A DNA stretch of 64,000 nt from Membranipora membranacea. Taxonomy: Eukaryota; Bryozoa; Gymnolaemata; Cheilostomatida; Membraniporidae. The DNA lies in NCBI GenBank assembly GCA_914767715.1, contig OU612065.1:33914001-33978000 (forward strand). The letters run 5' to 3'. The translations under genes and the position numbers were made by a program. Below the pieces are notes generated by a model, which did not search any database, was not told the DNA's origin, and was given only the letters and a program-made list of their open reading frames with translations. Shown in pieces: positions 1 to 64,000 of the stretch (the stretch's first letter is position 1; each line of letters starts with the position of its first letter).

Positions 1-37
1 ACATCCAAAATATATAATCCCCTTTGTTAAAACTTAC

Positions 38-212
38 CTGTTCCCAAGTTGTAGGCTGGGCATTTACAGAGAGCAGGTTATCTTTCTGTTTAGCCAATGC
101 AGAATGACAACCCAAGGCCTGCAGGTCAGATTCACTTTCTCCCATCTCTATCCAGGTTAATAGATCACCCAATAGTGATTCCGTCCATGTGCTCCATTTT
201 GGTGCCAAAGAT
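38..212 (-). CDS. Putative internal coding exon of an unrecognised gene
   Basis: On the minus strand an open stretch of about 58 codons ends at a consensus donor (exon CAG, then gtaagt) and begins near an AG acceptor at about 213. The peptide has spaced tryptophans and a helical, charged character (it includes LGDLLTWIEMGE and ends in TTWEQ), vaguely like a spectrin-type helix. I do not recognise the family. No partner exon is visible because the gene would continue off the left edge. It lies antisense to the Roco-caspase gene, so either that gene begins after this point or this is a neighbouring or chance ORF. Composition and the clean donor are the only support. Confidence 0.35.
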
Positions 213-1530
213 CTCATAAAAGTTTGTTTACATTGATACGGAAGAATTTGATGTCAGGAGTGGGACTCTCATAAACAATGCCCTATACTATCAAACAATA
301 ATTACTGATAAATAAATTTACTAATTTTTCTCAGTAAATAGCGAGTATTTTTTGAAAAACATTATAGCTGCACATTCCTCAGCTATATTTTACTCTGCGG
401 ATGGATTTTTGAAAGCTTATTTTCTATATTTAAAAGAAAGTAAAATATGAAAAATTGTAGTAATACAATACATTTGACTACTCATTCTTTTCCCGAGTTC
501 AGTTTTTAGTTATATTACAATGGCTAGGCTCGATGTGATTACCATGATGTCAAAATTATTAGGATGTAAATTTGAGCATAGCAAATTAGTAAAAGTAACT
601 TGCATTTTTTGTCCCTAATATTACCCCCCACACAAGAAAACTGCGGCATGTGTAGTAACAAGTCTCTATAATGAATGCTGGACCTGAACCGCAGGCCACC
701 TTCAAATCAGAGGTGCTCATACTCTAAACCTTTGACACGGGGTTATAGGCTTAAACTTGTTTTTTTTTAAATGTTTTACAAAATTAGCCGTCAAGAAAAA
801 CCTAAAAAAGGGAAAAAAATCAATCAAGATGGCGAAAAAAATAATCAGAACATCAACATTTGAATAATTTATAATTTAGTATTGAACATAAATTAAATGG
901 TATATTGTTAAAAGTAGATGCTATCATATTAACTAAGAAGTTATTTGAAGTTAAGTCTAGCTTGAACATGTCTCTCATATTAAAAATGCGCGAAAAATTA
1001 GAATTTTCTAACATAAATGGTGGACATGTCTTGTTTATCAATTGATGTCCAGTTATGCTAATAAAATATATGTTGAGCACTGGTAGATGTAGAAGGTGTA
1101 ACGAACCTGATAATTCGTTAGTTGGTACCAGGTGATTAGGAATGATTTGTATATTACATATCAACCTGAATGGTTTTTTCTGGAGTAAAAATAAGTTATC
1201 TCGTATATAGTAACTTTGGATACCACACTGGCAAAAAATTAAATGATGGTAAAGTATAAAAGATGTTTTGTTTCAAAAAAGGCCTACAAAGTTTTAATTG
1301 CCTTTGCTACCTTTTTACTGACACAGGAAACATGGTCATGCCATGTTAGCCAGTCATTCAATTATTAAACCTAACAGTTTTCGTTCAGGCTTTATCAACA
1401 GACTAACTGGTTCAGACTGACATTATTAGGGGAATATCAACTGATTCTCTGACTATGTCCATAATAAATACTGTAAAAAAATACATTTACCTAATCCTAT
1501 CAAAACACTATTATGTGTTCTCTGTTATAG
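213..1530. other. Non-coding stretch, nothing recognised
   Basis: AT-rich sequence with short ORFs lacking splice context or recognisable motifs. The right part, from about 1385, is the start of the duplicated block described separately and leads into the acceptor of the first LRR exon. No promoter or RNA gene was found. Confidence 0.5.
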
Positions 1531-1671
1531 TCTAGGATCACTCACCAGCCTAGAGGTGCTGAGGTTAGATTGTAATGAATCACTGACCGAGTTACCAGAT
1601 GAGATCGATGGATTGAAGTGTCTGCGGAAGTTATATGTACGAAGGTGTGGCCTCACCAGTCTGCCAAGCAG
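1531..1671 (+). CDS. LRR exon, copy 1 of the duplicated pair
   Basis: This 141-bp exon encodes about two 23-residue leucine-rich repeats (LTSLEVLRLDCNESLTELPD, then GLKCLRKLYVRRCGLTSLPS). Acceptor ttatag and donor gtaaat flank it. It enters with one base of a codon and leaves after AG, the same phase as exon 5909-6049 and the Roc-COR exon, so such exons can be added or skipped without frame change. It is the first recognisable part of the Roco-caspase gene in this window. The paralogous exon is diverged at the solvent-exposed positions but keeps the leucine frame. Confidence 0.75.
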
Positions 1672-4600
1672 GTAAATATGATATATATATATATATATAT
1701 AGAGGGAAACTGTGAATGTGTCAGCTAACTTGGCCAAAGTTATGTCCACAGAGTAAGGATACAGAGGTGAAACTTTAATGAGAGTCATAGTGCCTTCGGT
1801 TTTGGATTCACTGTGGAAAAATCATCAATCTGAATATTTGCCAGTTTTACTAAATATATTAGTTACAATGGCAATTTGTGACGCAGACATGCCTACCTAT
1901 GATAGGTCATAATTCATTCTGTATGTTACCTAAAGACTGATTTCCAACTTTCTTGAAATGTTCAATCTGCAAGCTATACGCCATATTGTTGTCATTTTTG
2001 TTAGGATACATAGGCTATGAGTTATCTGGGGTTTTAAAATGAGTTTTATCATATAGATTTATATGCGGCTTGGGTCAGTACACGGACATTTCTTAATTTT
2101 GATGACCGCCCTGGCTATCAATTGCCACATGTATATCATGATAAAACTTATTTTAAAAAACATGGAAAAATTTTGGAAATCAGTTTTAGGTTATATACAG
2201 AATTAATTATGACCTATCATAGGTGGGTCTGTCAGCATCACAAATTCCCATTGTAACTTATAGAATCAGTAAGATTAGCAGGTATCCAGATTGATGATTT
2301 TCCCACAGGGAATCCAAAACCGAAGGCACTATGATTATCATTAAAGTTTCCCCTCTGTATCCTTACTCTGTGGACATATCTTTGGCCAAGTAAGCTGACA
2401 CAATCACTTTTGTGGGTTAAGGTTATGATACCAGCGTTGACCGATTTAGACATTTTATATACCGTTGGAATGCTGCTGAGCTACTGATCGCTAATAGCTC
2501 ATCAAAAATGTGATTGGATGATGTTGCGTCATTTTATCGGAGAAATGAGGCCGAAAAGGCTGTTTTTAGCAAAGTGGATGGCTGCGCTACATTGATTGCT
2601 AGAAATTTCTAAACAGGTTACATTCATTCTTAGAGACATAGTTCATCCTAATTTAAGGTGGAAAATAATATTTGATGAGCCCAAAATGGCTTTTTAATTC
2701 ACGTCATAATGCGTGTTGTTTTTTAACTTTGATGATATAATGCTAAATTTTAAGCTACGATTTGAGACAGTTCGAATAAAATAGGGCCATATTTTTTGCT
2801 TTTTTTCCACTATATTGCTGTTTAAATGACACACACCACAAATTTCAGCAGTATATCAAATGTATCAATATCAGCATAGACCATCAAAGGTAGATACGTT
2901 TTGCGCCATTTATCAATAACGTCAAACATGCTGTCAAAAGGTCCAGCACTAAAGACAGACAAATTTATTTTGAAAATTCTCACATACGAAGCCGCTTTGA
3001 TTAAGCATGGTACAAACAGGAAATGCCAACAGAATACGGCACTATGCATTTGTCTTCCTCGAATTATACCACACAGAATACCCAAAACAGCCAATTTAAG
3101 GGGCTTTTCAAGGTGTTTTTCGGCATTCTGTGTGGTATAATTCGAGGAAGACTAAAACATAGTGCCATATTCTGTTGGCATTTCCTGTTTTTACTATGCT
3201 TAATCAAAGCGGCTTCGTATGTGAGAAGTTTCAATATAGATTTGTCTGGCCTGAGTGCTGGACCTTTTGACAGCATGTTTGACGTTATTGATAAATGACT
3301 TAGTTGGTTAAAATTGCAAGTGTTGTCTCTGTCCGAGGACTGAGGAATATCAGTGCCTTAAGGGCGCGGCCGCCGTATTTGTCGGCAAGTTGCTCTCAGT
3401 TTGCAGGCAGGCCGGAGCATACCTGGGGCGTCATGTGTCATGAGCCCAGTAGACCGCAGCGGGATTCGAAGCCGGGACCTCCAACGCTTGCGCGTCAGAG
3501 GGCAGGCGCTCTAAACAACTGTGCTACCTCCTACTCCTTGTCTAGTAGTAACAGTAAAGTAAACCTGATAAAGTAGAAAAGAAACTGTAGTCTGGAAGCT
3601 GTCACGTAAAATATTGAGATATGACGGCATCTCAACTACCACGTTCCATCCTATTACCTAAGCTTAGCCAGTTGTTTTCATCAATCAGTCACCAGCCTGC
3701 ATATTGCTATATTACTGTATTTTTCTGTATAATAAATTTTGTGTGTGTCAGGATGTAAAGCAAAGCAGTTAATTGAATGCATATGAGAAGTTTGGAACAG
3801 CTGTTGGATATCACATGCTGCTATAAACATTATTTACATCAAAACATTAGATCATTTTTCAATAAATAATACTAATACTGAGTGCAAAGTTACCTCGCGT
3901 ACCATTCTAACTAATAGTAAAAAACTATTAAAGGACCAAAGCAATATATAGTGTAGCTAGTGCTGCAGTAGCCTGTCTTGACAAGCTTTGTTCGGTGGGG
4001 GTGGGGGAAAATGCAAGAGTTGACAAACTTTGTTCTCCACCCCAACCGAACAAAGCTTGTCAAGACAGGCTAGTCCTGCAGTAGTCATGCAACAGTTTTA
4101 CACTGAAAGATTCATAGCACTTCTGGGTAACAATCGTAGAAATCGTCATCCTGCTGACCTAATGAATATATGCCATGTACTGTACAAGTATAATAGACTA
4201 GCACTTTAGAGCTTCCTATTTTCCTTCCACACTGGAACCACTCACACCAGTGGATAAAAAAACTCTTATGATGAGGGTTACCATAACAAACTCCATATAA
4301 ATCCCTCTAGTTGCTAGTATATACACCAACACCAGTTAACTGCAGTTCTCTAATTGTGTACTACTGTGTAATTGTTAGCACTCTGTGTGTATGGACTATC
4401 GAATCCACCTGAGCAATCAACTGCATTATGTGTCTTGCAAAGGTTTTGTCTAAGATTTTGTTTTGAGCCGTGAAAAAGTGGTTGGCATACTTTCAAATTA
4501 TTACGACTGTCTACTATTCGATATGAAGTAGGTGAAATATGATAAGGATTCGGATGAAATCCAAAATATAACGCAACAAAATTGTTTCAACTGGTTTTCC

Positions 4601-7600
4601 TCTGCCTAAACTCATCCAGAACATTTCAACATAAAAAGGAGGGGATAACATTTATCACTTTCTATTAGAATCAATATTAACTTGGTCCACTGCAGCAACT
4701 CAAATAGCAGTCCCGCCAATAACAAAGAAGCCAAGATCTTACATACCTTCCCTTGAACTGGAGCATAAGAATAATTATCCCGACAAATCATACAATAGAA
4801 TCTACAATAGATTCGATGTAGCTTCGATTATCTTTATTATTTATGTCAATTATCTACAAACTCCACTACTAAATTAAATGTATAAATAGTTGCAATTTTA
4901 TATTAGACATATCAATCTATGTGTAAGTCCGCTGACACAATGAGTTTTGTAGCCACTTATATAGTAAAAAAAAACCTTTAATATTCTCACTGAATCTTGT
5001 GTTGTTCAATCATCGTTCCAATTTTTTATTAGCTGTATAATAGAACTTCACTCTAATTATCAGAACCTAGTCACTAAGTTAACCTGGTCCTGGCATTAGC
5101 TGTTTGATGTTATAAGTTCCTCTAAAGTATGTCTCCAATTATTTGAGTCACTGAAGTACTGTATGGCATAAATTAGTCATGCTCAACCAGCTCTTCTTGG
5201 TTAAATTTATTGGATTTTCCATTGATCCGTTTCTTCAATATTCAATTTTCGGAATCTGGAATATTATCATAAAATTCATAATCTTCAAACTAAAGATGAC
5301 CCTACAATTTTCTATTTTCCTTAAAAGCACAGCGATGAAAGAATGTGATTTCCCAATAATCTGTTTAAAGCAGAAGTTAAATAATAGCATACTATTCACT
5401 TTCAGGAGAGTTGCAAAACGTAGACACTGTCTTTGATTTATCATAGAGAAAAATCACATCCGCTATCGAAGAATTTCAGATGAGAAAACTTTTATCACAT
5501 TACAGAGAATAACAGATATTTTGCTCCATTACAGATATTATAGACATATCGTCATAAACCAAATTTATTTAAAATTATTGTCTGCCGTGCTGATGGTCAG
5601 AGTTTTGGGTAGACAATACCCGAGAGTTAGAATTTACAATACAAGTATATAATTTATTGTAAAGTTATCAATACAGAATCACAACCCAAGTATCTATAAT
5701 CAATCTGAGATGCGCATAGTCTCAAAACCTTACATGTAGGGTTAGGACTTCAGCTAGTTCAGGCTGGATCAACAGACTAACTGGTTTAGAGTGACGTTAT
5801 CAGGGAAGTATCGACAGATTTACTGCCATGTTCTTATTAAATACTGCAAAAAAAATACATTTACCTCATCTCATCACATCACATCACAATCTGTGCTCTC
5901 TGTTATAGTCTAGGAACACTCACCAGGCTGGAGTACCTGTGGTTAAGTGATAATAAAACACTCACAGAGTTACCAGATGAGATCGGGGGATTGAAGAGTC
6001 TACGGACATTAAATGTATCAAAGTGTGGCCTCACCAGTCTGCCAAGCAGGTAAATATGATATATATATATATATAGAGAGAGAGGGGAAACTGTGATTGT
6101 GTCAGCTAACTTGGCCAAAGATATGTCCACAGAGTAAGGATACAGAGGTGAAACTTTAATGATAGTCATACTGCCTGCGGTTTTTGGTTCACTGTGGGAA
6201 AATCATCAATCTGAATATTTGCCAGCTTCACTAAATATATTAGTTACAATGGCAATTTGTGACGCAGACATGCCTACCTATGATAGGTCATAATTCATTC
6301 TGTATGTAAACTAAAGACTGATTTCAAACTTTTTTGAAATGTTCAATCTGCAAGCTATTCGCCATATTGTTGTCATTTTTTGCTAGGATACATAGGCTAT
6401 GAGTTATCTGGGGTTTTAAAATGAGTTATATCATATAGATTTACATGCGGCTTGGGTCAGTACACGAACATTTATTAATTTCGATGACCGGGCCCGGCTA
6501 TCAATTGTCACATGTAAATCATGAGAAACTCATTTTAAAAAACATGGAAAAATTTTGGAAATCAGTTTTAGGTTAAATACAGAATGAATTATGACCTATC
6601 ATAGGTAGGTCTGTCAGCATCACAAATTCCCATTGTAACTTATATAATCAGTAAGATTAGCAGGTATCCAGATTGATGATTTTCCCACAGGAAATCCAAA
6701 ACCGAAGGCACTATGATTATCATTAAAGTTTCCCCTCTGTATCCTTACTCTGTGGACATATCTTTGGCCAAGTAAGCTGACACAATCACTTTTGTGGGTT
6801 AAGGTTATGATACCAGCGTTGACCGATTTGGACATTTTATATACCGTTGGAAACCTGCTGAGCTACTGATCGCTAATAGCTCATCAAAAATGTGATTGGA
6901 TGGCGTTGCGTCATTTTATCGGAGAAATGAGGCCGAAAAGGCTGTTTTAGCAAAGTGGATGGCTGCGCTACGTTGATTGCTACAAATTTCTAAACAGGTT
7001 ACATTCATTCTTAGAGACATAGTCCATCCTAATTTTAGGTTGAAAATAATATTTAATGAGCCCAAAATGGCTTTTTTAAGTCACGTCATAATGCGTGTTT
7101 GTTTTTTAACTTTGATGATATAATGCTAAATTTTAAGCTACGATTTGAGACAGTTCGAATAAAAAAGGGCCAAATTTTTTGCTATTTTCCACTATTATTG
7201 CTGTTTAAAATGACACACACAAATTTCAGCAGTATATCAAATGTATCAATATCAGCATAGACCATCAAAGGTAGACACGTTTTGCGCCATTTATCAATAA
7301 CGTCAAACATGCTGTAAAAAGGTCCAGCACTAAGGACAGACAAATTTATTTTGAAAATTCTCACATACGAAGCCGCTTTGATTGAGCATGGTGCAAACAG
7401 GAAATGCCAACAGAATATGGCATTATGTATTAGTCTTCCTCGAATTATACCACACAGAATGCCCAAAACAGCCAATTTAATGGGCTTTTCAAGGTGTTTT
7501 TCGGCATTCTGTGTGGTATAATTCGAGAAAGACTAAAACATAGTGCCATATTCTGTTGGCATTTCCTGTTTTTACTATGCTTAATCAAAGCGGCTTCGTA

Positions 7601-10600
7601 TGTTAGAATTTTCAAAATAGATTTGTCTGGCCTAAGTGCTGGACCTTTTGACAGCATGTTTGACGTTATTGATAGATGGTTTTGTGGGTTAAAATTGCAA
7701 GTGTTGTCTCTGTCCGAGGACTGAGGAATATCAGTGCCTTAAGGGCGCGGCTGCCGTATTCGGCGCCAAGTTGCTCTCAGTTTGCAGGCAGGCCGGAGCA
7801 TACCTGGGGCGTCATGTGTCATGAGCCCAGTAGTCAATAGACCGCTGCGGGATTCGAAGCCAGGACCTCCAACGCTTGCGCGTCAGAGGGCAGGCGCTCT
7901 AAACAACTGAGCTACCTCCTACTCCTTGTCTAGTAGTAACAGTAAAGTAAAACCGATAAAGTAGAAAAGTTACTGTAGTCTGGAAGCTGTCACGTAAAAT
8001 ATTGACAGATGACGGCAGCTCAACTACCACGTTCCATCCTATTACCTAAGCTTAGCCAGTTGTATTAAGCAATCAGTCACCAGCCTGCATATTGCTATTA
8101 CTGTATTTTTCTATATAATATATTTTTTGTGTGTCAAGATGTAAAGGAGAGGTATACACCCGAGGGTGCTGGGGGCTGGAACAATCAACAATGAAAGCTC
8201 CCCCAGTGGGACTCGAACCCACAACTCCTGCGGCACTAATCGCCTGGCAGTGAATAGCAAGCGCGCTAACCGATTGCTAGCGCCATCTCACCATCCCCAA
8301 AAAAGAATGGGTCGATGGCGCTAATTAGATGGCCTGCTATTCACTACTCGGAGTTGTGTTCTCTCATCCCACAGCACATTCCAATCCACCATTGCTACCC
8401 TATGAAACACAGCGTACTTGTTAGGGTTATTGGCCTTACATGGCCCATTTCTGGAACCCCTTGTAGTAGGTTTAGCTGTCTTTCCAGCTTGTCAGCATGT
8501 CTTTCCATGCTGTCACATGTCTTTCTATGAGTCAGTCAGTAGACAAGTACACAGGAAAGTAAAGCAAAGGATGTAAAGCAAAGTAGTTAATTGAATGCAT
8601 ATGAGAAGTTTGGAACAGCTGTTGGATATCGCATACTGCTATAAACATTATTTACTTCAAAACATTAGATCATTTTTTGATAAATAATACTGAGTGCAAA
8701 GTTACCTCACGTACCATTCTAACTATAGTCTACCTGATCACTTGCCCATTGCTGAGCGCCAAAATTGTGTGGCAAACACAGCTCATCAATAATGGTCACA
8801 AAACTACACAGTGACTTAATATCCAACAAAATAAATGAGCCAGGAAATTGGAGTGTAATTTATAAAATTGGCAACCCAGGGAGTCCTTGTTACACCCACA
8901 AATGTAATAATTTTCAAAACTTGTAATAACACCCACAAATGTAATAATCTCTTCCCTCAAATGTAATAACCAACCACAACTGTAATAACTTCTTCCCTCA
9001 AGTGTAATAAAATGCTTCACCTACAAGTGTAATAATCTGTTCCCTCAAATGTAATAAAAAAAAAATCACCCACAAGTGTAATAATCTCTTCCCTCAAATG
9101 TAATAATTTTATTCGCCGTTAATTGTATTGGAGAATAGAGAGGTAAGATCATCTGACAGCGCTATTACTGTGTTATATGCGCCTTATGGTGTTGTTTTTG
9201 CACTCCAAATTGTCATAATAGGGCTTTAAATAATATGAAAATCCATCCGTTTGAGTTGTATAGGGGAGACAACGTAATTGTAAATGGCTAAAAATTTAAA
9301 TCCTATGAAAATCAATCCATCATTCATCCATCCATGTAATCATTTTTCACCATACCTATTCTGCAGCTAGCGGGCCATTTTTTTTCTTAGCTTTCAATAA
9401 ATCTCCTAAATTTGACCTGCAGTGGAGCACACCTAGTTAGTAGCACCGCAATGGGCCGGAGGAAAAGGTTATGAGTTATAGGCCTAACTCATTCTAGTTA
9501 TAAACCTATTGATTAGTATCATTAGCAGGTGTGAAAATAACCAGATTTGTTTGGAATGTATTGGAATAACATGGGCATAGGCTTAGTGCAAGGAAGACAA
9601 AGCTGATAAAAATTACACTACCCACTGTCAGTGGATGAAGCACAACTTGAGTTTTAGTGATGAGTTAATATGTCCACAATTTTTTATCAAAGGCTGCGCC
9701 GGCACCCAGTCATGGTCGTAGTAAGGCAAAAAGTCTCAACGGTACTTTTTTATATACTGCTCATTACCAATAACATTAATTTTGCAAATGCTTGCAATAG
9801 TTTTTAATCAAGCAATGGAACCTATAAATTTCCTAGCTATCTCTGCGCATGTCCTTGGTGTCAAGGGTAAGCGGTGACAAACCTGATGATTTAGAAATAG
9901 AATGAACATTATGTGCTGGCAGCTCACCAGACAGCACTACCGAAGACTATAAATAGACTAAAAATTCATCTAATAATTTATATATATACACATATGTACA
10001 TTGTACCTTTATTGACATAAGACTGCTGCTTATGAAAGTACAGGAATATAGACGAGTAGGTGTTGGACAGGCCAGTACAGAAATTTAAGACATAATTTTT
10101 GATTATGGAACGGTAATAAGAGTATGAAAATAAATGCTACATGATGTATGAGACCTATGACCTGACTTCTATTTTAAAAGATGAACAGAAAGTCAGTACT
10201 ACTAATAACTAATCTACAGTTTAATCCACACAAGCACACAGCATGATATAATGATTGAAGTAAGAAAGCTAAATGTATAGTATCGAATAAGGGAAAAAAC
10301 ATACATCGGATTTAATTAGATTAATTAATTCCAGTGTATGTTTATGACTCGATACCACCCGAATCTTAGTTTCTCCAAAGTAATGTAACCGTTTATCCAG
10401 CCAGTGCCGTAGCCCTGCAATTCTATCGCCACTCCACTGCCTCTTCCACAATGTTGCATGATCGTTCTAACACGATCACTGGGTTTAGTTCCAACTTCAG
10501 CGCTCTCTCATCCATTAGATTGAAATATACCTGTGGGCATGACTTACGGGATTCATACACACACACAGGAAATTGAGTTCCAAAGACGGTCTTTATATTG

Positions 10601-13600
10601 AGGAAATCATATATGCTGCCTCTGGCAGCATACCGGAATATGCGCTCAATATCAGCACATTTCAAGTCGGAAAACTTGCAACGAGGCTTCCGGCGCATGT
10701 TGAGGGCTAAATCACGCCACAGCCGACACACACTTCGTATCCTTGTCAGACTTCTGAGATCGACGGAACATAACTGAAGTAGGAGCATAATCACTAGTAG
10801 AGGCAGTTCATTGATATGAAGTAGAGATCTATAAAATATTAGACAGAAAAGATGAATCACACTTTCATATCGTAATCAGATCGGTATAAATCTCCCTCCC
10901 AGTGAAATGCATTCTTATAACCCTAATCACAATGATGAAGTAGGCCCTACATACACACAAAATATATCACTTCCTACTATATATCTTCTTATTTCCCTGA
11001 TGGTAATTTTAAAAGTAGCAATATAACATCAAGTGGATTCGGTATAGATATTGTAAATGAATAGTGCCATTTACGTACCGTTCCTCAGCTGACTCCTTTG
11101 ATGATGGAGTTTCCTTATCACTGTCAGTGGTCTTTGGCAGACAGGTTGCTTTTCGCTTCACTTCTACAGTGCTGGTACTACAATGGTAGAAATCAAAATA
11201 CATGTTATCAAGAACGTAATGCATCTTTGCCCTTGATCAAGAAACACGTATCGACAATATATAGGCAATGACGGTCAGAATAAATAGTCTTTACTTTGCT
11301 CTTTGTCTTTGATAAGTATGTTTTCAGGGGCCGCGCAGCTTACCATATTTTCAAGCTCCTGTACCGAGCTTGATGAATTTATTCACTGTTATTCTGACTT
11401 GGCAAGGAAAACCTACCAAGATTTTGAACCTGAAAGCTGGAAGCGACAATAGGAGTTATCCTTCCATGTATTTAGGCCTTACCTGATATGAAATGCTGAA
11501 TTCTGTGCTTTAATGCGGCTGCTGTTAGACTCGATAATTGTATGATTGATGGAAATGTCTGTTGCTTCTGATGTACTGGCGCTACAACCATTCAAAGAAA
11601 AAGAAAATTTAATCATCGGTTCTATCACTGCCCCGGTTTACACAGTCTTAATTTTGCAACATATTCATATAGGTGATTGAAGTTATTTGTAAACCAGGAA
11701 GCATCTCTAGTTTGTCTCCTGTCCACTACTCATTGTATCACATGCCATTTATACTGTATAATTGAGTCATCGTGGCTTGCACAAAATAAGTTTTACTATG
11801 TTTGGGTTTGAACATTAATGATCATGCCATTAGAATGAATCAATGGAAACAAAATTAAATACCTGGTTGTAGGGGAGGGTCTTGTGGAATCTGTTGTAAT
11901 CTGCCTTGAACTCTCAACGATTTGATGTATGTCCCTCATGTCATTCCTAAGGACTACATAATGGGTACCTCTCGTCTCGTCTTGATGGCCAAGTACAATC
12001 GTGGGCAGCGCTCTATTAGATGCTCTGCTTCCACTTGGTGTTAGTATTGTTGATCCATGTTGAATAGTAGAATCAATGAGTATCTGCACATTGAAGATTT
12101 CTGCAGCTACCTGGAGCGTTAGATGGTCGCCAAATTCCGCATTTTGGCTCATCCGTGTGATGTATTCGTTTTCATCCTCCCCAATTGCTTCAGTCCACAA
12201 CACGCTGTTTTGGATTCCGACATACTTGTTTCTCATGAGATATTCAATAACCTCACTTCTGAGTTAGTTCGCCGAACGGTATATTCCTAACCGTTGAATA
12301 GCGTACGCTATGGCTGCAAATTGACAGTTCCCATCCGGTGCTGGGTTGAAAATGGTCGGCGAGGCAAAGAGTTGAGAGCTGTTGCTTATCAGCACGTCCA
12401 ATCTGGTTTGCTGCATTCGTTTCTTTTGGTGACTAAGTGTACTGCCAGTCAGGTCCCTGACTGAAATCCACTTTGTTTTGGCATCGTTATTTAAGTGATA
12501 TTTTACTTTATACATGTACAGTTTTTCATTTCTCTGGATTACATTTCCCATCACAACCTTTGCCTTGGATATTCTTTTGCTGCCTGTCCTTATGCCGTAT
12601 CAGGACTCTGTCATTTATTTCATATGTAGGTGTTTTTAATGACTTGATTGAGCGTCTTATAACTCTCTCATTTTCCTTTCCACTGGCTATTCTTGCCTCA
12701 CTTCGAATTCTCTCAGTTGTGTTCTCGGATGTTGTGAGGAACTTCTCCCGTCCGTAATACACATTTAGTGGACTCCACCAGGCTAGTTCTCCTCGTGGCA
12801 TATCGTTCAACTGGAGTTCATATGTAGGAAGCTCATTTACCCAGTTTGTACCATTGGGATTCGAGATGAGGTAGTACTGCATTTTGTACTTCAACGTACG
12901 GTGGGACCTCTCTACTTTCCCCTGCGACTCTGGGTGATATGGGCTGCTGAATATTTGTCGAATGTCTCTTGCCTTCAGCAGTCTGGACACATCCTGCTTA
13001 AATTCTGTACCTTGGTCATTCTGGACTATCTTTGGGTTACCAAACGTGTCAAATATCGCCTTCAGCTCCTTTGCCACATTTTTTGAAGATTTTCTGGTCA
13101 ACGGTCTCAGCCAGGTGTATCTAGAGAAGACATCGAGCACAGTCAGAATATATCGATATTCTTTACCATTATGATACGCCGGGTTGTTACGAAAGTCAAC
13201 TAAGTCGATTTGTACTCGCCACATGACGGTCCTACAGCATATCGGTGTAATGGGAGCCTTGTTGCTGAACCTAGCAGACAGTCTTTGCCGGGTGGTTGAG
13301 TGTTGTAAAGCAGATGCAATAGTTGCCTCAGAGAATCCTACGTATGTGCCTTTCATTTTTAACTGCAAGCGTCGTGGTCCAAGACCCTTCTCAATATCAA
13401 AGTGTTTAGCAATCACCGCTGCCTTCTCGGATTGTCGTATCACTCGTAATCCATCTGCAAAAAATCAGTAAAATATGGCATTACAGTCTGAGACATATTG
13501 ACAATGTAGTATGCAGATGCTTTGTGTTGTGTGATTAAACACCTAGGGACTCCAATCAAAGTCATGGAGATATGTTCTTGTTCAAATTCACACCAAATTT

Positions 13601-16600
13601 CATACACCTGGAGTTGTCTTCTATGTATTTTGATATCAATTGACTCCAACAAAAAGGGCGGACAACTCCAATATTCCACACAAACTACATTAGATACTGC
13701 TATTGATATGAATGCAGTATGAATGAGTAAAGTCATAGTGTATGCACCAAGGTTATTTCAATTAAGTTTCATTGCCATCTTCTTGTTTCATGAATGAGGA
13801 TGTGGAGACAAGAAAATTCATCACAATTGATCGTACTTCAGCGTAATAGCCAATTAACACTAGGGGTGGAATGAGACAGTCTTTGAAAGTCAAAACAAGA
13901 TGAGAAGGGACAGCATGAAGTAAGGACAAAGTAGGAACAATTCTATCATTTTCTTCCCGCTTTGAAAATAAGAATGGGGAACTTAGTTTTGTGTCAACGA
14001 GACTGCGTCACCCCGCCTCGAAACCCATCTCGAAACGGAGGGGCCTCTCATTCCTAATGAAGACAATTAATAGTTATGCTTTACCAAAAATAAACATTAC
14101 CCGGAGAGACAGGTAATTCGAAAATGCTGTGCTACAAATTGGGCTGTGTGTAATGAAATATTCAATGAGTACATTGTGAATTAGGCTCTGTTTACCAAGG
14201 AGAAGAATCTGTTCTGAGTCTTTGATTTCCACGCTCCAACGTCCCCTGTAACGCCAGTGATGAACGTATGCAGAACGCTCCAATTTACTGCGGTCCTTGA
14301 CTGCGGATTTAAAGTTTCCACTCTCTATTTTCATAATCACATCATATATGCCATCATTCATCACAGTAGGCTTTCTCTTTCCTCTAGCATACACACTGTC
14401 GCAGCATGTGAATATCGAAAAGACGAGTAGTAACATCACTCTGAAAAAGAATAAACAAATTTCATTGATTACGATTCAAGTTATAGGTTTCATCAATGAC
14501 TTAGATCATTGGTTTCATGTATAATACTATTATTTGTAGCCGAATCGCTTAACATCCGAAACCTGGTAACTATTGTCAGTTCCTTGCCAGGATTGATGAT
14601 GGAATGCCAATGACAGGCAGTAACTTTAAAATGCTTGTAGAAACAATGAGATGTAAATGAGATGTAAATGAGATAGTGATTGTTTTTGCTCACCTGAGGA
14701 GTGAAGTTGACATCTTGGTCGCTGCAATGAACAGCAATAACTGATGAAAAATTCTACTTTCTTTTACACTGTGGTATATTGGGGTAATAATGTCCAGCTG
14801 TGTCTGTTTATTTTTGACTTCAAGCTTTTGTTCAAGTTATGAAACATTATGATTGATATTTTGTGCATAAAAAGAGAGGTAAAATTAACACGTATTTATT
14901 AATTGGTTGAATGTACAGTAGAATTAGAACGATCAAAGTCAACTGTGACTATCCTATGCTACAACGTTTTTCACACATAAGCTTGTATATCTCTTTCATT
15001 ACAACTATTTGAAACTCTCTCCGTAAAAATAGTTCACATGATTGTCCGAGTTTATGTAAATCCTAGCCACCCTTAATGACGGCTCCAAAAAATAATAAGG
15101 TGGGAAGCATCAGTAATATCATAGTTTGACCATCGTGAATCTTGATGTGCTCTGGCTGGCTTAATCAATACCATGACTCTTCCTACTAGACATATAAAGT
15201 TTGGTAATATTGTAGAGTACAATGAGATTGATTGTTAATGCCCATATAAAATTTGTTAGAGATAATCTCTCTTAGTGGAAGCTTCTTATCAGTTTCAAAG
15301 TTTATAATTAAGTTGTCTCCCCTACACAACTCAATGCCTTTGCATGGATTTTCATAGGATTTACATTTAAAACCCTATTATGACAATTTGGAGTGCAAAA
15401 AAAACACCAAAAGGCGCATATAACACAGTAATAGCGCTGTCAGATGATCTTACCTCTCTATTCTCCAATACAATTGCCGGCAAGTAAAATTATTACATTT
15501 GAGGGAAGAGATTATTACACTTGTAGGTGATTTATTTTTTATTACATTTGAGGGAAGAGATTATTACAATTGTGGGTGAAGCATTTTATTACGCTTGAGG
15601 GAAGAAGTTATTACACTTGTGGGTGGTTATTACATTTGAGGGAAGAGATTATTACATTTGTGGGTGTTATTACAAGTTTTGAAAATTATTACACTTGTGG
15701 GTGTAACAGTCCTCCATGAGCGATGCTTTATAGAAGCAAATTATCACTATCACATCTCTCAAAATCATCACTCACTTGGCTGTTCAATTAGACAAATTCG
15801 CTCACTCAGAATTTATATAGTTCCATCAAAGACTGAGCCATTTCTGAGCGAGACCATAGAGTGAGCGATCAGATTGCGATTTTGGCTGTTTTTAATTGGA
15901 AAAAACCCCCCTAAAACCCTTCGCTCTCCTTTAAAATACGATGCAAAAGCTAATAGCACAGTTGTTATAATCCAAGCAGATGAACCAGGTCAGAAATTTC
16001 ACTTTTAAGCCACCCTGTATGACGAAAAAGCACAATTTAATCAAGAAGCATGATGGGATCCTTGAAAAATACTCATGGTCAATCATGGCTCAATACTAAA
16101 AAACTTGATAAAAAGTATTAAAAACCCTAAGAGAGTTTCAAAATTGCAGAGTGTGAATTTTATCAGGAAACATTTGAAACAACATGTTTTGAACCTAACA
16201 AATAATGGGGGTTTGTCAACATAGTTTTGAACATAAAAGTTTGTCATGATGATACAAATGGGTGTTTGAAATTTGACGACATAAAAATGACAGAAAAACA
16301 TGAAAGAACTGCGAACAGGGCACAATGTTTTGTTGAAAAATCATTTGAACTCCATCTGAATTGGTAAACAAGGTATATAAGTCAACTTCGTCTACTTTCT
16401 GACAAAATTTATAATGAATCTGCTTCCTACAGTAGGAAGCAGATTCATTATAAATTTTGGCTATATTATTATAAAAATGGCCATATAGAACATTAGTCTC
16501 AGAACACATGATTCTTTTGATAGACAATTTCTCACAGGACTGGTCACGAATTCACCAAATTACAGACACTAATTTTGCTTTTGAAACATTCATCGAAAAC

Positions 16601-19600
16601 AACTCTCCCATTATTGAAAATTCAAGCAAGAAGACTAGTGCTAAAACCCAAATGCTACATTTTAAAAAGCCATCGATGACCACAGGATCATTGGAACTTA
16701 GAGAAAAGTGTAAAAAATTGCACATTAAATCTAAACAAGAACAAGAGTTTCCAATACAGAAGCCAGCTAACCAATAAATTGCCTTCCAATTAGTCCTTCT
16801 AATGATATTTAGGAATTGTTAACAATTGCAGGTATTTCAAGGCGTCAGCTATTTTATTTTTCTTTTTACAGCATGTCAAACTTAGAAAATTTAAGGCAAC
16901 TGAATATCAATAAGAATATAGCTCTACTCTCAATTCCCGCTGGAGTATGTCGACTCGATACACTCAAGTCAATAGAGTGTGAAGACTGTGCATCTCTGAC
17001 AAGTCCTCCTTATGCTGTCTGTAGTCAGGGGCTGCCAGCAATGAGAAAATACTTTGCCGATCTGGAAGAAAATGTTGAGCAAAACATAAAGTTTGTTCCA
17101 ATAACTGTTATTGGTCAAACTATGGCTGGTAAAACCAGCCTTGTTCGGTCAATGAAAGAAAATAAACGGGCTTTGACCACTCGATGTAACAATAGCAAGC
17201 TAGATGAGGCCACCAAAGTGATCAAGGTGTGTGAGGTAGACGTTGATGAAAAATTCAAACTCGTATTTCATGACTTTGGTGGGCAGGCAATATATCAGTT
17301 TGCCTACCAATTGTCACATAGATCACAGTATGTTCCCATGCTTGTCATAGACATTGCTGAATTTGCCCGACTTGTAGCTGAACACGGAGAAGAAAATGCC
17401 TGTGAGACAGTCTGTTTTACATGGCTCTCCCACCTTTATTTGTCCTGTCCAAAAGCAGGCCAGCCTTTCGTGGTGCTCACCCACTGTGATCTTATTGATA
17501 ATGAAACCTGCAAAGCGAGAGTGAGTCAGTTGATAGAAGTGACTGAACGTCTACGCCTTAGGTTAATAGAGGAGGAGAAAGCCATAGAACCAATGAACAG
17601 TCCAATCTTCATGATGGAGAGTTTTCGTGATACATCTCAGCCTCTTCTCTCAAAACACACACCCCTTCTCATATATAAAGGTTCTGGAACACAGGTAATC
17701 CTCGATCTAAAAACCTTCCTTGTGTCTATTGGATTGCCTCTACTCACAAATATTCCAGGTAGCTGGTATGTTCTGATGAATTTGTGTGCAAACAGCACAC
17801 AGCCATATCTTACGCTGGGTGAGCTAGACAAGCTCTTCTCTAATGACAAAGATCGCTTCATTCTTCAGTACCTTCAGGAAATCGGGCGAGTGATGTGGTA
17901 CAGAAATCGAGTCAAACTAGCAAACATTGTGTTTCATCGCATTGAGCTGCTCACACACCTAGTTGAGTTGCTCTATGATCACTGCAGAGAGGAAGCGTGG
18001 AATGAGCGTAGTTTTCTGGCATTTCAGCATGATAACATGGGAATCAACCAACGGCAATACGATCATATGGTCCAATCATACCTTACTACTGGAGTGATAA
18101 GGGACATTTTGCTGGTCAACCTTATCAAAAAAGAGTCAAAATTGCAACCTGAGCTGGCAATCGAAGTACTGAAGGTCTTCCATCTGGTTTGTGGCCCAGT
18201 CAAGAAGGACAGTGAAAGTCATTATATCATCCCATACTTCAGTCCTAGAGAACTCACAATCGAGGAATCTGGAATGTACATTCTTTTGAAAGTTGACATA
18301 TGTTTTAATGGACTGGCTATTCCTAGCTACGTATACCATTTGCTCGCTGCAAATTATGTTGACCTCCATATTACCTCATACAATACTATTAAGGCTGGCT
18401 GCAATGGTGTTTGCGTGAGGGAAAACAATGGCACAATCAAGTACCTACTTCATAACCATATTGAGAGAACCTTTTCGCTCCTGATCCTGACCCCAACAAA
18501 ACATATCGCTAAATCCTGGGACAGCCTGCTGCACACCTTGCAACATTTAAGATCCCAACTGGAACAAGAATGGAAGGGCGCTCACTATGAGATAGTATTC
18601 TACTGTTCGCACTGCCTGCTCACTAAGAAGGAGAACCCAACCACTCAAGTCAATCCTGCATGGCTCAACAATCAATATCAACCTTATACTGGCGATGAAA
18701 CTTGTGACTGTATTCAACTTCAATCTTCAACCAAAAGCCCGACTACTATTCCATATCCACTGTTCTATCCATGTGAGTACAGTTTCACCAACTTATGTAT
18801 GATTGATATGGCAATGCAAATTCTGGTCTGCTCTTTCTGCCTTCCTCTATAGATACCTTAATTCAAATTGTATTTCTGATGCTTGCTATATTATGACATA
18901 CTACTTGCTACTATATGCTTGATAGGTAGCACCATCACAAAAGAAGGGGTTCAGACTTTAGATGAGTACTTGTCAGGCTTCGAAGTGGCTTCTCATGAAT
19001 CACAAATAGAGGATATTGTGAAGGAAGTAAATTCTGAGAAAGTTCTTATTTACGATTCAGATTCATATCCAGTCACGGCTGACCCAATGAGTAGTACACA
19101 GAAACATAAGGTAGGAAGATGTTGTTGATTTTCACCTTTTATATGTAATATTTTCAAGATGAACCCAACTGTTTTCACTCATAACCTGCATACAATAAGA
19201 TGGTAGTAAATTTACTGGATTTAGTGTGCCTACACACGCATTAGTCAGAGTCTTATTTTTTTGCAGAAGGTGTACAAAATGTCTGAGACTCGCGGAAGAG
19301 CGCTGATTATATCGAACACCTGCAATAACACAAGGAAAGGTTCAGAGCATGACTATCGGAATATTAAAGGAATGCTAGAGAAGTTTGGATTTATAACTGT
19401 AGGAGGTCACAAAAATTACACTGCAGAGGTAATGGCAATGTTTTTGCTCCGCCATTGTTTAAGCGCTCAAACGGTGACGGGATGCTGGTAGAGGCATTTC
19501 ATTATCAAGAGAAAGTGGTTGATAATGAAATGCCTCTACCAGCATCCCGCCAACGTTTGAGCGCTTAAACTAGCTCCGCCACAATGAAATAAACGCATTG

Positions 19601-21874
19601 TCACTATAGGAAAAGTATTAATATTTGATCTAAAATTATAATAGTTAGAGGTGACTGTAACTCAGTTTGTAAGGTAGTATAGATATTTCATATGAGAGAG
19701 CCAGTGATCAATTCCCAGCAAATGCAGATGTATAAGAAGAAGCGACCAACCAAAGCAGCAGCATCTTGTTATCAACTTGATGCTATTTCTTCTTCAAAAT
19801 CTTTTTTTTTGCTGAAAATTAGTATCAACTTTTCAGGATAAGCTGCTAAATCTACTTTAATTCTCAAAATCCGATCAAAATTAATCAAGTTATCAAAGAA
19901 AAACCTGGATTTTTGACAGTAAAGCAATAATCGCATCATTGCTTCTACAACTTACGATGACGTTACGTCGCCCCACAATTAAGTGCCTCACTTCAGCTGT
20001 ATATGGTGTCCTGTCTAGGTTTGTTATTAAGTCTATGGTGAGATCCTATTTTTTGGCTTCAGGCTATATACGTATACTCGAATCACTTATTTGTTGTTTG
20101 AATAGATGATCGTTACGGCTATCCATTCAGAGACACAGCTAGTAGACTGGGAGACAGGAGAATCAGTACACAAACATCTCAACTCATTTGTGTTGGTCAT
20201 CACAAGTCATGGTCATGAAGGGTCTCTGTCTGGTTCCAACGGTAAACATCTCGTAATCACAGATCTTATGGATCTGCTCTCATCTGAGAATTTCCCCGCT
20301 ATGAGAGGGAAGCCAAAGCTTGTCATCATACAGGCTTGTGCTGGCAGTAAGTTTATAAACTTGATCAATTATGGACAGTCAAATATTGTTCTAAGGGAGT
20401 AACTTACTAAAAGTTCAACGATTATTTTTTAATTTCCATGTCCTTGTCATTTACGTCTGCATTCTCAGGCAGCGATTTACCGATGGTATGACATACACTC
20501 AGTAGAAAATTTGGGCATAAAAAATACTCTAAGTATTTGCTCTTATACTCATAAGACAAATTAGTTCTCGGTGAAAGTCAAGATTGTCTCTCTACTTGTA
20601 GGTAGGAAAGAAACACTTCCAGGAGACTTGCCCCCTTCTCAAGCACCACCCAATCAGAATCAGCTAGAAGTAGATCAGCCTCAACACAGCAATGGAGCCA
20701 CAAATGAATCCCCTTCTACAGATCCTCATGATAACCCTATATCAGACTTCATCATTATGCAGTCCAGCTTTGATTGTAAGTTGTGAGAGACAATATTCCC
20801 TACTTTCTAATTGTGATGGTAGATGTGTTTGTATTGAAATGAACATAATTGTACTTTATATCACTGACAACCAGTTTGAAGGTTGTCTTGGTTTGTTCAT
20901 GATTGAGTTATTTTAAATTATGAACAGTAGGACACCCAACTCAATCTGACGGGCACAGCTGAGCTGAGGCATATCCATCTTCTTTGTTTGAGTGATGTCA
21001 TCGATCAGTTATTTTAACAGGATATCCCAGCCTTTGGCATGCACAACTCATTTGAACACTTACAGAGTATGATAACTAGCCACTTGGTCATACTAGGCAA
21101 TAGTAGGAAATGCAAAAACAATTTTTTGTGTTCTTTTGCAGCATTCAAATCACATCGAAGTCCTAAAGTTGGCTCGCTGTTCATCCGCTGCCTGGTATCT
21201 ACATTCTATAGATATGCTCACAGAGATCATCTCGAAGAACTGGCAGCAATTGTAAGTGATAGATCTTACTGCAGTTTTAGTCAATGTATGATGCTTGTAA
21301 ACAATTTTTACACAATCAATCGAGTTTTTTGCAGTACAGTTATTAATTGTCTCAACAAATTGTTGGTTAATGCTTGAGAGTTTAGTAAGACTTGATGTAA
21401 GCATGTGTATTTTTATAGCATAATCTCAAGCTGAATCAATCAAGCACAAATACAACACATGTTTTTTTAGGGTGGGGGGTAAATGGACTGAATAATACAT
21501 AGCATGTTAGTCACAGCTAAGTAAATGATTCCACCCGCACCTTTGTGACGGCCATTGGCTTATTTTACAGGTCAGAGAGACTGTAGTAAAGGCTGGAGCA
21601 CAGAGAACAGAATATCTGCAAAGAATCGGAGGGCAGCGGTATCCCTCTATGCCTCAGAGTAGATGTACATTTCCAGGTAATAAGTTCTATCTGCAGCCTG
21701 GAATCAATATGAGAACAGAGGACCACCCAGAATCACTCAGAAATCCTGTGTTACGCAAACCTACAGCTACAAGGATTCACACAGAACCTGGTATGTATGA
21801 TGTTATGTATGATATAGAAGAAATGAAAATCATAAAAACTTTTTAGTCGTTTCAATGCCGTTGCGCCACTTACG

Positions 21875-21946
<72 letters not shown>

Positions 21947-22544
21947 ACAGTTTCCTGTCTAGGTTGAGGAAGTTTTTATTTTTACCTGATTCTGACACTG
22001 CCTCAGTTTTTTCTCCTACACACCCGCTGATATGTCTGTAACTTGTGAATTAACCAAAATATAAGGTACACATATATTTTTTGAGTAATGAAAAAGCATT
22101 GTGCAATAATACATATCATGCAATATTTATTAGTGCTAGAGATGCGTTAGACAAAGAGTGGCCCAATGGTTAAGGGTGCGAACTTGCAAACTTTGAAGAC
22201 CGAGTTTAATTTTCAGCCTGGCAAATGATAATGTTGAAAATAAGATGCAATTAACATGTTATGCTTTCTACCTGATGCTGCCACAAATTATTTTCTTGCC
22301 CACCCACTGATATGTTGTCATGAGGGAACAACTTGAAAATTCACCAAAAAAAACATGAGTGAAATATGATTGGCCTATGGTATGGAGAAGACATTGTGAT
22401 ATCTTACCATAATCTACAATATTAATTGGATTTTTCTCTTCTGCAGACCTGATACATACATATAGAACCGGAGAGACAGGGCCGAAGAAGACTTATTATC
22501 AGTGGTCAGTAAAGAGAAACTCAGTAAAGAGGAACTCACCATGA
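1531..22544 (+). CDS. LRR-Roc-COR-caspase fusion gene (Roco family GTPase with C-terminal caspase), 5' partial
   Basis: Predicted coding exons are 1531-1671, 5909-6049, 16872-18772, 18926-19110, 19267-19428, 20106-20346, 20602-20775, 21142-21251, 21571-21790 and 22447-22544. All junctions have GT-AG ends and keep one reading frame, giving at least about 1,120 residues. Domain order is LRRs, Roc GTPase (P-loop GQTMAGKTS, DFGGQ, THCD), COR, a linker, then a caspase with p20 (SHGHEG histidine, QACAG cysteine) and p10 (VGSLFIRCL; end KFYLQPG). Roco proteins are GTP-regulated scaffolds that usually carry kinase or death domains; caspases are Asp-specific cysteine proteases. I infer a receptor-like GTPase switch directly coupled to a protease. 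The first exon here starts in phase 2, so the true start is upstream. The intron between 6049 and 16872 carries a whole DNA transposon. A polyadenylation signal AATAAA lies at 22916-22921. Fusion of neighbouring genes by my exon joining is possible but phases argue against it. Confidence 0.75.
1711..2407. mobile_element. Fold-back (palindromic) element A, copy 1
   Basis: The left arm, from GTGTCAGCTAACTTGGCCAA, is matched in reverse complement by the right arm ending TTGGCCAAGTAAGCTGACAC. Arms are about 300 bp with a short centre near 2050-2090. Short ORFs inside are shadows of the arms. No transposase is visible, so it is probably a non-autonomous fold-back or long-TIR MITE. Confidence 0.65.
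2909..3297. mobile_element. Fold-back element B, copy 1
   Basis: CATTTATCAATAACGTCAAA at the left is matched by its reverse complement ending at 3297. Arms are about 165-175 bp around a centre near 3097. It encodes overlapping short ORFs on both strands for that reason only. Confidence 0.65.
3345..3550 (-). mobile_element. tRNA-derived SINE, minus strand
   Basis: In reverse complement there is an A-box-like stretch (GTAGCACAGTTGTTTAGAGC) and a B box within GGCTTCGAATCCC (about 3458-3470), separated roughly as in a tRNA. The head does not fold as a clean tRNA and is followed by non-tRNA sequence. The same element recurs at 7725-7930 in the duplicated block. Confidence 0.6.
3968..4073. repeat. 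Imperfect hairpin with TTGACAAG arms
   Basis: Arms of about 35 bp: TAGCCTGTCTTGACAAGC on the left and GCTTGTCAAGACAGGCTA on the right, with a G-rich stem continuing to a roughly 35-nt centre. The arm core CTTGTCAAGACAGGCTA recurs at about 57436-57452, so this is a dispersed repeat. Confidence 0.65.
4074..5764. other. Unique spacer between duplication copies; no gene recognised
   Basis: AT-rich intronic sequence of the Roco-caspase gene. Short ORFs on both strands near 5179-5444 overlap each other and have no splice or homology support. Confidence 0.5.
5909..6049 (+). CDS. LRR exon, copy 2 of the duplicated pair
   Basis: Same length (141 bp), phase and splice sites as exon 1531-1671. It encodes LTRLEYLWLSDNKTLTELPD and GLKSLRTLNVSKCGLTSLPS. 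It arose with its flanks in a segmental duplication. The next exon of the gene is 10.8 kb away because fold-back elements, a SINE-bearing insertion and the 6.8 kb integrase transposon fill the intron. Confidence 0.75.
6093..6789. mobile_element. Fold-back (palindromic) element A, copy 2
   Basis: Same palindromic structure as 1711-2407, carried along in the segmental duplication. Confidence 0.65.
7290..7678. mobile_element. Fold-back element B, copy 2
   Basis: Counterpart of 2909-3297 in the second duplication copy, with the same arms and centre. Confidence 0.65.
7725..7930 (-). mobile_element. tRNA-derived SINE, minus strand (duplicate copy)
   Basis: Copy of the SINE at 3345-3550 with a few substitutions; A and B boxes are retained. 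Confidence 0.6.
8144..8570. mobile_element. Inserted element with tRNA-like head and 9-bp TSD
   Basis: GATGTAAAG occurs on both sides of this segment but only once at the matching place in duplication copy 1 (about 3752-3760), so the segment is a transposed insertion with a 9-bp target-site duplication. Near the left end lies a minus-strand tRNA-like head: B box GGGTTCGAGTCCC in reverse complement at about 8205-8225, and an A-box region at about 8270-8290. A decayed plus-strand copy of the same head follows at about 8311-8360. It resembles a SINE dimer or an inverted composite. Confidence 0.65.
8888..9273 (+). repeat. Left terminal inverted repeat with tandem GTAATAA array
   Basis: The outer 220 bp alternate two short units, CACCCACAAxTGTAATAA and CTTCCCTCAAxTGTAATAA, about 12 repeats in all. 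The inner part is unique and ends GGGGAGACAAC. It is mirrored at 15312-15708. Confidence 0.85.
9274..10422. other. Left internal non-coding part of the integrase transposon
   Basis: Sequence between the left inverted repeat and the F-box exon. A 60-codon minus-strand frame (10269-10451) overlaps the end of the F-box exon in another phase and includes GLRHWLDKRLHYFGETK; it may be the original C-terminus if a frameshift lies near 10440. Otherwise nothing is recognised. Confidence 0.45.
10423..14713 (-). pseudogene. Transposon gene: integrase - OTU-like protease - F-box, with frameshift and stop
   Basis: Minus-strand exons are predicted at 14713-14694, 14440-14196, 13454-11863, 11581-11483, 11177-11079 and 10828-10423; every junction keeps frame. 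The N-terminus starts MSTSLLRVMLLLVF and looks like a signal peptide. The integrase core shows D in QIDLVDF (about 13200), D in QNDQGTEF (about 13010) and E in SQGKVERSH (about 12915). A chromatin-organising GPY/F-like tail follows. The OTU-like domain has PDGNCQFAA (Cys near 12330) and GTHYVVL (His near 11960). The last exon opens with an F-box (INELPLLV to VCRLWRDLA). Defects are a one-base frameshift near 12555 and a TAA at 12264-12266 inside the OTU domain. OTU proteases cut ubiquitin, and F-boxes recruit Skp1-cullin ligases. The exact gene end is uncertain, because another frame opens at 10451. Confidence 0.7.
14714..15311. other. 5' non-coding region of the transposon gene
   Basis: Lies between the predicted start codon (14713-14711, minus strand) and the right inverted repeat; presumably carries the promoter. 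No motif was identified. Confidence 0.4.
15312..15708 (-). repeat. Right terminal inverted repeat with tandem GTAATAA array
   Basis: Reverse complement of 8888-9273: begins GTTGTCTCCCCT and ends GTGGGTGTAACA. Small differences between the arms (such as unit number and a CCGGCAAG segment) show they have diverged since insertion. Confidence 0.85.
15714..15912. mobile_element. MITE copy (GGTCTTTCAATTAGA family), left end damaged
   Basis: Shares with 25917-26160 the internal strings TTATCACTATCACATC, TATATAGTTCCATCAA and GAGTGAGCGATCAGATTG, in opposite orientation. The right end is CCAATTAAAAACAGCC in reverse complement. The left inverted repeat is absent. It directly abuts the right TSD of the integrase transposon. 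Confidence 0.6.
15913..16871. other. Intron end before the Roc-COR exon
   Basis: Non-coding apart from an unsupported 89-codon frame (16508-16777), which I do not recognise. It contains the perfect palindrome at 16404-16458. The polypyrimidine tract and acceptor tttttacag end at 16871. Confidence 0.5.
16404..16458. repeat. Perfect 27-bp-arm palindrome with 1-nt centre
   Basis: The left arm ends CTGCTTCCTAC and the right arm begins GTAGGAAGCAG, with a single A between. Every base of the 27-bp arms pairs. Confidence 0.9.
16872..18772 (+). CDS. Large exon encoding last LRR, Roc GTPase and COR domain
   Basis: The acceptor tttttacag precedes a 1.9 kb open exon. It starts with the last LRR segment (NLENLRQLNINKNIALLSIP). 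The Roc GTPase follows: P-loop GQTMAGKTS at 17113-17139, switch II DFGGQ at 17272-17286, and THCD at 17479-17490, matching the THxD base-recognition motif used by Roco proteins rather than NKxD. The COR region begins near GSWYVLMNL (about 17760) and includes YLQEIGRVMWYRNRVKLANI. The donor CCAT|gtgagt at 18772 leaves one base, matching the next exon. The ORF stays open without the donor only to 18852. All GTP-binding motifs are intact, so an active GTPase is expected. Confidence 0.85.
18926..22544 (+). CDS. Caspase module of the Roco-caspase gene (7 exons)
   Basis: Exon 18926-19110 is a linker. The p20 fold starts with VYKMSETRGRALIISN in 19267-19428 and continues in 20106-20346 with FVLVITSHGHEG (catalytic His codon 20208-20210) and KPKLVIIQACAG (catalytic Cys codon 20337-20339; canonical motif is QACxG). 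Exon 20602-20775 is a Gln/Asn/Pro-rich interdomain linker ending in SDFIIMQSSFD. The p10 part is in 21142-21251 (SHRSPKVGSLFIRCLV) and 21571-21790 (KFYLQPG). The last exon, 22447-22544, is a short basic tail. Both catalytic residues and an Arg in the S1 region are present, so an active protease is plausible. A possible alternative donor lies at 21676-21677, inside the 21571-21790 exon. Confidence 0.8.
19457..19570. repeat. Long hairpin in a caspase-gene intron
   Basis: Arms of about 50 bp (GTTTAAGCGCTCAAACG ... CGTTTGAGCGCTTAAAC) with a GAGAAAGTGG loop region; mismatches are confined to one short part of the stem. It lies between exons 19267-19428 and 20106-20346. Confidence 0.85.
19645..19715 (+). 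mobile_element. Degenerate tRNA-like SINE head
   Basis: The A-box-like GTAACTCAGTTTGTAAGGTAG and the B-box-like GTGATCAATTCCC are at tRNA spacing on the plus strand, within the same intron as the hairpin at 19457-19570. Confidence 0.4.
21876..21945 (+). repeat. Uninterrupted CTG trinucleotide repeat, about 23 units
   Basis: Seventy bases of pure GCT/CTG units in the intron between caspase exons 21571-21790 and 22447-22544. On the sense strand it gives a CUG run in pre-mRNA. It is followed at once by CTTACAG, a possible cryptic acceptor. Confidence 0.95.
22148..22225 (+). mobile_element. Degenerate tRNA-like SINE head
   Basis: TGGCCCAATGGTTAAGG resembles a tRNA A box; GAGTTTAATTTTC about 35 bases later is a decayed B box. 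It lies in the last intron of the Roco-caspase gene. Confidence 0.45.
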
Positions 22545-24780
22545 CCTTTTTTTCTCTGACCTACCGGCAGCTCTTCACCAGACTGATGATGCTGAAGATC
22601 ACTTATAACTCGGTCTTATCAACTAAGCCACAAACTGGTGGTTAGACAAAGAATATAAGTTATCATCTATATCTAAGTGCTGCTATTTGAGTTACCTAGT
22701 GTACATTCAAATATTCTTCTCAGTTATTAAAAAAACTTTATATGTGTAGCATTGATTGCCTTTCACATTTGATTCATTTTAATCACATAAATATGTTTCT
22801 TATCCACAATGAATATTTCATTTATTATCCCCAATTTATACAATCTTCATTCACAAAGTTTATATTTATTATCTATAATGTATATATTTTATTAAAGCAA
22901 GGTATATATTTTTCTAATAAATCTGGGAAAATTTAATTTAGGTCTACTTAGAAGTTTTGTCACACTGCATTAGAATGGAATATTCATCCTAAGTATCTAA
23001 AAGCTACATTGAATCGAATTGAAGTTTTTATGGCAGCAAAATGACATTGGCAATCGGATACCTTGGAGAGGTTTTACCCCAAAAGATTGCTGACTCCATT
23101 GCATAAAATTACGTTTAACTCTTGCAGCAACAAGCACAGATAGTGTAGAAGAATCGATGACAAAACCTTTAGTCACCCTACATTTCATTTGTGACCTACC
23201 AACAGTATAATGTCCCATGATGCTCATAATACCTTGATTAAATTTGGTGCGCATAATTTTCAGAAGTGAGCTCTTAGACAAGAATTTTTTCCTAAATTAA
23301 GATGAGAAAATAAGTTCACACAAAGTCAAACTTGATTGCAGATCAGAGAAATACCAGTAAACAGTGACAGCTTTGTACACAAAAAGCGTGTTATAGCCAG
23401 TAAGTCTACTCAGGCTGCTCCAAAGTGGAGTTTATTTTAAAAATTCTCCTGGTGAATATGCCTTCATAACTTATGCCATCCTAGGTTGGTGATAGGTATA
23501 TGGCTAGTAAGTGCATGGAAGACACTTTTGTTAGTAAACAGTCGGTGATGAATAAGGTGTTGGCAGCAAAACATATGTTTGCTATCCAAAGCCATTGAAA
23601 CTGTGATATTACCACAAATCGACCTATCATGTTGAGTCATGCTACAGATGGATCAATATACCTCACAAAAGCCTGTGTTCACTAGTTTTGTATCGACAAG
23701 AAGTACTCTTTGGTATTGAGGACAACAGCAAAGCTTTTCAGGACAAGCTGAAATTGAAAGAAGTTTCTACAATATTCCTTCATCACCAACGAGAACACAA
23801 TTTTTCCAGGCATAAATGGTGTAATTGAACTATATAGCTCACTTTGATCAGGCAGTTTGAAATAAACGTCCCAAGCTCCCTGTTTTGATGACAACGGGTA
23901 AATATATTATTGTAGGTACAAATGAAAACGTTCAGTTCTATATGTGCAGTAGTCATATTCATAAAAGAATCATAGTAGAGGGATTCTTGGCGCAGACAAT
24001 TTTGCTTGCTAAGACATATTTTAGGTACTTAGTCTAAATCAACACTCCGGTGTTCTAAGACATGTGGCAGATGCTGTATGTGATATGTCTTACAGCACGC
24101 ATGTGGCCCCTACAGTACCACAACAATGCTTTATAGTTCTTGAGTGCTGTAAGATATGTCACAGTCAGCACTTGCCACATTTCTTACAATAATTGTTGTC
24201 AATGACGGTTTTTAGTACCCATTCAGAACATCATAATTTTTGTAATGTGAGTTGTCTGCTCATGGCAAATGGAAGGACAACTTATAATATACACAGACAT
24301 CTGTAAATGAAATATTTTACTCAGTCTATTTTCTTATGCAAAGTCAATATAATAAAACTGTAAGATGTTAAGATGATTTAGTAAGGTGGGCATTTTGTGA
24401 TATTCTCCCATGAACCAACATCTGACACGGAACCTTGGTTAAAGTTTATTTGGGTCAAATTTATCTAGCCAGTCATCTTCCAAAAATTTCAACCTATTTC
24501 ACATCTCAATATTTTGTGCGCACCATAATAAGCTTTGAGAAGAAAGAAGAAGGTAGGAATCAGCATTTTCATTGAAGTTCGACTTTTGGATATTTCAGGT
24601 AGAAGAATACTTTGTAAAAAGCAAGTTTGACTTCTACAACCGTGGCTTTAGCCCATTTGTATCACTACATAAATGACTGTCATTTTCACTGCATAAATAG
24701 ATGATAATTGAGTAGATCAATTCAATAAGTTATAGTGATAAATGAGAAGAAGTTTGTTGCAATGAATTTGAATTGAATCA
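22545..24780. other. 3' flank of the Roco-caspase gene and repeat-derived sequence
   Basis: The likely poly(A) signal is AATAAA at 22916-22921. Minus-strand frames at 22997-23281 and 23682-23894 read like a decayed transposase but carry many stops, and I could not identify a family. An imperfect inverted repeat spans about 24045-24190. Part of 23965-24075 resembles 36505-36600. Confidence 0.4.
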
Positions 24781-24790
24781 ATTGAATTGA

Positions 24791-24843
24791 CAATTCAATG
24801 CCAGTAGAGTAGTAGAGTCGAGTTGACTACTGGCATTGAATTG
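24791..24843. repeat. 17-bp-arm hairpin
   Basis: CAATTCAATGCCAGTAG at the left pairs with CTACTGGCATTGAATTG at the right around a short centre. It sits just before the 190-bp tandem repeat. Confidence 0.8.
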
Positions 24844-24845
24844 GT

Positions 24846-25220
24846 AGAGTGGCATTGAGTGGTAGATGAGTAGTAATGAGTAACAACACAACAGCCCGGT
24901 TGGATGACCAGTTTTGTTACTCCTTTCCTTGCTTGCTGTTTGATGATGTTTTGTAGCTGGCCCCAAAGGAAAGGGGGGCTAGCCAAACATTGCACGACAA
25001 GACCCGTCCCAATAATGTTTTGGACTTGGAGTCAATAGAGTGGCATTGAGTTGTAGATGATTAATAATGAGTAACAACACAACAGCCCGGTTGGATGACC
25101 AGTTTTGTTACTCTCCTTTCCTTGCTTGCTGTTTGATGATGTTTTGTAGCTGGCCCCAAAGGGGGGCTAGTCAAACATTGCACGACAAGACCCGTCCCAA
25201 TAATGTTTTGGACTTGGAGT
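24846..25220. repeat. Two-copy tandem repeat, unit about 190 bp
   Basis: Copies start with GTGGCATTGAG near 24850 and 25039 and share AACAGCCCGGTTGGATGACC and ATTGCACGACAAGACCCGTC with a few indels. Open frames on the minus strand are by-products of the repeat; no domain is recognised. Confidence 0.8.
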
Positions 25221-25916
25221 GAACCTGGGTTGCAGTTTGTACTCAAACTCAAACTGATAAAAATTAAAAATTTAAGCAAGTTAAGTCCGTCAAGATTGTT
25301 AGTCAGTGTTTCTCCTAGACCTTGATTGTTGTAAGCAAGGAGTACTGTTACTCCTTGATGTAAGTAAGCAATGATGGTGGGTGAGCAGCGAGCTCCCACT
25401 CTCAATCATTGACTTTGACTATAGACCTGCAATGTTGCTTTGGAATAAGTCGGCCAAGAGCAAACTGTGGGAAATATGGGATTACCTTACTTTATTTCTG
25501 CTACATGTTAGTTAGTAATTTTACCCAAACTAGTAGCTTGTTGTTACTTCTTAAACTTTGGTCATTTTGCACATGTATACTGGTGCCTAGACAAATGGAT
25601 CTCATTGCCTAGACTGGAAATAAGCAGAATAACTGAGGGGGTTTTAGTTTCAGTTAGTAGCCAGTGTGATGTGTCGTCTAATCGTAAGCCAATACAGCCA
25701 CAACCAGTTTCCCAAAAGGGATTGCTAAGCCATCTATTTTCCACTTACACCCAGGTCATCTCCATGAGTTGGAAACTGGCCAATAACCGGCCGTTGGTGG
25801 CAGATGCCTGCCATAATCCTCAACACAATCACACAGTAGTATTCTGTGAGCTCTGACCCAGTAAGACTGGTGTTTAACAATGTCTACTCGGGCACTCGAA
25901 GCGCAGGTGTGCCCCA
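25221..25916. other. Intergenic, nothing recognised
   Basis: Short overlapping frames on both strands at 25409-25856 have no splice context or known motif. Confidence 0.45.
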
Positions 25917-26160
25917 GGGGGGTCTTTCAATTAGAAACAGCCACAATCACAATCTGATCGCTCACTCCCTGGGAGTGATACCTGCTAGGTTCTCGCTTTC
26001 CGATCGCTCACTCACTTGATGGAACTATATACATTCTGAGTGAGCGATTTCGGAGCGATTTTGTCTAATTGAAAGACCAAGTGAGTGATAACTTTGGAGC
26101 GATGTGATAGTGATAACTTGCTTTAGTAAAGGATCTCTCTTTCTAATTGAAAGACCCCCC
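25917..26160. mobile_element. MITE with intact terminal inverted repeats
   Basis: Begins GGGGGGTCTTTCAATTAGAAA and ends with the reverse complement TTTCTAATTGAAAGACCCCCC. Internal repeats of GAGTGAGCGATC appear in both directions. Related copies lie at 15714-15912 and 35798-36045. It is non-coding, 244 bp. Confidence 0.75.
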
Positions 26161-26820
26161 TGTTTGCCTATAAACTCGGTTTGCCGATAAATAACGGCTC
26201 ATGTTTATCCTAGCTTACAAGAAGATCTGTTGTTCATTGAGTGTCATATTTTGGAAAACACATGATATTATAATTCATCGGATCTTTCGGGTTTGGCAAA
26301 AAAATAAACGGTATTGCAGTCCAGGAATTCATGAGTATTTCCACCTCAAGTTTTGATCATCAGACAAGCTAAATGTTAATTATTATGCATGATAATTTTC
26401 GCTGTGTTCATATAATCTCACTCACATTACGTTAGGCGCAGCGGTTTCGCGATCACTGGAACTATCCGGTCGGCACTGATGTCATTTATAGACCCATACT
26501 CATACCTATTAACATAACAGCACTCCACTCCCCAAATAAAAGTATATTTATTTGCTGTGCTTGTAATTTTTATGTGATTCAGCAAGTTGTCGAGTAATTC
26601 CAGCATAGGGAACTTCTGGAGATGGATCAGTTCACAGTGTAAAAGAAGTATCTGGGAAAAGAACATCTAATCTTTCTATCAATCATAGAGAAAGTCCGCA
26701 CCCAATATATTAGTTAGCCTCAGTTTGTGTTCCCAGAATGTTGAGTCATGCTCAATCCTCGTACTTTCAGCTGAGCCTCGTACGCCAAACTGAATATTCT
26801 GAGATAATACTGCAAACAAG
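26161..26820. other. Upstream region of the EFTUD2-like gene
   Basis: No feature recognised; a promoter may lie here, but no convincing motif was found. Confidence 0.4.
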
Positions 26821-29800
26821 ATGGATGCTGATCTGTACGATGAGTTTGGTAATTACATCGGACCGGACTTAGATGACAGTGATGATGAGTTAGCGGATCA
26901 GGATAGTGATGGGTCAGCTGACCACGACGCTGTAGATGATGATCCCAATGATGCTGACGTATGTATTTTATAGTCCTCCTCCATTCAAGTTTCTTCTTCG
27001 CAAAGTTTCTTTTTTTGCTTGACGTCGTTTCAACATCATCAAGCTGTTTTTGGAGTAAAGCACTAAGTCTTGGAGTTTACTATGTGTTTAGGAACTCAAT
27101 TTGTACTTGGAAATACATCCTTATTACACTCAATGTGCATGTAGAAGACCAATTACCCGACCTTGATAATCATTTTACTTTTTTGAACCAGAATGATGAT
27201 ATGGATGGAGATGATGGTGACGCTGATATGCAGGTTGTACTACACGAGGATAAGAAGTATTACCCTACAGCTAGTGAGACGTTTGGTCCTGATGTGGAGG
27301 TAAGTTGATAAGAGGATTTCCAATCCGCCTTCCTCTTGTGTTTATGACTATCTATCAATAAAATTAGGTCAAGATTTTATTCTCATCTTAGGATGTTTTT
27401 TTCACTGTAGTTATGCTGCCCAAAACATTTTTGGTTGGCAGTGTACCAATAAGTAGGAGCTCAGATGAACCCATCAGATTGAGAAGGCATGCAAGCTAAA
27501 TTAAGCCTGGATGCTAAGTATTCAAGTATAGTTTTGAAATTGATCAACTTTGGGAGCTAAGTTCTTTACTTTAACATCTCAGTGACTTTATGTGTGATTC
27601 TTTAGACAATTGTACAAGAAGAAGACACCCAGCCGCTGACTGAGCCGATTATAGCACCAGTAAAACAGAGAAAGTTTGCATATACAGAGCGAGAACTGCC
27701 TGTCACTACATATGACTATGAGTAAGTGAGGCTCATTATTCAGTCTTTTCCTGAGAAAGACCGATCCTCCTGACAAATTCCGATTTCCCAGTCTATATCG
27801 TGAATATCTTGCAACAACTCCTTTTTTGTTAGCTGACTTCGCCTTAGATGATAAATGAGTCATGAATTTTTGAGGCTGTAGTTGGATGAATGTGGCATAA
27901 TTTTTGTTCTCCATTCCCGATATCTCATATTGCGCTGCTCTTATCATATTTCAGGTTTTGAGCTGATCTGATGGACAATGCTGACCTGATCAGAAACGTG
28001 TCACTGTGTGGCCATCTCCACCACGGAAAGGTGAGGACAACATTATCTTCCCCACGATGTCTTGCCAAAAAAATCTGTCAATATGTTTCTTTGTGTTGAT
28101 TTTCGGTTATGAAATGCATCACAATGGTGCTTCTAAATTGGCCTGGCACTGTTCCCTTGAATATCAGGCTGGCAAGCCAGACTAACGGTGTATGTATCTA
28201 TATTTGTTATCTGTATTACAGACTACGTTTGTGGACGCTCTGATGGAGCAGACCCATCCTCAGTTCCGCAGTACAGACATGCTGACAGCTGACCTACGCT
28301 ACACTGATACACTCTTCACAGAGCAGGAGCGCGGAGTCAGCATCAAATCACAGCCAATCACTCTGGTACTCCCTGATGTGAAGGGCAAGTCCTTCCTGTG
28401 TAACATATTCGATACACCCGGACACGTGAACTTCTCTGATGAGGTGACGGCAGCATTCAGAGTCAGCAACGGAGTTGTGATATTTGTGGATGCTGCTGAA
28501 GGAGTAAGTTATAATGTTTGAATTGTCTAATATTGCTCCACACTTTTTATCTCAACATATTTGTCACAGCCAATACAAGTTTGAGTTTTCAGCATTCTTT
28601 AACTTGTCTTGTCTTGTCTTGTCTTGTCTGCAATGGGGGATAACACAGCATACATTCTTTAACTTGATGTTCTTTTTTGAGTGAAAATCACCCACAAGCG
28701 CGCCTGGATAAAGTTCTCCACGGGGTGACTAAGCTGTTTTCTCAGCCAACTGGAAAACTCAGTTGAGAGCTGCTAATATGTAGCGATCTCTCTATAAACA
28801 ATCAACCAATACTGCCCCCCGCTCCCTCCACCACTATGGTTTGATTACAGGTTATGATGAACACAGAAAAATTGATACAGCACACCTTACATGAGAGACT
28901 GGCCATCACTATCTGTATTAATAAGATAGATCGTCTAATACTGGAGCTTAAACTTCCCCCTACTGATGCATACTACAAACTCAGACACATCATCGATGAA
29001 GTACGTATCGAGATTAGACAATAAGCTCACTTTGCTTAGATAAATTAGTATATATCCGTTGGTAATGGATGTCCATGATACTTAGAGATGGCACATAACC
29101 TGTATATAAAGCATTACACATTTAGGGCAGTAAGGGCTATGCCTTTTTTTGCTGCAATCAACGACAAAAAGGAAAATATTATCCAGCTAGAGTTATGTTA
29201 ATATTGATGGCAGCACCTTATTTTCCTTATTCTTATTCTCTTTATGGAGAGAAAATGAAGAAAATTTAGAATTTAGATGATCAGACTCAATGTTCAGTTG
29301 ATCTAGTGGCACTATGTACACTTTGATAACAGAGTGCAGAAAAAAACTTCACCCAATTCAGATCCTTACACTTAGACATATCCCTGTATCTAGATCAAAC
29401 TACAGCAACAGTTTTTTCAGTTCACTCAAGGAAATTATGATTGTTTTCAGATAAACGAGATAATAGCTAAGTACGGAGATGATGAGTCTCAGGGTATGGT
29501 CTCTCCTCTGCTCGGTAACGTCTGCTTCGCCAGCTCTTACTATAGGTTCTGCTTTACTCTGAGATCATTCGCTAACGTCTACTCTTAAACATACCAGGGT
29601 ATCAACGATGTGGAGTTTGCTAGGAGACTGTGGGGAGATATGTACTTTAATAGCAAAACGTAGGTTTAATAATTCTTTTTTAATGTATTTTCTCCTGGAA
29701 TTTTAACGTCCATATTAAAAAGTAGGGTTGAAACATAAAAGTTCAAAATATTTTGACTGTTTACATTATGATGTAGGAGTCTGCTCATACCTGCCGCTCA

Positions 29801-31749
29801 GTGAAGAGTTAACCCTCAAAATTTGGCTGTTTGTTTAAGGTTTACTTTAGGATATTGAAAAGATGTTTTGGCTTTTCCATACTGTAATTCATGTGTAGAC
29901 TTTAAAATATCAGCCGCAAATTCTCAAAGAAGGCACCACAGCCCGGAGCAGCGAGAAGCTTTGTGGAGTTTATACTTGAGCCTCTGTACAAGGTCTTTGC
30001 CCAGGTATACATGAAGTACTCCTTGATCAAGTAGCGCTCTCCAGGATAAATTGTCTCCACTTGATGTTAAAAACTTAACATCAGACTAAATTTATTTTCG
30101 CTGATGATAAGTTTCACTACCTAGTTACAGTTTTGACTATAGTAGCAACACAGCGAGAACTTCTACGGAATGACTTTTTTGCCAATTTGAGTAGCTTTTC
30201 AAGAGTGTATCAACTTAGTCAGCCATTTATTTTATCCAACTTCAAGCAGCAATCATAAAGGCACATGTATTGACTTGACTGCGTTTGCATTAACTATGTT
30301 ATAACAAAACAATAGTCTTTTGTGAGGCAATGGATACATGGACTCCTTTCTCCCTGTATTCTGGTGCAGAACCAACTCACCAGCTCGTCAGTTTTCTCTC
30401 ATTTAGTAATTGGTCCATGCACTTGCCTAATGCCATTTAGTAAGAGACATCCTTCTGTGTAGCCACTGCTTTAGCCTATATTTCCTGTGTAGCCGCTGCT
30501 TTAGCCTACATTCCCTGTGTACACAGATAGTAGGAGATGTAGACGAATGCTTACCCATGGTGTGTGAGGAGTTAGGTATACATCTAACTAAAGATGAGAA
30601 GAGAATGAATATCAGACCACTACTAAGATTAGTTCTCTCCAGATTCCTCGGTGAAATGAGCGGTATGTATGATACTAGGATATAGATAGTAACACCTCCT
30701 TGTGCCATCATTCTTATTTCGCCTGTGATACGAAAAGTTGGAGTTGTTTACTTCCATATATTGTGTGATCATGTGGGATAAATGTGCTGAAGTAGCAAAC
30801 TTCAGGTAATAAATACCTCCTGGGCAGTCTGCGCCTTAAAATATGTGGAAACCTGACAGTTGACAGCGAATGAGCATGATTCTATACTTTGTACAGAATA
30901 TTGTCAATCACTGGTCGAAAGGTAATCGAGATAAAAACACACCTGTTGTCCTAAATCAATGTTGGATCTTTTTTTATAAAACTATGCTCTTATCATAGGA
31001 ATGTTGAGATGGTAGTTACTATGCTCTAACACTGTATGTACTACTACAGGTTTAGTTGAGATGGTAGTTACTATGCTCTAACACTGTATGTACTGTTACA
31101 GGTTTTGTTGAGATGGTAGTTACTATGATAAAGTCACCTAGAGATAACGGTAAGACTAAAGTAGAACACTTGTACACTGGACCTCAGGATACTGAAGTAG
31201 TGGAGGGTATGATAGAGTGTGACTCTGAGGTAAGTTATCTGGGGGAGGGGCGCCCGTATCTTAAAGCAAAGTCCTCACTATGGCCAGTTCAATTCTTTGA
31301 TCCAATTAATCAGAGTCTGGAGGGCCTCAGACTAACTTCACTTGTGAATCAGTTCATTGTCATCTTCTGATCCTTGTTTTTACAGTACAGTATCAATTTG
31401 TGAGCTTTCTATATTGAAATATTGAATTATATCAAGGAGCAACAGCCCTGTTACTCCTTGGTTTATATATAACTATATCGACTCATTCTGTCCCATTCTC
31501 TCCCTGTTCTGTCTTATATGTCATTCATATCTCACATTTACTGTTGATTTTGGTCATCTCTCATGGTCCACACCACCAAGCTTTACCCGACAGACGATGC
31601 TACAACATTCCATGTGTTCGGATGTATCATGTCAGGGACTCTGTATGCTTGGCAGAAAGTGAGAATTCTGAGAGAGAATTACTCGATGGCTGACGAGGAG
31701 GATTCAAGAATCGGACAAGTCGGAAGACTTTGGGTCTCTGAGGCCAGGT
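26821..31749 (+). pseudogene. EFTUD2: EFTUD2 (U5 snRNP 116-kDa GTPase) 5' half, disrupted
   Basis: Eleven exon-like blocks align collinearly with the N-terminal half of EFTUD2/Snu114: 26821-26958, 27192-27299, 27606-27721, 27955-28030, 28222-28503, 28851-29000, 29451-29659, 29914-30004, 30527-30662, 31102-31229 and about 31560-31749. Phases match at the joins. Diagnostic peptides are MDADLYDEFGNYIGP, GHLHHGKTTFVD (G1), [14 protein letters not shown] (G3) and [20 protein letters not shown] (G4). EFTUD2 drives spliceosome remodelling. Two in-frame stops occur, TGA at 27959-27961 and TAA at 29586-29588. The last block has no AG before it, and nothing after [10 protein letters not shown] is found, although the protein should continue for several hundred residues. 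It is therefore a truncated pseudogene, or a real locus damaged in this assembly. Confidence 0.8.
31003..31110 (+). repeat. Tandem copies of an intron end and exon start
   Basis: GTTGAGATGGTAGTTACTATG occurs three times; the first two are followed by CTCTAACACTGTATGTACT and a new ACAG, the third is the true start of EFTUD2 exon 31102-31229. The unit is about 52 bp, duplicating the 3' splice site. Minor copies of another acceptor region lie at about 30450-30526. Confidence 0.85.
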
Positions 31750-32319
31750 ATTAATTTGCAAACCCTAAAGGAGTAAAGACATTAATAGGAAGAAAAAATT
31801 TGCCATTGAAAGTAGACTTGAAATAGATGCTAGCTAGCATTGACACACCCTCTGAACTTTATATAAACTCCTAACTTGAAAGCTAACATTAAATCCCCGA
31901 ACTCTATCAAACTCTTGCTAATATTTACTCCCATAGAGTATGTCCAAACTTCTTTATCTGCAGCAGCCCCTATTATTTAAAGAAAATGTTGGTTTGGTAG
32001 TAGAGTTCTCACCAGTGTGTGGCCATCACTTCTCACTATTGTGTTGTGTGCCATTAAATTATTATTATTATTATCATATTATTATATTATATGTAAATAT
32101 TGTTTTTTTTTTTTTACTTTATTATTCCAATATTGTACTCCTATTTTCATCAGTAATTCACTATTCTGAATTTTGTACTGATGCCAAATAATGCAATATG
32201 CAAAACAAGCTCCAATCATATTGGACAGACTGCGGAAGCAGAATAGAATAATAGTGATTTTTCAATAAATGAAAACTATCGCTATAATATATTTGCGTAT
32301 TTATTTTTCTTTTCAGAGT
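31750..32319. other. Spacer between EFTUD2 remnant and collagen-like gene
   Basis: AT-rich with ATT repeats near 32055-32095. The expected next EFTUD2 exons are absent. The end is the intron or 5' UTR acceptor (cttttcag at 32316) just before the collagen-like start codon. Confidence 0.5.
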
Positions 32320-34523
32320 ATGGCTCGTAAGAACAAAGACCCACAAACAAAAGAGGTTACGACCTTTGGCTCAGCAACTGTAGCGTATGTCAATTTTGGT
32401 CTTCTTATCGGCGCCAACGGATTGGGGATTTATTTTACTGACAAAGAGAATCGTCAACAGAGTGCTTTGGATCAAGTGAGTTGTATTATGAATCCTAAGT
32501 GCAATATTATGAAAACATTTATGCAAAAAAAACTTTAGTATTTTATACTGTTCAACTTGCCTGGCATATATTGTTTTTTGAGGAATTACACTCAGCAAAC
32601 AGGCTCCAAAGATATTGAATATAATTATGTTTTGGTAGGTCACAGGCTGAATTGAGGTAGTATACATTTAGAAGTTATTACATTCCAATGATCATGCATC
32701 TACCAAAATTGGAGGAAACAAAAGCCTAAAATTGATTTTAAGTTTTTCCTTATTACAGCATTACGTGAGAACTTATGGTCACCGAACACATCTAGATAAA
32801 TTAAGAGATAGTTTAACACCTCCGAACTTTCAGCAGCAGGATATGAGCCTCTCTGGGCTGATGATGACAACTTTATCAATGTATACAAGAGACAAGGTGA
32901 GAATTACCAAACTCTCACTTCATGACTTTTGACATTGTTACTTTCCAAAAACTGTTGCAAATATTATTGAGTAAATACATTCATGTGCAAACAATCATCG
33001 ACAATTTCTAAAGTTGAATTGTGCAGAAGTGAGCAATTTAAGCTTTGTAAGAATCAATGCGAAATAGCGGCACTTGAATTTTGAAGACTCTCTTAGAGCA
33101 ATAGGTGAAAGCTACTTCTTCTAGTTCTTTTGATAATCACACTCAGGGACATAATTATGTTTGTTCCTGATTCTTTTAGAGCTTGCCGCCAGAATTCTAG
33201 GCAAGGCAGTCAACAACGCGCTGGAGGAAACAGGAGGAAACCCACAGCTAGCGTCGGTGGGAGGACCAGCTGTCGCTGCCCCACAGGTCCACGTGGACCA
33301 CCTGGTGCTCCTGGTGAAAGAGGTAAGGATACTGTGAAGGTAACCTGAGCAGGCTGTCGGGGTGGATGTACCCCCCTCCCCACACACCCCCGCCAGTCTG
33401 CCCAGGATACCGTGAAGGTCTCTGTAATTACTATTTTTCTTTCTCAGGGGAAAACAACTTGCCTCTAAATAACTACTTGTTATTTGTATACTTTCAAGCC
33501 AATCTCTATAAATATGGAAACAAAAGCGGCTGGATGCTGTCTTCATCAAAGTTGTGTAGTGGTTCATGGTTTGTGGAATGAGAAATATTAGGTAACATGT
33601 ATACAAATACCTTTTGTGAGTTGAAATGTCCCCCAATGTTTTGACAGCTTCATACAATGTAATGCTTACATACAGCACTGACTGCTTGTATGTATACATA
33701 TCATAATCATAAGTTGAAAATGCATACAGGTTAAGTCTCTTGCCATAAAGTCCAGAAAATGGGAACATCAACATAATATGATATCACTGGACAACCTAAG
33801 TACAGGTAATGGAACATTACCTGATCAAATATTTCTTACCAATTTAAGGGGACACGATTATCGAGGGGCAGGTTGTTGGAATACCAGGAGTAAACGGTGT
33901 AAGAGGACAAAATGGAGAAAAAGGATTCAGAGGAGTGACTGGTAAGTTTGGGCCGGGGGCTGTCGGAGGGCGGGCGGCAAGAGTCTGGGGGGCTCAGACT
34001 AGCTATAACCATCCTGTAGCTTGCAAAATTTCCGACCAAACAGTCTGTCAAAAATTGAACCCAGTAAACACTGTATCACCATAGATATAGTTGTCCATGA
34101 AGGCCAACATATATATGAAAACAAAGATTGAAATGGCAAGGAGATCTACAAAGCTCTAACTGAGCCTTGAGATCATCATCAGAAAAAAAATCCTAATTCA
34201 AGTCAGTTGATTTGCTCCGCACACTAGTAGTTTGAAAATCTGCGGCTTCAATGTTTACACCAAGGGTCACCAAGAGGTAACTTCCATAATTTTTCACCCC
34301 CTTTATTATTTATTGAATGTCACAACAATTTCTTACAGGAGCTGCCAGAGCTAGATGTGCTCAAGGTGTGTCCGGACCATTCGGAATACCTGGTCCAGAC
34401 GGGGTACAAGGACTACCTGGAGCACCAGGTGCGGATAGAGAGGATGGGACACCAGGTCCGAGAGGGCCAACTGGTGAGCCGGGCCGAGGTCCAATAGAGG
34501 CACCATTTGCCGAATTCGGTTGA
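32320..34523 (+). CDS. Small collagen-like membrane protein, about 233 residues
   Basis: Coding exons 32320-32475, 32759-32896, 33193-33322, 33849-33941 and 34339-34523 join in frame (702 bp). The N-terminus MARKNKDPQTKEVTTFGS is followed by a hydrophobic stretch (VAYVNFGLLIGANGLGIYF), which suggests a type II membrane anchor or uncleaved signal. A charged region with heptad-like character follows. Three Gly-X-Y blocks, starting CPTGPRGPPGAPGERG, come next, two of them preceded by cysteines. One Gly position is Arg (GAPGADREDGTPG). The acceptor at 33191-33192 was chosen because the stronger-looking AG at 33178-33179 puts the collagen frame out of phase. AATAAA at 34615-34620 fits the poly(A) site. 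Short transmembrane collagens act in matrix or cell adhesion; the precise role is unknown. Confidence 0.75.
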
Positions 34524-35797
34524 TCATATTATGTTGACTGTCCGCAATCACATGACTGTATATCAATATTATCATACATTATCAAACTATACATCAATAC
34601 TATTGTTTGTAACAAATAAAAATTTGTGATTAAGAAATAATTTTGCTTCTATGGGGCAATTGACTAATCGGTACTGTATGACTTGGCAAGCCCACGAGCA
34701 ACAGATGAGAATCTCCTGTGAAAAATTGCCAAAATTACTCTAATTTGCTAACTGTAGATTTAATAATATTTATATATATTTATATGATGCTAGTCTAACT
34801 GATCGATATCAGATGTAATCACACTATGATTATCTTATACTGTCATGTACTCTATAGAGAATAATGTGGTAACACTTTTAGTCTGAAATGTATGATTTAT
34901 GTATGACACCGCGATACCAAACATTTCAAAAATCCCTCCTCCACCACAGAGGCTACAAACTTGTTCTAAGTTTTAGGTATGTGTTTATAAATCGAAATTT
35001 CCGACAATAGCAAGATGACACTACTGGCTATTATATGTATATCTATATATTATATCTTCAAGTTTCAGACTAAGATTTCTAATTGATGACCTCTGAATCT
35101 CATAACTTGTAGGAATTTGCCAATTACACCTGTCAAGTGAACTTGTATAAGCCCTTCATAATCGACAATGACACCCCTGGACACCTGATAATTAATAAGG
35201 ATAGGCATAAATGTTGTCGATGTATATTCATGACAACTAGAGAATTTTTGGGGTTTTCCAAAAGTGACTTGCTGAAAATGTTGTAGGGCTATGGCCCCCA
35301 TACATTGCCTATGAATACCCCTCCCCCATCCCCCTTAAGGCTGAATTACAGCCTGCCCTAAAAAAGGTATGCTGTTTATTATAATCAGAGTTCTCACAAC
35401 CACTCGTGTTTAGGCCATGTTACTCAGGCGATTTCAGAATATGAGTTTGAAACTCAGATTTTGTTTCATATTAATTAATAATGAACTCCGTCAGTGTGGA
35501 TTAGACGACAATAATAAACAAACCTTTTGCGTTGTAATACGTGATGATACACTGACACACTAACCAGCTGGCTGTTTACAGTTGGATTCTCAATGATGAC
35601 CTGTTTATAAATCACAAACTGAACATTTCACCATTGAAGCCAATGAAATTTATCTCCGGCTGTGCTGCAGACCTTGTTCGGGAGGCTTACAGTCACTGAA
35701 CCCCAAAACCCTCAGCTAATTATGCACAAAGCGCTTTGCACCTTCAAAATGCAACTACCAAACACAGTATAAGCAAAACTCAGAATTTGGATCCATC
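34524..35797. other. 3' flank and intergenic, nothing recognised beyond poly(A) signal
   Basis: Contains the collagen-like gene's poly(A) signal and short unsupported frames. Confidence 0.5.
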
Positions 35798-36045
35798 CAG
35801 GTGGTCTTTCAATTAGGATAAGCCATTGACTTCCATATCGAATTGTACAATATTCTTTCGGATGAGCGCAATATCATCATCGCTAACTTTGTGTTTCCTT
35901 CAACCAATTAGACACCAACTCACTCCCAAATTGCTCTCTCAGAATGGATATAGTTCCATCAAAGAGTGAGCGATTTATGAGTGAGACCCTAGCAGGACTC
36001 GCTCACAGATCAGATTGCGATTTTGGTTGGTTGAGAGCACCCATT
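35798..36045. mobile_element. MITE copy, diverged
   Basis: Starts GGTGGTCTTTCAATTAGG and shares TATAGTTCCATCAAAGAGTG and GATCAGATTGCGATTTTGG with 15714-15912. The right end is weakly preserved (TTGGTTGAGAGCACCC). Confidence 0.6.
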
Positions 36046-37616
36046 ATAAGGTGCCGATATAATTTGTTAATATTTAGGAGTTGTCTGTACTTCGATAATG
36101 CACTCTGATTGGATGATCTGTGCATACTGAATAGGCCTTTTAAAATAGTTTTAACATAGCGCATGCAGGCAGAGTTTGTAGAGGTTTGATGAATTGTCAT
36201 TACAAATACCTGCCGTGCATGTAAGTGAACGAGGGAGAAAATGTAAATTCGGACGACTGAAACAAGGGTTATAACAAGGAGTAAAAGACTCCTTTTGGTT
36301 ATAATATGACCCTTGACTGAAACCAGATAAGAAAGTTAAAATGAAGATTCTTTGATTACCTTGAAGACATTGATTCATAGGTCTACTCCAAAACCTGGGT
36401 CTTTAGCAATGTTGTCTCTCCACTTGAGTTTTTTTATTTAAGGGTAATTCACACCCTAGAAGACACAAAAACTCAAGGGGGCAGTCATGTTTTACAAAAC
36501 ATCCTCATAGTAGAGGGTTGTGTTCCAAGACAGTGGAGTGACATTTTAGGTATTTATTCTAATCCAACACCCCCAGGTGTTGTGAGAAGTGTGTTAGCTA
36601 CGGTGGGACATGTCCTAATAATTGGTACTCATGGCCTCTACAACACGAATGTCAATCCATTGAACTACCTCTCCCTCAGGAATAACAACAGGACGATATT
36701 GACCAATCAGCAATCACTATCGCTCAAGCTATGTCTGGGACATTTGTCTAAATATAAATGGCCGCCAAGTGATGAAATCAGTTTATTGCATCAGTGAAAT
36801 AAAATGGCTAATAAGCCCATGTTATTTACCAAAGAGTTCATAACTATAGTTGTATCTCAGGAAAACATCTTACCCTAGCTTTCTATCTATAGCTGCATCA
36901 CATGCCCAGTATACCTGATAGTAGTGTTATTGATGATGTGAATAGCAAAGGACAAGTATATTCTGATGATAATTTCTTTGCTTGCTCAGAAAATATAGTT
37001 AGGGTGGTCTCTTGGGCCCCAAATTATGATCATTGGATAGAGCACATGCTTAGGTAATCACATATGTTTCACTTTTCCAAAACATTGTCCATGTGAAGGG
37101 GTAGCAACCGCAACCCTCAAAATCAAAAATATGTCTTCAAAATACTTCACAAATGATACAATTTGTCAATTAATGTCTTCAGTCATAGTGCACTTAGAGA
37201 CATGTGGTTTTTTTATCAGTTAAATACAGATTTGATTAATGCCAGCCATGAGTCAAATACAGCTTACTTCCCCTCAATAATCCTAGAAACATGATCTGCT
37301 CTGCTCTGAATTGGTGGCAGTGAACCTTCTCAGCCAATGAAAGCCTGTGATACGTGGTTGGATGCTAATCGCAAGGTGGTTCAACTTAGCCCAGCTAAGA
37401 TTTATATCAGTATGCAAGAAGGTTTAGATGTAAATAATAATTACCAGAGAGATAGATGTCGAGTGAGTCTGTCAGTATGTCCAGGTGAGAGTATAAATGG
37501 AATGGATTGGATACCAATGGTGTATGATAAGTGTGTAACCTTGTTAGGTCATATAAGTGAGCTAGTTAGTTGTAATGGCCAGTTGACCATATGTATGTAT
37601 GCTCGATATATGTAGT
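36046..37616. other. Intergenic with possible but unproven exons
   Basis: Open frames at 36582-36797 and 37337-37615 have no recognisable domain. The first lies in sequence resembling 23965-24075, so it is probably repeat-derived. Confidence 0.35.
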
Positions 37617-38004
37617 GGAATACCACCAGTCATGGGTTTTCCCGGCGAAGCCGATGGCATCCCAGAATACCAGTCAGGGTTTTCTGACTATGTGTCAGCG
37701 ACAGCCCAGAACGCGCCAGTTCCCAGAGCTATGCCAATGTTTTGACCCGACCTTTTCCAAGTTACAACTTAAATAGTGTGCTATTGTGCTTGCTGGAGGA
37801 GATAATGACTGGAATACCACCAGTCATGGGTTTTCCCGGCGAAGCCGATGGCATCCCAGAATACCAGTCAGGGTTTTCTGACTATGTGTCAGCGACAGCC
37901 CAGAACGCGCCAGTTCCCAGAGCTATGCCAATGTTTTGACCCGACCTTTTCCAAGTTACAACTTAAATAGTGTGCTATTGTGCTTGCTGGAGGAGATAAT
38001 GACT
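37617..38004. repeat. Perfect 194-bp tandem duplication containing an exon-like end
   Basis: 37617-37810 and 37811-38004 look identical by eye. Each contains a frame reading PPVMGFPGEADGIPEYQSG and ending VPRAMPMF then a stop, preceded in copy 1 by an AG (37614-37615). It looks like a terminal coding exon of an unidentified protein. Identity implies a very recent event or an assembly artefact. Confidence 0.8.
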
Positions 38005-38365
38005 GGAATAAATACAGTTGAGAATAGCCTGTAGTAATTATGATGATGACTCAGTAGCTATCAATGCAGAAAGCCTTAGTTGAGTGTGATAATATTTTAA
38101 TTACTACAGGTTGTGTGTAAAAGTATCTCAAAGCCCAGTTGTCTAGGACATCACACTAAGCCACACCCACAATTCCTATGTGTTGTTGTTCCTGAGGGAG
38201 AGGTAGTTCATTGGTCAATCCTAGTCCGATGATTGAGTCAATGCTTAATGTAATAGGCCTTTTTTTGTCAAGGATGATGCCAAAAAATTCAACCCAGGTT
38301 TTGGAGTCCTATGCATGTGGTGTTACTGTCGTCCTCCTTCAGGGGACAGAGTTGCACTACTATCC

Positions 38366-38428
38366 TCTGGTCATAGGACTGCCACAGTTCCTGATTTTGG
38401 GCTTGGGGACTGCGGCAGTCCTATGGTC
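38366..38428. repeat. Hairpin resembling a small RNA precursor
   Basis: GGTCATAGGACTGCCACAGT pairs with ACTGCGGCAGTCCTATGG across a loop of about 20 nt, with one or two G-U or mismatched positions. The stem is about 22 bp. Structure alone does not show expression. Confidence 0.5.
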
Positions 38429-39104
38429 TGACGACATCTCATGACTGTCTTCCTACGTCTTAAAACGTTTCAAGACTGCCTCACAACACATCTCATGAGT
38501 TTTCTTCTGATAAATATGAGACTGATGCTGCATACGTATGCAGAGGTTAGCTCACATCAGCTGGCATCAGAGTCTTGTTGTTATCGTCATATTTCTGGTC
38601 ATTAGAGATCTCATCATAGAAAAGTCTTTCCTCATCTTGTAGGGCAATTCTGCGATTTTTCGTCTCCGCTGTATTGCCAATTACAAAATTAATGGTGTGG
38701 TATTGGATAGATTGAGTCTATGCATTAGGCCTAAGTCAGTCTTTCAATGTCCTGAGACTACCTCACAATGTCTTGAGACGTACCACGGCTGTCAAAGTGT
38801 CTTTTCAGAACTGATTGTATCAAATTGTAATGTCTGGTGGATCATCCAAGGCACTCATCATCCTTGTTGAGGGTGGGGTCCCACCCTGGTTCGGCATACA
38901 CCAATAATGGGCGGCATAGACATTTATAGGCAGGAAGGGAACTGTTTTTAGGTGCATAATTTTGAACTTGTTTGATAGACTTGAATGAACCCATTACCAC
39001 TCAATTACCTGGGGGGGGGGGGGAAGGTATGAGGAGTTATACACTATGGTTCCATGTTTCGAATGAGTCCACTCCTATTTCCATGATCAAAAAGACAAGA
39101 CAAG

Positions 39105-39205
39105 ACATCTGCTGCGGGCGGGATTTGAAGCCGGGCCTCCCTCTTTAAAGTCCATTGAAGTCATTGAACGCAGGCCCTCTATCAATTTATCCACGCCACC
39201 TTATG
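39105..39205 (-). mobile_element. tRNA-derived SINE, minus strand
   Basis: In reverse complement the A-box-like GTGGCGTGGATAAATTGATAG and the B box within GGCTTCAAATCCC are spaced as in a tRNA with an insert. It does not form a standard tRNA. Confidence 0.5.
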
Positions 39206-40274
39206 TGATGTTCATGAATCAAAACAGTATATGATTTCGCGTCAAGCAATGCCTATCGATAAATGCGAAAATTGACTTAAATGCTATTCCCATGTATTGA
39301 TTGGGCCTAAAACTGATGTCTTGTCGACATATGGGATCAATATGAAAGTAAGGAGAGACATATTCTGTGCTCTTTGATTGTATGTCTGCCACGCTAGATG
39401 TATATTATTATAGTTTAGTAACATCATAGAACTACTTCCTTTCCTAATTTACGTCTTTGTGTGGGCGGGAATGGGAAGAATGGGAGCTCACTCAGCTTCC
39501 ATCCTTCATACTATTCACCCCCAACCAGCACACAAAGCCTCAAATTAGGAAATGTCTGTCTTACACAGCTCAAGACGGTCTCACAGACAGTCTTGAGATG
39601 TGTAAGGTAGACTTGACTTGTCGGGATTGGTGTGAATTGTCATCGATATTTTAAAATAGAACCAGACCGTCTTGAGACTATCTCACAACATCTCGATCGA
39701 GCATGTCTCACAAGACTTCTTATGATCCTTCACACACATTACTATTCACCACAGTGACCGCATTGAAGAAAAATTACATTACTGCATGGACAGTAATCAT
39801 TTAAAAGCAACTCATTGTAGAGGGTTTGTTTGTTGAACCAGGTAAAGCTCGCTTAATTGTGGGCTTGTAATTTTCCAATATCCAGTATCAACCAAACTAA
39901 AATATCGGACATTGGCGAAATACAGGCATGTTGTCCCAGGGGGCCATGCTCCGATTGGCTTATTCGTGCTTAAAGAGTTTCAAGACCTCAGTGAAAATTT
40001 ATTCACTGCAAAAAGAGAAAAGAAAGCCTGAAAGGTAGGAGTTTCAAAGATGGTTATTGGTTGTAAACATTGATGACCTAATCCATCTGAGCCCACCCCT
40101 CGTAACCTTATCAAGTGTATACATTAAAAATGTAGCTGTTCTACCTACCTTTATGCATATGCGATAACACAGGCTTATTCTTCCGAATACGCGATTACTG
40201 AAATCTCCAGTTCCTGTAATATCAATAGCCACTTCTATAACAAATCTTTTGTGGAGCAAGTGTTGGTTTATGTT

Positions 40275-40777
40275 CTCAATAGACAGTTTTCTGAGCTCTG
40301 ATCTAGGCCTCAATTCGGAGTTGTCTTCTCTCGCCAGTTTGGTACTTTTAACCCACAACGCATAGGAAAAACCTGCTGAAAGAGGGTTATTTTGAAAATC
40401 GCTTATGATAGGATAAAAATGATTTTTGATTCAGAGTCTGCACCATTAAAAACCCAATGAGACAGGGTTTCCAAATCATTGGAGGCTTGAAATCTGAATT
40501 TCAGTGACGAAACTCATGAAAATTGTCCGCAAAACAGGCAGAAAATGTTACAATTTACTTTACAATTACTAAAATTATTTCCCAAACTATGTCCATATGA
40601 GTTTTCAATGTTGCAGATTCTGAATCAAAAATACTGTTTATCCTATTATAAGCGGTTTTCAAGATAACCCTCTTTCCAGCACGTTTTTCCTAAGCGGCGT
40701 GGGTGAAAGTACCAAACTGGAGAGAGGACAACTCCGTATCAAGGCCTAAATCAGAGCTCAGAAAACTGTCTATTCAA
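40275..40777. mobile_element. Fold-back element C
   Basis: AGACAGTTTTCTGAGCTCTG at the left is matched by CAGAGCTCAGAAAACTGTCT at the right end. The arms continue inward for about 165 bp (GGTACTTTT/AAAAGTACC and CTTATGATAGGATAAA/TTTATCCTATTATAAG). The centre of about 160 bp is unique. No coding region. Confidence 0.75.
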
Positions 40778-41731
40778 TGCTGCGCACATACCACATCCGA
40801 TCGCTTTGTCGCATGGTAAAGTTGCCGGACAGTCCCGGCATGCAAGCTCTGAGGCATTATTGTTACACCGCTTTGTATGCCTTGTGTGTTATGAGACGAC
40901 CACAAGCAGCACCTTCCACAATGCTGTTATGTTGCGACGTGTTGTTGGTTGGATTGCTGTATCGTCATACTACATCTTCTCACAACACCTAGAATGTAAT
41001 GCAACAGTACTAACCGGTCCTGCCCATCCTGTTACCAATGACAGCTCATTGTGTTTTCTCAGATCTATAGGCCTTAATTGCTGTTACAAAACCAAAGCAT
41101 GTAATGCACTTCACCCATATAAATATAAAACATCTGGGCTGGACCAAGGAGGAAAAAAACTTATTGATGACACTAAAACAGAGGCCTAGTCACCCTTCCA
41201 TATGCAAGCAAATCATTTTTGTTTACAAAAAAAAAACAGTCTACACGAACAAAGTACGGAGATCCGAACCCCAAGGTTAACATTTCTAAATATATTAATA
41301 ATTTCAAACTGCAGAGAGACCTAAGTGGATCCTCCATGCCACTCACTATATTGCAAGGCTTTTCCTACCACCAACTTACTAATAATAATGATCTTAATCC
41401 AAACCAGGGATCTGTGCCAAAGAACAGCTCATACATTCAGTTGAGTTAGCTCAACATTAACATCACCAAGCTCTTTGCTGGAAGCCTCTTTTGTTCACTC
41501 AGAACAGAAATGGAAAATACGATGAGAGAGCTGTATGGCCCAATAGTTCCTTTCGCTTTCATGGTTGCCCGCAAATCTGATTTCCTATCAATCATCAAAA
41601 GACCAAATAGATAAGCAGTCATTTGTTGACTACAGTGCTATTAATGTGAGCATGATAGTTTGTTGCTTATTTATTGTAATCTTTCTCCTCAGTCTAATCC
41701 TGTCCATCCTGATCTGACTTTACACTAGATT
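40778..41731. other. Upstream region of SNAPC3
   Basis: Frames at 40806-41189 and 41219-41449 show no known domain. A 5' UTR intron probably ends at the AG at 41727-41728, just before the SNAPC3 start codon. Confidence 0.4.
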
Positions 41732-44700
41732 ATGGAAGAGGAGGAAGTACACAAGGATATAATTGATTCTATCTATGAGTCTGCAGAGAATACTCTCACA
41801 ACTTCCGGTCTTATCCTGGTCAAAGATTTCATCAAGAAATGGAAATACGCTCTGGCATCTGACGAACTTCTGCTGCAGAACCATGACCAAGTGCCACTGG
41901 AGTCGATAACTAACGAAGAGAACGCTATTCCAGAGGAACTGTTAGAGGAACTGTTTATTGTTACAAGGTAGGTGGTCAGCTGACTTACAGATGAGCGTCA
42001 GCCTTTAATATCATACATGCTGAGTTTTACATATTACATCGTGAGCGTCTAGTGGGTAAAACATTGCAAGAGAGGTGTGTAAAAATTTTTGAACATTATG
42101 TCACGCTTAGATTTCAATGTTCGTTGCGACACAAGTTTTACTGCTAGTGATTGCCATACTTCAAGTGTATCGCTCCCTGAAGTTAGTATGATCATATGAT
42201 AGCACGCATCTCAATCTTTTTTCTAGCCCAGCTGAAAGTTTGTATTTACCTGGAATGAAGCCGCTTCATGATGTCAAGTTAGAAGATGTACCAGAGGAAG
42301 CTAAACTCAAGACTATCAAGTTAGTTTCGTGCTAATTCAACTTTTGATGATGTTTCAGACATGGCTTAATCATAAGTAACTGCCTGACTATAACATGCAT
42401 TGGTCTTTGGGTCTTTAAGCTCTGTTCATGGGTGGTGGTTCGGTAAGTGAATTTACTTAACTTTTGAGACTTTTCATCCCGAAAATTGTCTGAGCGTTTC
42501 CATGTTCATATCTACATTTCCTCATGACAAGAAAATAAATATGTCAAAATATGGAGAGAACCCCAAGTAGACCGGGCCTCATTGAGGTGTCAGTTATTTT
42601 CTTGACATCCCCGATATGCGAGAGTTGATAAGCTTGGTCAACCTCCAAGCATCAACAAAGCTTTATAAGACAGACCAGGTATTATGGGTGTGACGCATAA
42701 TGGCTTTGTATGTTGCACGCGGTTTCACACCATCATACAGTATGCATTAGGTTACCTGCAGCTCACATACATCCCTCAAATACTAGCCTGTCCAGCCTGA
42801 GAGTCGTTTATAACATATTATTATTATTATTATTTTCTTTATTGTTGGTGTCATGACAATTTGATACCTGTGTATGTAACTGGGTTGTTCTAGCTTATGA
42901 CTCGGTGAGCTGATAGTTTTCCTTTGTTCATAATATATTGTTACATTAGTTAAACCAACAACAAAGTGCAGCATGCAGTTACAGAGCTACCCAATGGTCC
43001 TAAAACGCCAAAATTATTCACTGAGTGCTCTAAGAATCTTCTGTTATTTTGATTAGGCACACACAGCAGGCGAGGAAACTAAAAACTGAAAGAAATGTAC
43101 CAGATTATTCAATACGTAGCGTCATGGAATCTACCTTCAGAACTGATGAAAACCTGGTAAAAATATTATTTCTGATGTTCTAAGAGGGAAACATAAGGAA
43201 AAGTTAGGCCATGTATTTGTACTATATGGTCAGCAGGAGAGATTGTGTATGTTGCTTGTCAAAGTTGATCATACATTGCTTTGATCTGACAATCACCTGT
43301 GTAGTTTTCACATTGAAACAAGAGAAGCTGACTCTGTGATAATCCAAAGGCTGATGTGTTTTGTTAAATATAGCATAATTATGATTTTAAAAGTTTGACC
43401 GTTAAACTACACATTTATGTAAGCTGATTAAAAAGTCAAGTATGCTCTGTGATAGTTTCAATGCAACAAGTTTTTTACACACTGTAAATTTCTTTTTACA
43501 ACAGGCCCACAAGCATGCTAGAATCAGAGCCGAAAGAGACTTGTTGAAAACAACCAAAGAAGACGGGACGCTGATAAAAGGCACCAAAAAGGAAATAAAT
43601 GTACCTGAGGCTATAGTAGAACTTGTGTATACCAAAGGGCAGGACAAATTCCCCGATAAAGCAATACAGGTTAGGTGATGTACTGAAAGGTTTGGTATTC
43701 AGCTAGATATATTAATATTGAGATACCTCCTTGGCGAGTAGTACAGGGCATGTTTGCATAGGTACATGCACTATCTCCACAGCACAGTACAAACTAGTCA
43801 ATTAAGGCCAGCATATCCCTGCATTAAAGGTAGTTAGGAACCGCTCTTCAACAATTTGATAGCTTTGCCAAGACAGCCTGTAGTGGTCATATTTAGAAAT
43901 AAGAAGGTGTTTTATTCTTACATTACGTGTCGTTGCGTCATGAGGAATGCACTAAATTAGAGAAGACACTGAGCCTGTAACAAATTGCAATGATTTCCAG
44001 CCTAGAGTATTTATATGTTTATGATGCTTCCTCACTGCTTTTGATGCAGGGATTTGTTTCCTTAATTGACTAAGGTTCAAGACACTGATAGTAACAAATG
44101 TGCAAATGCATAGAATAACTAACCCTGCAGGTGTGAAAGGGACAAGTGACTATTCCAGGTGCTTTAATTACAACAATTACCTTACCTCCTTTTGTAGAGA
44201 ACACGACAAACACATATTCACATGGTTACAGAGAATACGCTGGCCAGCCTGAGGGATGTGATAGTCTGTGATAAGGAGGGACAGATACCAGGAGACTTCA
44301 GTGAATCTCCTGACCAGGTACACAGCTCTAAGTCTGCCGCTGATATATTCTCCTCCGGCATGATGTTTATAGAAGATACTTTTTATCTGGACACTCGGAA
44401 ACTTTCTTCTAAAGACTACAGCAGGTAGGCTCAGAATGTATTGATGGCGCATCCAAGCGTACATCAGTATAACATATAAACCCGTACTTACCTCAGTCAA
44501 GCAAATATAAACCCGTACTTACCTTAGTATAGAATGTAAACACAGCTCACTAGCTACCAGTATAGGTGATGTACTGGATATATAGGTATTACCTGCCCTT
44601 CATTATGAAGGTACAATTTCAATTACAAAGTGTCTGTCAGCCATATACACCAAGACAGGTGTCTGTAAGGGCCATTGATGAGTATGTAGGGTCTTTATAC

Positions 44701-46105
44701 AAACTGTGAAATATTGAGCAGTCTACACACAGTTTTCTGCTGCAAGTTTAGCGTGAAATTGCAGAGTTGGGTTTCAGGAACTGTCCTGTTCAGTAAGAAC
44801 CAAGCTAGATGAAATTTGGTCTAGTGTCAAAACACCACAATATCTTCCTGTTAGACAAATATCCGAGATCCTGCAGGGAAGGCTTATCCCCATACATATG
44901 ACATTTACCTGATCAATGATGGTACGTATTCTATTTTTGTAGACATATAGTCCAGTGGTTGAGAAAAAAGGGCAGTACTAGAGATTACCCAATCAAGTCC
45001 ATGCAATTTGTCAAGATTGCCGATATGAAGATTCGGCTTGGTGTGCCATATGTGTACATACATCAGGGAAACTGTGAGCATATGTTGCAGTTCATTGATA
45101 TCAGGTAAATATATACTAGAACACTTTTCTGCTGGCAGAATCTCTTGAAAATATTTCGTATCAATGCCAGACACTAAGATCAAAATTTACTATCTGCCTG
45201 TCTGTTTTTCCGTACTTCATCGACCCCTCAACTTAAGCCAAAAGGCTTTTCGTGTGATTGTTCAAAATGGGATAACAAGTCATCAAATTTGGCAAAAAAG
45301 AGAGTTGTCTACCTAATGTCAGAGAGGGGACAACTGCAACAAAAAGAGTATAATAATTTGATTTAGTTGTTGATCTTGTAATGAGTCTTGGATTGACCAA
45401 TGAAAGTTCATTGGATTGACACAGTGATTATTGTATCAAGTTGTATAACTTAAATGATACATTTAATGTGCTTTAATACAAATAGTGATATCGACATGAG
45501 AAACCTGAATACTATCTACTCATCTCATAGGCTCACTATTTATGTCTGTCACTTTTGTCAAGTTCATGATAATTTCATGATTGACAAAAGATTATGCTGA
45601 TTTGTGCATGTCTTAGTTAATGGCAGCAAATAACTGCAAGTGAGATTTTTTTAGCATTGTATCATCCAACTCTCCTATGAGCTGTGTAATGGTATGTCAC
45701 AAAATCTCACCTGCATTTGTTTTGCCGTTTGATTTGTGTGGTGCTGGGACCACCTTCATAGCATTCTACTTCACAAATCCGCTTTGAAGTTCATTTCCAT
45801 AGACATGACTATGTTAATTTCACTTTTTTTGTAGGCTGGTAAACTCTGAGGACTGTCAGACTTTGGCTGCATATCCTCTACAGATCACACAACATCAGCA
45901 TCGATTCTACATCTGTAAATCATGTCAGATACGCAGCGTTAGATGGATGGTTGTAAACAGCGTCGTCTCCCCTGCCGATCCTGACCATTACTGTGACATC
46001 TGCTACAAGATGCTTCATTATAACAACAAGGGTGAAAAGATCTGTGACTTTAAGGCATACAGATATAATGATATGATGCATAGTACTCTGTCGCTAGCCT
46101 ACTGA
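41732..46105 (+). CDS. SNAPC3: snRNA-activating protein complex subunit 3 (SNAPC3/SNAP50)
   Basis: Seven coding exons, 41732-41967, 42227-42319, 43057-43156, 43505-43669, 44198-44424, 44943-45104 and 45835-46105, join in frame to 1254 bp, 417 residues, close to the family's usual length of about 410. The C-terminal zinc region is diagnostic: LGVPYVYIHQGNCEHMLQFI, then FYICKSCQIRSVRWMV and DHYCDICYKMLHYNNKGEK. SNAPC3 is the DNA-contacting subunit of the complex that binds the proximal sequence element of snRNA promoters and directs RNA polymerase II and III transcription. No break was seen. The N-terminal half is acidic and weakly conserved, as in the family. Intron 4 contains a fragment of a transposon inverted repeat (43885-44030). 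Confidence 0.92.
43885..44030. mobile_element. Solo inverted-repeat fragment of the 8-bp-TSD element family, in SNAPC3 intron 4
   Basis: GTGGTCATATTTAGAAATAA and CTAGAGTATTTATATGTTTA match the right inverted repeat of the element at 51863-54572. Confidence 0.6.
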
Positions 46106-48700
46106 GATCAGTAACAGAGGGATGGCTGATTTTTACATCGGCAGACTTATAGTTCTCAGGATAAATTACTGAGCTGAGCAAGAACGGCTCTACGCTTAGC
46201 TTTTGTTACATTTATTATTACTGTGACAGACCAGGTAGTCCACAGGTGATCAGCGTTATCTCGTGCTCTCAAAGGGATGCAGCTTGGCTTAGACCTGATG
46301 GTATTTGGGAAGGCCATCGCGGTTTGTATGGGCCTACCAGAACGCAGGACTATGGCGACAATCGCCTTCTGGAATAGGTCTGGCTGTGTAATAATGTAGG
46401 CCTATAATTCAAGTTATAATCTAAACTAGCATTTCTTTATTTTATGAATTTTGTTATTTCTTCTTCTTGTTGCAAGAGGTAGTGAGAGTAAAGTTGAATG
46501 AAGTATTAAACTTGTTTTTATTCCGCTTCATTTTTGTAAAATAGATAACCTAGAGCTAGACCTTTCCTCTACTATACTCATTGATGCAGTCTTTTTCATC
46601 TGTACATAGTAACTGGTAGATCACTGTCACTGACTGGAAGCGCACAGAAGCATGTATGCCTTCTTTAATATATAAAGTCTTAAACCTTATTGACCAGTGA
46701 GGCGTCTCGATGAATTGACTTTGTACCTGATAATTTTCACATGAATATGTATGCACCATCACCTTCTGTATTCTAAAATTCATATAAATAGCTCAGGATC
46801 ACGGCCAGAAATGACATAATAGTCAGTGGTTATGAATGCAACCAGCAAAAGTGTCAATTTGGTGAGGAAGGGGGTGTCAATCTCCCCAGAGAGGAGATGT
46901 TATTTTATTGTAGCCCTTATTAGAACTCTAATTGGTAGCTCTTAAAGGTTTTGATACGGATCTCCCGGATTGTTTCCCTTTCACCATTACGCGTGGCATC
47001 AGTCTGGTTCTACTGCGATGGCGGACCATCATCCAAACGTACTGAAATCCTCGCACGGCGTGCTACATGTAGGGTTGAGAGAACCATGATACTACATATG
47101 TGCGACAGCAGTAAACAGTAGCCAAACACAGTGAGCCGTGTCCTCAGTGCCCCACAAGTCTTCCAAAATGTAGTCTATAGTCTGGGATCCCGGGGTCGAA
47201 ATGTTATGTTAAAAGTGTAAAAGCTGGTTTTCATACATCATGCTGTAGAGGTGTTATAGTTTTGTATTCTGCCCTCAGAACAGGAATCACAAGGGATTTT
47301 GTTTGGAATAACACTCATGTTAAACAGAAGAGACAACTTTTCCATCAAATCAACCTTTCAGTACATATTTTTAGCTTCTGGTTAAATTTGACAATGTTTA
47401 GAGCTAAAACTCAGGATATAATTTCCTGATACCATTAGCTTTTCATAAAATTTGAAATCACTTCCCCAGATTTTTGATGTGCTGCTAACAGCACAACGTC
47501 ATGACATAGTATAAATCTTTTGTGATTGTCATCTTAAAAGTGTTTTTTTGCGATTATCCATTGGCTTGTTAGAAAAACTGAATCAGCAGAAATTTTTCTT
47601 CGTGTCTAAATAATCAACGTTGAAAAAGTTATTCGGGTATCTCTGATTAGTTGGAAATTATAATCAATTCAATCCAAGTATGTCCCTTCATGAATGGATT
47701 GATTTGACGTAACGCTATACAATGTGATCAGTAGCTCAGCAGCTTTCCAACGGTGTTTAGAAAGTTGATATTTGCTGACCTGTTGACCTGTCTGACTCAG
47801 ATTCCGATATTATTATGTTCTCTGATATTTGTATTACTTAGGTTTGAGCTTGACAATGTAAGTAATTGGTTTGAGCAGTTGGCAATTTTTTCAGAGAAGA
47901 GAAAAGTTTTTTTTGTGGCAGATCGAGTTGAGCTTACACATTTCGGTCCTAAACATGACCTACTCAATCTTACCGTCACAAGCGCAGTAATACATTACTC
48001 TCTTCATTACCACCTGATAATTTTCCCGACTGATTTGAAAACCCGGGTACAATGGTTTGATACAGCCATAAACATATTTATGTTCATGGATACAGCTCAA
48101 CAGTAATTTTATAAAGATATGAAAGCTAACTATTCCCTTATCACCTACGCTGAGCGTGATAACTTCTGAAATAAAATGGTACTCACATGCCATGACTGTT
48201 ATGTTGTAGACCATTTGAAGATAACAAGGTTATATCAGCTGCGTCCATCAATTGTGCGTCTGCTTATGAAATACTGATAAGAGCTGGGCGTGAGTTGAAG
48301 CAAGTATTTCAATACCCGTGTAAATCTCGGGGGACATCTAATCGCACTTAATTATCCTGTCTACACTTAAACAGAAAAGCTCAGCATGATTCATCTGCCA
48401 AAACACTCTTTATACTCTAACAATGAAAGTTTGAAATAAAAGCGGTAAAGCTACACAAAGCTACAACAAGCACAAATTCAAAATTGCAAGGAATATATCA
48501 GCGCAGTTCATCATAACCTTTGTTACAAGAAGGATGTAAGAAAATACTGAGCACTCGGACTGCCACCTCATCACAAATATTCTAATACACCATACAATCT
48601 GCGGCTGTCATCTACGGACAACAAACAATCAGAGGAATAGAGGTCATTCAATCTAGTTGATGTTTTCTGACAATGGAGACCCTCCTCAAGGCTTAAACTC
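46106..48700. other. 3' flank of SNAPC3 and intergenic
   Basis: A candidate poly(A) signal ATTAAA lies at about 46505-46510. A 117-codon plus-strand frame at 47753-48106 begins with a hydrophobic stretch but has no recognisable family or splice context, and I do not call it. Confidence 0.45.
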
Positions 48701-49545
48701 TACATTGCGTAAGTTCACTGTCGGTTGTTACAATTACAATTGATCGTGCACTCACAATCCACTCATGCTATCCAGAGAGCTGAAAATTAATTGTACACAA
48801 ATACAACCAACCTTCTGTGAGTTCATCGGCGGAATTCGGTTGCTACAATTACAATTTGATCGTCCGCTTACAATCCACTCATGCTGTCCCGAGAGCCGAA
48901 TAATAATTGTTCACATTTCCGTCTTGGCAGATCAGACGTTGTACGTGTGGCAGCACTGACATCACGTAAAGTACCACCCTCCCCATTGATGTGTACACAC
49001 GGCTACTGTGAGGAAACCTGATGATACCAATACAACTAACTCTCTGTAAGTCCATCGGCAGAAATTAAATTTCAGTCTGATCGTCAAATTACATGCCACT
49101 CTTATCCTGAGAGCAAACAATTAATTGAACACAATTCTATTATTTTCCAGCTCAGATGGTGTACTGTTTGACAGCACGGACGGCTTACCAGAAGTATCAC
49201 ATACAAGGTTGGGAGTAGTCTCCTCTTCAAACCCACAACTAACTCTCCGTAAGTTCATCGGCAGAAATCAAATACAGTCTGATCGTCATATTACACGCCA
49301 CTCTTATCCTGAGAACAAACAATTAATTGAACACAATTCTATTATTTGCCAGCTCAGACGGTGTACTGTTTGACAGCACGGACGGCTCACCAGAAGTATT
49401 ACATACAAAGTTGAGAGTAGTCTCTTCTTCAAACCAACAACCAACTCTCTCTCAGACGGTGTACTGTTTGACAGCACGGACGGCTCACCAGAAGTATCAC
49501 ATACAAAGTTGGGAGTAGTCTCCTCTTCAAACACAGCTGATTAAT
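48700..49545 (+). repeat. Tandem array of about 200-bp units, each with an exon-like segment
   Basis: Units contain, in order, an AG acceptor, a segment reading SDGVLFDSTDG then PEVSH, a donor-like CTCCGTAAGT, a spacer with CATCGGCAGAAAT, and AATTAATTGAACACAATTC. Clear copies start at 49151, 49353 and 49451 (the last is shortened to about 100 bp before the array ends). Two more diverged units lie at about 48720-48960. Whether the segments are spliced cannot be told from sequence. A further exon-like piece, LVDPEIRRSPPTNSRPGVP, follows at 49574-49650. Confidence 0.6.
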
Positions 49546-49650
49546 TAACTCACTCCTCTCATACATGACAAGTTGGTAGACCCAGAAATCAGGAGGTCTC
49601 CGCCGACGAACTCCCGACCCGGAGTACCACTCTTCGCGTCCCGCAGTGAA

Positions 49651-51530
49651 GGTGTAATTTGGCCCTTGTTATCATTTATTTTAAGCCAAAACTTGAGCGT
49701 TCATATTATGAAATGCATAATTTTACCTGATTTTATAAATTATAGTGTTGCACTTTATACGAACGAGGAGAGATAGTATGTTAATAGGCAATTACATATA
49801 GGTACATGTACTGTGGGGGTAGCAAAACGTAGATTTTCTTGCAACTAGAAGCTTAAAAAGTCTTCTGGGTGAAGGAAGCTGAAAAAAGGGAGGAAAAAGG
49901 GAGATAGGGAGGAAGTGGAAAATACCCCTAAAAACTGGGAGGCTCCCTACCAAAAAGGGAGACTTGTCAGGTATGACTCCTCTATAAACAGAATGTAAGT
50001 CTACAGAGCACATCACACAGATTGAAAACTCATCCAATAACGACTCGGTCCACATTTGTACACCTGACAGCTATTCTGGCAGATGATAATGTTGCAGCTT
50101 GAATATCCACTATTGTTATCCTCGCAGCCCTCGGCTTGTTTAGTCATTCCATTTATTCACATATTCTTCTCACATATCACAATGCATCGTAAAATCCTAT
50201 ATCATATCATTGTAGTGATCAGATACCTATGATAGGATAACTCATTTGTTATTAAAAGCAAAATGGACCCATTATAATGTGTGAGTTTTTCTTTACCATA
50301 AACCGTATATATTATCATTCATTGTTTAAGAAAAGATCATAATAATCACCATTTTCTATCAGAATCGTTGCATAGTCAAATTTGTCATATTTTCACATTA
50401 CATGATGAGAATTGAAGTTGGTGATAATTTCCTATAATGAAATGTTTTTCTCAACTGATTTTAACTCCTTGTCAATTCTTGTTAACAGGATTACCAGCAA
50501 ATAAAGATAATATGAACACATAAAGCTGCTTCGGATCACGGGTTAATGCTGGCCAATACAACCCAGATTGTATTTATGAATCACTCAAAATTCAGTACTA
50601 TGTTGATTCAGTCTCTTAGATCTGGTCAAGGGGTTGATACTTCCTGATGCTGTAAAGTCTTGAATGAGGTACCTTGGGAAGACACAACAGGTAGATTCTA
50701 CAAAACGTGAGCTTACTGAGCTGCTATTTTTCCTATACTCATCCTTACATAGGCATTTTACTAATACTATTAGGCTTTAGGAACAGGTGTATTTTGGATG
50801 GTTCACCAGACTTATGAATCTACGTGTCATATCTTTTAACATCTTAAGCTGATACATCTTACCTCTAAACCAAAGGCCTATTTATACAGGCAGGTCTAGA
50901 TTCAGAGAGTCAAATTATGCAGAGACGTTTTCAGGCAGTTCTCGTCTAATCCCAAAATTCTACTGTAATAATATTAGTATTCATATTTTCGTTAGATTCA
51001 AAGACTTTGTTTGAGGCTGCTCTTTTGTATCACATCCATTGAATTCCATATCTGGAATAGCATCATTAGCTTTCTTTTGCAAAACAAAGGGCTTGCAAAA
51101 ATAGCCAGTCCCTAGTAGCAATCTAGAAATACCCTAATCATCGACACTGTATGGGGTATAATTACTGTTTGCAATTTTGTAAACAAGACAATTTCTCAGG
51201 CTAATTATTCATGCTTCTAGGGACAGCCAATCAGATAACAGTCAGATGGGTCCCTGTGTTTAGTGTCCTAACCGTATAACGCTATGATACTATTGCCATT
51301 CTAAGAGAAGAATCTAATTCAGTGATCACATCTTATTCTCCATATTTTATTCTATCATGTGGGCGATTTTCAGCTTTAGAATCCAAATATTGAGGAAGTT
51401 ATGGCCTCTCAAACTTCCAAGGTGACGGCAATTTATCGGCAGTAAGAATCAGCCGGCAATCCCCAGGGTAGTCACAACCATCATACGTATTACAATACAC
51501 TAATAAATATGTTGATGATCAAAATGTTTT
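49651..51530. other. Intergenic, nothing recognised
   Basis: AT-rich; includes a purine-rich stretch at 49860-49965 with relatives near 54660-54760 in reverse complement character. No gene or RNA was identified. Confidence 0.45.
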
Positions 51531-51534
51531 GATC

Positions 51535-51605
51535 TGTAATGGTCTCGAACCCAGGTCCAATGGCTTTGCAGGCAACGCCGCTAACACTTAGCTATATTGT
51601 CTACT
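51535..51605 (-). mobile_element. tRNA-like SINE head, minus strand
   Basis: Reverse complement shows TATAGCTAAGTGTTAGCGGC and GGGTTCGAGACC, A- and B-box-like at tRNA spacing. Confidence 0.5.
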
Positions 51606-51624
51606 GCCTAACCTAGTTGGTCCA

Positions 51625-51705
51625 AGTGGCGTGATGCTAGCGTCTGATGGTAGCGTCGTTGCCTATAGGTATGGGGACCCGGGTTCGATTCCCACCCTGG
51701 TCTGA
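51625..51705 (+). mobile_element. tRNA-like SINE head, plus strand
   Basis: TCTGATGGTAGCGTCGTTGCC and GGGTTCGATTCCCACCC give A- and B-box-like motifs. It faces the preceding head in inverted orientation; flanking sequence (GATCATCA/TGATGATC) is also inverted, so they may be the two ends of one fold-back element. Confidence 0.55.
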
Positions 51706-51747
51706 ATTTTGATCATCATCTTATCTGTGTGATTATTAGTGTATTAA

Positions 51748-51803
51748 CCATAGACTTAATATACTAGTATACTAGTATATACTAGTATATTAAGTCTATG
51801 GTA
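51748..51803. repeat. Palindrome with 25-bp arms
   Basis: ACCATAGACTTAATATACTA at the left is mirrored by TAGTATATTAAGTCTATGGT at the right, around TAGTATA repeats. Confidence 0.85.
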
Positions 51804-51862
51804 TTAACTAATAACTCATAATAAGTATGACCATAGACAAAACACATGTCTATGGTTGTGAC

Positions 51863-54572
51863 CATAAACATATAAATACTCTAGACTGGAAACTATTGGC
51901 TATTTGATACAGGCTCAGTGTCCTCTCTAATTCAGTGACGCGACGTTACTGCCCTATTCACTTTTTCTCTGTAGTGCATAGGTCAGAATAGGAGTTATCT
52001 CCACCTATATGTAATGTGTGAATAAAAGACCTTCTTATTTCTAAATATGACCACTACAACTGGGTGTAACCAGTGAATTTTATAGAACATATAGTAATAA
52101 AGTATAAAATGTGATCAGTATATCGTGCCATCCAATATTGTGTGTGCCATAACAACATATGCTATAGCATGTTTCTGGTCTTAACATTTGTGAAAAAATG
52201 GTGCGTCAATAACACTAGTTTGTTCCCTCGGAGGACGGTGGCGGTGGAGGGATATTTAAAAAGCTGTGTATCAAATCAGTTTGTACCTATGTATAGTCTA
52301 TATTTAGCCAACATCTACAAAGTTGTCCAGGTACCTAAGTATACAACATGAGTGCGGCTTCGTCTGATTCAAATTTTCTAAGGTAGGAAAGGCGGAAGAT
52401 TTTTCTTCTGTCTGCGACTTCCTAATGTATTAAACAGAAAACGTTAGATTCCAGCTGCTGGTACTCAGAATTTGAAATTCGCACCCTATACCCATATCTA
52501 CAATACCCTATAGGATATAAATATTCACTGATTTAAATTTAGCGACCTGGCCAAGAATAGGAAAACTTACTAGTGAATCATTAATGAATATCGATTTTGT
52601 TAATCCTAAATGTATAATATCATTGGTAACTTTGCAAACACCTTTTTGATTAGGGATATAATATTTTGGATATTTTTGTGAATACTTAATATGCGAAATT
52701 TAAATTTTAATAAAAGTTTTCATGCTGTGGGGTAATCTCATAAACATATAAATACTTTTGACTGGAAACTACTGGTTAAATGAAGCATGAACAGGGTTCT
52801 CCCTAATTTAGTGCATTCCTCATGACCGACGTCACTGCGCTTTTCAAAACTCCATACATTTTTTTGCAGTAGCATGTAAAAACAGTGGAGATGCAGGCTT
52901 GATCTATAAGCAGACATATTTAAATAGATTAAATATACTATTAATTACTCAATGCGTACATCTTTCTCATATAGGAGGTTTTATAACCAGAACGATGCAA
53001 CTAAGCTGTAGCCGCTGTGTCGAGGATGTGGCCAAAGCAAGGAAGTTGACATGCCAACATTAATCAAACTTAAGAATCGTGATGGACTCAAAACCCCTTC
53101 CGAAGCAATTTTTAGAGTGTGTCTTTTGTCAGAGAGAGTAATCAGATCATTGCTTAAAACAGGTTTGGGTCCTAAATTCCGAGAACTTGCCCGGCTGCAC
53201 AGTCTATCAAAGATTATAGAGTCAGGCCATCTCTCATTATTCAGTTGTGCTGAGCATGCAAGCAGCGTTGTGAGGGAAATAATCAATCGTTATGTAAGGA
53301 TCCGGGCTCATCATGAGGCCGTTTTGAAAACGAATGCAAACACTCTGTCCAAAATGACCCGCCTCCCTATATTCAGCCATGTCTGATAAGATATGTCTTG
53401 GTAAATATACAGCTACTAAATTATCAATTCCTTTGACCAGTCTGAGCCACTTTTATTTTCTCTACAGCATGCACATTTAACTCAATATTTATGTGATTGA
53501 TTGGGCCAGTCCGGGCCATTTCTTGAATCGACAAGAATCTTTGCTTAATTTTTGAAGGTCTTTAACTTAACTAAAGTTTTTCTTCGGATTGATTGGGCCA
53601 GTCTGGGCTGCATTTAAATCATCCATGGTAATAGTTCAATTTCTTATCCCTATCAATATTTTATTCATGTCCTGTCACAAGCCAGCGGATTATTCCCACA
53701 AGGTGAGTTAAATTGTGGTATTTTATCAAATCTTATTTCCTATGCGATGTTCTGCCAGTTAATTTTCTTCCAAAAATATAGTCTCAATACCCACCAAATG
53801 TTGGGGAAACACTAGACATCCAGGTCATATGTGAGATTATAAACCCTCAACGTTATTGAAAGATTCCACTGCTTTAATTTGTTGATTTTTACACAGATTG
53901 ATACATGTGTATCAGGGAGGGATGTGTAGGAATACCATGTCAATCTTAGACCAAAACTTCTAGCTTATGCTAGTTTAAAGTCTCAGTAAGATTGATCCAG
54001 TAGTAGCTAATCTTTAACAATATTATCATGCAAAATCCCTGATTCGATATGAAGAGCAAAGACTCAGTGTTCTGAGCTCAGATTTTAAGCCTTTACTTTA
54101 CAAAATACATTTGAAATTAAACCATACTCAAGGACCATCAGTATTATCCATCTTACGGTTACATGTCTGACAGTTGGAAAAATCAGATACAGTTAATTCA
54201 GTGAAATTGCTGAGCAAAACCTTAAATTTACAATAGTCGATGCACCATTTTTCATACAAATTCTTCAGGCCAGAAACAGCTATAATGTAGGTTGTTATTG
54301 CACGGACAATATTTGATTGCACGATATACTGATCACATTTTATACTTAATTACTATCTGTTCTATAAAATTCGCCGGTTATATCCAGTTGTATTGGTCAT
54401 AATTAGAAATAAGAAGGTCTTATATTCACACATTATATTTATGTGGAGATAACTCCTCTTCTGGCCTACGTGCTACAGTGAAAAAGTGAATAGCGCAGTA
54501 ACGTCGCGTCACTGAATTAGAGAGGACGCTCTAAGCCAGTAGTTTCCAGTCTAGAGTATTTATATGTTTATG
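51863..54572. mobile_element. 2.7 kb element with about 290-bp inverted repeats and 8-bp TSD (possibly P-like)
   Basis: Both ends read CATAAACATATAAATACTCT inward and stay similar for about 290 bp. GTTGTGAC lies directly outside both ends (51855-51862 and 54573-54580), an 8-bp target-site duplication as made by hAT and P superfamilies; the CA terminus and the internal coding remnant favour P/THAP9-like. A second, direct copy of part of the left repeat occurs at about 52735-52870, which suggests nested or rearranged structure. Relatives include the fragment in SNAPC3 intron 4. Confidence 0.7.
52975..53386 (+). pseudogene. Possible transposase C-terminal remnant (P/THAP9-like)
   Basis: The frame from 53051 reads DGLKTPSEAIFRVCLLSERV, then SGHLSLFSCAEHASSVVREI and YVRIRAHHEAV, ending KMTRLPIFSHV. 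An upstream piece, FYNQNDATKL then a stop and PLCRGCGQSKEVD, continues the same frame with one TAG. The layout (hydrophobic helix, conserved RYVxIRAH segment, terminal basic stretch) resembles the C-terminal part of P-element-type transposases as I remember them. No catalytic domain or THAP finger is found between the inverted repeats, so the element is non-autonomous. It could instead be another superfamily. Confidence 0.4.
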
Positions 54573-57160
54573 GTTGTGACGTACCCCAGGGGAAACATCC
54601 GCTTATTCCCAATGCCGATTGAAGGCAATCACCCTGGAAGTTTGAGAGGCCATAACTTCCTGGGCTCGGGGATAAACTTCTCGGTGAGAGTGGGGAAAAG
54701 AAGGAGGAGAAAAGAGAAAAAAGGGAGGGGCAAAGGAAAAAAGGAGAAGTTGTCTTTTCATTTTATGTGTCATGACAACTTCGGGATATTTTATAGTTCT
54801 TTTTATAGCTATAAAATATAACCTTGCGCATAGAGAAAGGTATACAAAAAGCAATAGAAAAGAAACGCCTTTTCAATTTGCAGATGAGAATTAATCGCCT
54901 TATGAGTCATCTAAACAATTGACTTTTAATGGCTGGCAAAGAAATTCTTAGCAGTGAATTATTTGACCAGGTTGTTAATGACTTGATAGTTGCCAATAAG
55001 GGTTAGCTACTGCCTGCAACACTGCTTGTTCATCATATCATATGGAGTAATCCTTTGTGTTAGCTAGTAATGTCTATTTAGTTATCTATGCTGCGACTTG
55101 ATCAGCGATATAACAGAAACGGTATTATTTGGCAATTCAAGGAAAGAGTTTTATTTTGCGAAATATTTATTAACATCATGGGTAAAAAGCTTGTAAGATT
55201 GTATTTAACAAGATAAATTTAGGCAGATGATTTCTCAAAATTATAATTATAGCACCTCCATGTTGACCAATGTCCTCAACAAAAAAATTGATCCTTTTAT
55301 TCAGCCTGAAAAAATGCTACTAAAACATGAGAGTCAAGTAAAAAAAAACACGAGAATAAATCAAGCACAGCGCTGTGTACAGGTCAGAAGACATTCATAG
55401 GAAAATCCTTAGTAGGCATGTATATATTATGTATGTTGACGTCATGTCGACCTTACAATACCTCATTGCACGCTTGATGCAGAACTTGAGGCTAATATTA
55501 AGTTGGTTGAGACTGCAGCTCAGCTCGTATGGCAGTATGAATGAGGACGAGATTTGTTGAAGTGTTCTTTGCAGCAGGTGGTGAGTTGGCAGCATGCAAT
55601 TGATGTTTAAGATATGACAGCGTGACGGTCTGGATCTGGTCAACAAGACTCCCACTACACCTGCAAGAAGAGAATGTTTATATTATGCAATAAGGACAAT
55701 GGAAAAGTATCTGATCGAACAAAAGATTCTTTTGCCAATGTATTGTATCGGCAAGATTATATTTTGTCTGATCAGATGTGATCTTGTCGGGTTTGGTAGT
55801 TTTTGCATGAGCTTTGCCATTTTACGTTGTGATTGCACATATGAATTGTATACAGCTGATGTGGTTGTCTTCTCAGTGCCACGTTAGAATGAAAACTATT
55901 CAAAGTGTCTAAACATCTAGCATTGACTAGTACCGTAGAGGAGTAAATATTTTCTTTAATTAAATTTAGCTAGATGAGTTAATGTTAGCTAGCACTCAAT
56001 TCTAGCTAATTGAAGGAAGAGTATTTTAATGTAAAGTGTAAATGTTTGGAGAATTACATTTAGCTTATTCAAGCAGCCAATGTGCGGAAAGGCGCACTTC
56101 TCCTACTTTTCTAAGGTAAGATGGAGTTCCTCAAATCAAACACTAATAAACTATGGGCCTACTTTGCTTTAAGAAAACAACGTACCATTTGCAAAGAGTT
56201 GATGGGTGTTAACAGGTCATGCAATGCAGTAGTCGTCAAATTCTTGACTGCCTCAGTGATCCTATCGTCCTTTGCAACGTCAAGGAATCTAGGTATAAAC
56301 AGAAAGCACACACCAGTCAATTATTCAGTATATTGGCCTTTTTTGTTTGTACAACGCTAAATAAATCCATGACCTCTCTGCCCAAAATATTAAGCCACGT
56401 TTACGTTTACACATGAGGTTGAAATGGTCAAATATTACTAGGTCATGAGTGTCGTTGTAACACACTAACAGCAGAAAAGACTTAATTAGAAAGTTAGAGC
56501 ATAGAAGAGAATAATAATTGCGTGCATCCACCTTGCCGCCAATAAGCCATAATTTGCCTATAATATGGATTATGACATACCCATTACCTGTATTAGATGA
56601 GGCTTGTAACAACTAGGGTTAGGGTGTTATAATCTCAAGCCAATTTGTGGCTATGTAAGCTCGCTAGACATACCTGTTACCAATTCAAGTGACAAAAACA
56701 CTGGTAATACATATTATACATCTGATTAGGCCTAGGCTACTTACGCTTAGCGGAGGATACTATCTTCTCTCCACCAGTCATTTCTGCATTGAACTATGTC
56801 TTCCTCTGGATGGCAATCGGGTCTTCTTCTTAACTACTGGCAGCCTTGTCCCAAAAAGTACATCCAGAAATATAGATTGCATACCTACAAGATCATTACA
56901 ATGAAAATCTGAGCAAGAGAAAGATTACGTAAATACTCAACTAATTACTGAATCAGGAGCTATTTCAATGAGACTGAGCAAACTATGCTAGTAAAATTTT
57001 CGCCATCACTTTGCCCTAATCAGTTCCAAAGACAGGGCTAGTAGTAGTAGTATGCCATTATTGTGCATGAATCGGGTGAGTATTTCGCACAGTTTAAAAG
57101 GTGCAGGTACAATAAATATAATTTGTTGTGGTGCGTTTGGTGCAGTGTGTTTCTAAAATA
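54573..57160. other. Intergenic, no gene supported
   Basis: Short frames at 55375-55655 and 56121-56416 lack splice context. A minus-strand segment near 56890-56760, beginning MQSIFLDVLFGTRLPVV after an AG, could be an exon, but it has no partner that fits its phase. Confidence 0.4.
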
Positions 57161-57164
57161 TAAT

Positions 57165-57285
57165 TCTGGAACGAATAACTTGTTGACATTTGAGACTTAA
57201 AAGAGTTGAGGGATTTGGCCTCGACAACACTCGGTGACAACGAATTCAAGAGGCGGATGGTATTTGGAAAAAAAGTTGTTTGAAC
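57165..57285 (-). mobile_element. Non-LTR retrotransposon 3' coding fragment, minus strand
   Basis: Reverse complement reads FPNTIRLLNSLSPSVVEAKS then LNSFKSQM, the typical C-terminus of many LINE ORF2 proteins (fFxxRvvxxWNxLPxxVV pattern). No RT motifs are left. Confidence 0.55.
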
Positions 57286-57356
57286 TCAGTCAGTCCACCA
57301 GCAAGGAATCAATCAATCAATTATTGGAGATAAAAATTAAGCTACTACCCACCTAA

Positions 57357-57452
57357 GTAACCTGTTTTGACAAGCTTGTCAAAGATTGACAAGCTTGACA
57401 AAGATTGACAAGCTTGTCAAAGATTGACAAACCTTGTCAAGACAGGCTACCA
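57357..57452. repeat. Short tandem array of GACAAGCTTGTCAAAGATT
   Basis: Four imperfect copies of a 19-bp unit flanked by TTGACAAG and CTTGTCAAGACAGGCTA, the same sequence as the arms of the hairpin at 3968-4073. Confidence 0.75.
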
Positions 57453-57529
57453 CCTAATTGCAGCAATCCATCCCTTCGACTCCTTGCTAAGAGTAAAACT
57501 TGACTAGCTCGTAGTAAAAGAATACTCAC

Positions 57530-57622
57530 ATCATCATCTTTCTTTGGTTCAAAACTAACCAGCCTTCTTCTCATCAGGCCAGATGTTTTGTACATGCTGT
57601 ACCTATCTAGTCTTGAACCCAC
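57530..57622 (-). CDS. Weak candidate exon, unrecognised
   Basis: A minus-strand open stretch reading YKTSGLMRRRLVSFEPKKDD ends at a donor (GAT|gtgagt). No domain, and the downstream candidate segment is not phase-compatible over any length. It lies just outside the 9-bp-TSD element. Confidence 0.2.
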
Positions 57623-57735
57623 TCATATGAGTGAAACATACAGCTAAGTTTATTTTGCTTCATCATAAAAAGAGGACAAGGAATTTGTCCAGTGCTTGCT
57701 TGTACATTTTCAGTCTCTACTCTCCTGTCAAAACC

Positions 57736-58072
57736 GGGAGAGCTTGTTAGCCACATAGCAGGGTAGGTCGAGGCGCAGATTGCTAGTAGAGGCGTGGCTT
57801 GCTGCTCTTGTTTTATTGGCTACTTATTGTATACAAACATTGTGAAAGCACATGGTTTTATCAGAATTGTGTATATTATGATGTCTTATACTTACAAACA
57901 CTCTTTAAATGCTTATGATATATGTCTATGTAATAGCACATATAAATTCTGATATTGCCATTGACATGTGCTCAGTTCTGTAGAAACATCCTATATTCTG
58001 CAACATGTGTACTACTAAAACATTTCCAACATTCCAGCTAGTGTTAGACTTTATTTCAGAAGAGCAGGAAAG
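57736..58072 (+). repeat. Left 337-bp inverted repeat
   Basis: Pairs with 61246-61582. A short direct copy of part of it (GTCTATGTAATGGCACATAT) follows at about 58088-58125. Confidence 0.85.
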
Positions 58073-58149
58073 TTGCTTATGATGTATGTCTATGTAATGG
58101 CACATATAAATTCTGACAACTTGTCTGCTGTTCTTTGTAGGTATTGTGG

Positions 58150-58400
58150 CAAAGCTTAGAATAATGTGTCAACGCCTCTTAGAAACCTCAGGAGGGTACG
58201 GATTTTTCTCATTCTGGCTTACAAAACCCTGTGACGCCTAAAGCTGGAATATGCATGTTGTGCTTGGTCTCCTCTCACTAGATGAATCATCCTTAGAAGG
58301 TCTATTAATTGGAAAGCCTTGACTACTCTTCAACATGAACACAACAATGATATGTTTGTTAACCACCGGCATCATTGACTTTGAGGAGGTCAGACTATGA
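58150..58400 (+). mobile_element. LINE reverse transcriptase 3' fragment nested in the Mutator-like element
   Basis: Contains the typical post-RT signature RLKLEYACCAWSPLT followed by decayed sequence with a stop. Confidence 0.5.
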
Positions 58401-58744
58401 TTTTACAAATAATAAATATAAATATTTATGTATACATTCAAATATCTTTAGGTTGATAAAGACATTTATTTGTAATTGATAAGCTGATACATACAGTAAA
58501 GAGTAAAAGACATGATGTTTCACCCTCGTAACAATTATGAAGCTAAATATTAAAAGAATTCAGTAAATTACATGAGTTAAAATCATAACTTTGATAACTC
58601 TAAACATGCCAGCACGGAAACCACATATTTACAACCCGCATTTATTTACTGCCTGAGTAGTCAAATGTGTTAAAAGATTTAAGGCACAAGAATTAAGTGG
58701 TCAATTAATAATTAAATTGGTGCAAAGAGAGAAAAGTATTGATA

Positions 58745-61313
58745 CTAAATCAAGAATGCCCCTCCCCGGCATCTTCTACACCTGAAGTTGGTCACTTCGT
58801 TTGTGAGGGGCTCAAAGGCTGTCCAGGGAATGTGGACGCACCCCCCCTGTGGAACCATTCCTTGCACTCCTCACACTCAATCATATCATCCGTATCCTGT
58901 CCAAAACGATTAAACGTTAGTCGGCAGGTGCAGTAGACCTAGAATATAAATAAAATTTTGCATGAGTATAATATATGTACTGAACATCTATGTACTGTTC
59001 ATACATTTTCTTTCATAATAGGTTAAAGTAAAATTTTTTATCGAAGAATGTCTAGCTCAAGTTATCTTTACCAAAATATTCACAAATGTGAGCTACTTTT
59101 TTATATTTATTGGACTAGTAACTTTTATTATATTATTGTTGAAGGTTTATAGATCTAAAATATGGCATTTTTGAGAAAACCGAAAGGGAGTGCTTGTGGT
59201 GTTAATGATCCTACATACCCGATACCATGTTACTTTGGTTGTTCTTCTACAGCGAGGCATGGCAACATCAACTTTAGGAAATACACTAAAACGACCCTGA
59301 GCCAGACAGTCGTGTAGGTGCTGTCTCATTGAAAGTTGGTCGTAGCTCGATTCCTGCGGGTCTCCACCAAACAAAACTTTGACCAAGTTAGCAACAGCAT
59401 GCAGGCCACAGTCATGGCTGTTACCTTGTTTTTGTACCATCAGCAGCTTTACATAGATCCTGCTCGCAGGTGTTTTCTCTAGGCCTACAGGAAGAAGAAA
59501 TAATGTATTAAAAACTTATATAACATATATCTTCTGACCTTGTAGCTTTCAGATCTGTAGCTAGTTTCACTCGCTGATGTTTATTAGACTTATCCTGGGT
59601 GAGCTGCAATTTTCAAATGCAGATAAAAAAGCCATGTTCGCGAAAATTTACAGTAAGACGAGATATTGGTAATAAAAAGTTGACCGAAACAAAGATAATG
59701 TAACTGGGTTTCTCACAACATACACACATGTGTACATACATTTTAATGCAATTTCCCGTACAATTTTCACTCCATTGGAGGTGTACGATATTGAGGTTGT
59801 CACTTCTGTGGAACATTACAACAGCAATACAGTGAGTAAGTCTATTTTGTTTGCAAAGATCAAGTGAGGTTTTCAACATTACAACAGCATAGAAACAGTA
59901 AAAAGCTAAACGAATCATTAGGGATACTCACAACAAAGCCTTGAAAAATGACGCAGCGGGATATTTTGATTGCAGCAGGACATCCAAGCTTTTTAGTATT
60001 CTGAGTACTCATCCGAGTTTTCTTGACCACTGGATGATCTTGATCCATGTCAATCTGAAATAACATAATATTGAAATGCCAAGTTGACTTCAATTTATCT
60101 TACGCAGTCATATTGTAGAAAGATTGGTTTTTATTTCTAGTTTTACCAGTTTTCAATCGTAAATTATTGCATTGTATTACTATTGACTAATCCTATGATA
60201 CAGGTGTCGGCTGGTATTTGATGATAGTTATGTCGTCTGTATATGTTTTAATCTAAATTAGTGTAAACAGAGAATTGTAATGGGCTAAGGGGAGTTCCAG
60301 TGTTTGTTAATAATGGATATGACAGATTATCTCCTACAATTGTTCTCCGGCTCATTTACTATTGATGCTTGTTAACTAACCAGTCACGATTATGTCTAGG
60401 TGATGCAGCATAGGTATCAAGGATCCAAAATCAAATTGCAAGTTTTTTAATAATTTTATTTCACGGTGAGTAAATATGTAGGTGCTGATCACTCAGTAAA
60501 TAAGTGGGCCGACCAACTTGCAAACATCAATGGGGAATTACACAGCCATGATGTGCGAGAGGTTTAATGCAAATCTATGGTTGAATTAAATCGTCAGGAA
60601 CCTCTGATAGTATTATCGTATCAATTCATATTCCAATCTCTTGCAAAACTGAAAAATATTCCCGAGAAGTTTTTTTCTGAGTAGCACACTTCTGGGTAGA
60701 CAAGCCTCTTGGTTAGGCATGGTAAATATTTGAACGTGATAGTAAGCTTACCGATCGCCTTTGTATTTCCTTTCTCTTATGAGCAGTATGATGATCTTTT
60801 CCATATAAACATTGCATGATCGCAGAAGACACATTCACTAAGGCTCTCCCACAATTATCAAAGCGCAGTCGGTGTTTACTAAAGTCAAAAGGATCTAAAA
60901 TAGACACACAGAACATATTTTCAAATACGGTAAATGTGAACTCTCAGTTGAATATATCTGCAGTATTTGTTCCCATCATTCAACTGCAGTGGTTTCTTCC
61001 TTGTTTGTGAGTTGTGACAGCACCATCGAGCGTTGTGATTTATTATTAAATGCAAGTAAGGTAGCACATGTCGCTGCTTAAATGAAAAGAAATGAGGCTG
61101 CAAAATGTTAAGAATATTCGACATCCCCAAACACCGGTTTTGAATAAGGCTAGGATGTATAATAAGCTACCCACCAAAATTCAGCTCACTAAGTGGTGTT
61201 TTCAGTTGCTTCGCTGTGTGGTCATTTGTGAAGGTAGTCCCTTGTCTTTCCTGCTCTTCTGAAATGAAGTCTAACACTAGCTGGAATGTTGGAAATGTTT
61301 TAGTAGTACACAT
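58745..61313 (-). pseudogene. Element-encoded protein: zinc region, Ulp1-like protease, PHD finger
   Basis: Minus-strand exon candidates: 61313-about 61172 (MCTTKTFPTFQLVLDFISEE), about 60896-60752 (DPFDFSKHRLRFDNCGRALV), 60054-59932 (KKLGCPAAIKISRCVIFQ, recalling the GCPA motif of CARF/FAR1-type DNA-binding regions), 59484-59219 and 58938-58745. Exon 59484-59219 has VQKQGNSHDCGLHAVANLV, the Gln and Asp-Cys-Gly signature of the Ulp1/SENP C48 proteases; the catalytic His was not located. Exon 58938-58745 is a PHD finger: VYCTC, MIECEECKEWFHRG, then FRCRRC after a frame change at a run of seven Cs on the plus strand (58841-58847). Such proteases cut SUMO-like modifiers; PHD fingers read histone tails. 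The frame change and uncertain joins make this copy probably inactive. Confidence 0.6.
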
Positions 61314-61582
61314 GTTGCAAAATATAGGATGTTTCTACAGAACTGAGCACATGTCAATGGCAATATCAGAATTTATATGTGCTATTACATAGACATATAT
61401 CATAAGCATATAAAGAGTGTTTGTAAGTATAAGACATCATAGTATACACAATTCTGATAAAACCATGTGCTTTCACAATGTTTGTATACAATAAGTAGCC
61501 AATAAAACAAGAGCAGCAAGCCACGCCTCTACTAGCAATCTGCGCCTCGACCTACCCTGCTATGTGGCTAACAAGCTCTTCC
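61246..61582 (-). repeat. Right 337-bp inverted repeat, containing the start codon of the encoded gene
   Basis: Begins CTTTCCTGCTCTTC. The minus-strand ATG at 61313-61311 starts a frame that leaves the repeat inward. Confidence 0.8.
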
Positions 61583-61794
61583 GTCAAAACCACTCAGTTT
61601 GTTTGATTATTGTTGAGCAGGAATGTAATATGGAGGATAGTGAGAGATTTATTTAGTTTTCAATCACAATTCAAATTAACAAAAAATATATTATAATTTA
61701 CAACATATGTTTTATTGGAAATATTGAGTATTGAGAACAAATAAAAAATGAGAAAATACGAGACAATGTATTGAAGAGATATATTTTCTCATTT

Positions 61795-63317
61795 TTAAGA
61801 TATATATTGGTAAACTCCTTGAAAGAATATTAGAAACTAGAATTAAAAATCATATTGAAACTAATAACCTACTTCCCCCGTTCCAACACGGATTTCGTAA
61901 AAACTACTCAACTGACACATATCTATTCCAATTAATATCATTCGTTGAACATAACAGAAAGAGTAAACAAAAAGTGGCTGCCCTGTTTCTCGATTTTCAA
62001 AAGGCTTTTGATTCCATCTGGCTTGAAGGAATGTTGTATAGATTGGTGGAGGTTGGTATTCCAATTCAACTTGTTAAGGTGTTTAGAAGTTTTCTATGCA
62101 ACAGAACTGTAAAGTTGCAAATTAATGACTACTGCTCCGAGGGGAAACCACATGTCATCGGCCTACCACAAGGTTCAGTCTTGTCACCAATTTTCTTTTC
62201 TATTTTTATTCGTGACATGGTATCCCCGGAACCAAATCAAATGCCACTGCAGTATGCAGACGATGCAACTATGCTATTTAATGCCCACAACAGTCAAACT
62301 CTCTGCGCAAATATAAATGACACAATTACTAAAATTCATCAATGGTTATTGAAATGGCGACTGAAACTAAACTGTTCTAAAACATCTCTTATTTTTTTCA
62401 ATCCTGAGGGCAATGAAACTCCTATTAAAATCTCAGACAATATCATTTCCCCATGCACCGAAACTAAAGTATTAGGTAGTACTATTGACAATAAACTTAA
62501 ATTTTCTACACACAAAGCCCATGCACAATACTCAATGCAACGAAAATGGAATATGTTGCTGCCTTTTATAAACTCTTTAACACCCAAAACCCTAAGAACA
62601 ATATACAACTCTGTCATCAAACCCTCAGGATTCTATTGCTCTCATCTATGGGACTCTGACAATCAATTAAACACATACAATTTTCTAAAAGGAATCACAG
62701 GCACTCCCCATAAACCACCAGAAGAATTTTTACATGTTGCCACTCAAATACTACCAACTAGACTCGATCATATCAAAGCACGTTTAAACCTTTTCAAAAG
62801 GATGTTCACCATAAATCAGATACCTTGGCATCACACAAACAGCACACTTTTTAAAAATTTTCTTGCCGATGTGTGCCGGTTACTAGGCACCCGTTCTCTC
62901 AAGCACGAGGATGTCAATGCGAAGGACTTTTCCAAAACTCTGATAAATAAACATGTAAAACAACTTTGGCTTTCCTCATGGGAAAGATTTTTTAAAACAC
63001 ATGATTATGGAGTATTATTTACCTCTGATTGTGAACCAAACCTCATTTTTAAAAATCCCCTGCCACTCGATCAAAATAAAAAACTCTTCGGATCCCTATG
63101 TGCTCTTCTCTCAGGCCATAGTAGACTCCAAGCACATATGTTCCTTTTAAAGCTAACCCATACACCCCTATGCCTTTGCTGGCAAGAGGACGAAACATCA
63201 GAGCATTTTCTCTTCGACTGCCACATTAACAACAACCCAAGAGAACAGCTCAATCCTCGCATAGGGGATGGGACAAATATAATAAATTATATAAGCGTAT
63301 GTCATCATGCTCCATAG
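61795..63317 (+). mobile_element. Non-LTR retrotransposon reverse transcriptase, 5'-truncated
   Basis: One open frame runs from about 61801 to the stop at 63317. It starts within the RT N-terminal region (GKLLERILETRI, then FQHGFRKNYSTD). RT motifs follow: ALFLDFQKAFDSIW, GLPQGSVLSPIFFSIFI and the catalytic LQYADDATMLF. A Cys/His end (LCLCWQEDETSEHFLFDC) resembles the C-terminus of Jockey/CR1-group elements. The endonuclease is missing at the 5' side, as expected of incomplete reverse transcription. The frame is intact, so insertion is fairly recent. A 3' UTR continues to about 63450 with AATAAA near 63419. Confidence 0.88.
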
Positions 63318-63710
63318 GAAGGTCTTATTGTCAATAACATCTCAATAATATATGCATCCATCATCACTAAAATAACCTCAAAGAAAATAATTTCTTTCCC
63401 TTTTATCACATAACAATTAAATAAAACTTGTGAAATTTTAGCATGCCTGCAAATAGAGGCTTTACTATTCATGATATCTATCATGAAAAGTTATTTTTAT
63501 CAGAATTATTATTATTATAAAGATAGTAGGGGGTTCACTAAAACGCGGAAATGCGGAATTTCTCTTGAAAGTACGCGTTGGCACGCGTGTTTCTCAGTTT
63601 TACGATGAAATGACTAAAATGCGGAAATTTGGAAAACACATTCTAATTGGTTAATTGAATCCTACCAAGCCAATCAGGGGTAGTCATCTCATTTTCTGCC
63701 TAATCCAAAA
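63318..63710. other. LINE 3' UTR and spacer
   Basis: AT-rich tail of the preceding element followed by about 180 bp of unrecognised sequence containing two ACGCG(T/G) motifs and repeated ATGCGGAAAT/ATGCGGAATT. Confidence 0.5.
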
Positions 63711-64000
63711 CATGGTCAGGATTTTGGTTGATGCTATTTTGACTGGACAACAACATCTCTACATAGGAGCTTGCTATAGACCCAATGTAGCAGACAAAAC
63801 AACCATCCCTCAGTTACGAAACTCTGTTGATAATATTTTAGCAGACAACCATAAAAACATCATCATCGCAGGTGACTTCAACCTACCAGGCTGGGACTGG
63901 ACTGCCATGCAACTCAAACCAAATTGCCCTCAACAATCAAACCATCAGGAATTCAAAGAACTACTAGACACTGCAGGTCTGACACAGCTTTTTAAAGAAC
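63711..64000 (+). mobile_element. Second non-LTR retrotransposon, endonuclease region, runs off window
   Basis: The frame from the ATG near 63712 reads HLYIGACYRPN and NIIIAGDFNLPGWDW, the conserved YRPP-like and GDFN motifs of the APE-type endonuclease found in LINE ORF2. It is open to the end of the window. The sequence upstream of about 63712 does not encode the earlier endonuclease motifs, so this copy is also 5'-truncated. Confidence 0.8.

What the first reader, a model, noticed from the sequence alone, without database searches (positions are those of the whole stretch)
1531..22544. A Roco GTPase (LRR-Roc-COR) fused in frame to a caspase
Ten exons with compatible phases join LRRs, a Roc domain with intact GTP-binding motifs, COR and a caspase with both catalytic residues. 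Known animal Roco proteins carry kinase, death or ankyrin regions (LRRK1/2, DAPK1, MFHAS1). I do not recall a described animal Roco with its own caspase. It would let a GTP switch and LRR sensor activate a death protease without adaptor proteins, a one-chain inflammasome or apoptosome.
Basis: partly seen in the sequence, partly recalled or inferred. Interest (0 to 1): 0.92.

Follow-up and report, generated by a model that had tools for sequence, protein, structure and literature searches.

The report
Bryozoan sensor-switch protein carrying a caspase
A moss animal, a colonial sea creature, carries many dozens of genes that appear to put a recognition domain, a GTP-driven switch and a cell-death protease into one protein, a layout that I did not find reported for animals and that could let a single protein detect a trigger and start cell death.

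Summary
Ten exons (1531-22544) join in phase into an open 1123-residue LRR-Roc-COR-linker-caspase chain; four more same-phase LRR exons lie upstream. The genome holds at least 126 related long Roc exons. A caspase match lies within 5 kb downstream on the same strand in 89 of 126, upstream or opposite in none; all five read among the other 37 also carry one. In 42 genes the COR exon ends in the same phase and is followed in frame by a similar linker peptide; seven of 40 first caspase exons lack the Met a separate gene would start with. Some annotated Watersipora and Bugula proteins have the same layout; three of eight Watersipora relatives end before the caspase. Roc-COR folds like known Roco proteins; caspase His and Cys are kept wherever read. 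No transcript across COR-linker was found; one spliced caspase transcript retains sequence before the linker. Most likely a one-chain receptor in which LRR recognition and Roc-COR dimerisation bring two caspases together (inferred). Bacterial LRR-Roc-COR-caspases and amphioxus LRR-caspases are published; I found no animal Roco-caspase in open-licence papers.

The parts
1531..1671 (+). LRR exon (141 bases, two LRRs), symmetric phase (starts with 1 base, ends with 2 bases of a codon)
   Evidence: splice borders and translation; LRR Pfam hits
5909..6049 (+). LRR exon, same phase as the previous one; four more such exons lie upstream of the window at C1:33897834, 33902779, 33909426 and 33912655
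16872..18772 (+). Large exon: last LRR, Roc GTPase and COR; ends PC with donor T|GTGAGT
   Evidence: Pfam Roc, AlphaFold2 model and Foldseek to Roco structures, 70 matching copies in the genome without a stop
17113..17139 (+). P-loop GQTMAGKTS of the Roc domain
   Evidence: read from sequence; AGKTS invariant in 28 aligned sequences
17272..17286 (+). Switch II DFGGQ of the Roc domain
   Evidence: read from sequence
17479..17490 (+). G4 motif THCD of the Roc domain
   Evidence: read from sequence
18926..19110 (+). Linker exon: begins with a peptide of the form C-x-x-I-T-x-x-G-x-x-x-L-D-x-Y-L and joins the caspase exon in phase 0
   Evidence: similar peptide in frame in 42 genes; same length, no indel or stop in 11 of 11 close paralogues
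19267..19428 (+). Caspase p20, first exon (KVYKMSETRGRALIISN...)
   Evidence: Pfam C14; AG acceptor in phase 0 in 39 of 40 rows
20106..20346 (+). Caspase p20, second exon with catalytic His (20208-20210) and Cys (20337-20339, QACAG)
   Evidence: Pfam C14 2.8e-11; His 23 of 23 and Cys 11 of 11 rows that reach the positions
20602..20775 (+). Interdomain linker exon with several Asp residues, and first strand of p10
   Evidence: splice also joined in P0031, close to a paralogue
21142..21251 (+). Caspase p10 exon (SHRSPKVGSLFI...)
   Evidence: Pfam C14; the pocket Arg in 10 of 10 rows
21571..21790 (+). C-terminal exon following p10
   Evidence: homologous in P0031
22447..22544 (+). Last coding exon with stop TGA 22542-22544
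   Evidence: homologous in P0031

Best explanation
One gene encodes one protein: an array of LRR exons, a Roc GTPase, a COR dimerisation domain, a short linker and a complete caspase. It belongs to a large, tandemly duplicated bryozoan family. Proposed working: the LRR arc binds a cytosolic ligand; ligand and nucleotide state change the Roc-COR dimer; COR-held dimers bring two caspase domains together, which activates them as in initiator caspases; cleavage at Asp sites in the interdomain linker matures or releases the protease, leading to cell death or inflammatory processing. Shown here: gene structure, the domains, their conservation, catalytic residues, family expansion. Inferred from established knowledge of Roco and caspase families: dimerisation as the trigger, ligand sensing by LRRs, cell death as the output. 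I put about 0.9 on the single-chain fusion, about 0.6 on dimerisation-driven activation, and about 0.5 on an immune or self/non-self role.
For: Open ten-exon model; full caspase domain 2.2e-30. Roc-COR exons: 70 of 70 matches free of stops, dN/dS 0.13-0.54 in 11 pairs (dS saturated in some). Caspase Pfam match downstream on the same strand within 5 kb in 58 of 70, upstream or opposite strand 0 of 70; with the matches of the caspase protein P0031 added, 62 of 70, and 27 of 56 further long Roc exons, controls again 0; five of five read among the other 37 carry a caspase or caspase-like domain. Same COR donor phase in 42 of 42 rows and phase-0 AG caspase acceptor in 39 of 40; similar linker peptide in 43 of 43 rows, 42 genes. 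Met not conserved in 7 of 40 first caspase exons. Watersipora P0020, P0035, P0036 (full layout), P0025 (begins inside Roc) and Bugula P0052 (caspase cut short before most of p10). Roco fold. In six LRR exons 8 of 10 concave-face positions vary against 7 of 36 others, Fisher p = 0.0008, positions chosen after seeing the data. Roco dimerisation by COR: PMC6337361 passages.
Against: No transcript crossing COR-linker was found. P0031, a caspase record spliced like a transcript and close to a paralogue, has about 85 bases of intron-like sequence before the predicted linker acceptor at its 5' end; this fits intron retention but also a caspase-only transcript. Watersipora and Bugula proteins are annotations, not cDNAs as far as I can see, and of eight Watersipora relatives P0026 and P0038 end inside the linker, P0027 diverges at the end of COR and P0037 stops in the first half of p20. 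Linker exons show no clear purifying selection (dN/dS 0.89 and 1.88 on few changes). Some copies look damaged: L013 lacks the AG acceptor, L019 changes frame inside the Roc exon. 32 of 126 copies were neither matched nor read for a caspase. Roc Pfam score of the joined chain is just below cut-off.
Confidence: 0.75

Rival explanations
1. Two neighbouring genes: an LRR-Roc-COR gene and a caspase gene directly downstream, co-duplicated as a unit and co-regulated.
For: P0031 5' end reads into sequence upstream of the linker exon; a Met precedes SETRGRAL-type sequence in 33 of 40 rows; no cDNA across the junction found; three Watersipora models lack the caspase.
Against: No in-frame stop before the COR donor in the 42 rows compared; same splice phase and similar linker peptide in 42 genes; seven rows lack the Met; contiguous annotated proteins in two other genera.
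Confidence: 0.07
2. One gene with two products: a full Roco-caspase and, from an internal promoter or retained intron, a short caspase-only form (or a caspase-less form ending in the linker).
For: P0031 begins inside the intron before linker exon 2; an in-frame Met codon exists in the linker of the window copy; Watersipora models P0026 and P0038 end in the linker.
Against: P0031 may be an incompletely spliced fragment cut off by the end of its contig; the Watersipora models may be cut short by annotation.
Confidence: 0.15
3. A decaying array or assembly artefact without function.
For: Nearly identical neighbours (99-100%) on the same chromosome; some copies with broken splice site or frame; transposon-like frames in the window, one inside an intron.
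Against: 70 of 70 Roc-COR matches without a stop, dN/dS below 1 in all 11 Roc-COR pairs, catalytic residues kept in the rows read, same architecture in two other genera.
Confidence: 0.03

Closest known systems
Bacterial LRR-AP-GTPase-COR proteins with caspase as one of at least 24 C-terminal effectors (PMC8195603, section read)
   Same: LRR sensor, Roc/AP-GTPase, COR and a caspase in the C-terminal effector position; multiple paralogues per genome
   Different: Prokaryotic; one of many interchangeable effectors. Here an animal family in which every copy that I matched or read carries a caspase-type domain. Environmental protein P0086 has another order: LRR-caspase-EAD-Roc-COR-TIR
Animal Roco proteins MFHAS1, LRRK1, LRRK2, DAPK1
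   Same: LRR-Roc-COR core (MFHAS1, LRRKs); several Watersipora copies are named MFHAS1 homologs by NCBI
   Different: In the three-group scheme of PMC6337361 (passages) animal Rocos end after COR or carry kinase or death domains; the word caspase does not occur in that review's main text
Amphioxus LRR-caspase and TNFR-caspase hybrid genes (PMC2575513, passages read)
   Same: Recognition domain joined directly to a caspase, proposed as a direct link from recognition to apoptosis; QACXG active site
   Different: The term Roc has no occurrence in that text
Brown algal LRR-ROCO candidate immune receptors (PMC11378527, passages read)
   Same: LRR-Roc-COR, expanded family, LRR-coding exons of one phase; three members have a C-terminal peptidase domain (IPR009003)
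   Different: LRR exons of 72 bases rather than 141; the word caspase does not occur in that text; IPR009003 is, from recall, the trypsin-like PA clan
NLR inflammasomes and the apoptosome (from general knowledge)
   Same: LRR or other sensor plus NTP-driven assembly that activates caspases by proximity
   Different: They use STAND ATPases (NACHT, NB-ARC) and CARD/PYD adaptors; here a Roco GTPase and a caspase in one chain

Membership tests
Roco family | Roc GTPase domain with G motifs | tested here: met
   Pfam Roc 27.8 bits for the exon, cut-off 27; P-loop, DFGGQ, THCD read in sequence; structure matches Roco
Roco family | COR domain directly after Roc | tested here: met
   Weak Pfam hit (0.027, below cut-off) but Foldseek matches to Roc-COR and COR-only chains; the Bugula member hits COR-A 3.8e-7 and COR-B 1.5e-4, both below the bit cut-off
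Roco family | COR-mediated dimerisation and GTP hydrolysis | not testable with these tools
   Needs purified protein
Caspase family (C14) | Complete p20 and p10 with His-Cys dyad | tested here: met
   Pfam 2.2e-30 over profile 1-225 of 233; His 23/23 and Cys 11/11 rows
Caspase family (C14) | S1 pocket for Asp (two Arg, Gln) | tested here: met
   Alignment with caspase-1; p20 Arg 40/40, p10 Arg 10/10 rows; Gln of QAC read. Assignment of these residues to the S1 pocket is recalled
Caspase family (C14) | Caspase fold | tested here: inconclusive
   Model of P0031 from five sequences: mean pLDDT 62.8, pTM 0.71; fold search not accepted
Caspase family (C14) | Asp-specific proteolysis | not testable with these tools
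   Needs assay
LRRK / DAPK subfamilies | Kinase and/or death domain in the same chain | tested here: not met
   None in the 1123-residue chain; exons further upstream than C1:33894001 were not read
MFHAS1 orthology | Groups with vertebrate MFHAS1 in a tree | not tested
   Only the NCBI name of Watersipora relatives points there
NLR / STAND receptors | NACHT or NB-ARC ATPase | tested here: not met
   No such Pfam hit in the chain up to E 0.1
Bacterial AP-GTPase-COR caspase systems | LRR-GTPase-COR with C-terminal caspase in a prokaryotic conflict locus | tested here: not met
   Same layout but on an animal chromosome

The most novel reading that the evidence does not exclude
Cheilostome bryozoans use a family of around a hundred or more one-chain Roco-caspase receptors, with exchangeable same-phase LRR exons, as their main cytosolic repertoire for recognising microbes or foreign colonies, in place of NLR inflammasomes.
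Probability: 0.3. Interest if true: 0.95.

Novelty: new variant of a known kind. Interest (0 to 1): 0.85.

Why it matters
It would be, as far as my searches of an open-licence library show, the first described animal Roco protein with its own protease, and a large family of them. It makes two questions testable: whether Roc-COR dimerisation can directly gate an effector enzyme (GTPase and kinase share a chain in LRRK2), and how a colonial animal senses intracellular danger or non-self. It also gives a self-contained, possibly GTP-gated caspase for biochemistry.

Tried and rejected

Two-gene reading: tested through splice phase, Met conservation, paralogue counts and other genera; kept as a low rival.

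Other effectors in place of the caspase: looked for in five copies without a caspase match; L039, L045, L050 and L051 carry a divergent caspase-like domain (SHG and QAC kept), L052 an ordinary one. 32 of 126 copies remain unexamined.

Transcript evidence: a 480-residue query over COR end, linker and caspase gave four proteins, three covering linker or caspase parts, one COR, none crossing. Of all 88 proteins returned, eight cross from COR into the linker in one alignment: seven Watersipora (P0020, P0025, P0026, P0035-P0038) and one Bugula (P0052) annotation; P0025, P0035, P0036 and P0052 go on into the caspase in that alignment and P0020 has a caspase by Pfam and by multiple alignment.

Structure of the caspase (P0031, five-sequence alignment) came out weak and its fold search was never accepted, so the caspase rests on sequence. 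A genome-wide search for LRR exons did not complete and the gene's first exon was not found.

Literature: searches (open-licence PMC only). I saw the listings, capped: for example 20 of 51 papers, 15 of 216, 10 of 65, 12 of 93; one search found none. No row shown pointed to an animal Roco-caspase. Read: one section and passages of PMC8195603, part 1 of 3 of PMC10290214, passages of PMC7836458, PMC11378527, PMC6337361, PMC3196919, PMC7159879 and PMC2575513. Other papers were seen as listings only.
Full report
What was checked. I rebuilt it exon by exon. All internal borders are GT-AG, the phases fit, and the joined chain is open for 1123 residues up to TGA 22542-22544. Pfam on the joined chain finds one continuous caspase domain (2.2e-30), LRRs (2.3e-19) and Roc (6.2e-6, just under cut-off; above it for the exon alone); COR-A is weak (0.074).

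Species. The window's genome has 339,339,785 bases. Its contigs C1, C5 and C10 have exactly the lengths given as longest scaffold, N50 and N90 for Membranipora membranacea tzMemMemb1.1. So this is a cheilostome bryozoan, not a sponge.

The Roc-COR part. The exon 16872-18772 holds the last LRR, Roc and COR. AlphaFold2 on 28 aligned sequences gave mean pLDDT 85.2 and pTM 0.83. The 20 best Foldseek matches in the PDB are all Roco proteins: Chlorobium tepidum Roco, LRRK1, LRRK2 and Methanosarcina Roco2, including two chains of the COR domain alone. P-loop, switch II and G4 motifs are intact.

The caspase part. Catalytic His is kept in 23 of 23 and Cys in 11 of 11 rows that reach these positions (the window copy and one gene seen twice are among the rows). 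The p20 and p10 arginines that line the Asp pocket in known caspases (assignment recalled; aligned to caspase-1) are kept in 40 of 40 and 10 of 10 rows. The active site reads QACAG rather than QACRG. The predicted fold of a close relative, P0031, was of low confidence (mean pLDDT 62.8) and could not be searched.

A large family with fixed order. A protein search of the own genome with the Roc-COR exon returned 70 copies (70 of 283 candidates scored), none with a stop inside the match. Of these 70, 58 have a caspase Pfam match on the same strand within 5 kb downstream; upstream or on the other strand the count is 0 of 70. Adding the matches of the caspase protein P0031 raises this to 62 of 70. 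A Roc Pfam search (150 of 372 candidates scored) gave 148 matches. I kept 69 by eye: matches over most of the profile in an open frame of 204 to 771 residues. I dropped 79: short matches, and five full-length strong ones in frames of 194 to 276 residues that look like ordinary small GTPases (none of the five has a caspase match nearby). Of the 69, 56 were new, making a union of 126. COR was not tested in these 56 apart from L051 and L052, and seven of them have frames under 600 residues. 27 of the 56 have a caspase match within 5 kb downstream (28 within 6.5 kb), with no upstream or opposite-strand case (which used all 145 matches and 104 of the 126). That makes 89 of 126 within 5 kb. Of the 37 others I read five: L039, L045, L050 and L051 have a divergent caspase-like domain with SHG and QAC kept, and L052 an ordinary caspase. 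32 were not read. By the tool's own statement counts of large families are lower bounds. 87 of the 145 caspase matches are not next to the first 70 copies; part of these fall next to the 56 further copies, and the rest, conventional caspases perhaps among them, were not followed.

Is it one protein? Four lines say yes. First, in 42 of 42 rows the COR exon ends PC with the same phase-1 donor T|GT, and in 39 of 40 rows the first caspase exon starts at an AG acceptor in phase 0; in four of these (L003, L044, L046, L047) the AG lies one codon inside the aligned start, and the exception L013 has AA (L004 and L037 are the same gene). Second, after the COR donor, 43 of 43 rows (42 genes) have an AG followed in the right frame by a peptide like C-x-S-I-T-E-x-G-x-x-x-L-D-x-Y-L. 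41 rows were found by a pattern for the L-D-x-Y-L end within about 1 kb, which alone could hit by chance; the I-T-E-x-G part, not in the pattern, recurs in most. L006 and L038 were seen by eye. Watersipora proteins show a like peptide contiguously after COR. Third, the Met that would be the obvious start of a separate caspase is replaced by Val or Ile in 7 of 40 rows. Fourth, annotated proteins with this layout exist in Watersipora subatra (P0020, P0035, P0036; P0025 begins inside Roc) and Bugula neritina (P0052, EB796_002463, caspase cut short before most of p10). In close paralogues the linker exon never changes length or gains a stop (11 of 11), but it shows no clear purifying selection. 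Roc-COR exons do: dN/dS 0.13 to 0.54 in 11 pairs, with dS saturated in some; first caspase exon 0.09 to 0.44 in the nine pairs where dS could be estimated.

What speaks against. I found no transcript that crosses from COR into the linker. The best transcript-like record, P0031 (JGI, contig of 1731 bases; a transcript by inference, because it lacks the introns), is close to the copy at C10:1.62 Mb. It joins the second linker exon through all caspase exons, but its 5' end runs about 85 bases into the intron before that linker exon's predicted acceptor. That may be intron retention in a fragment or a caspase-only transcript. I cannot tell which, and I keep the latter as the main rival. Further, of eight Watersipora relatives returned, P0026 and P0038 end inside the linker, P0027 diverges at the end of COR and P0037 stops in the first half of p20. 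These may be cut-short gene models or real caspase-less forms.

LRR exons. Six LRR exons (two in the window, four in the 20 kb upstream) are 141 bases each with identical phase, so any number can be joined in frame. Among the six, 8 of 10 concave-face positions vary against 7 of 36 others (Fisher p = 0.0008). I chose the positions after seeing the data, the set is small, and such a pattern is expected of LRRs under structural constraint, so it suggests rather than shows a recognition surface.

Evolution. A tree of 62 Roc-COR sequences puts all 39 Membranipora rows in one supported clade with six environmental sequences, and all 8 Watersipora rows in another with four; Bugula sits on a long branch, and the program warns about long-branch joins. 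So the fusion is probably older than the split of these genera and the copies multiplied separately (inference). Outside these, the profile search reached only distant Roco proteins: bacterial ones and a fish MFHAS1 among the named (only the best 7998 candidates were scored). P0086, an unnamed environmental protein that looks bacterial, has LRR, caspase, EAD, Roc, COR and TIR in that order.

How it most likely works. Roco proteins dimerise mainly through Roc-COR, and dimerisation has been linked to their GTPase cycle (PMC6337361 passages). Initiator caspases are activated by being brought together (general knowledge). A COR dimer with a caspase on each chain would therefore be a ready-made activation platform: ligand on the LRRs and nucleotide on Roc decide the dimer state, and the caspases fire when apposed. 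The interdomain linker has several Asp residues that could serve for self-cleavage (read from sequence; not tested). These steps are inference.

What is known. Bacterial LRR-GTPase-COR proteins with caspase among at least 24 effectors are described (PMC8195603, section read). Amphioxus has LRR-caspase and TNFR-caspase hybrids proposed to link recognition directly to apoptosis (PMC2575513 passages). Brown algae have expanded LRR-ROCO genes with same-phase LRR exons (PMC11378527 passages). No row shown in nine literature searches pointed to an animal Roco-caspase; the listings were capped and the library holds only open-licence papers. I therefore file it as a new variant of a known kind.

Noticed in passing
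window 12526-13464 (-) and 11796-12263 (-): Integrase core domain reading frame and an OTU-like protease frame inside the 10.8-kb intron before the Roc exon: remains of a retroelement-like insertion.
   Followed up: partly
window 61752-63317 (+): 521-residue reverse transcriptase frame of a LINE-like element near the end of the window.
   Followed up: partly
window 28186-28521 (+): Exon with an EF-Tu type GTP-binding domain (4.8e-20), perhaps part of a translational GTPase or U5 snRNP GTPase gene, lying between two receptor copies (the guess at the gene is recalled).
   Followed up: no
L039, L045, L050, L051 (C3:14.5, 18.96, 19.35, 25.7 Mb): Sub-family whose caspase-like domain is strongly diverged: in L039 Pfam C14 only 0.025 on the first half and 2.1e-5 on the second; SHG and QAC kept, p10 different. 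May have altered specificity.
   Followed up: partly
P0035 and P0037 (Watersipora subatra): Annotated N-termini MGAKSSKD and MGISSVCSS resemble N-myristoylation signals, so some family members may be membrane-anchored (motif from recall).
   Followed up: no
L013 and L019: Two of the eleven copies in the window's array look damaged: L013 has AA instead of AG before the first caspase exon, L019 appears to change frame inside the Roc exon.
   Followed up: no
C1:33.62-34.43, 36.0-36.7 and 31.5-32.0 Mb, and clusters on C3, C5, C9, C10: The copies sit in tandem arrays, about 40 to 120 kb apart in the window's array, which suggests recent and continuing duplication.
   Followed up: partly
window 21877-21945: Long GCT run inside the intron between the last two coding exons.
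   Followed up: no
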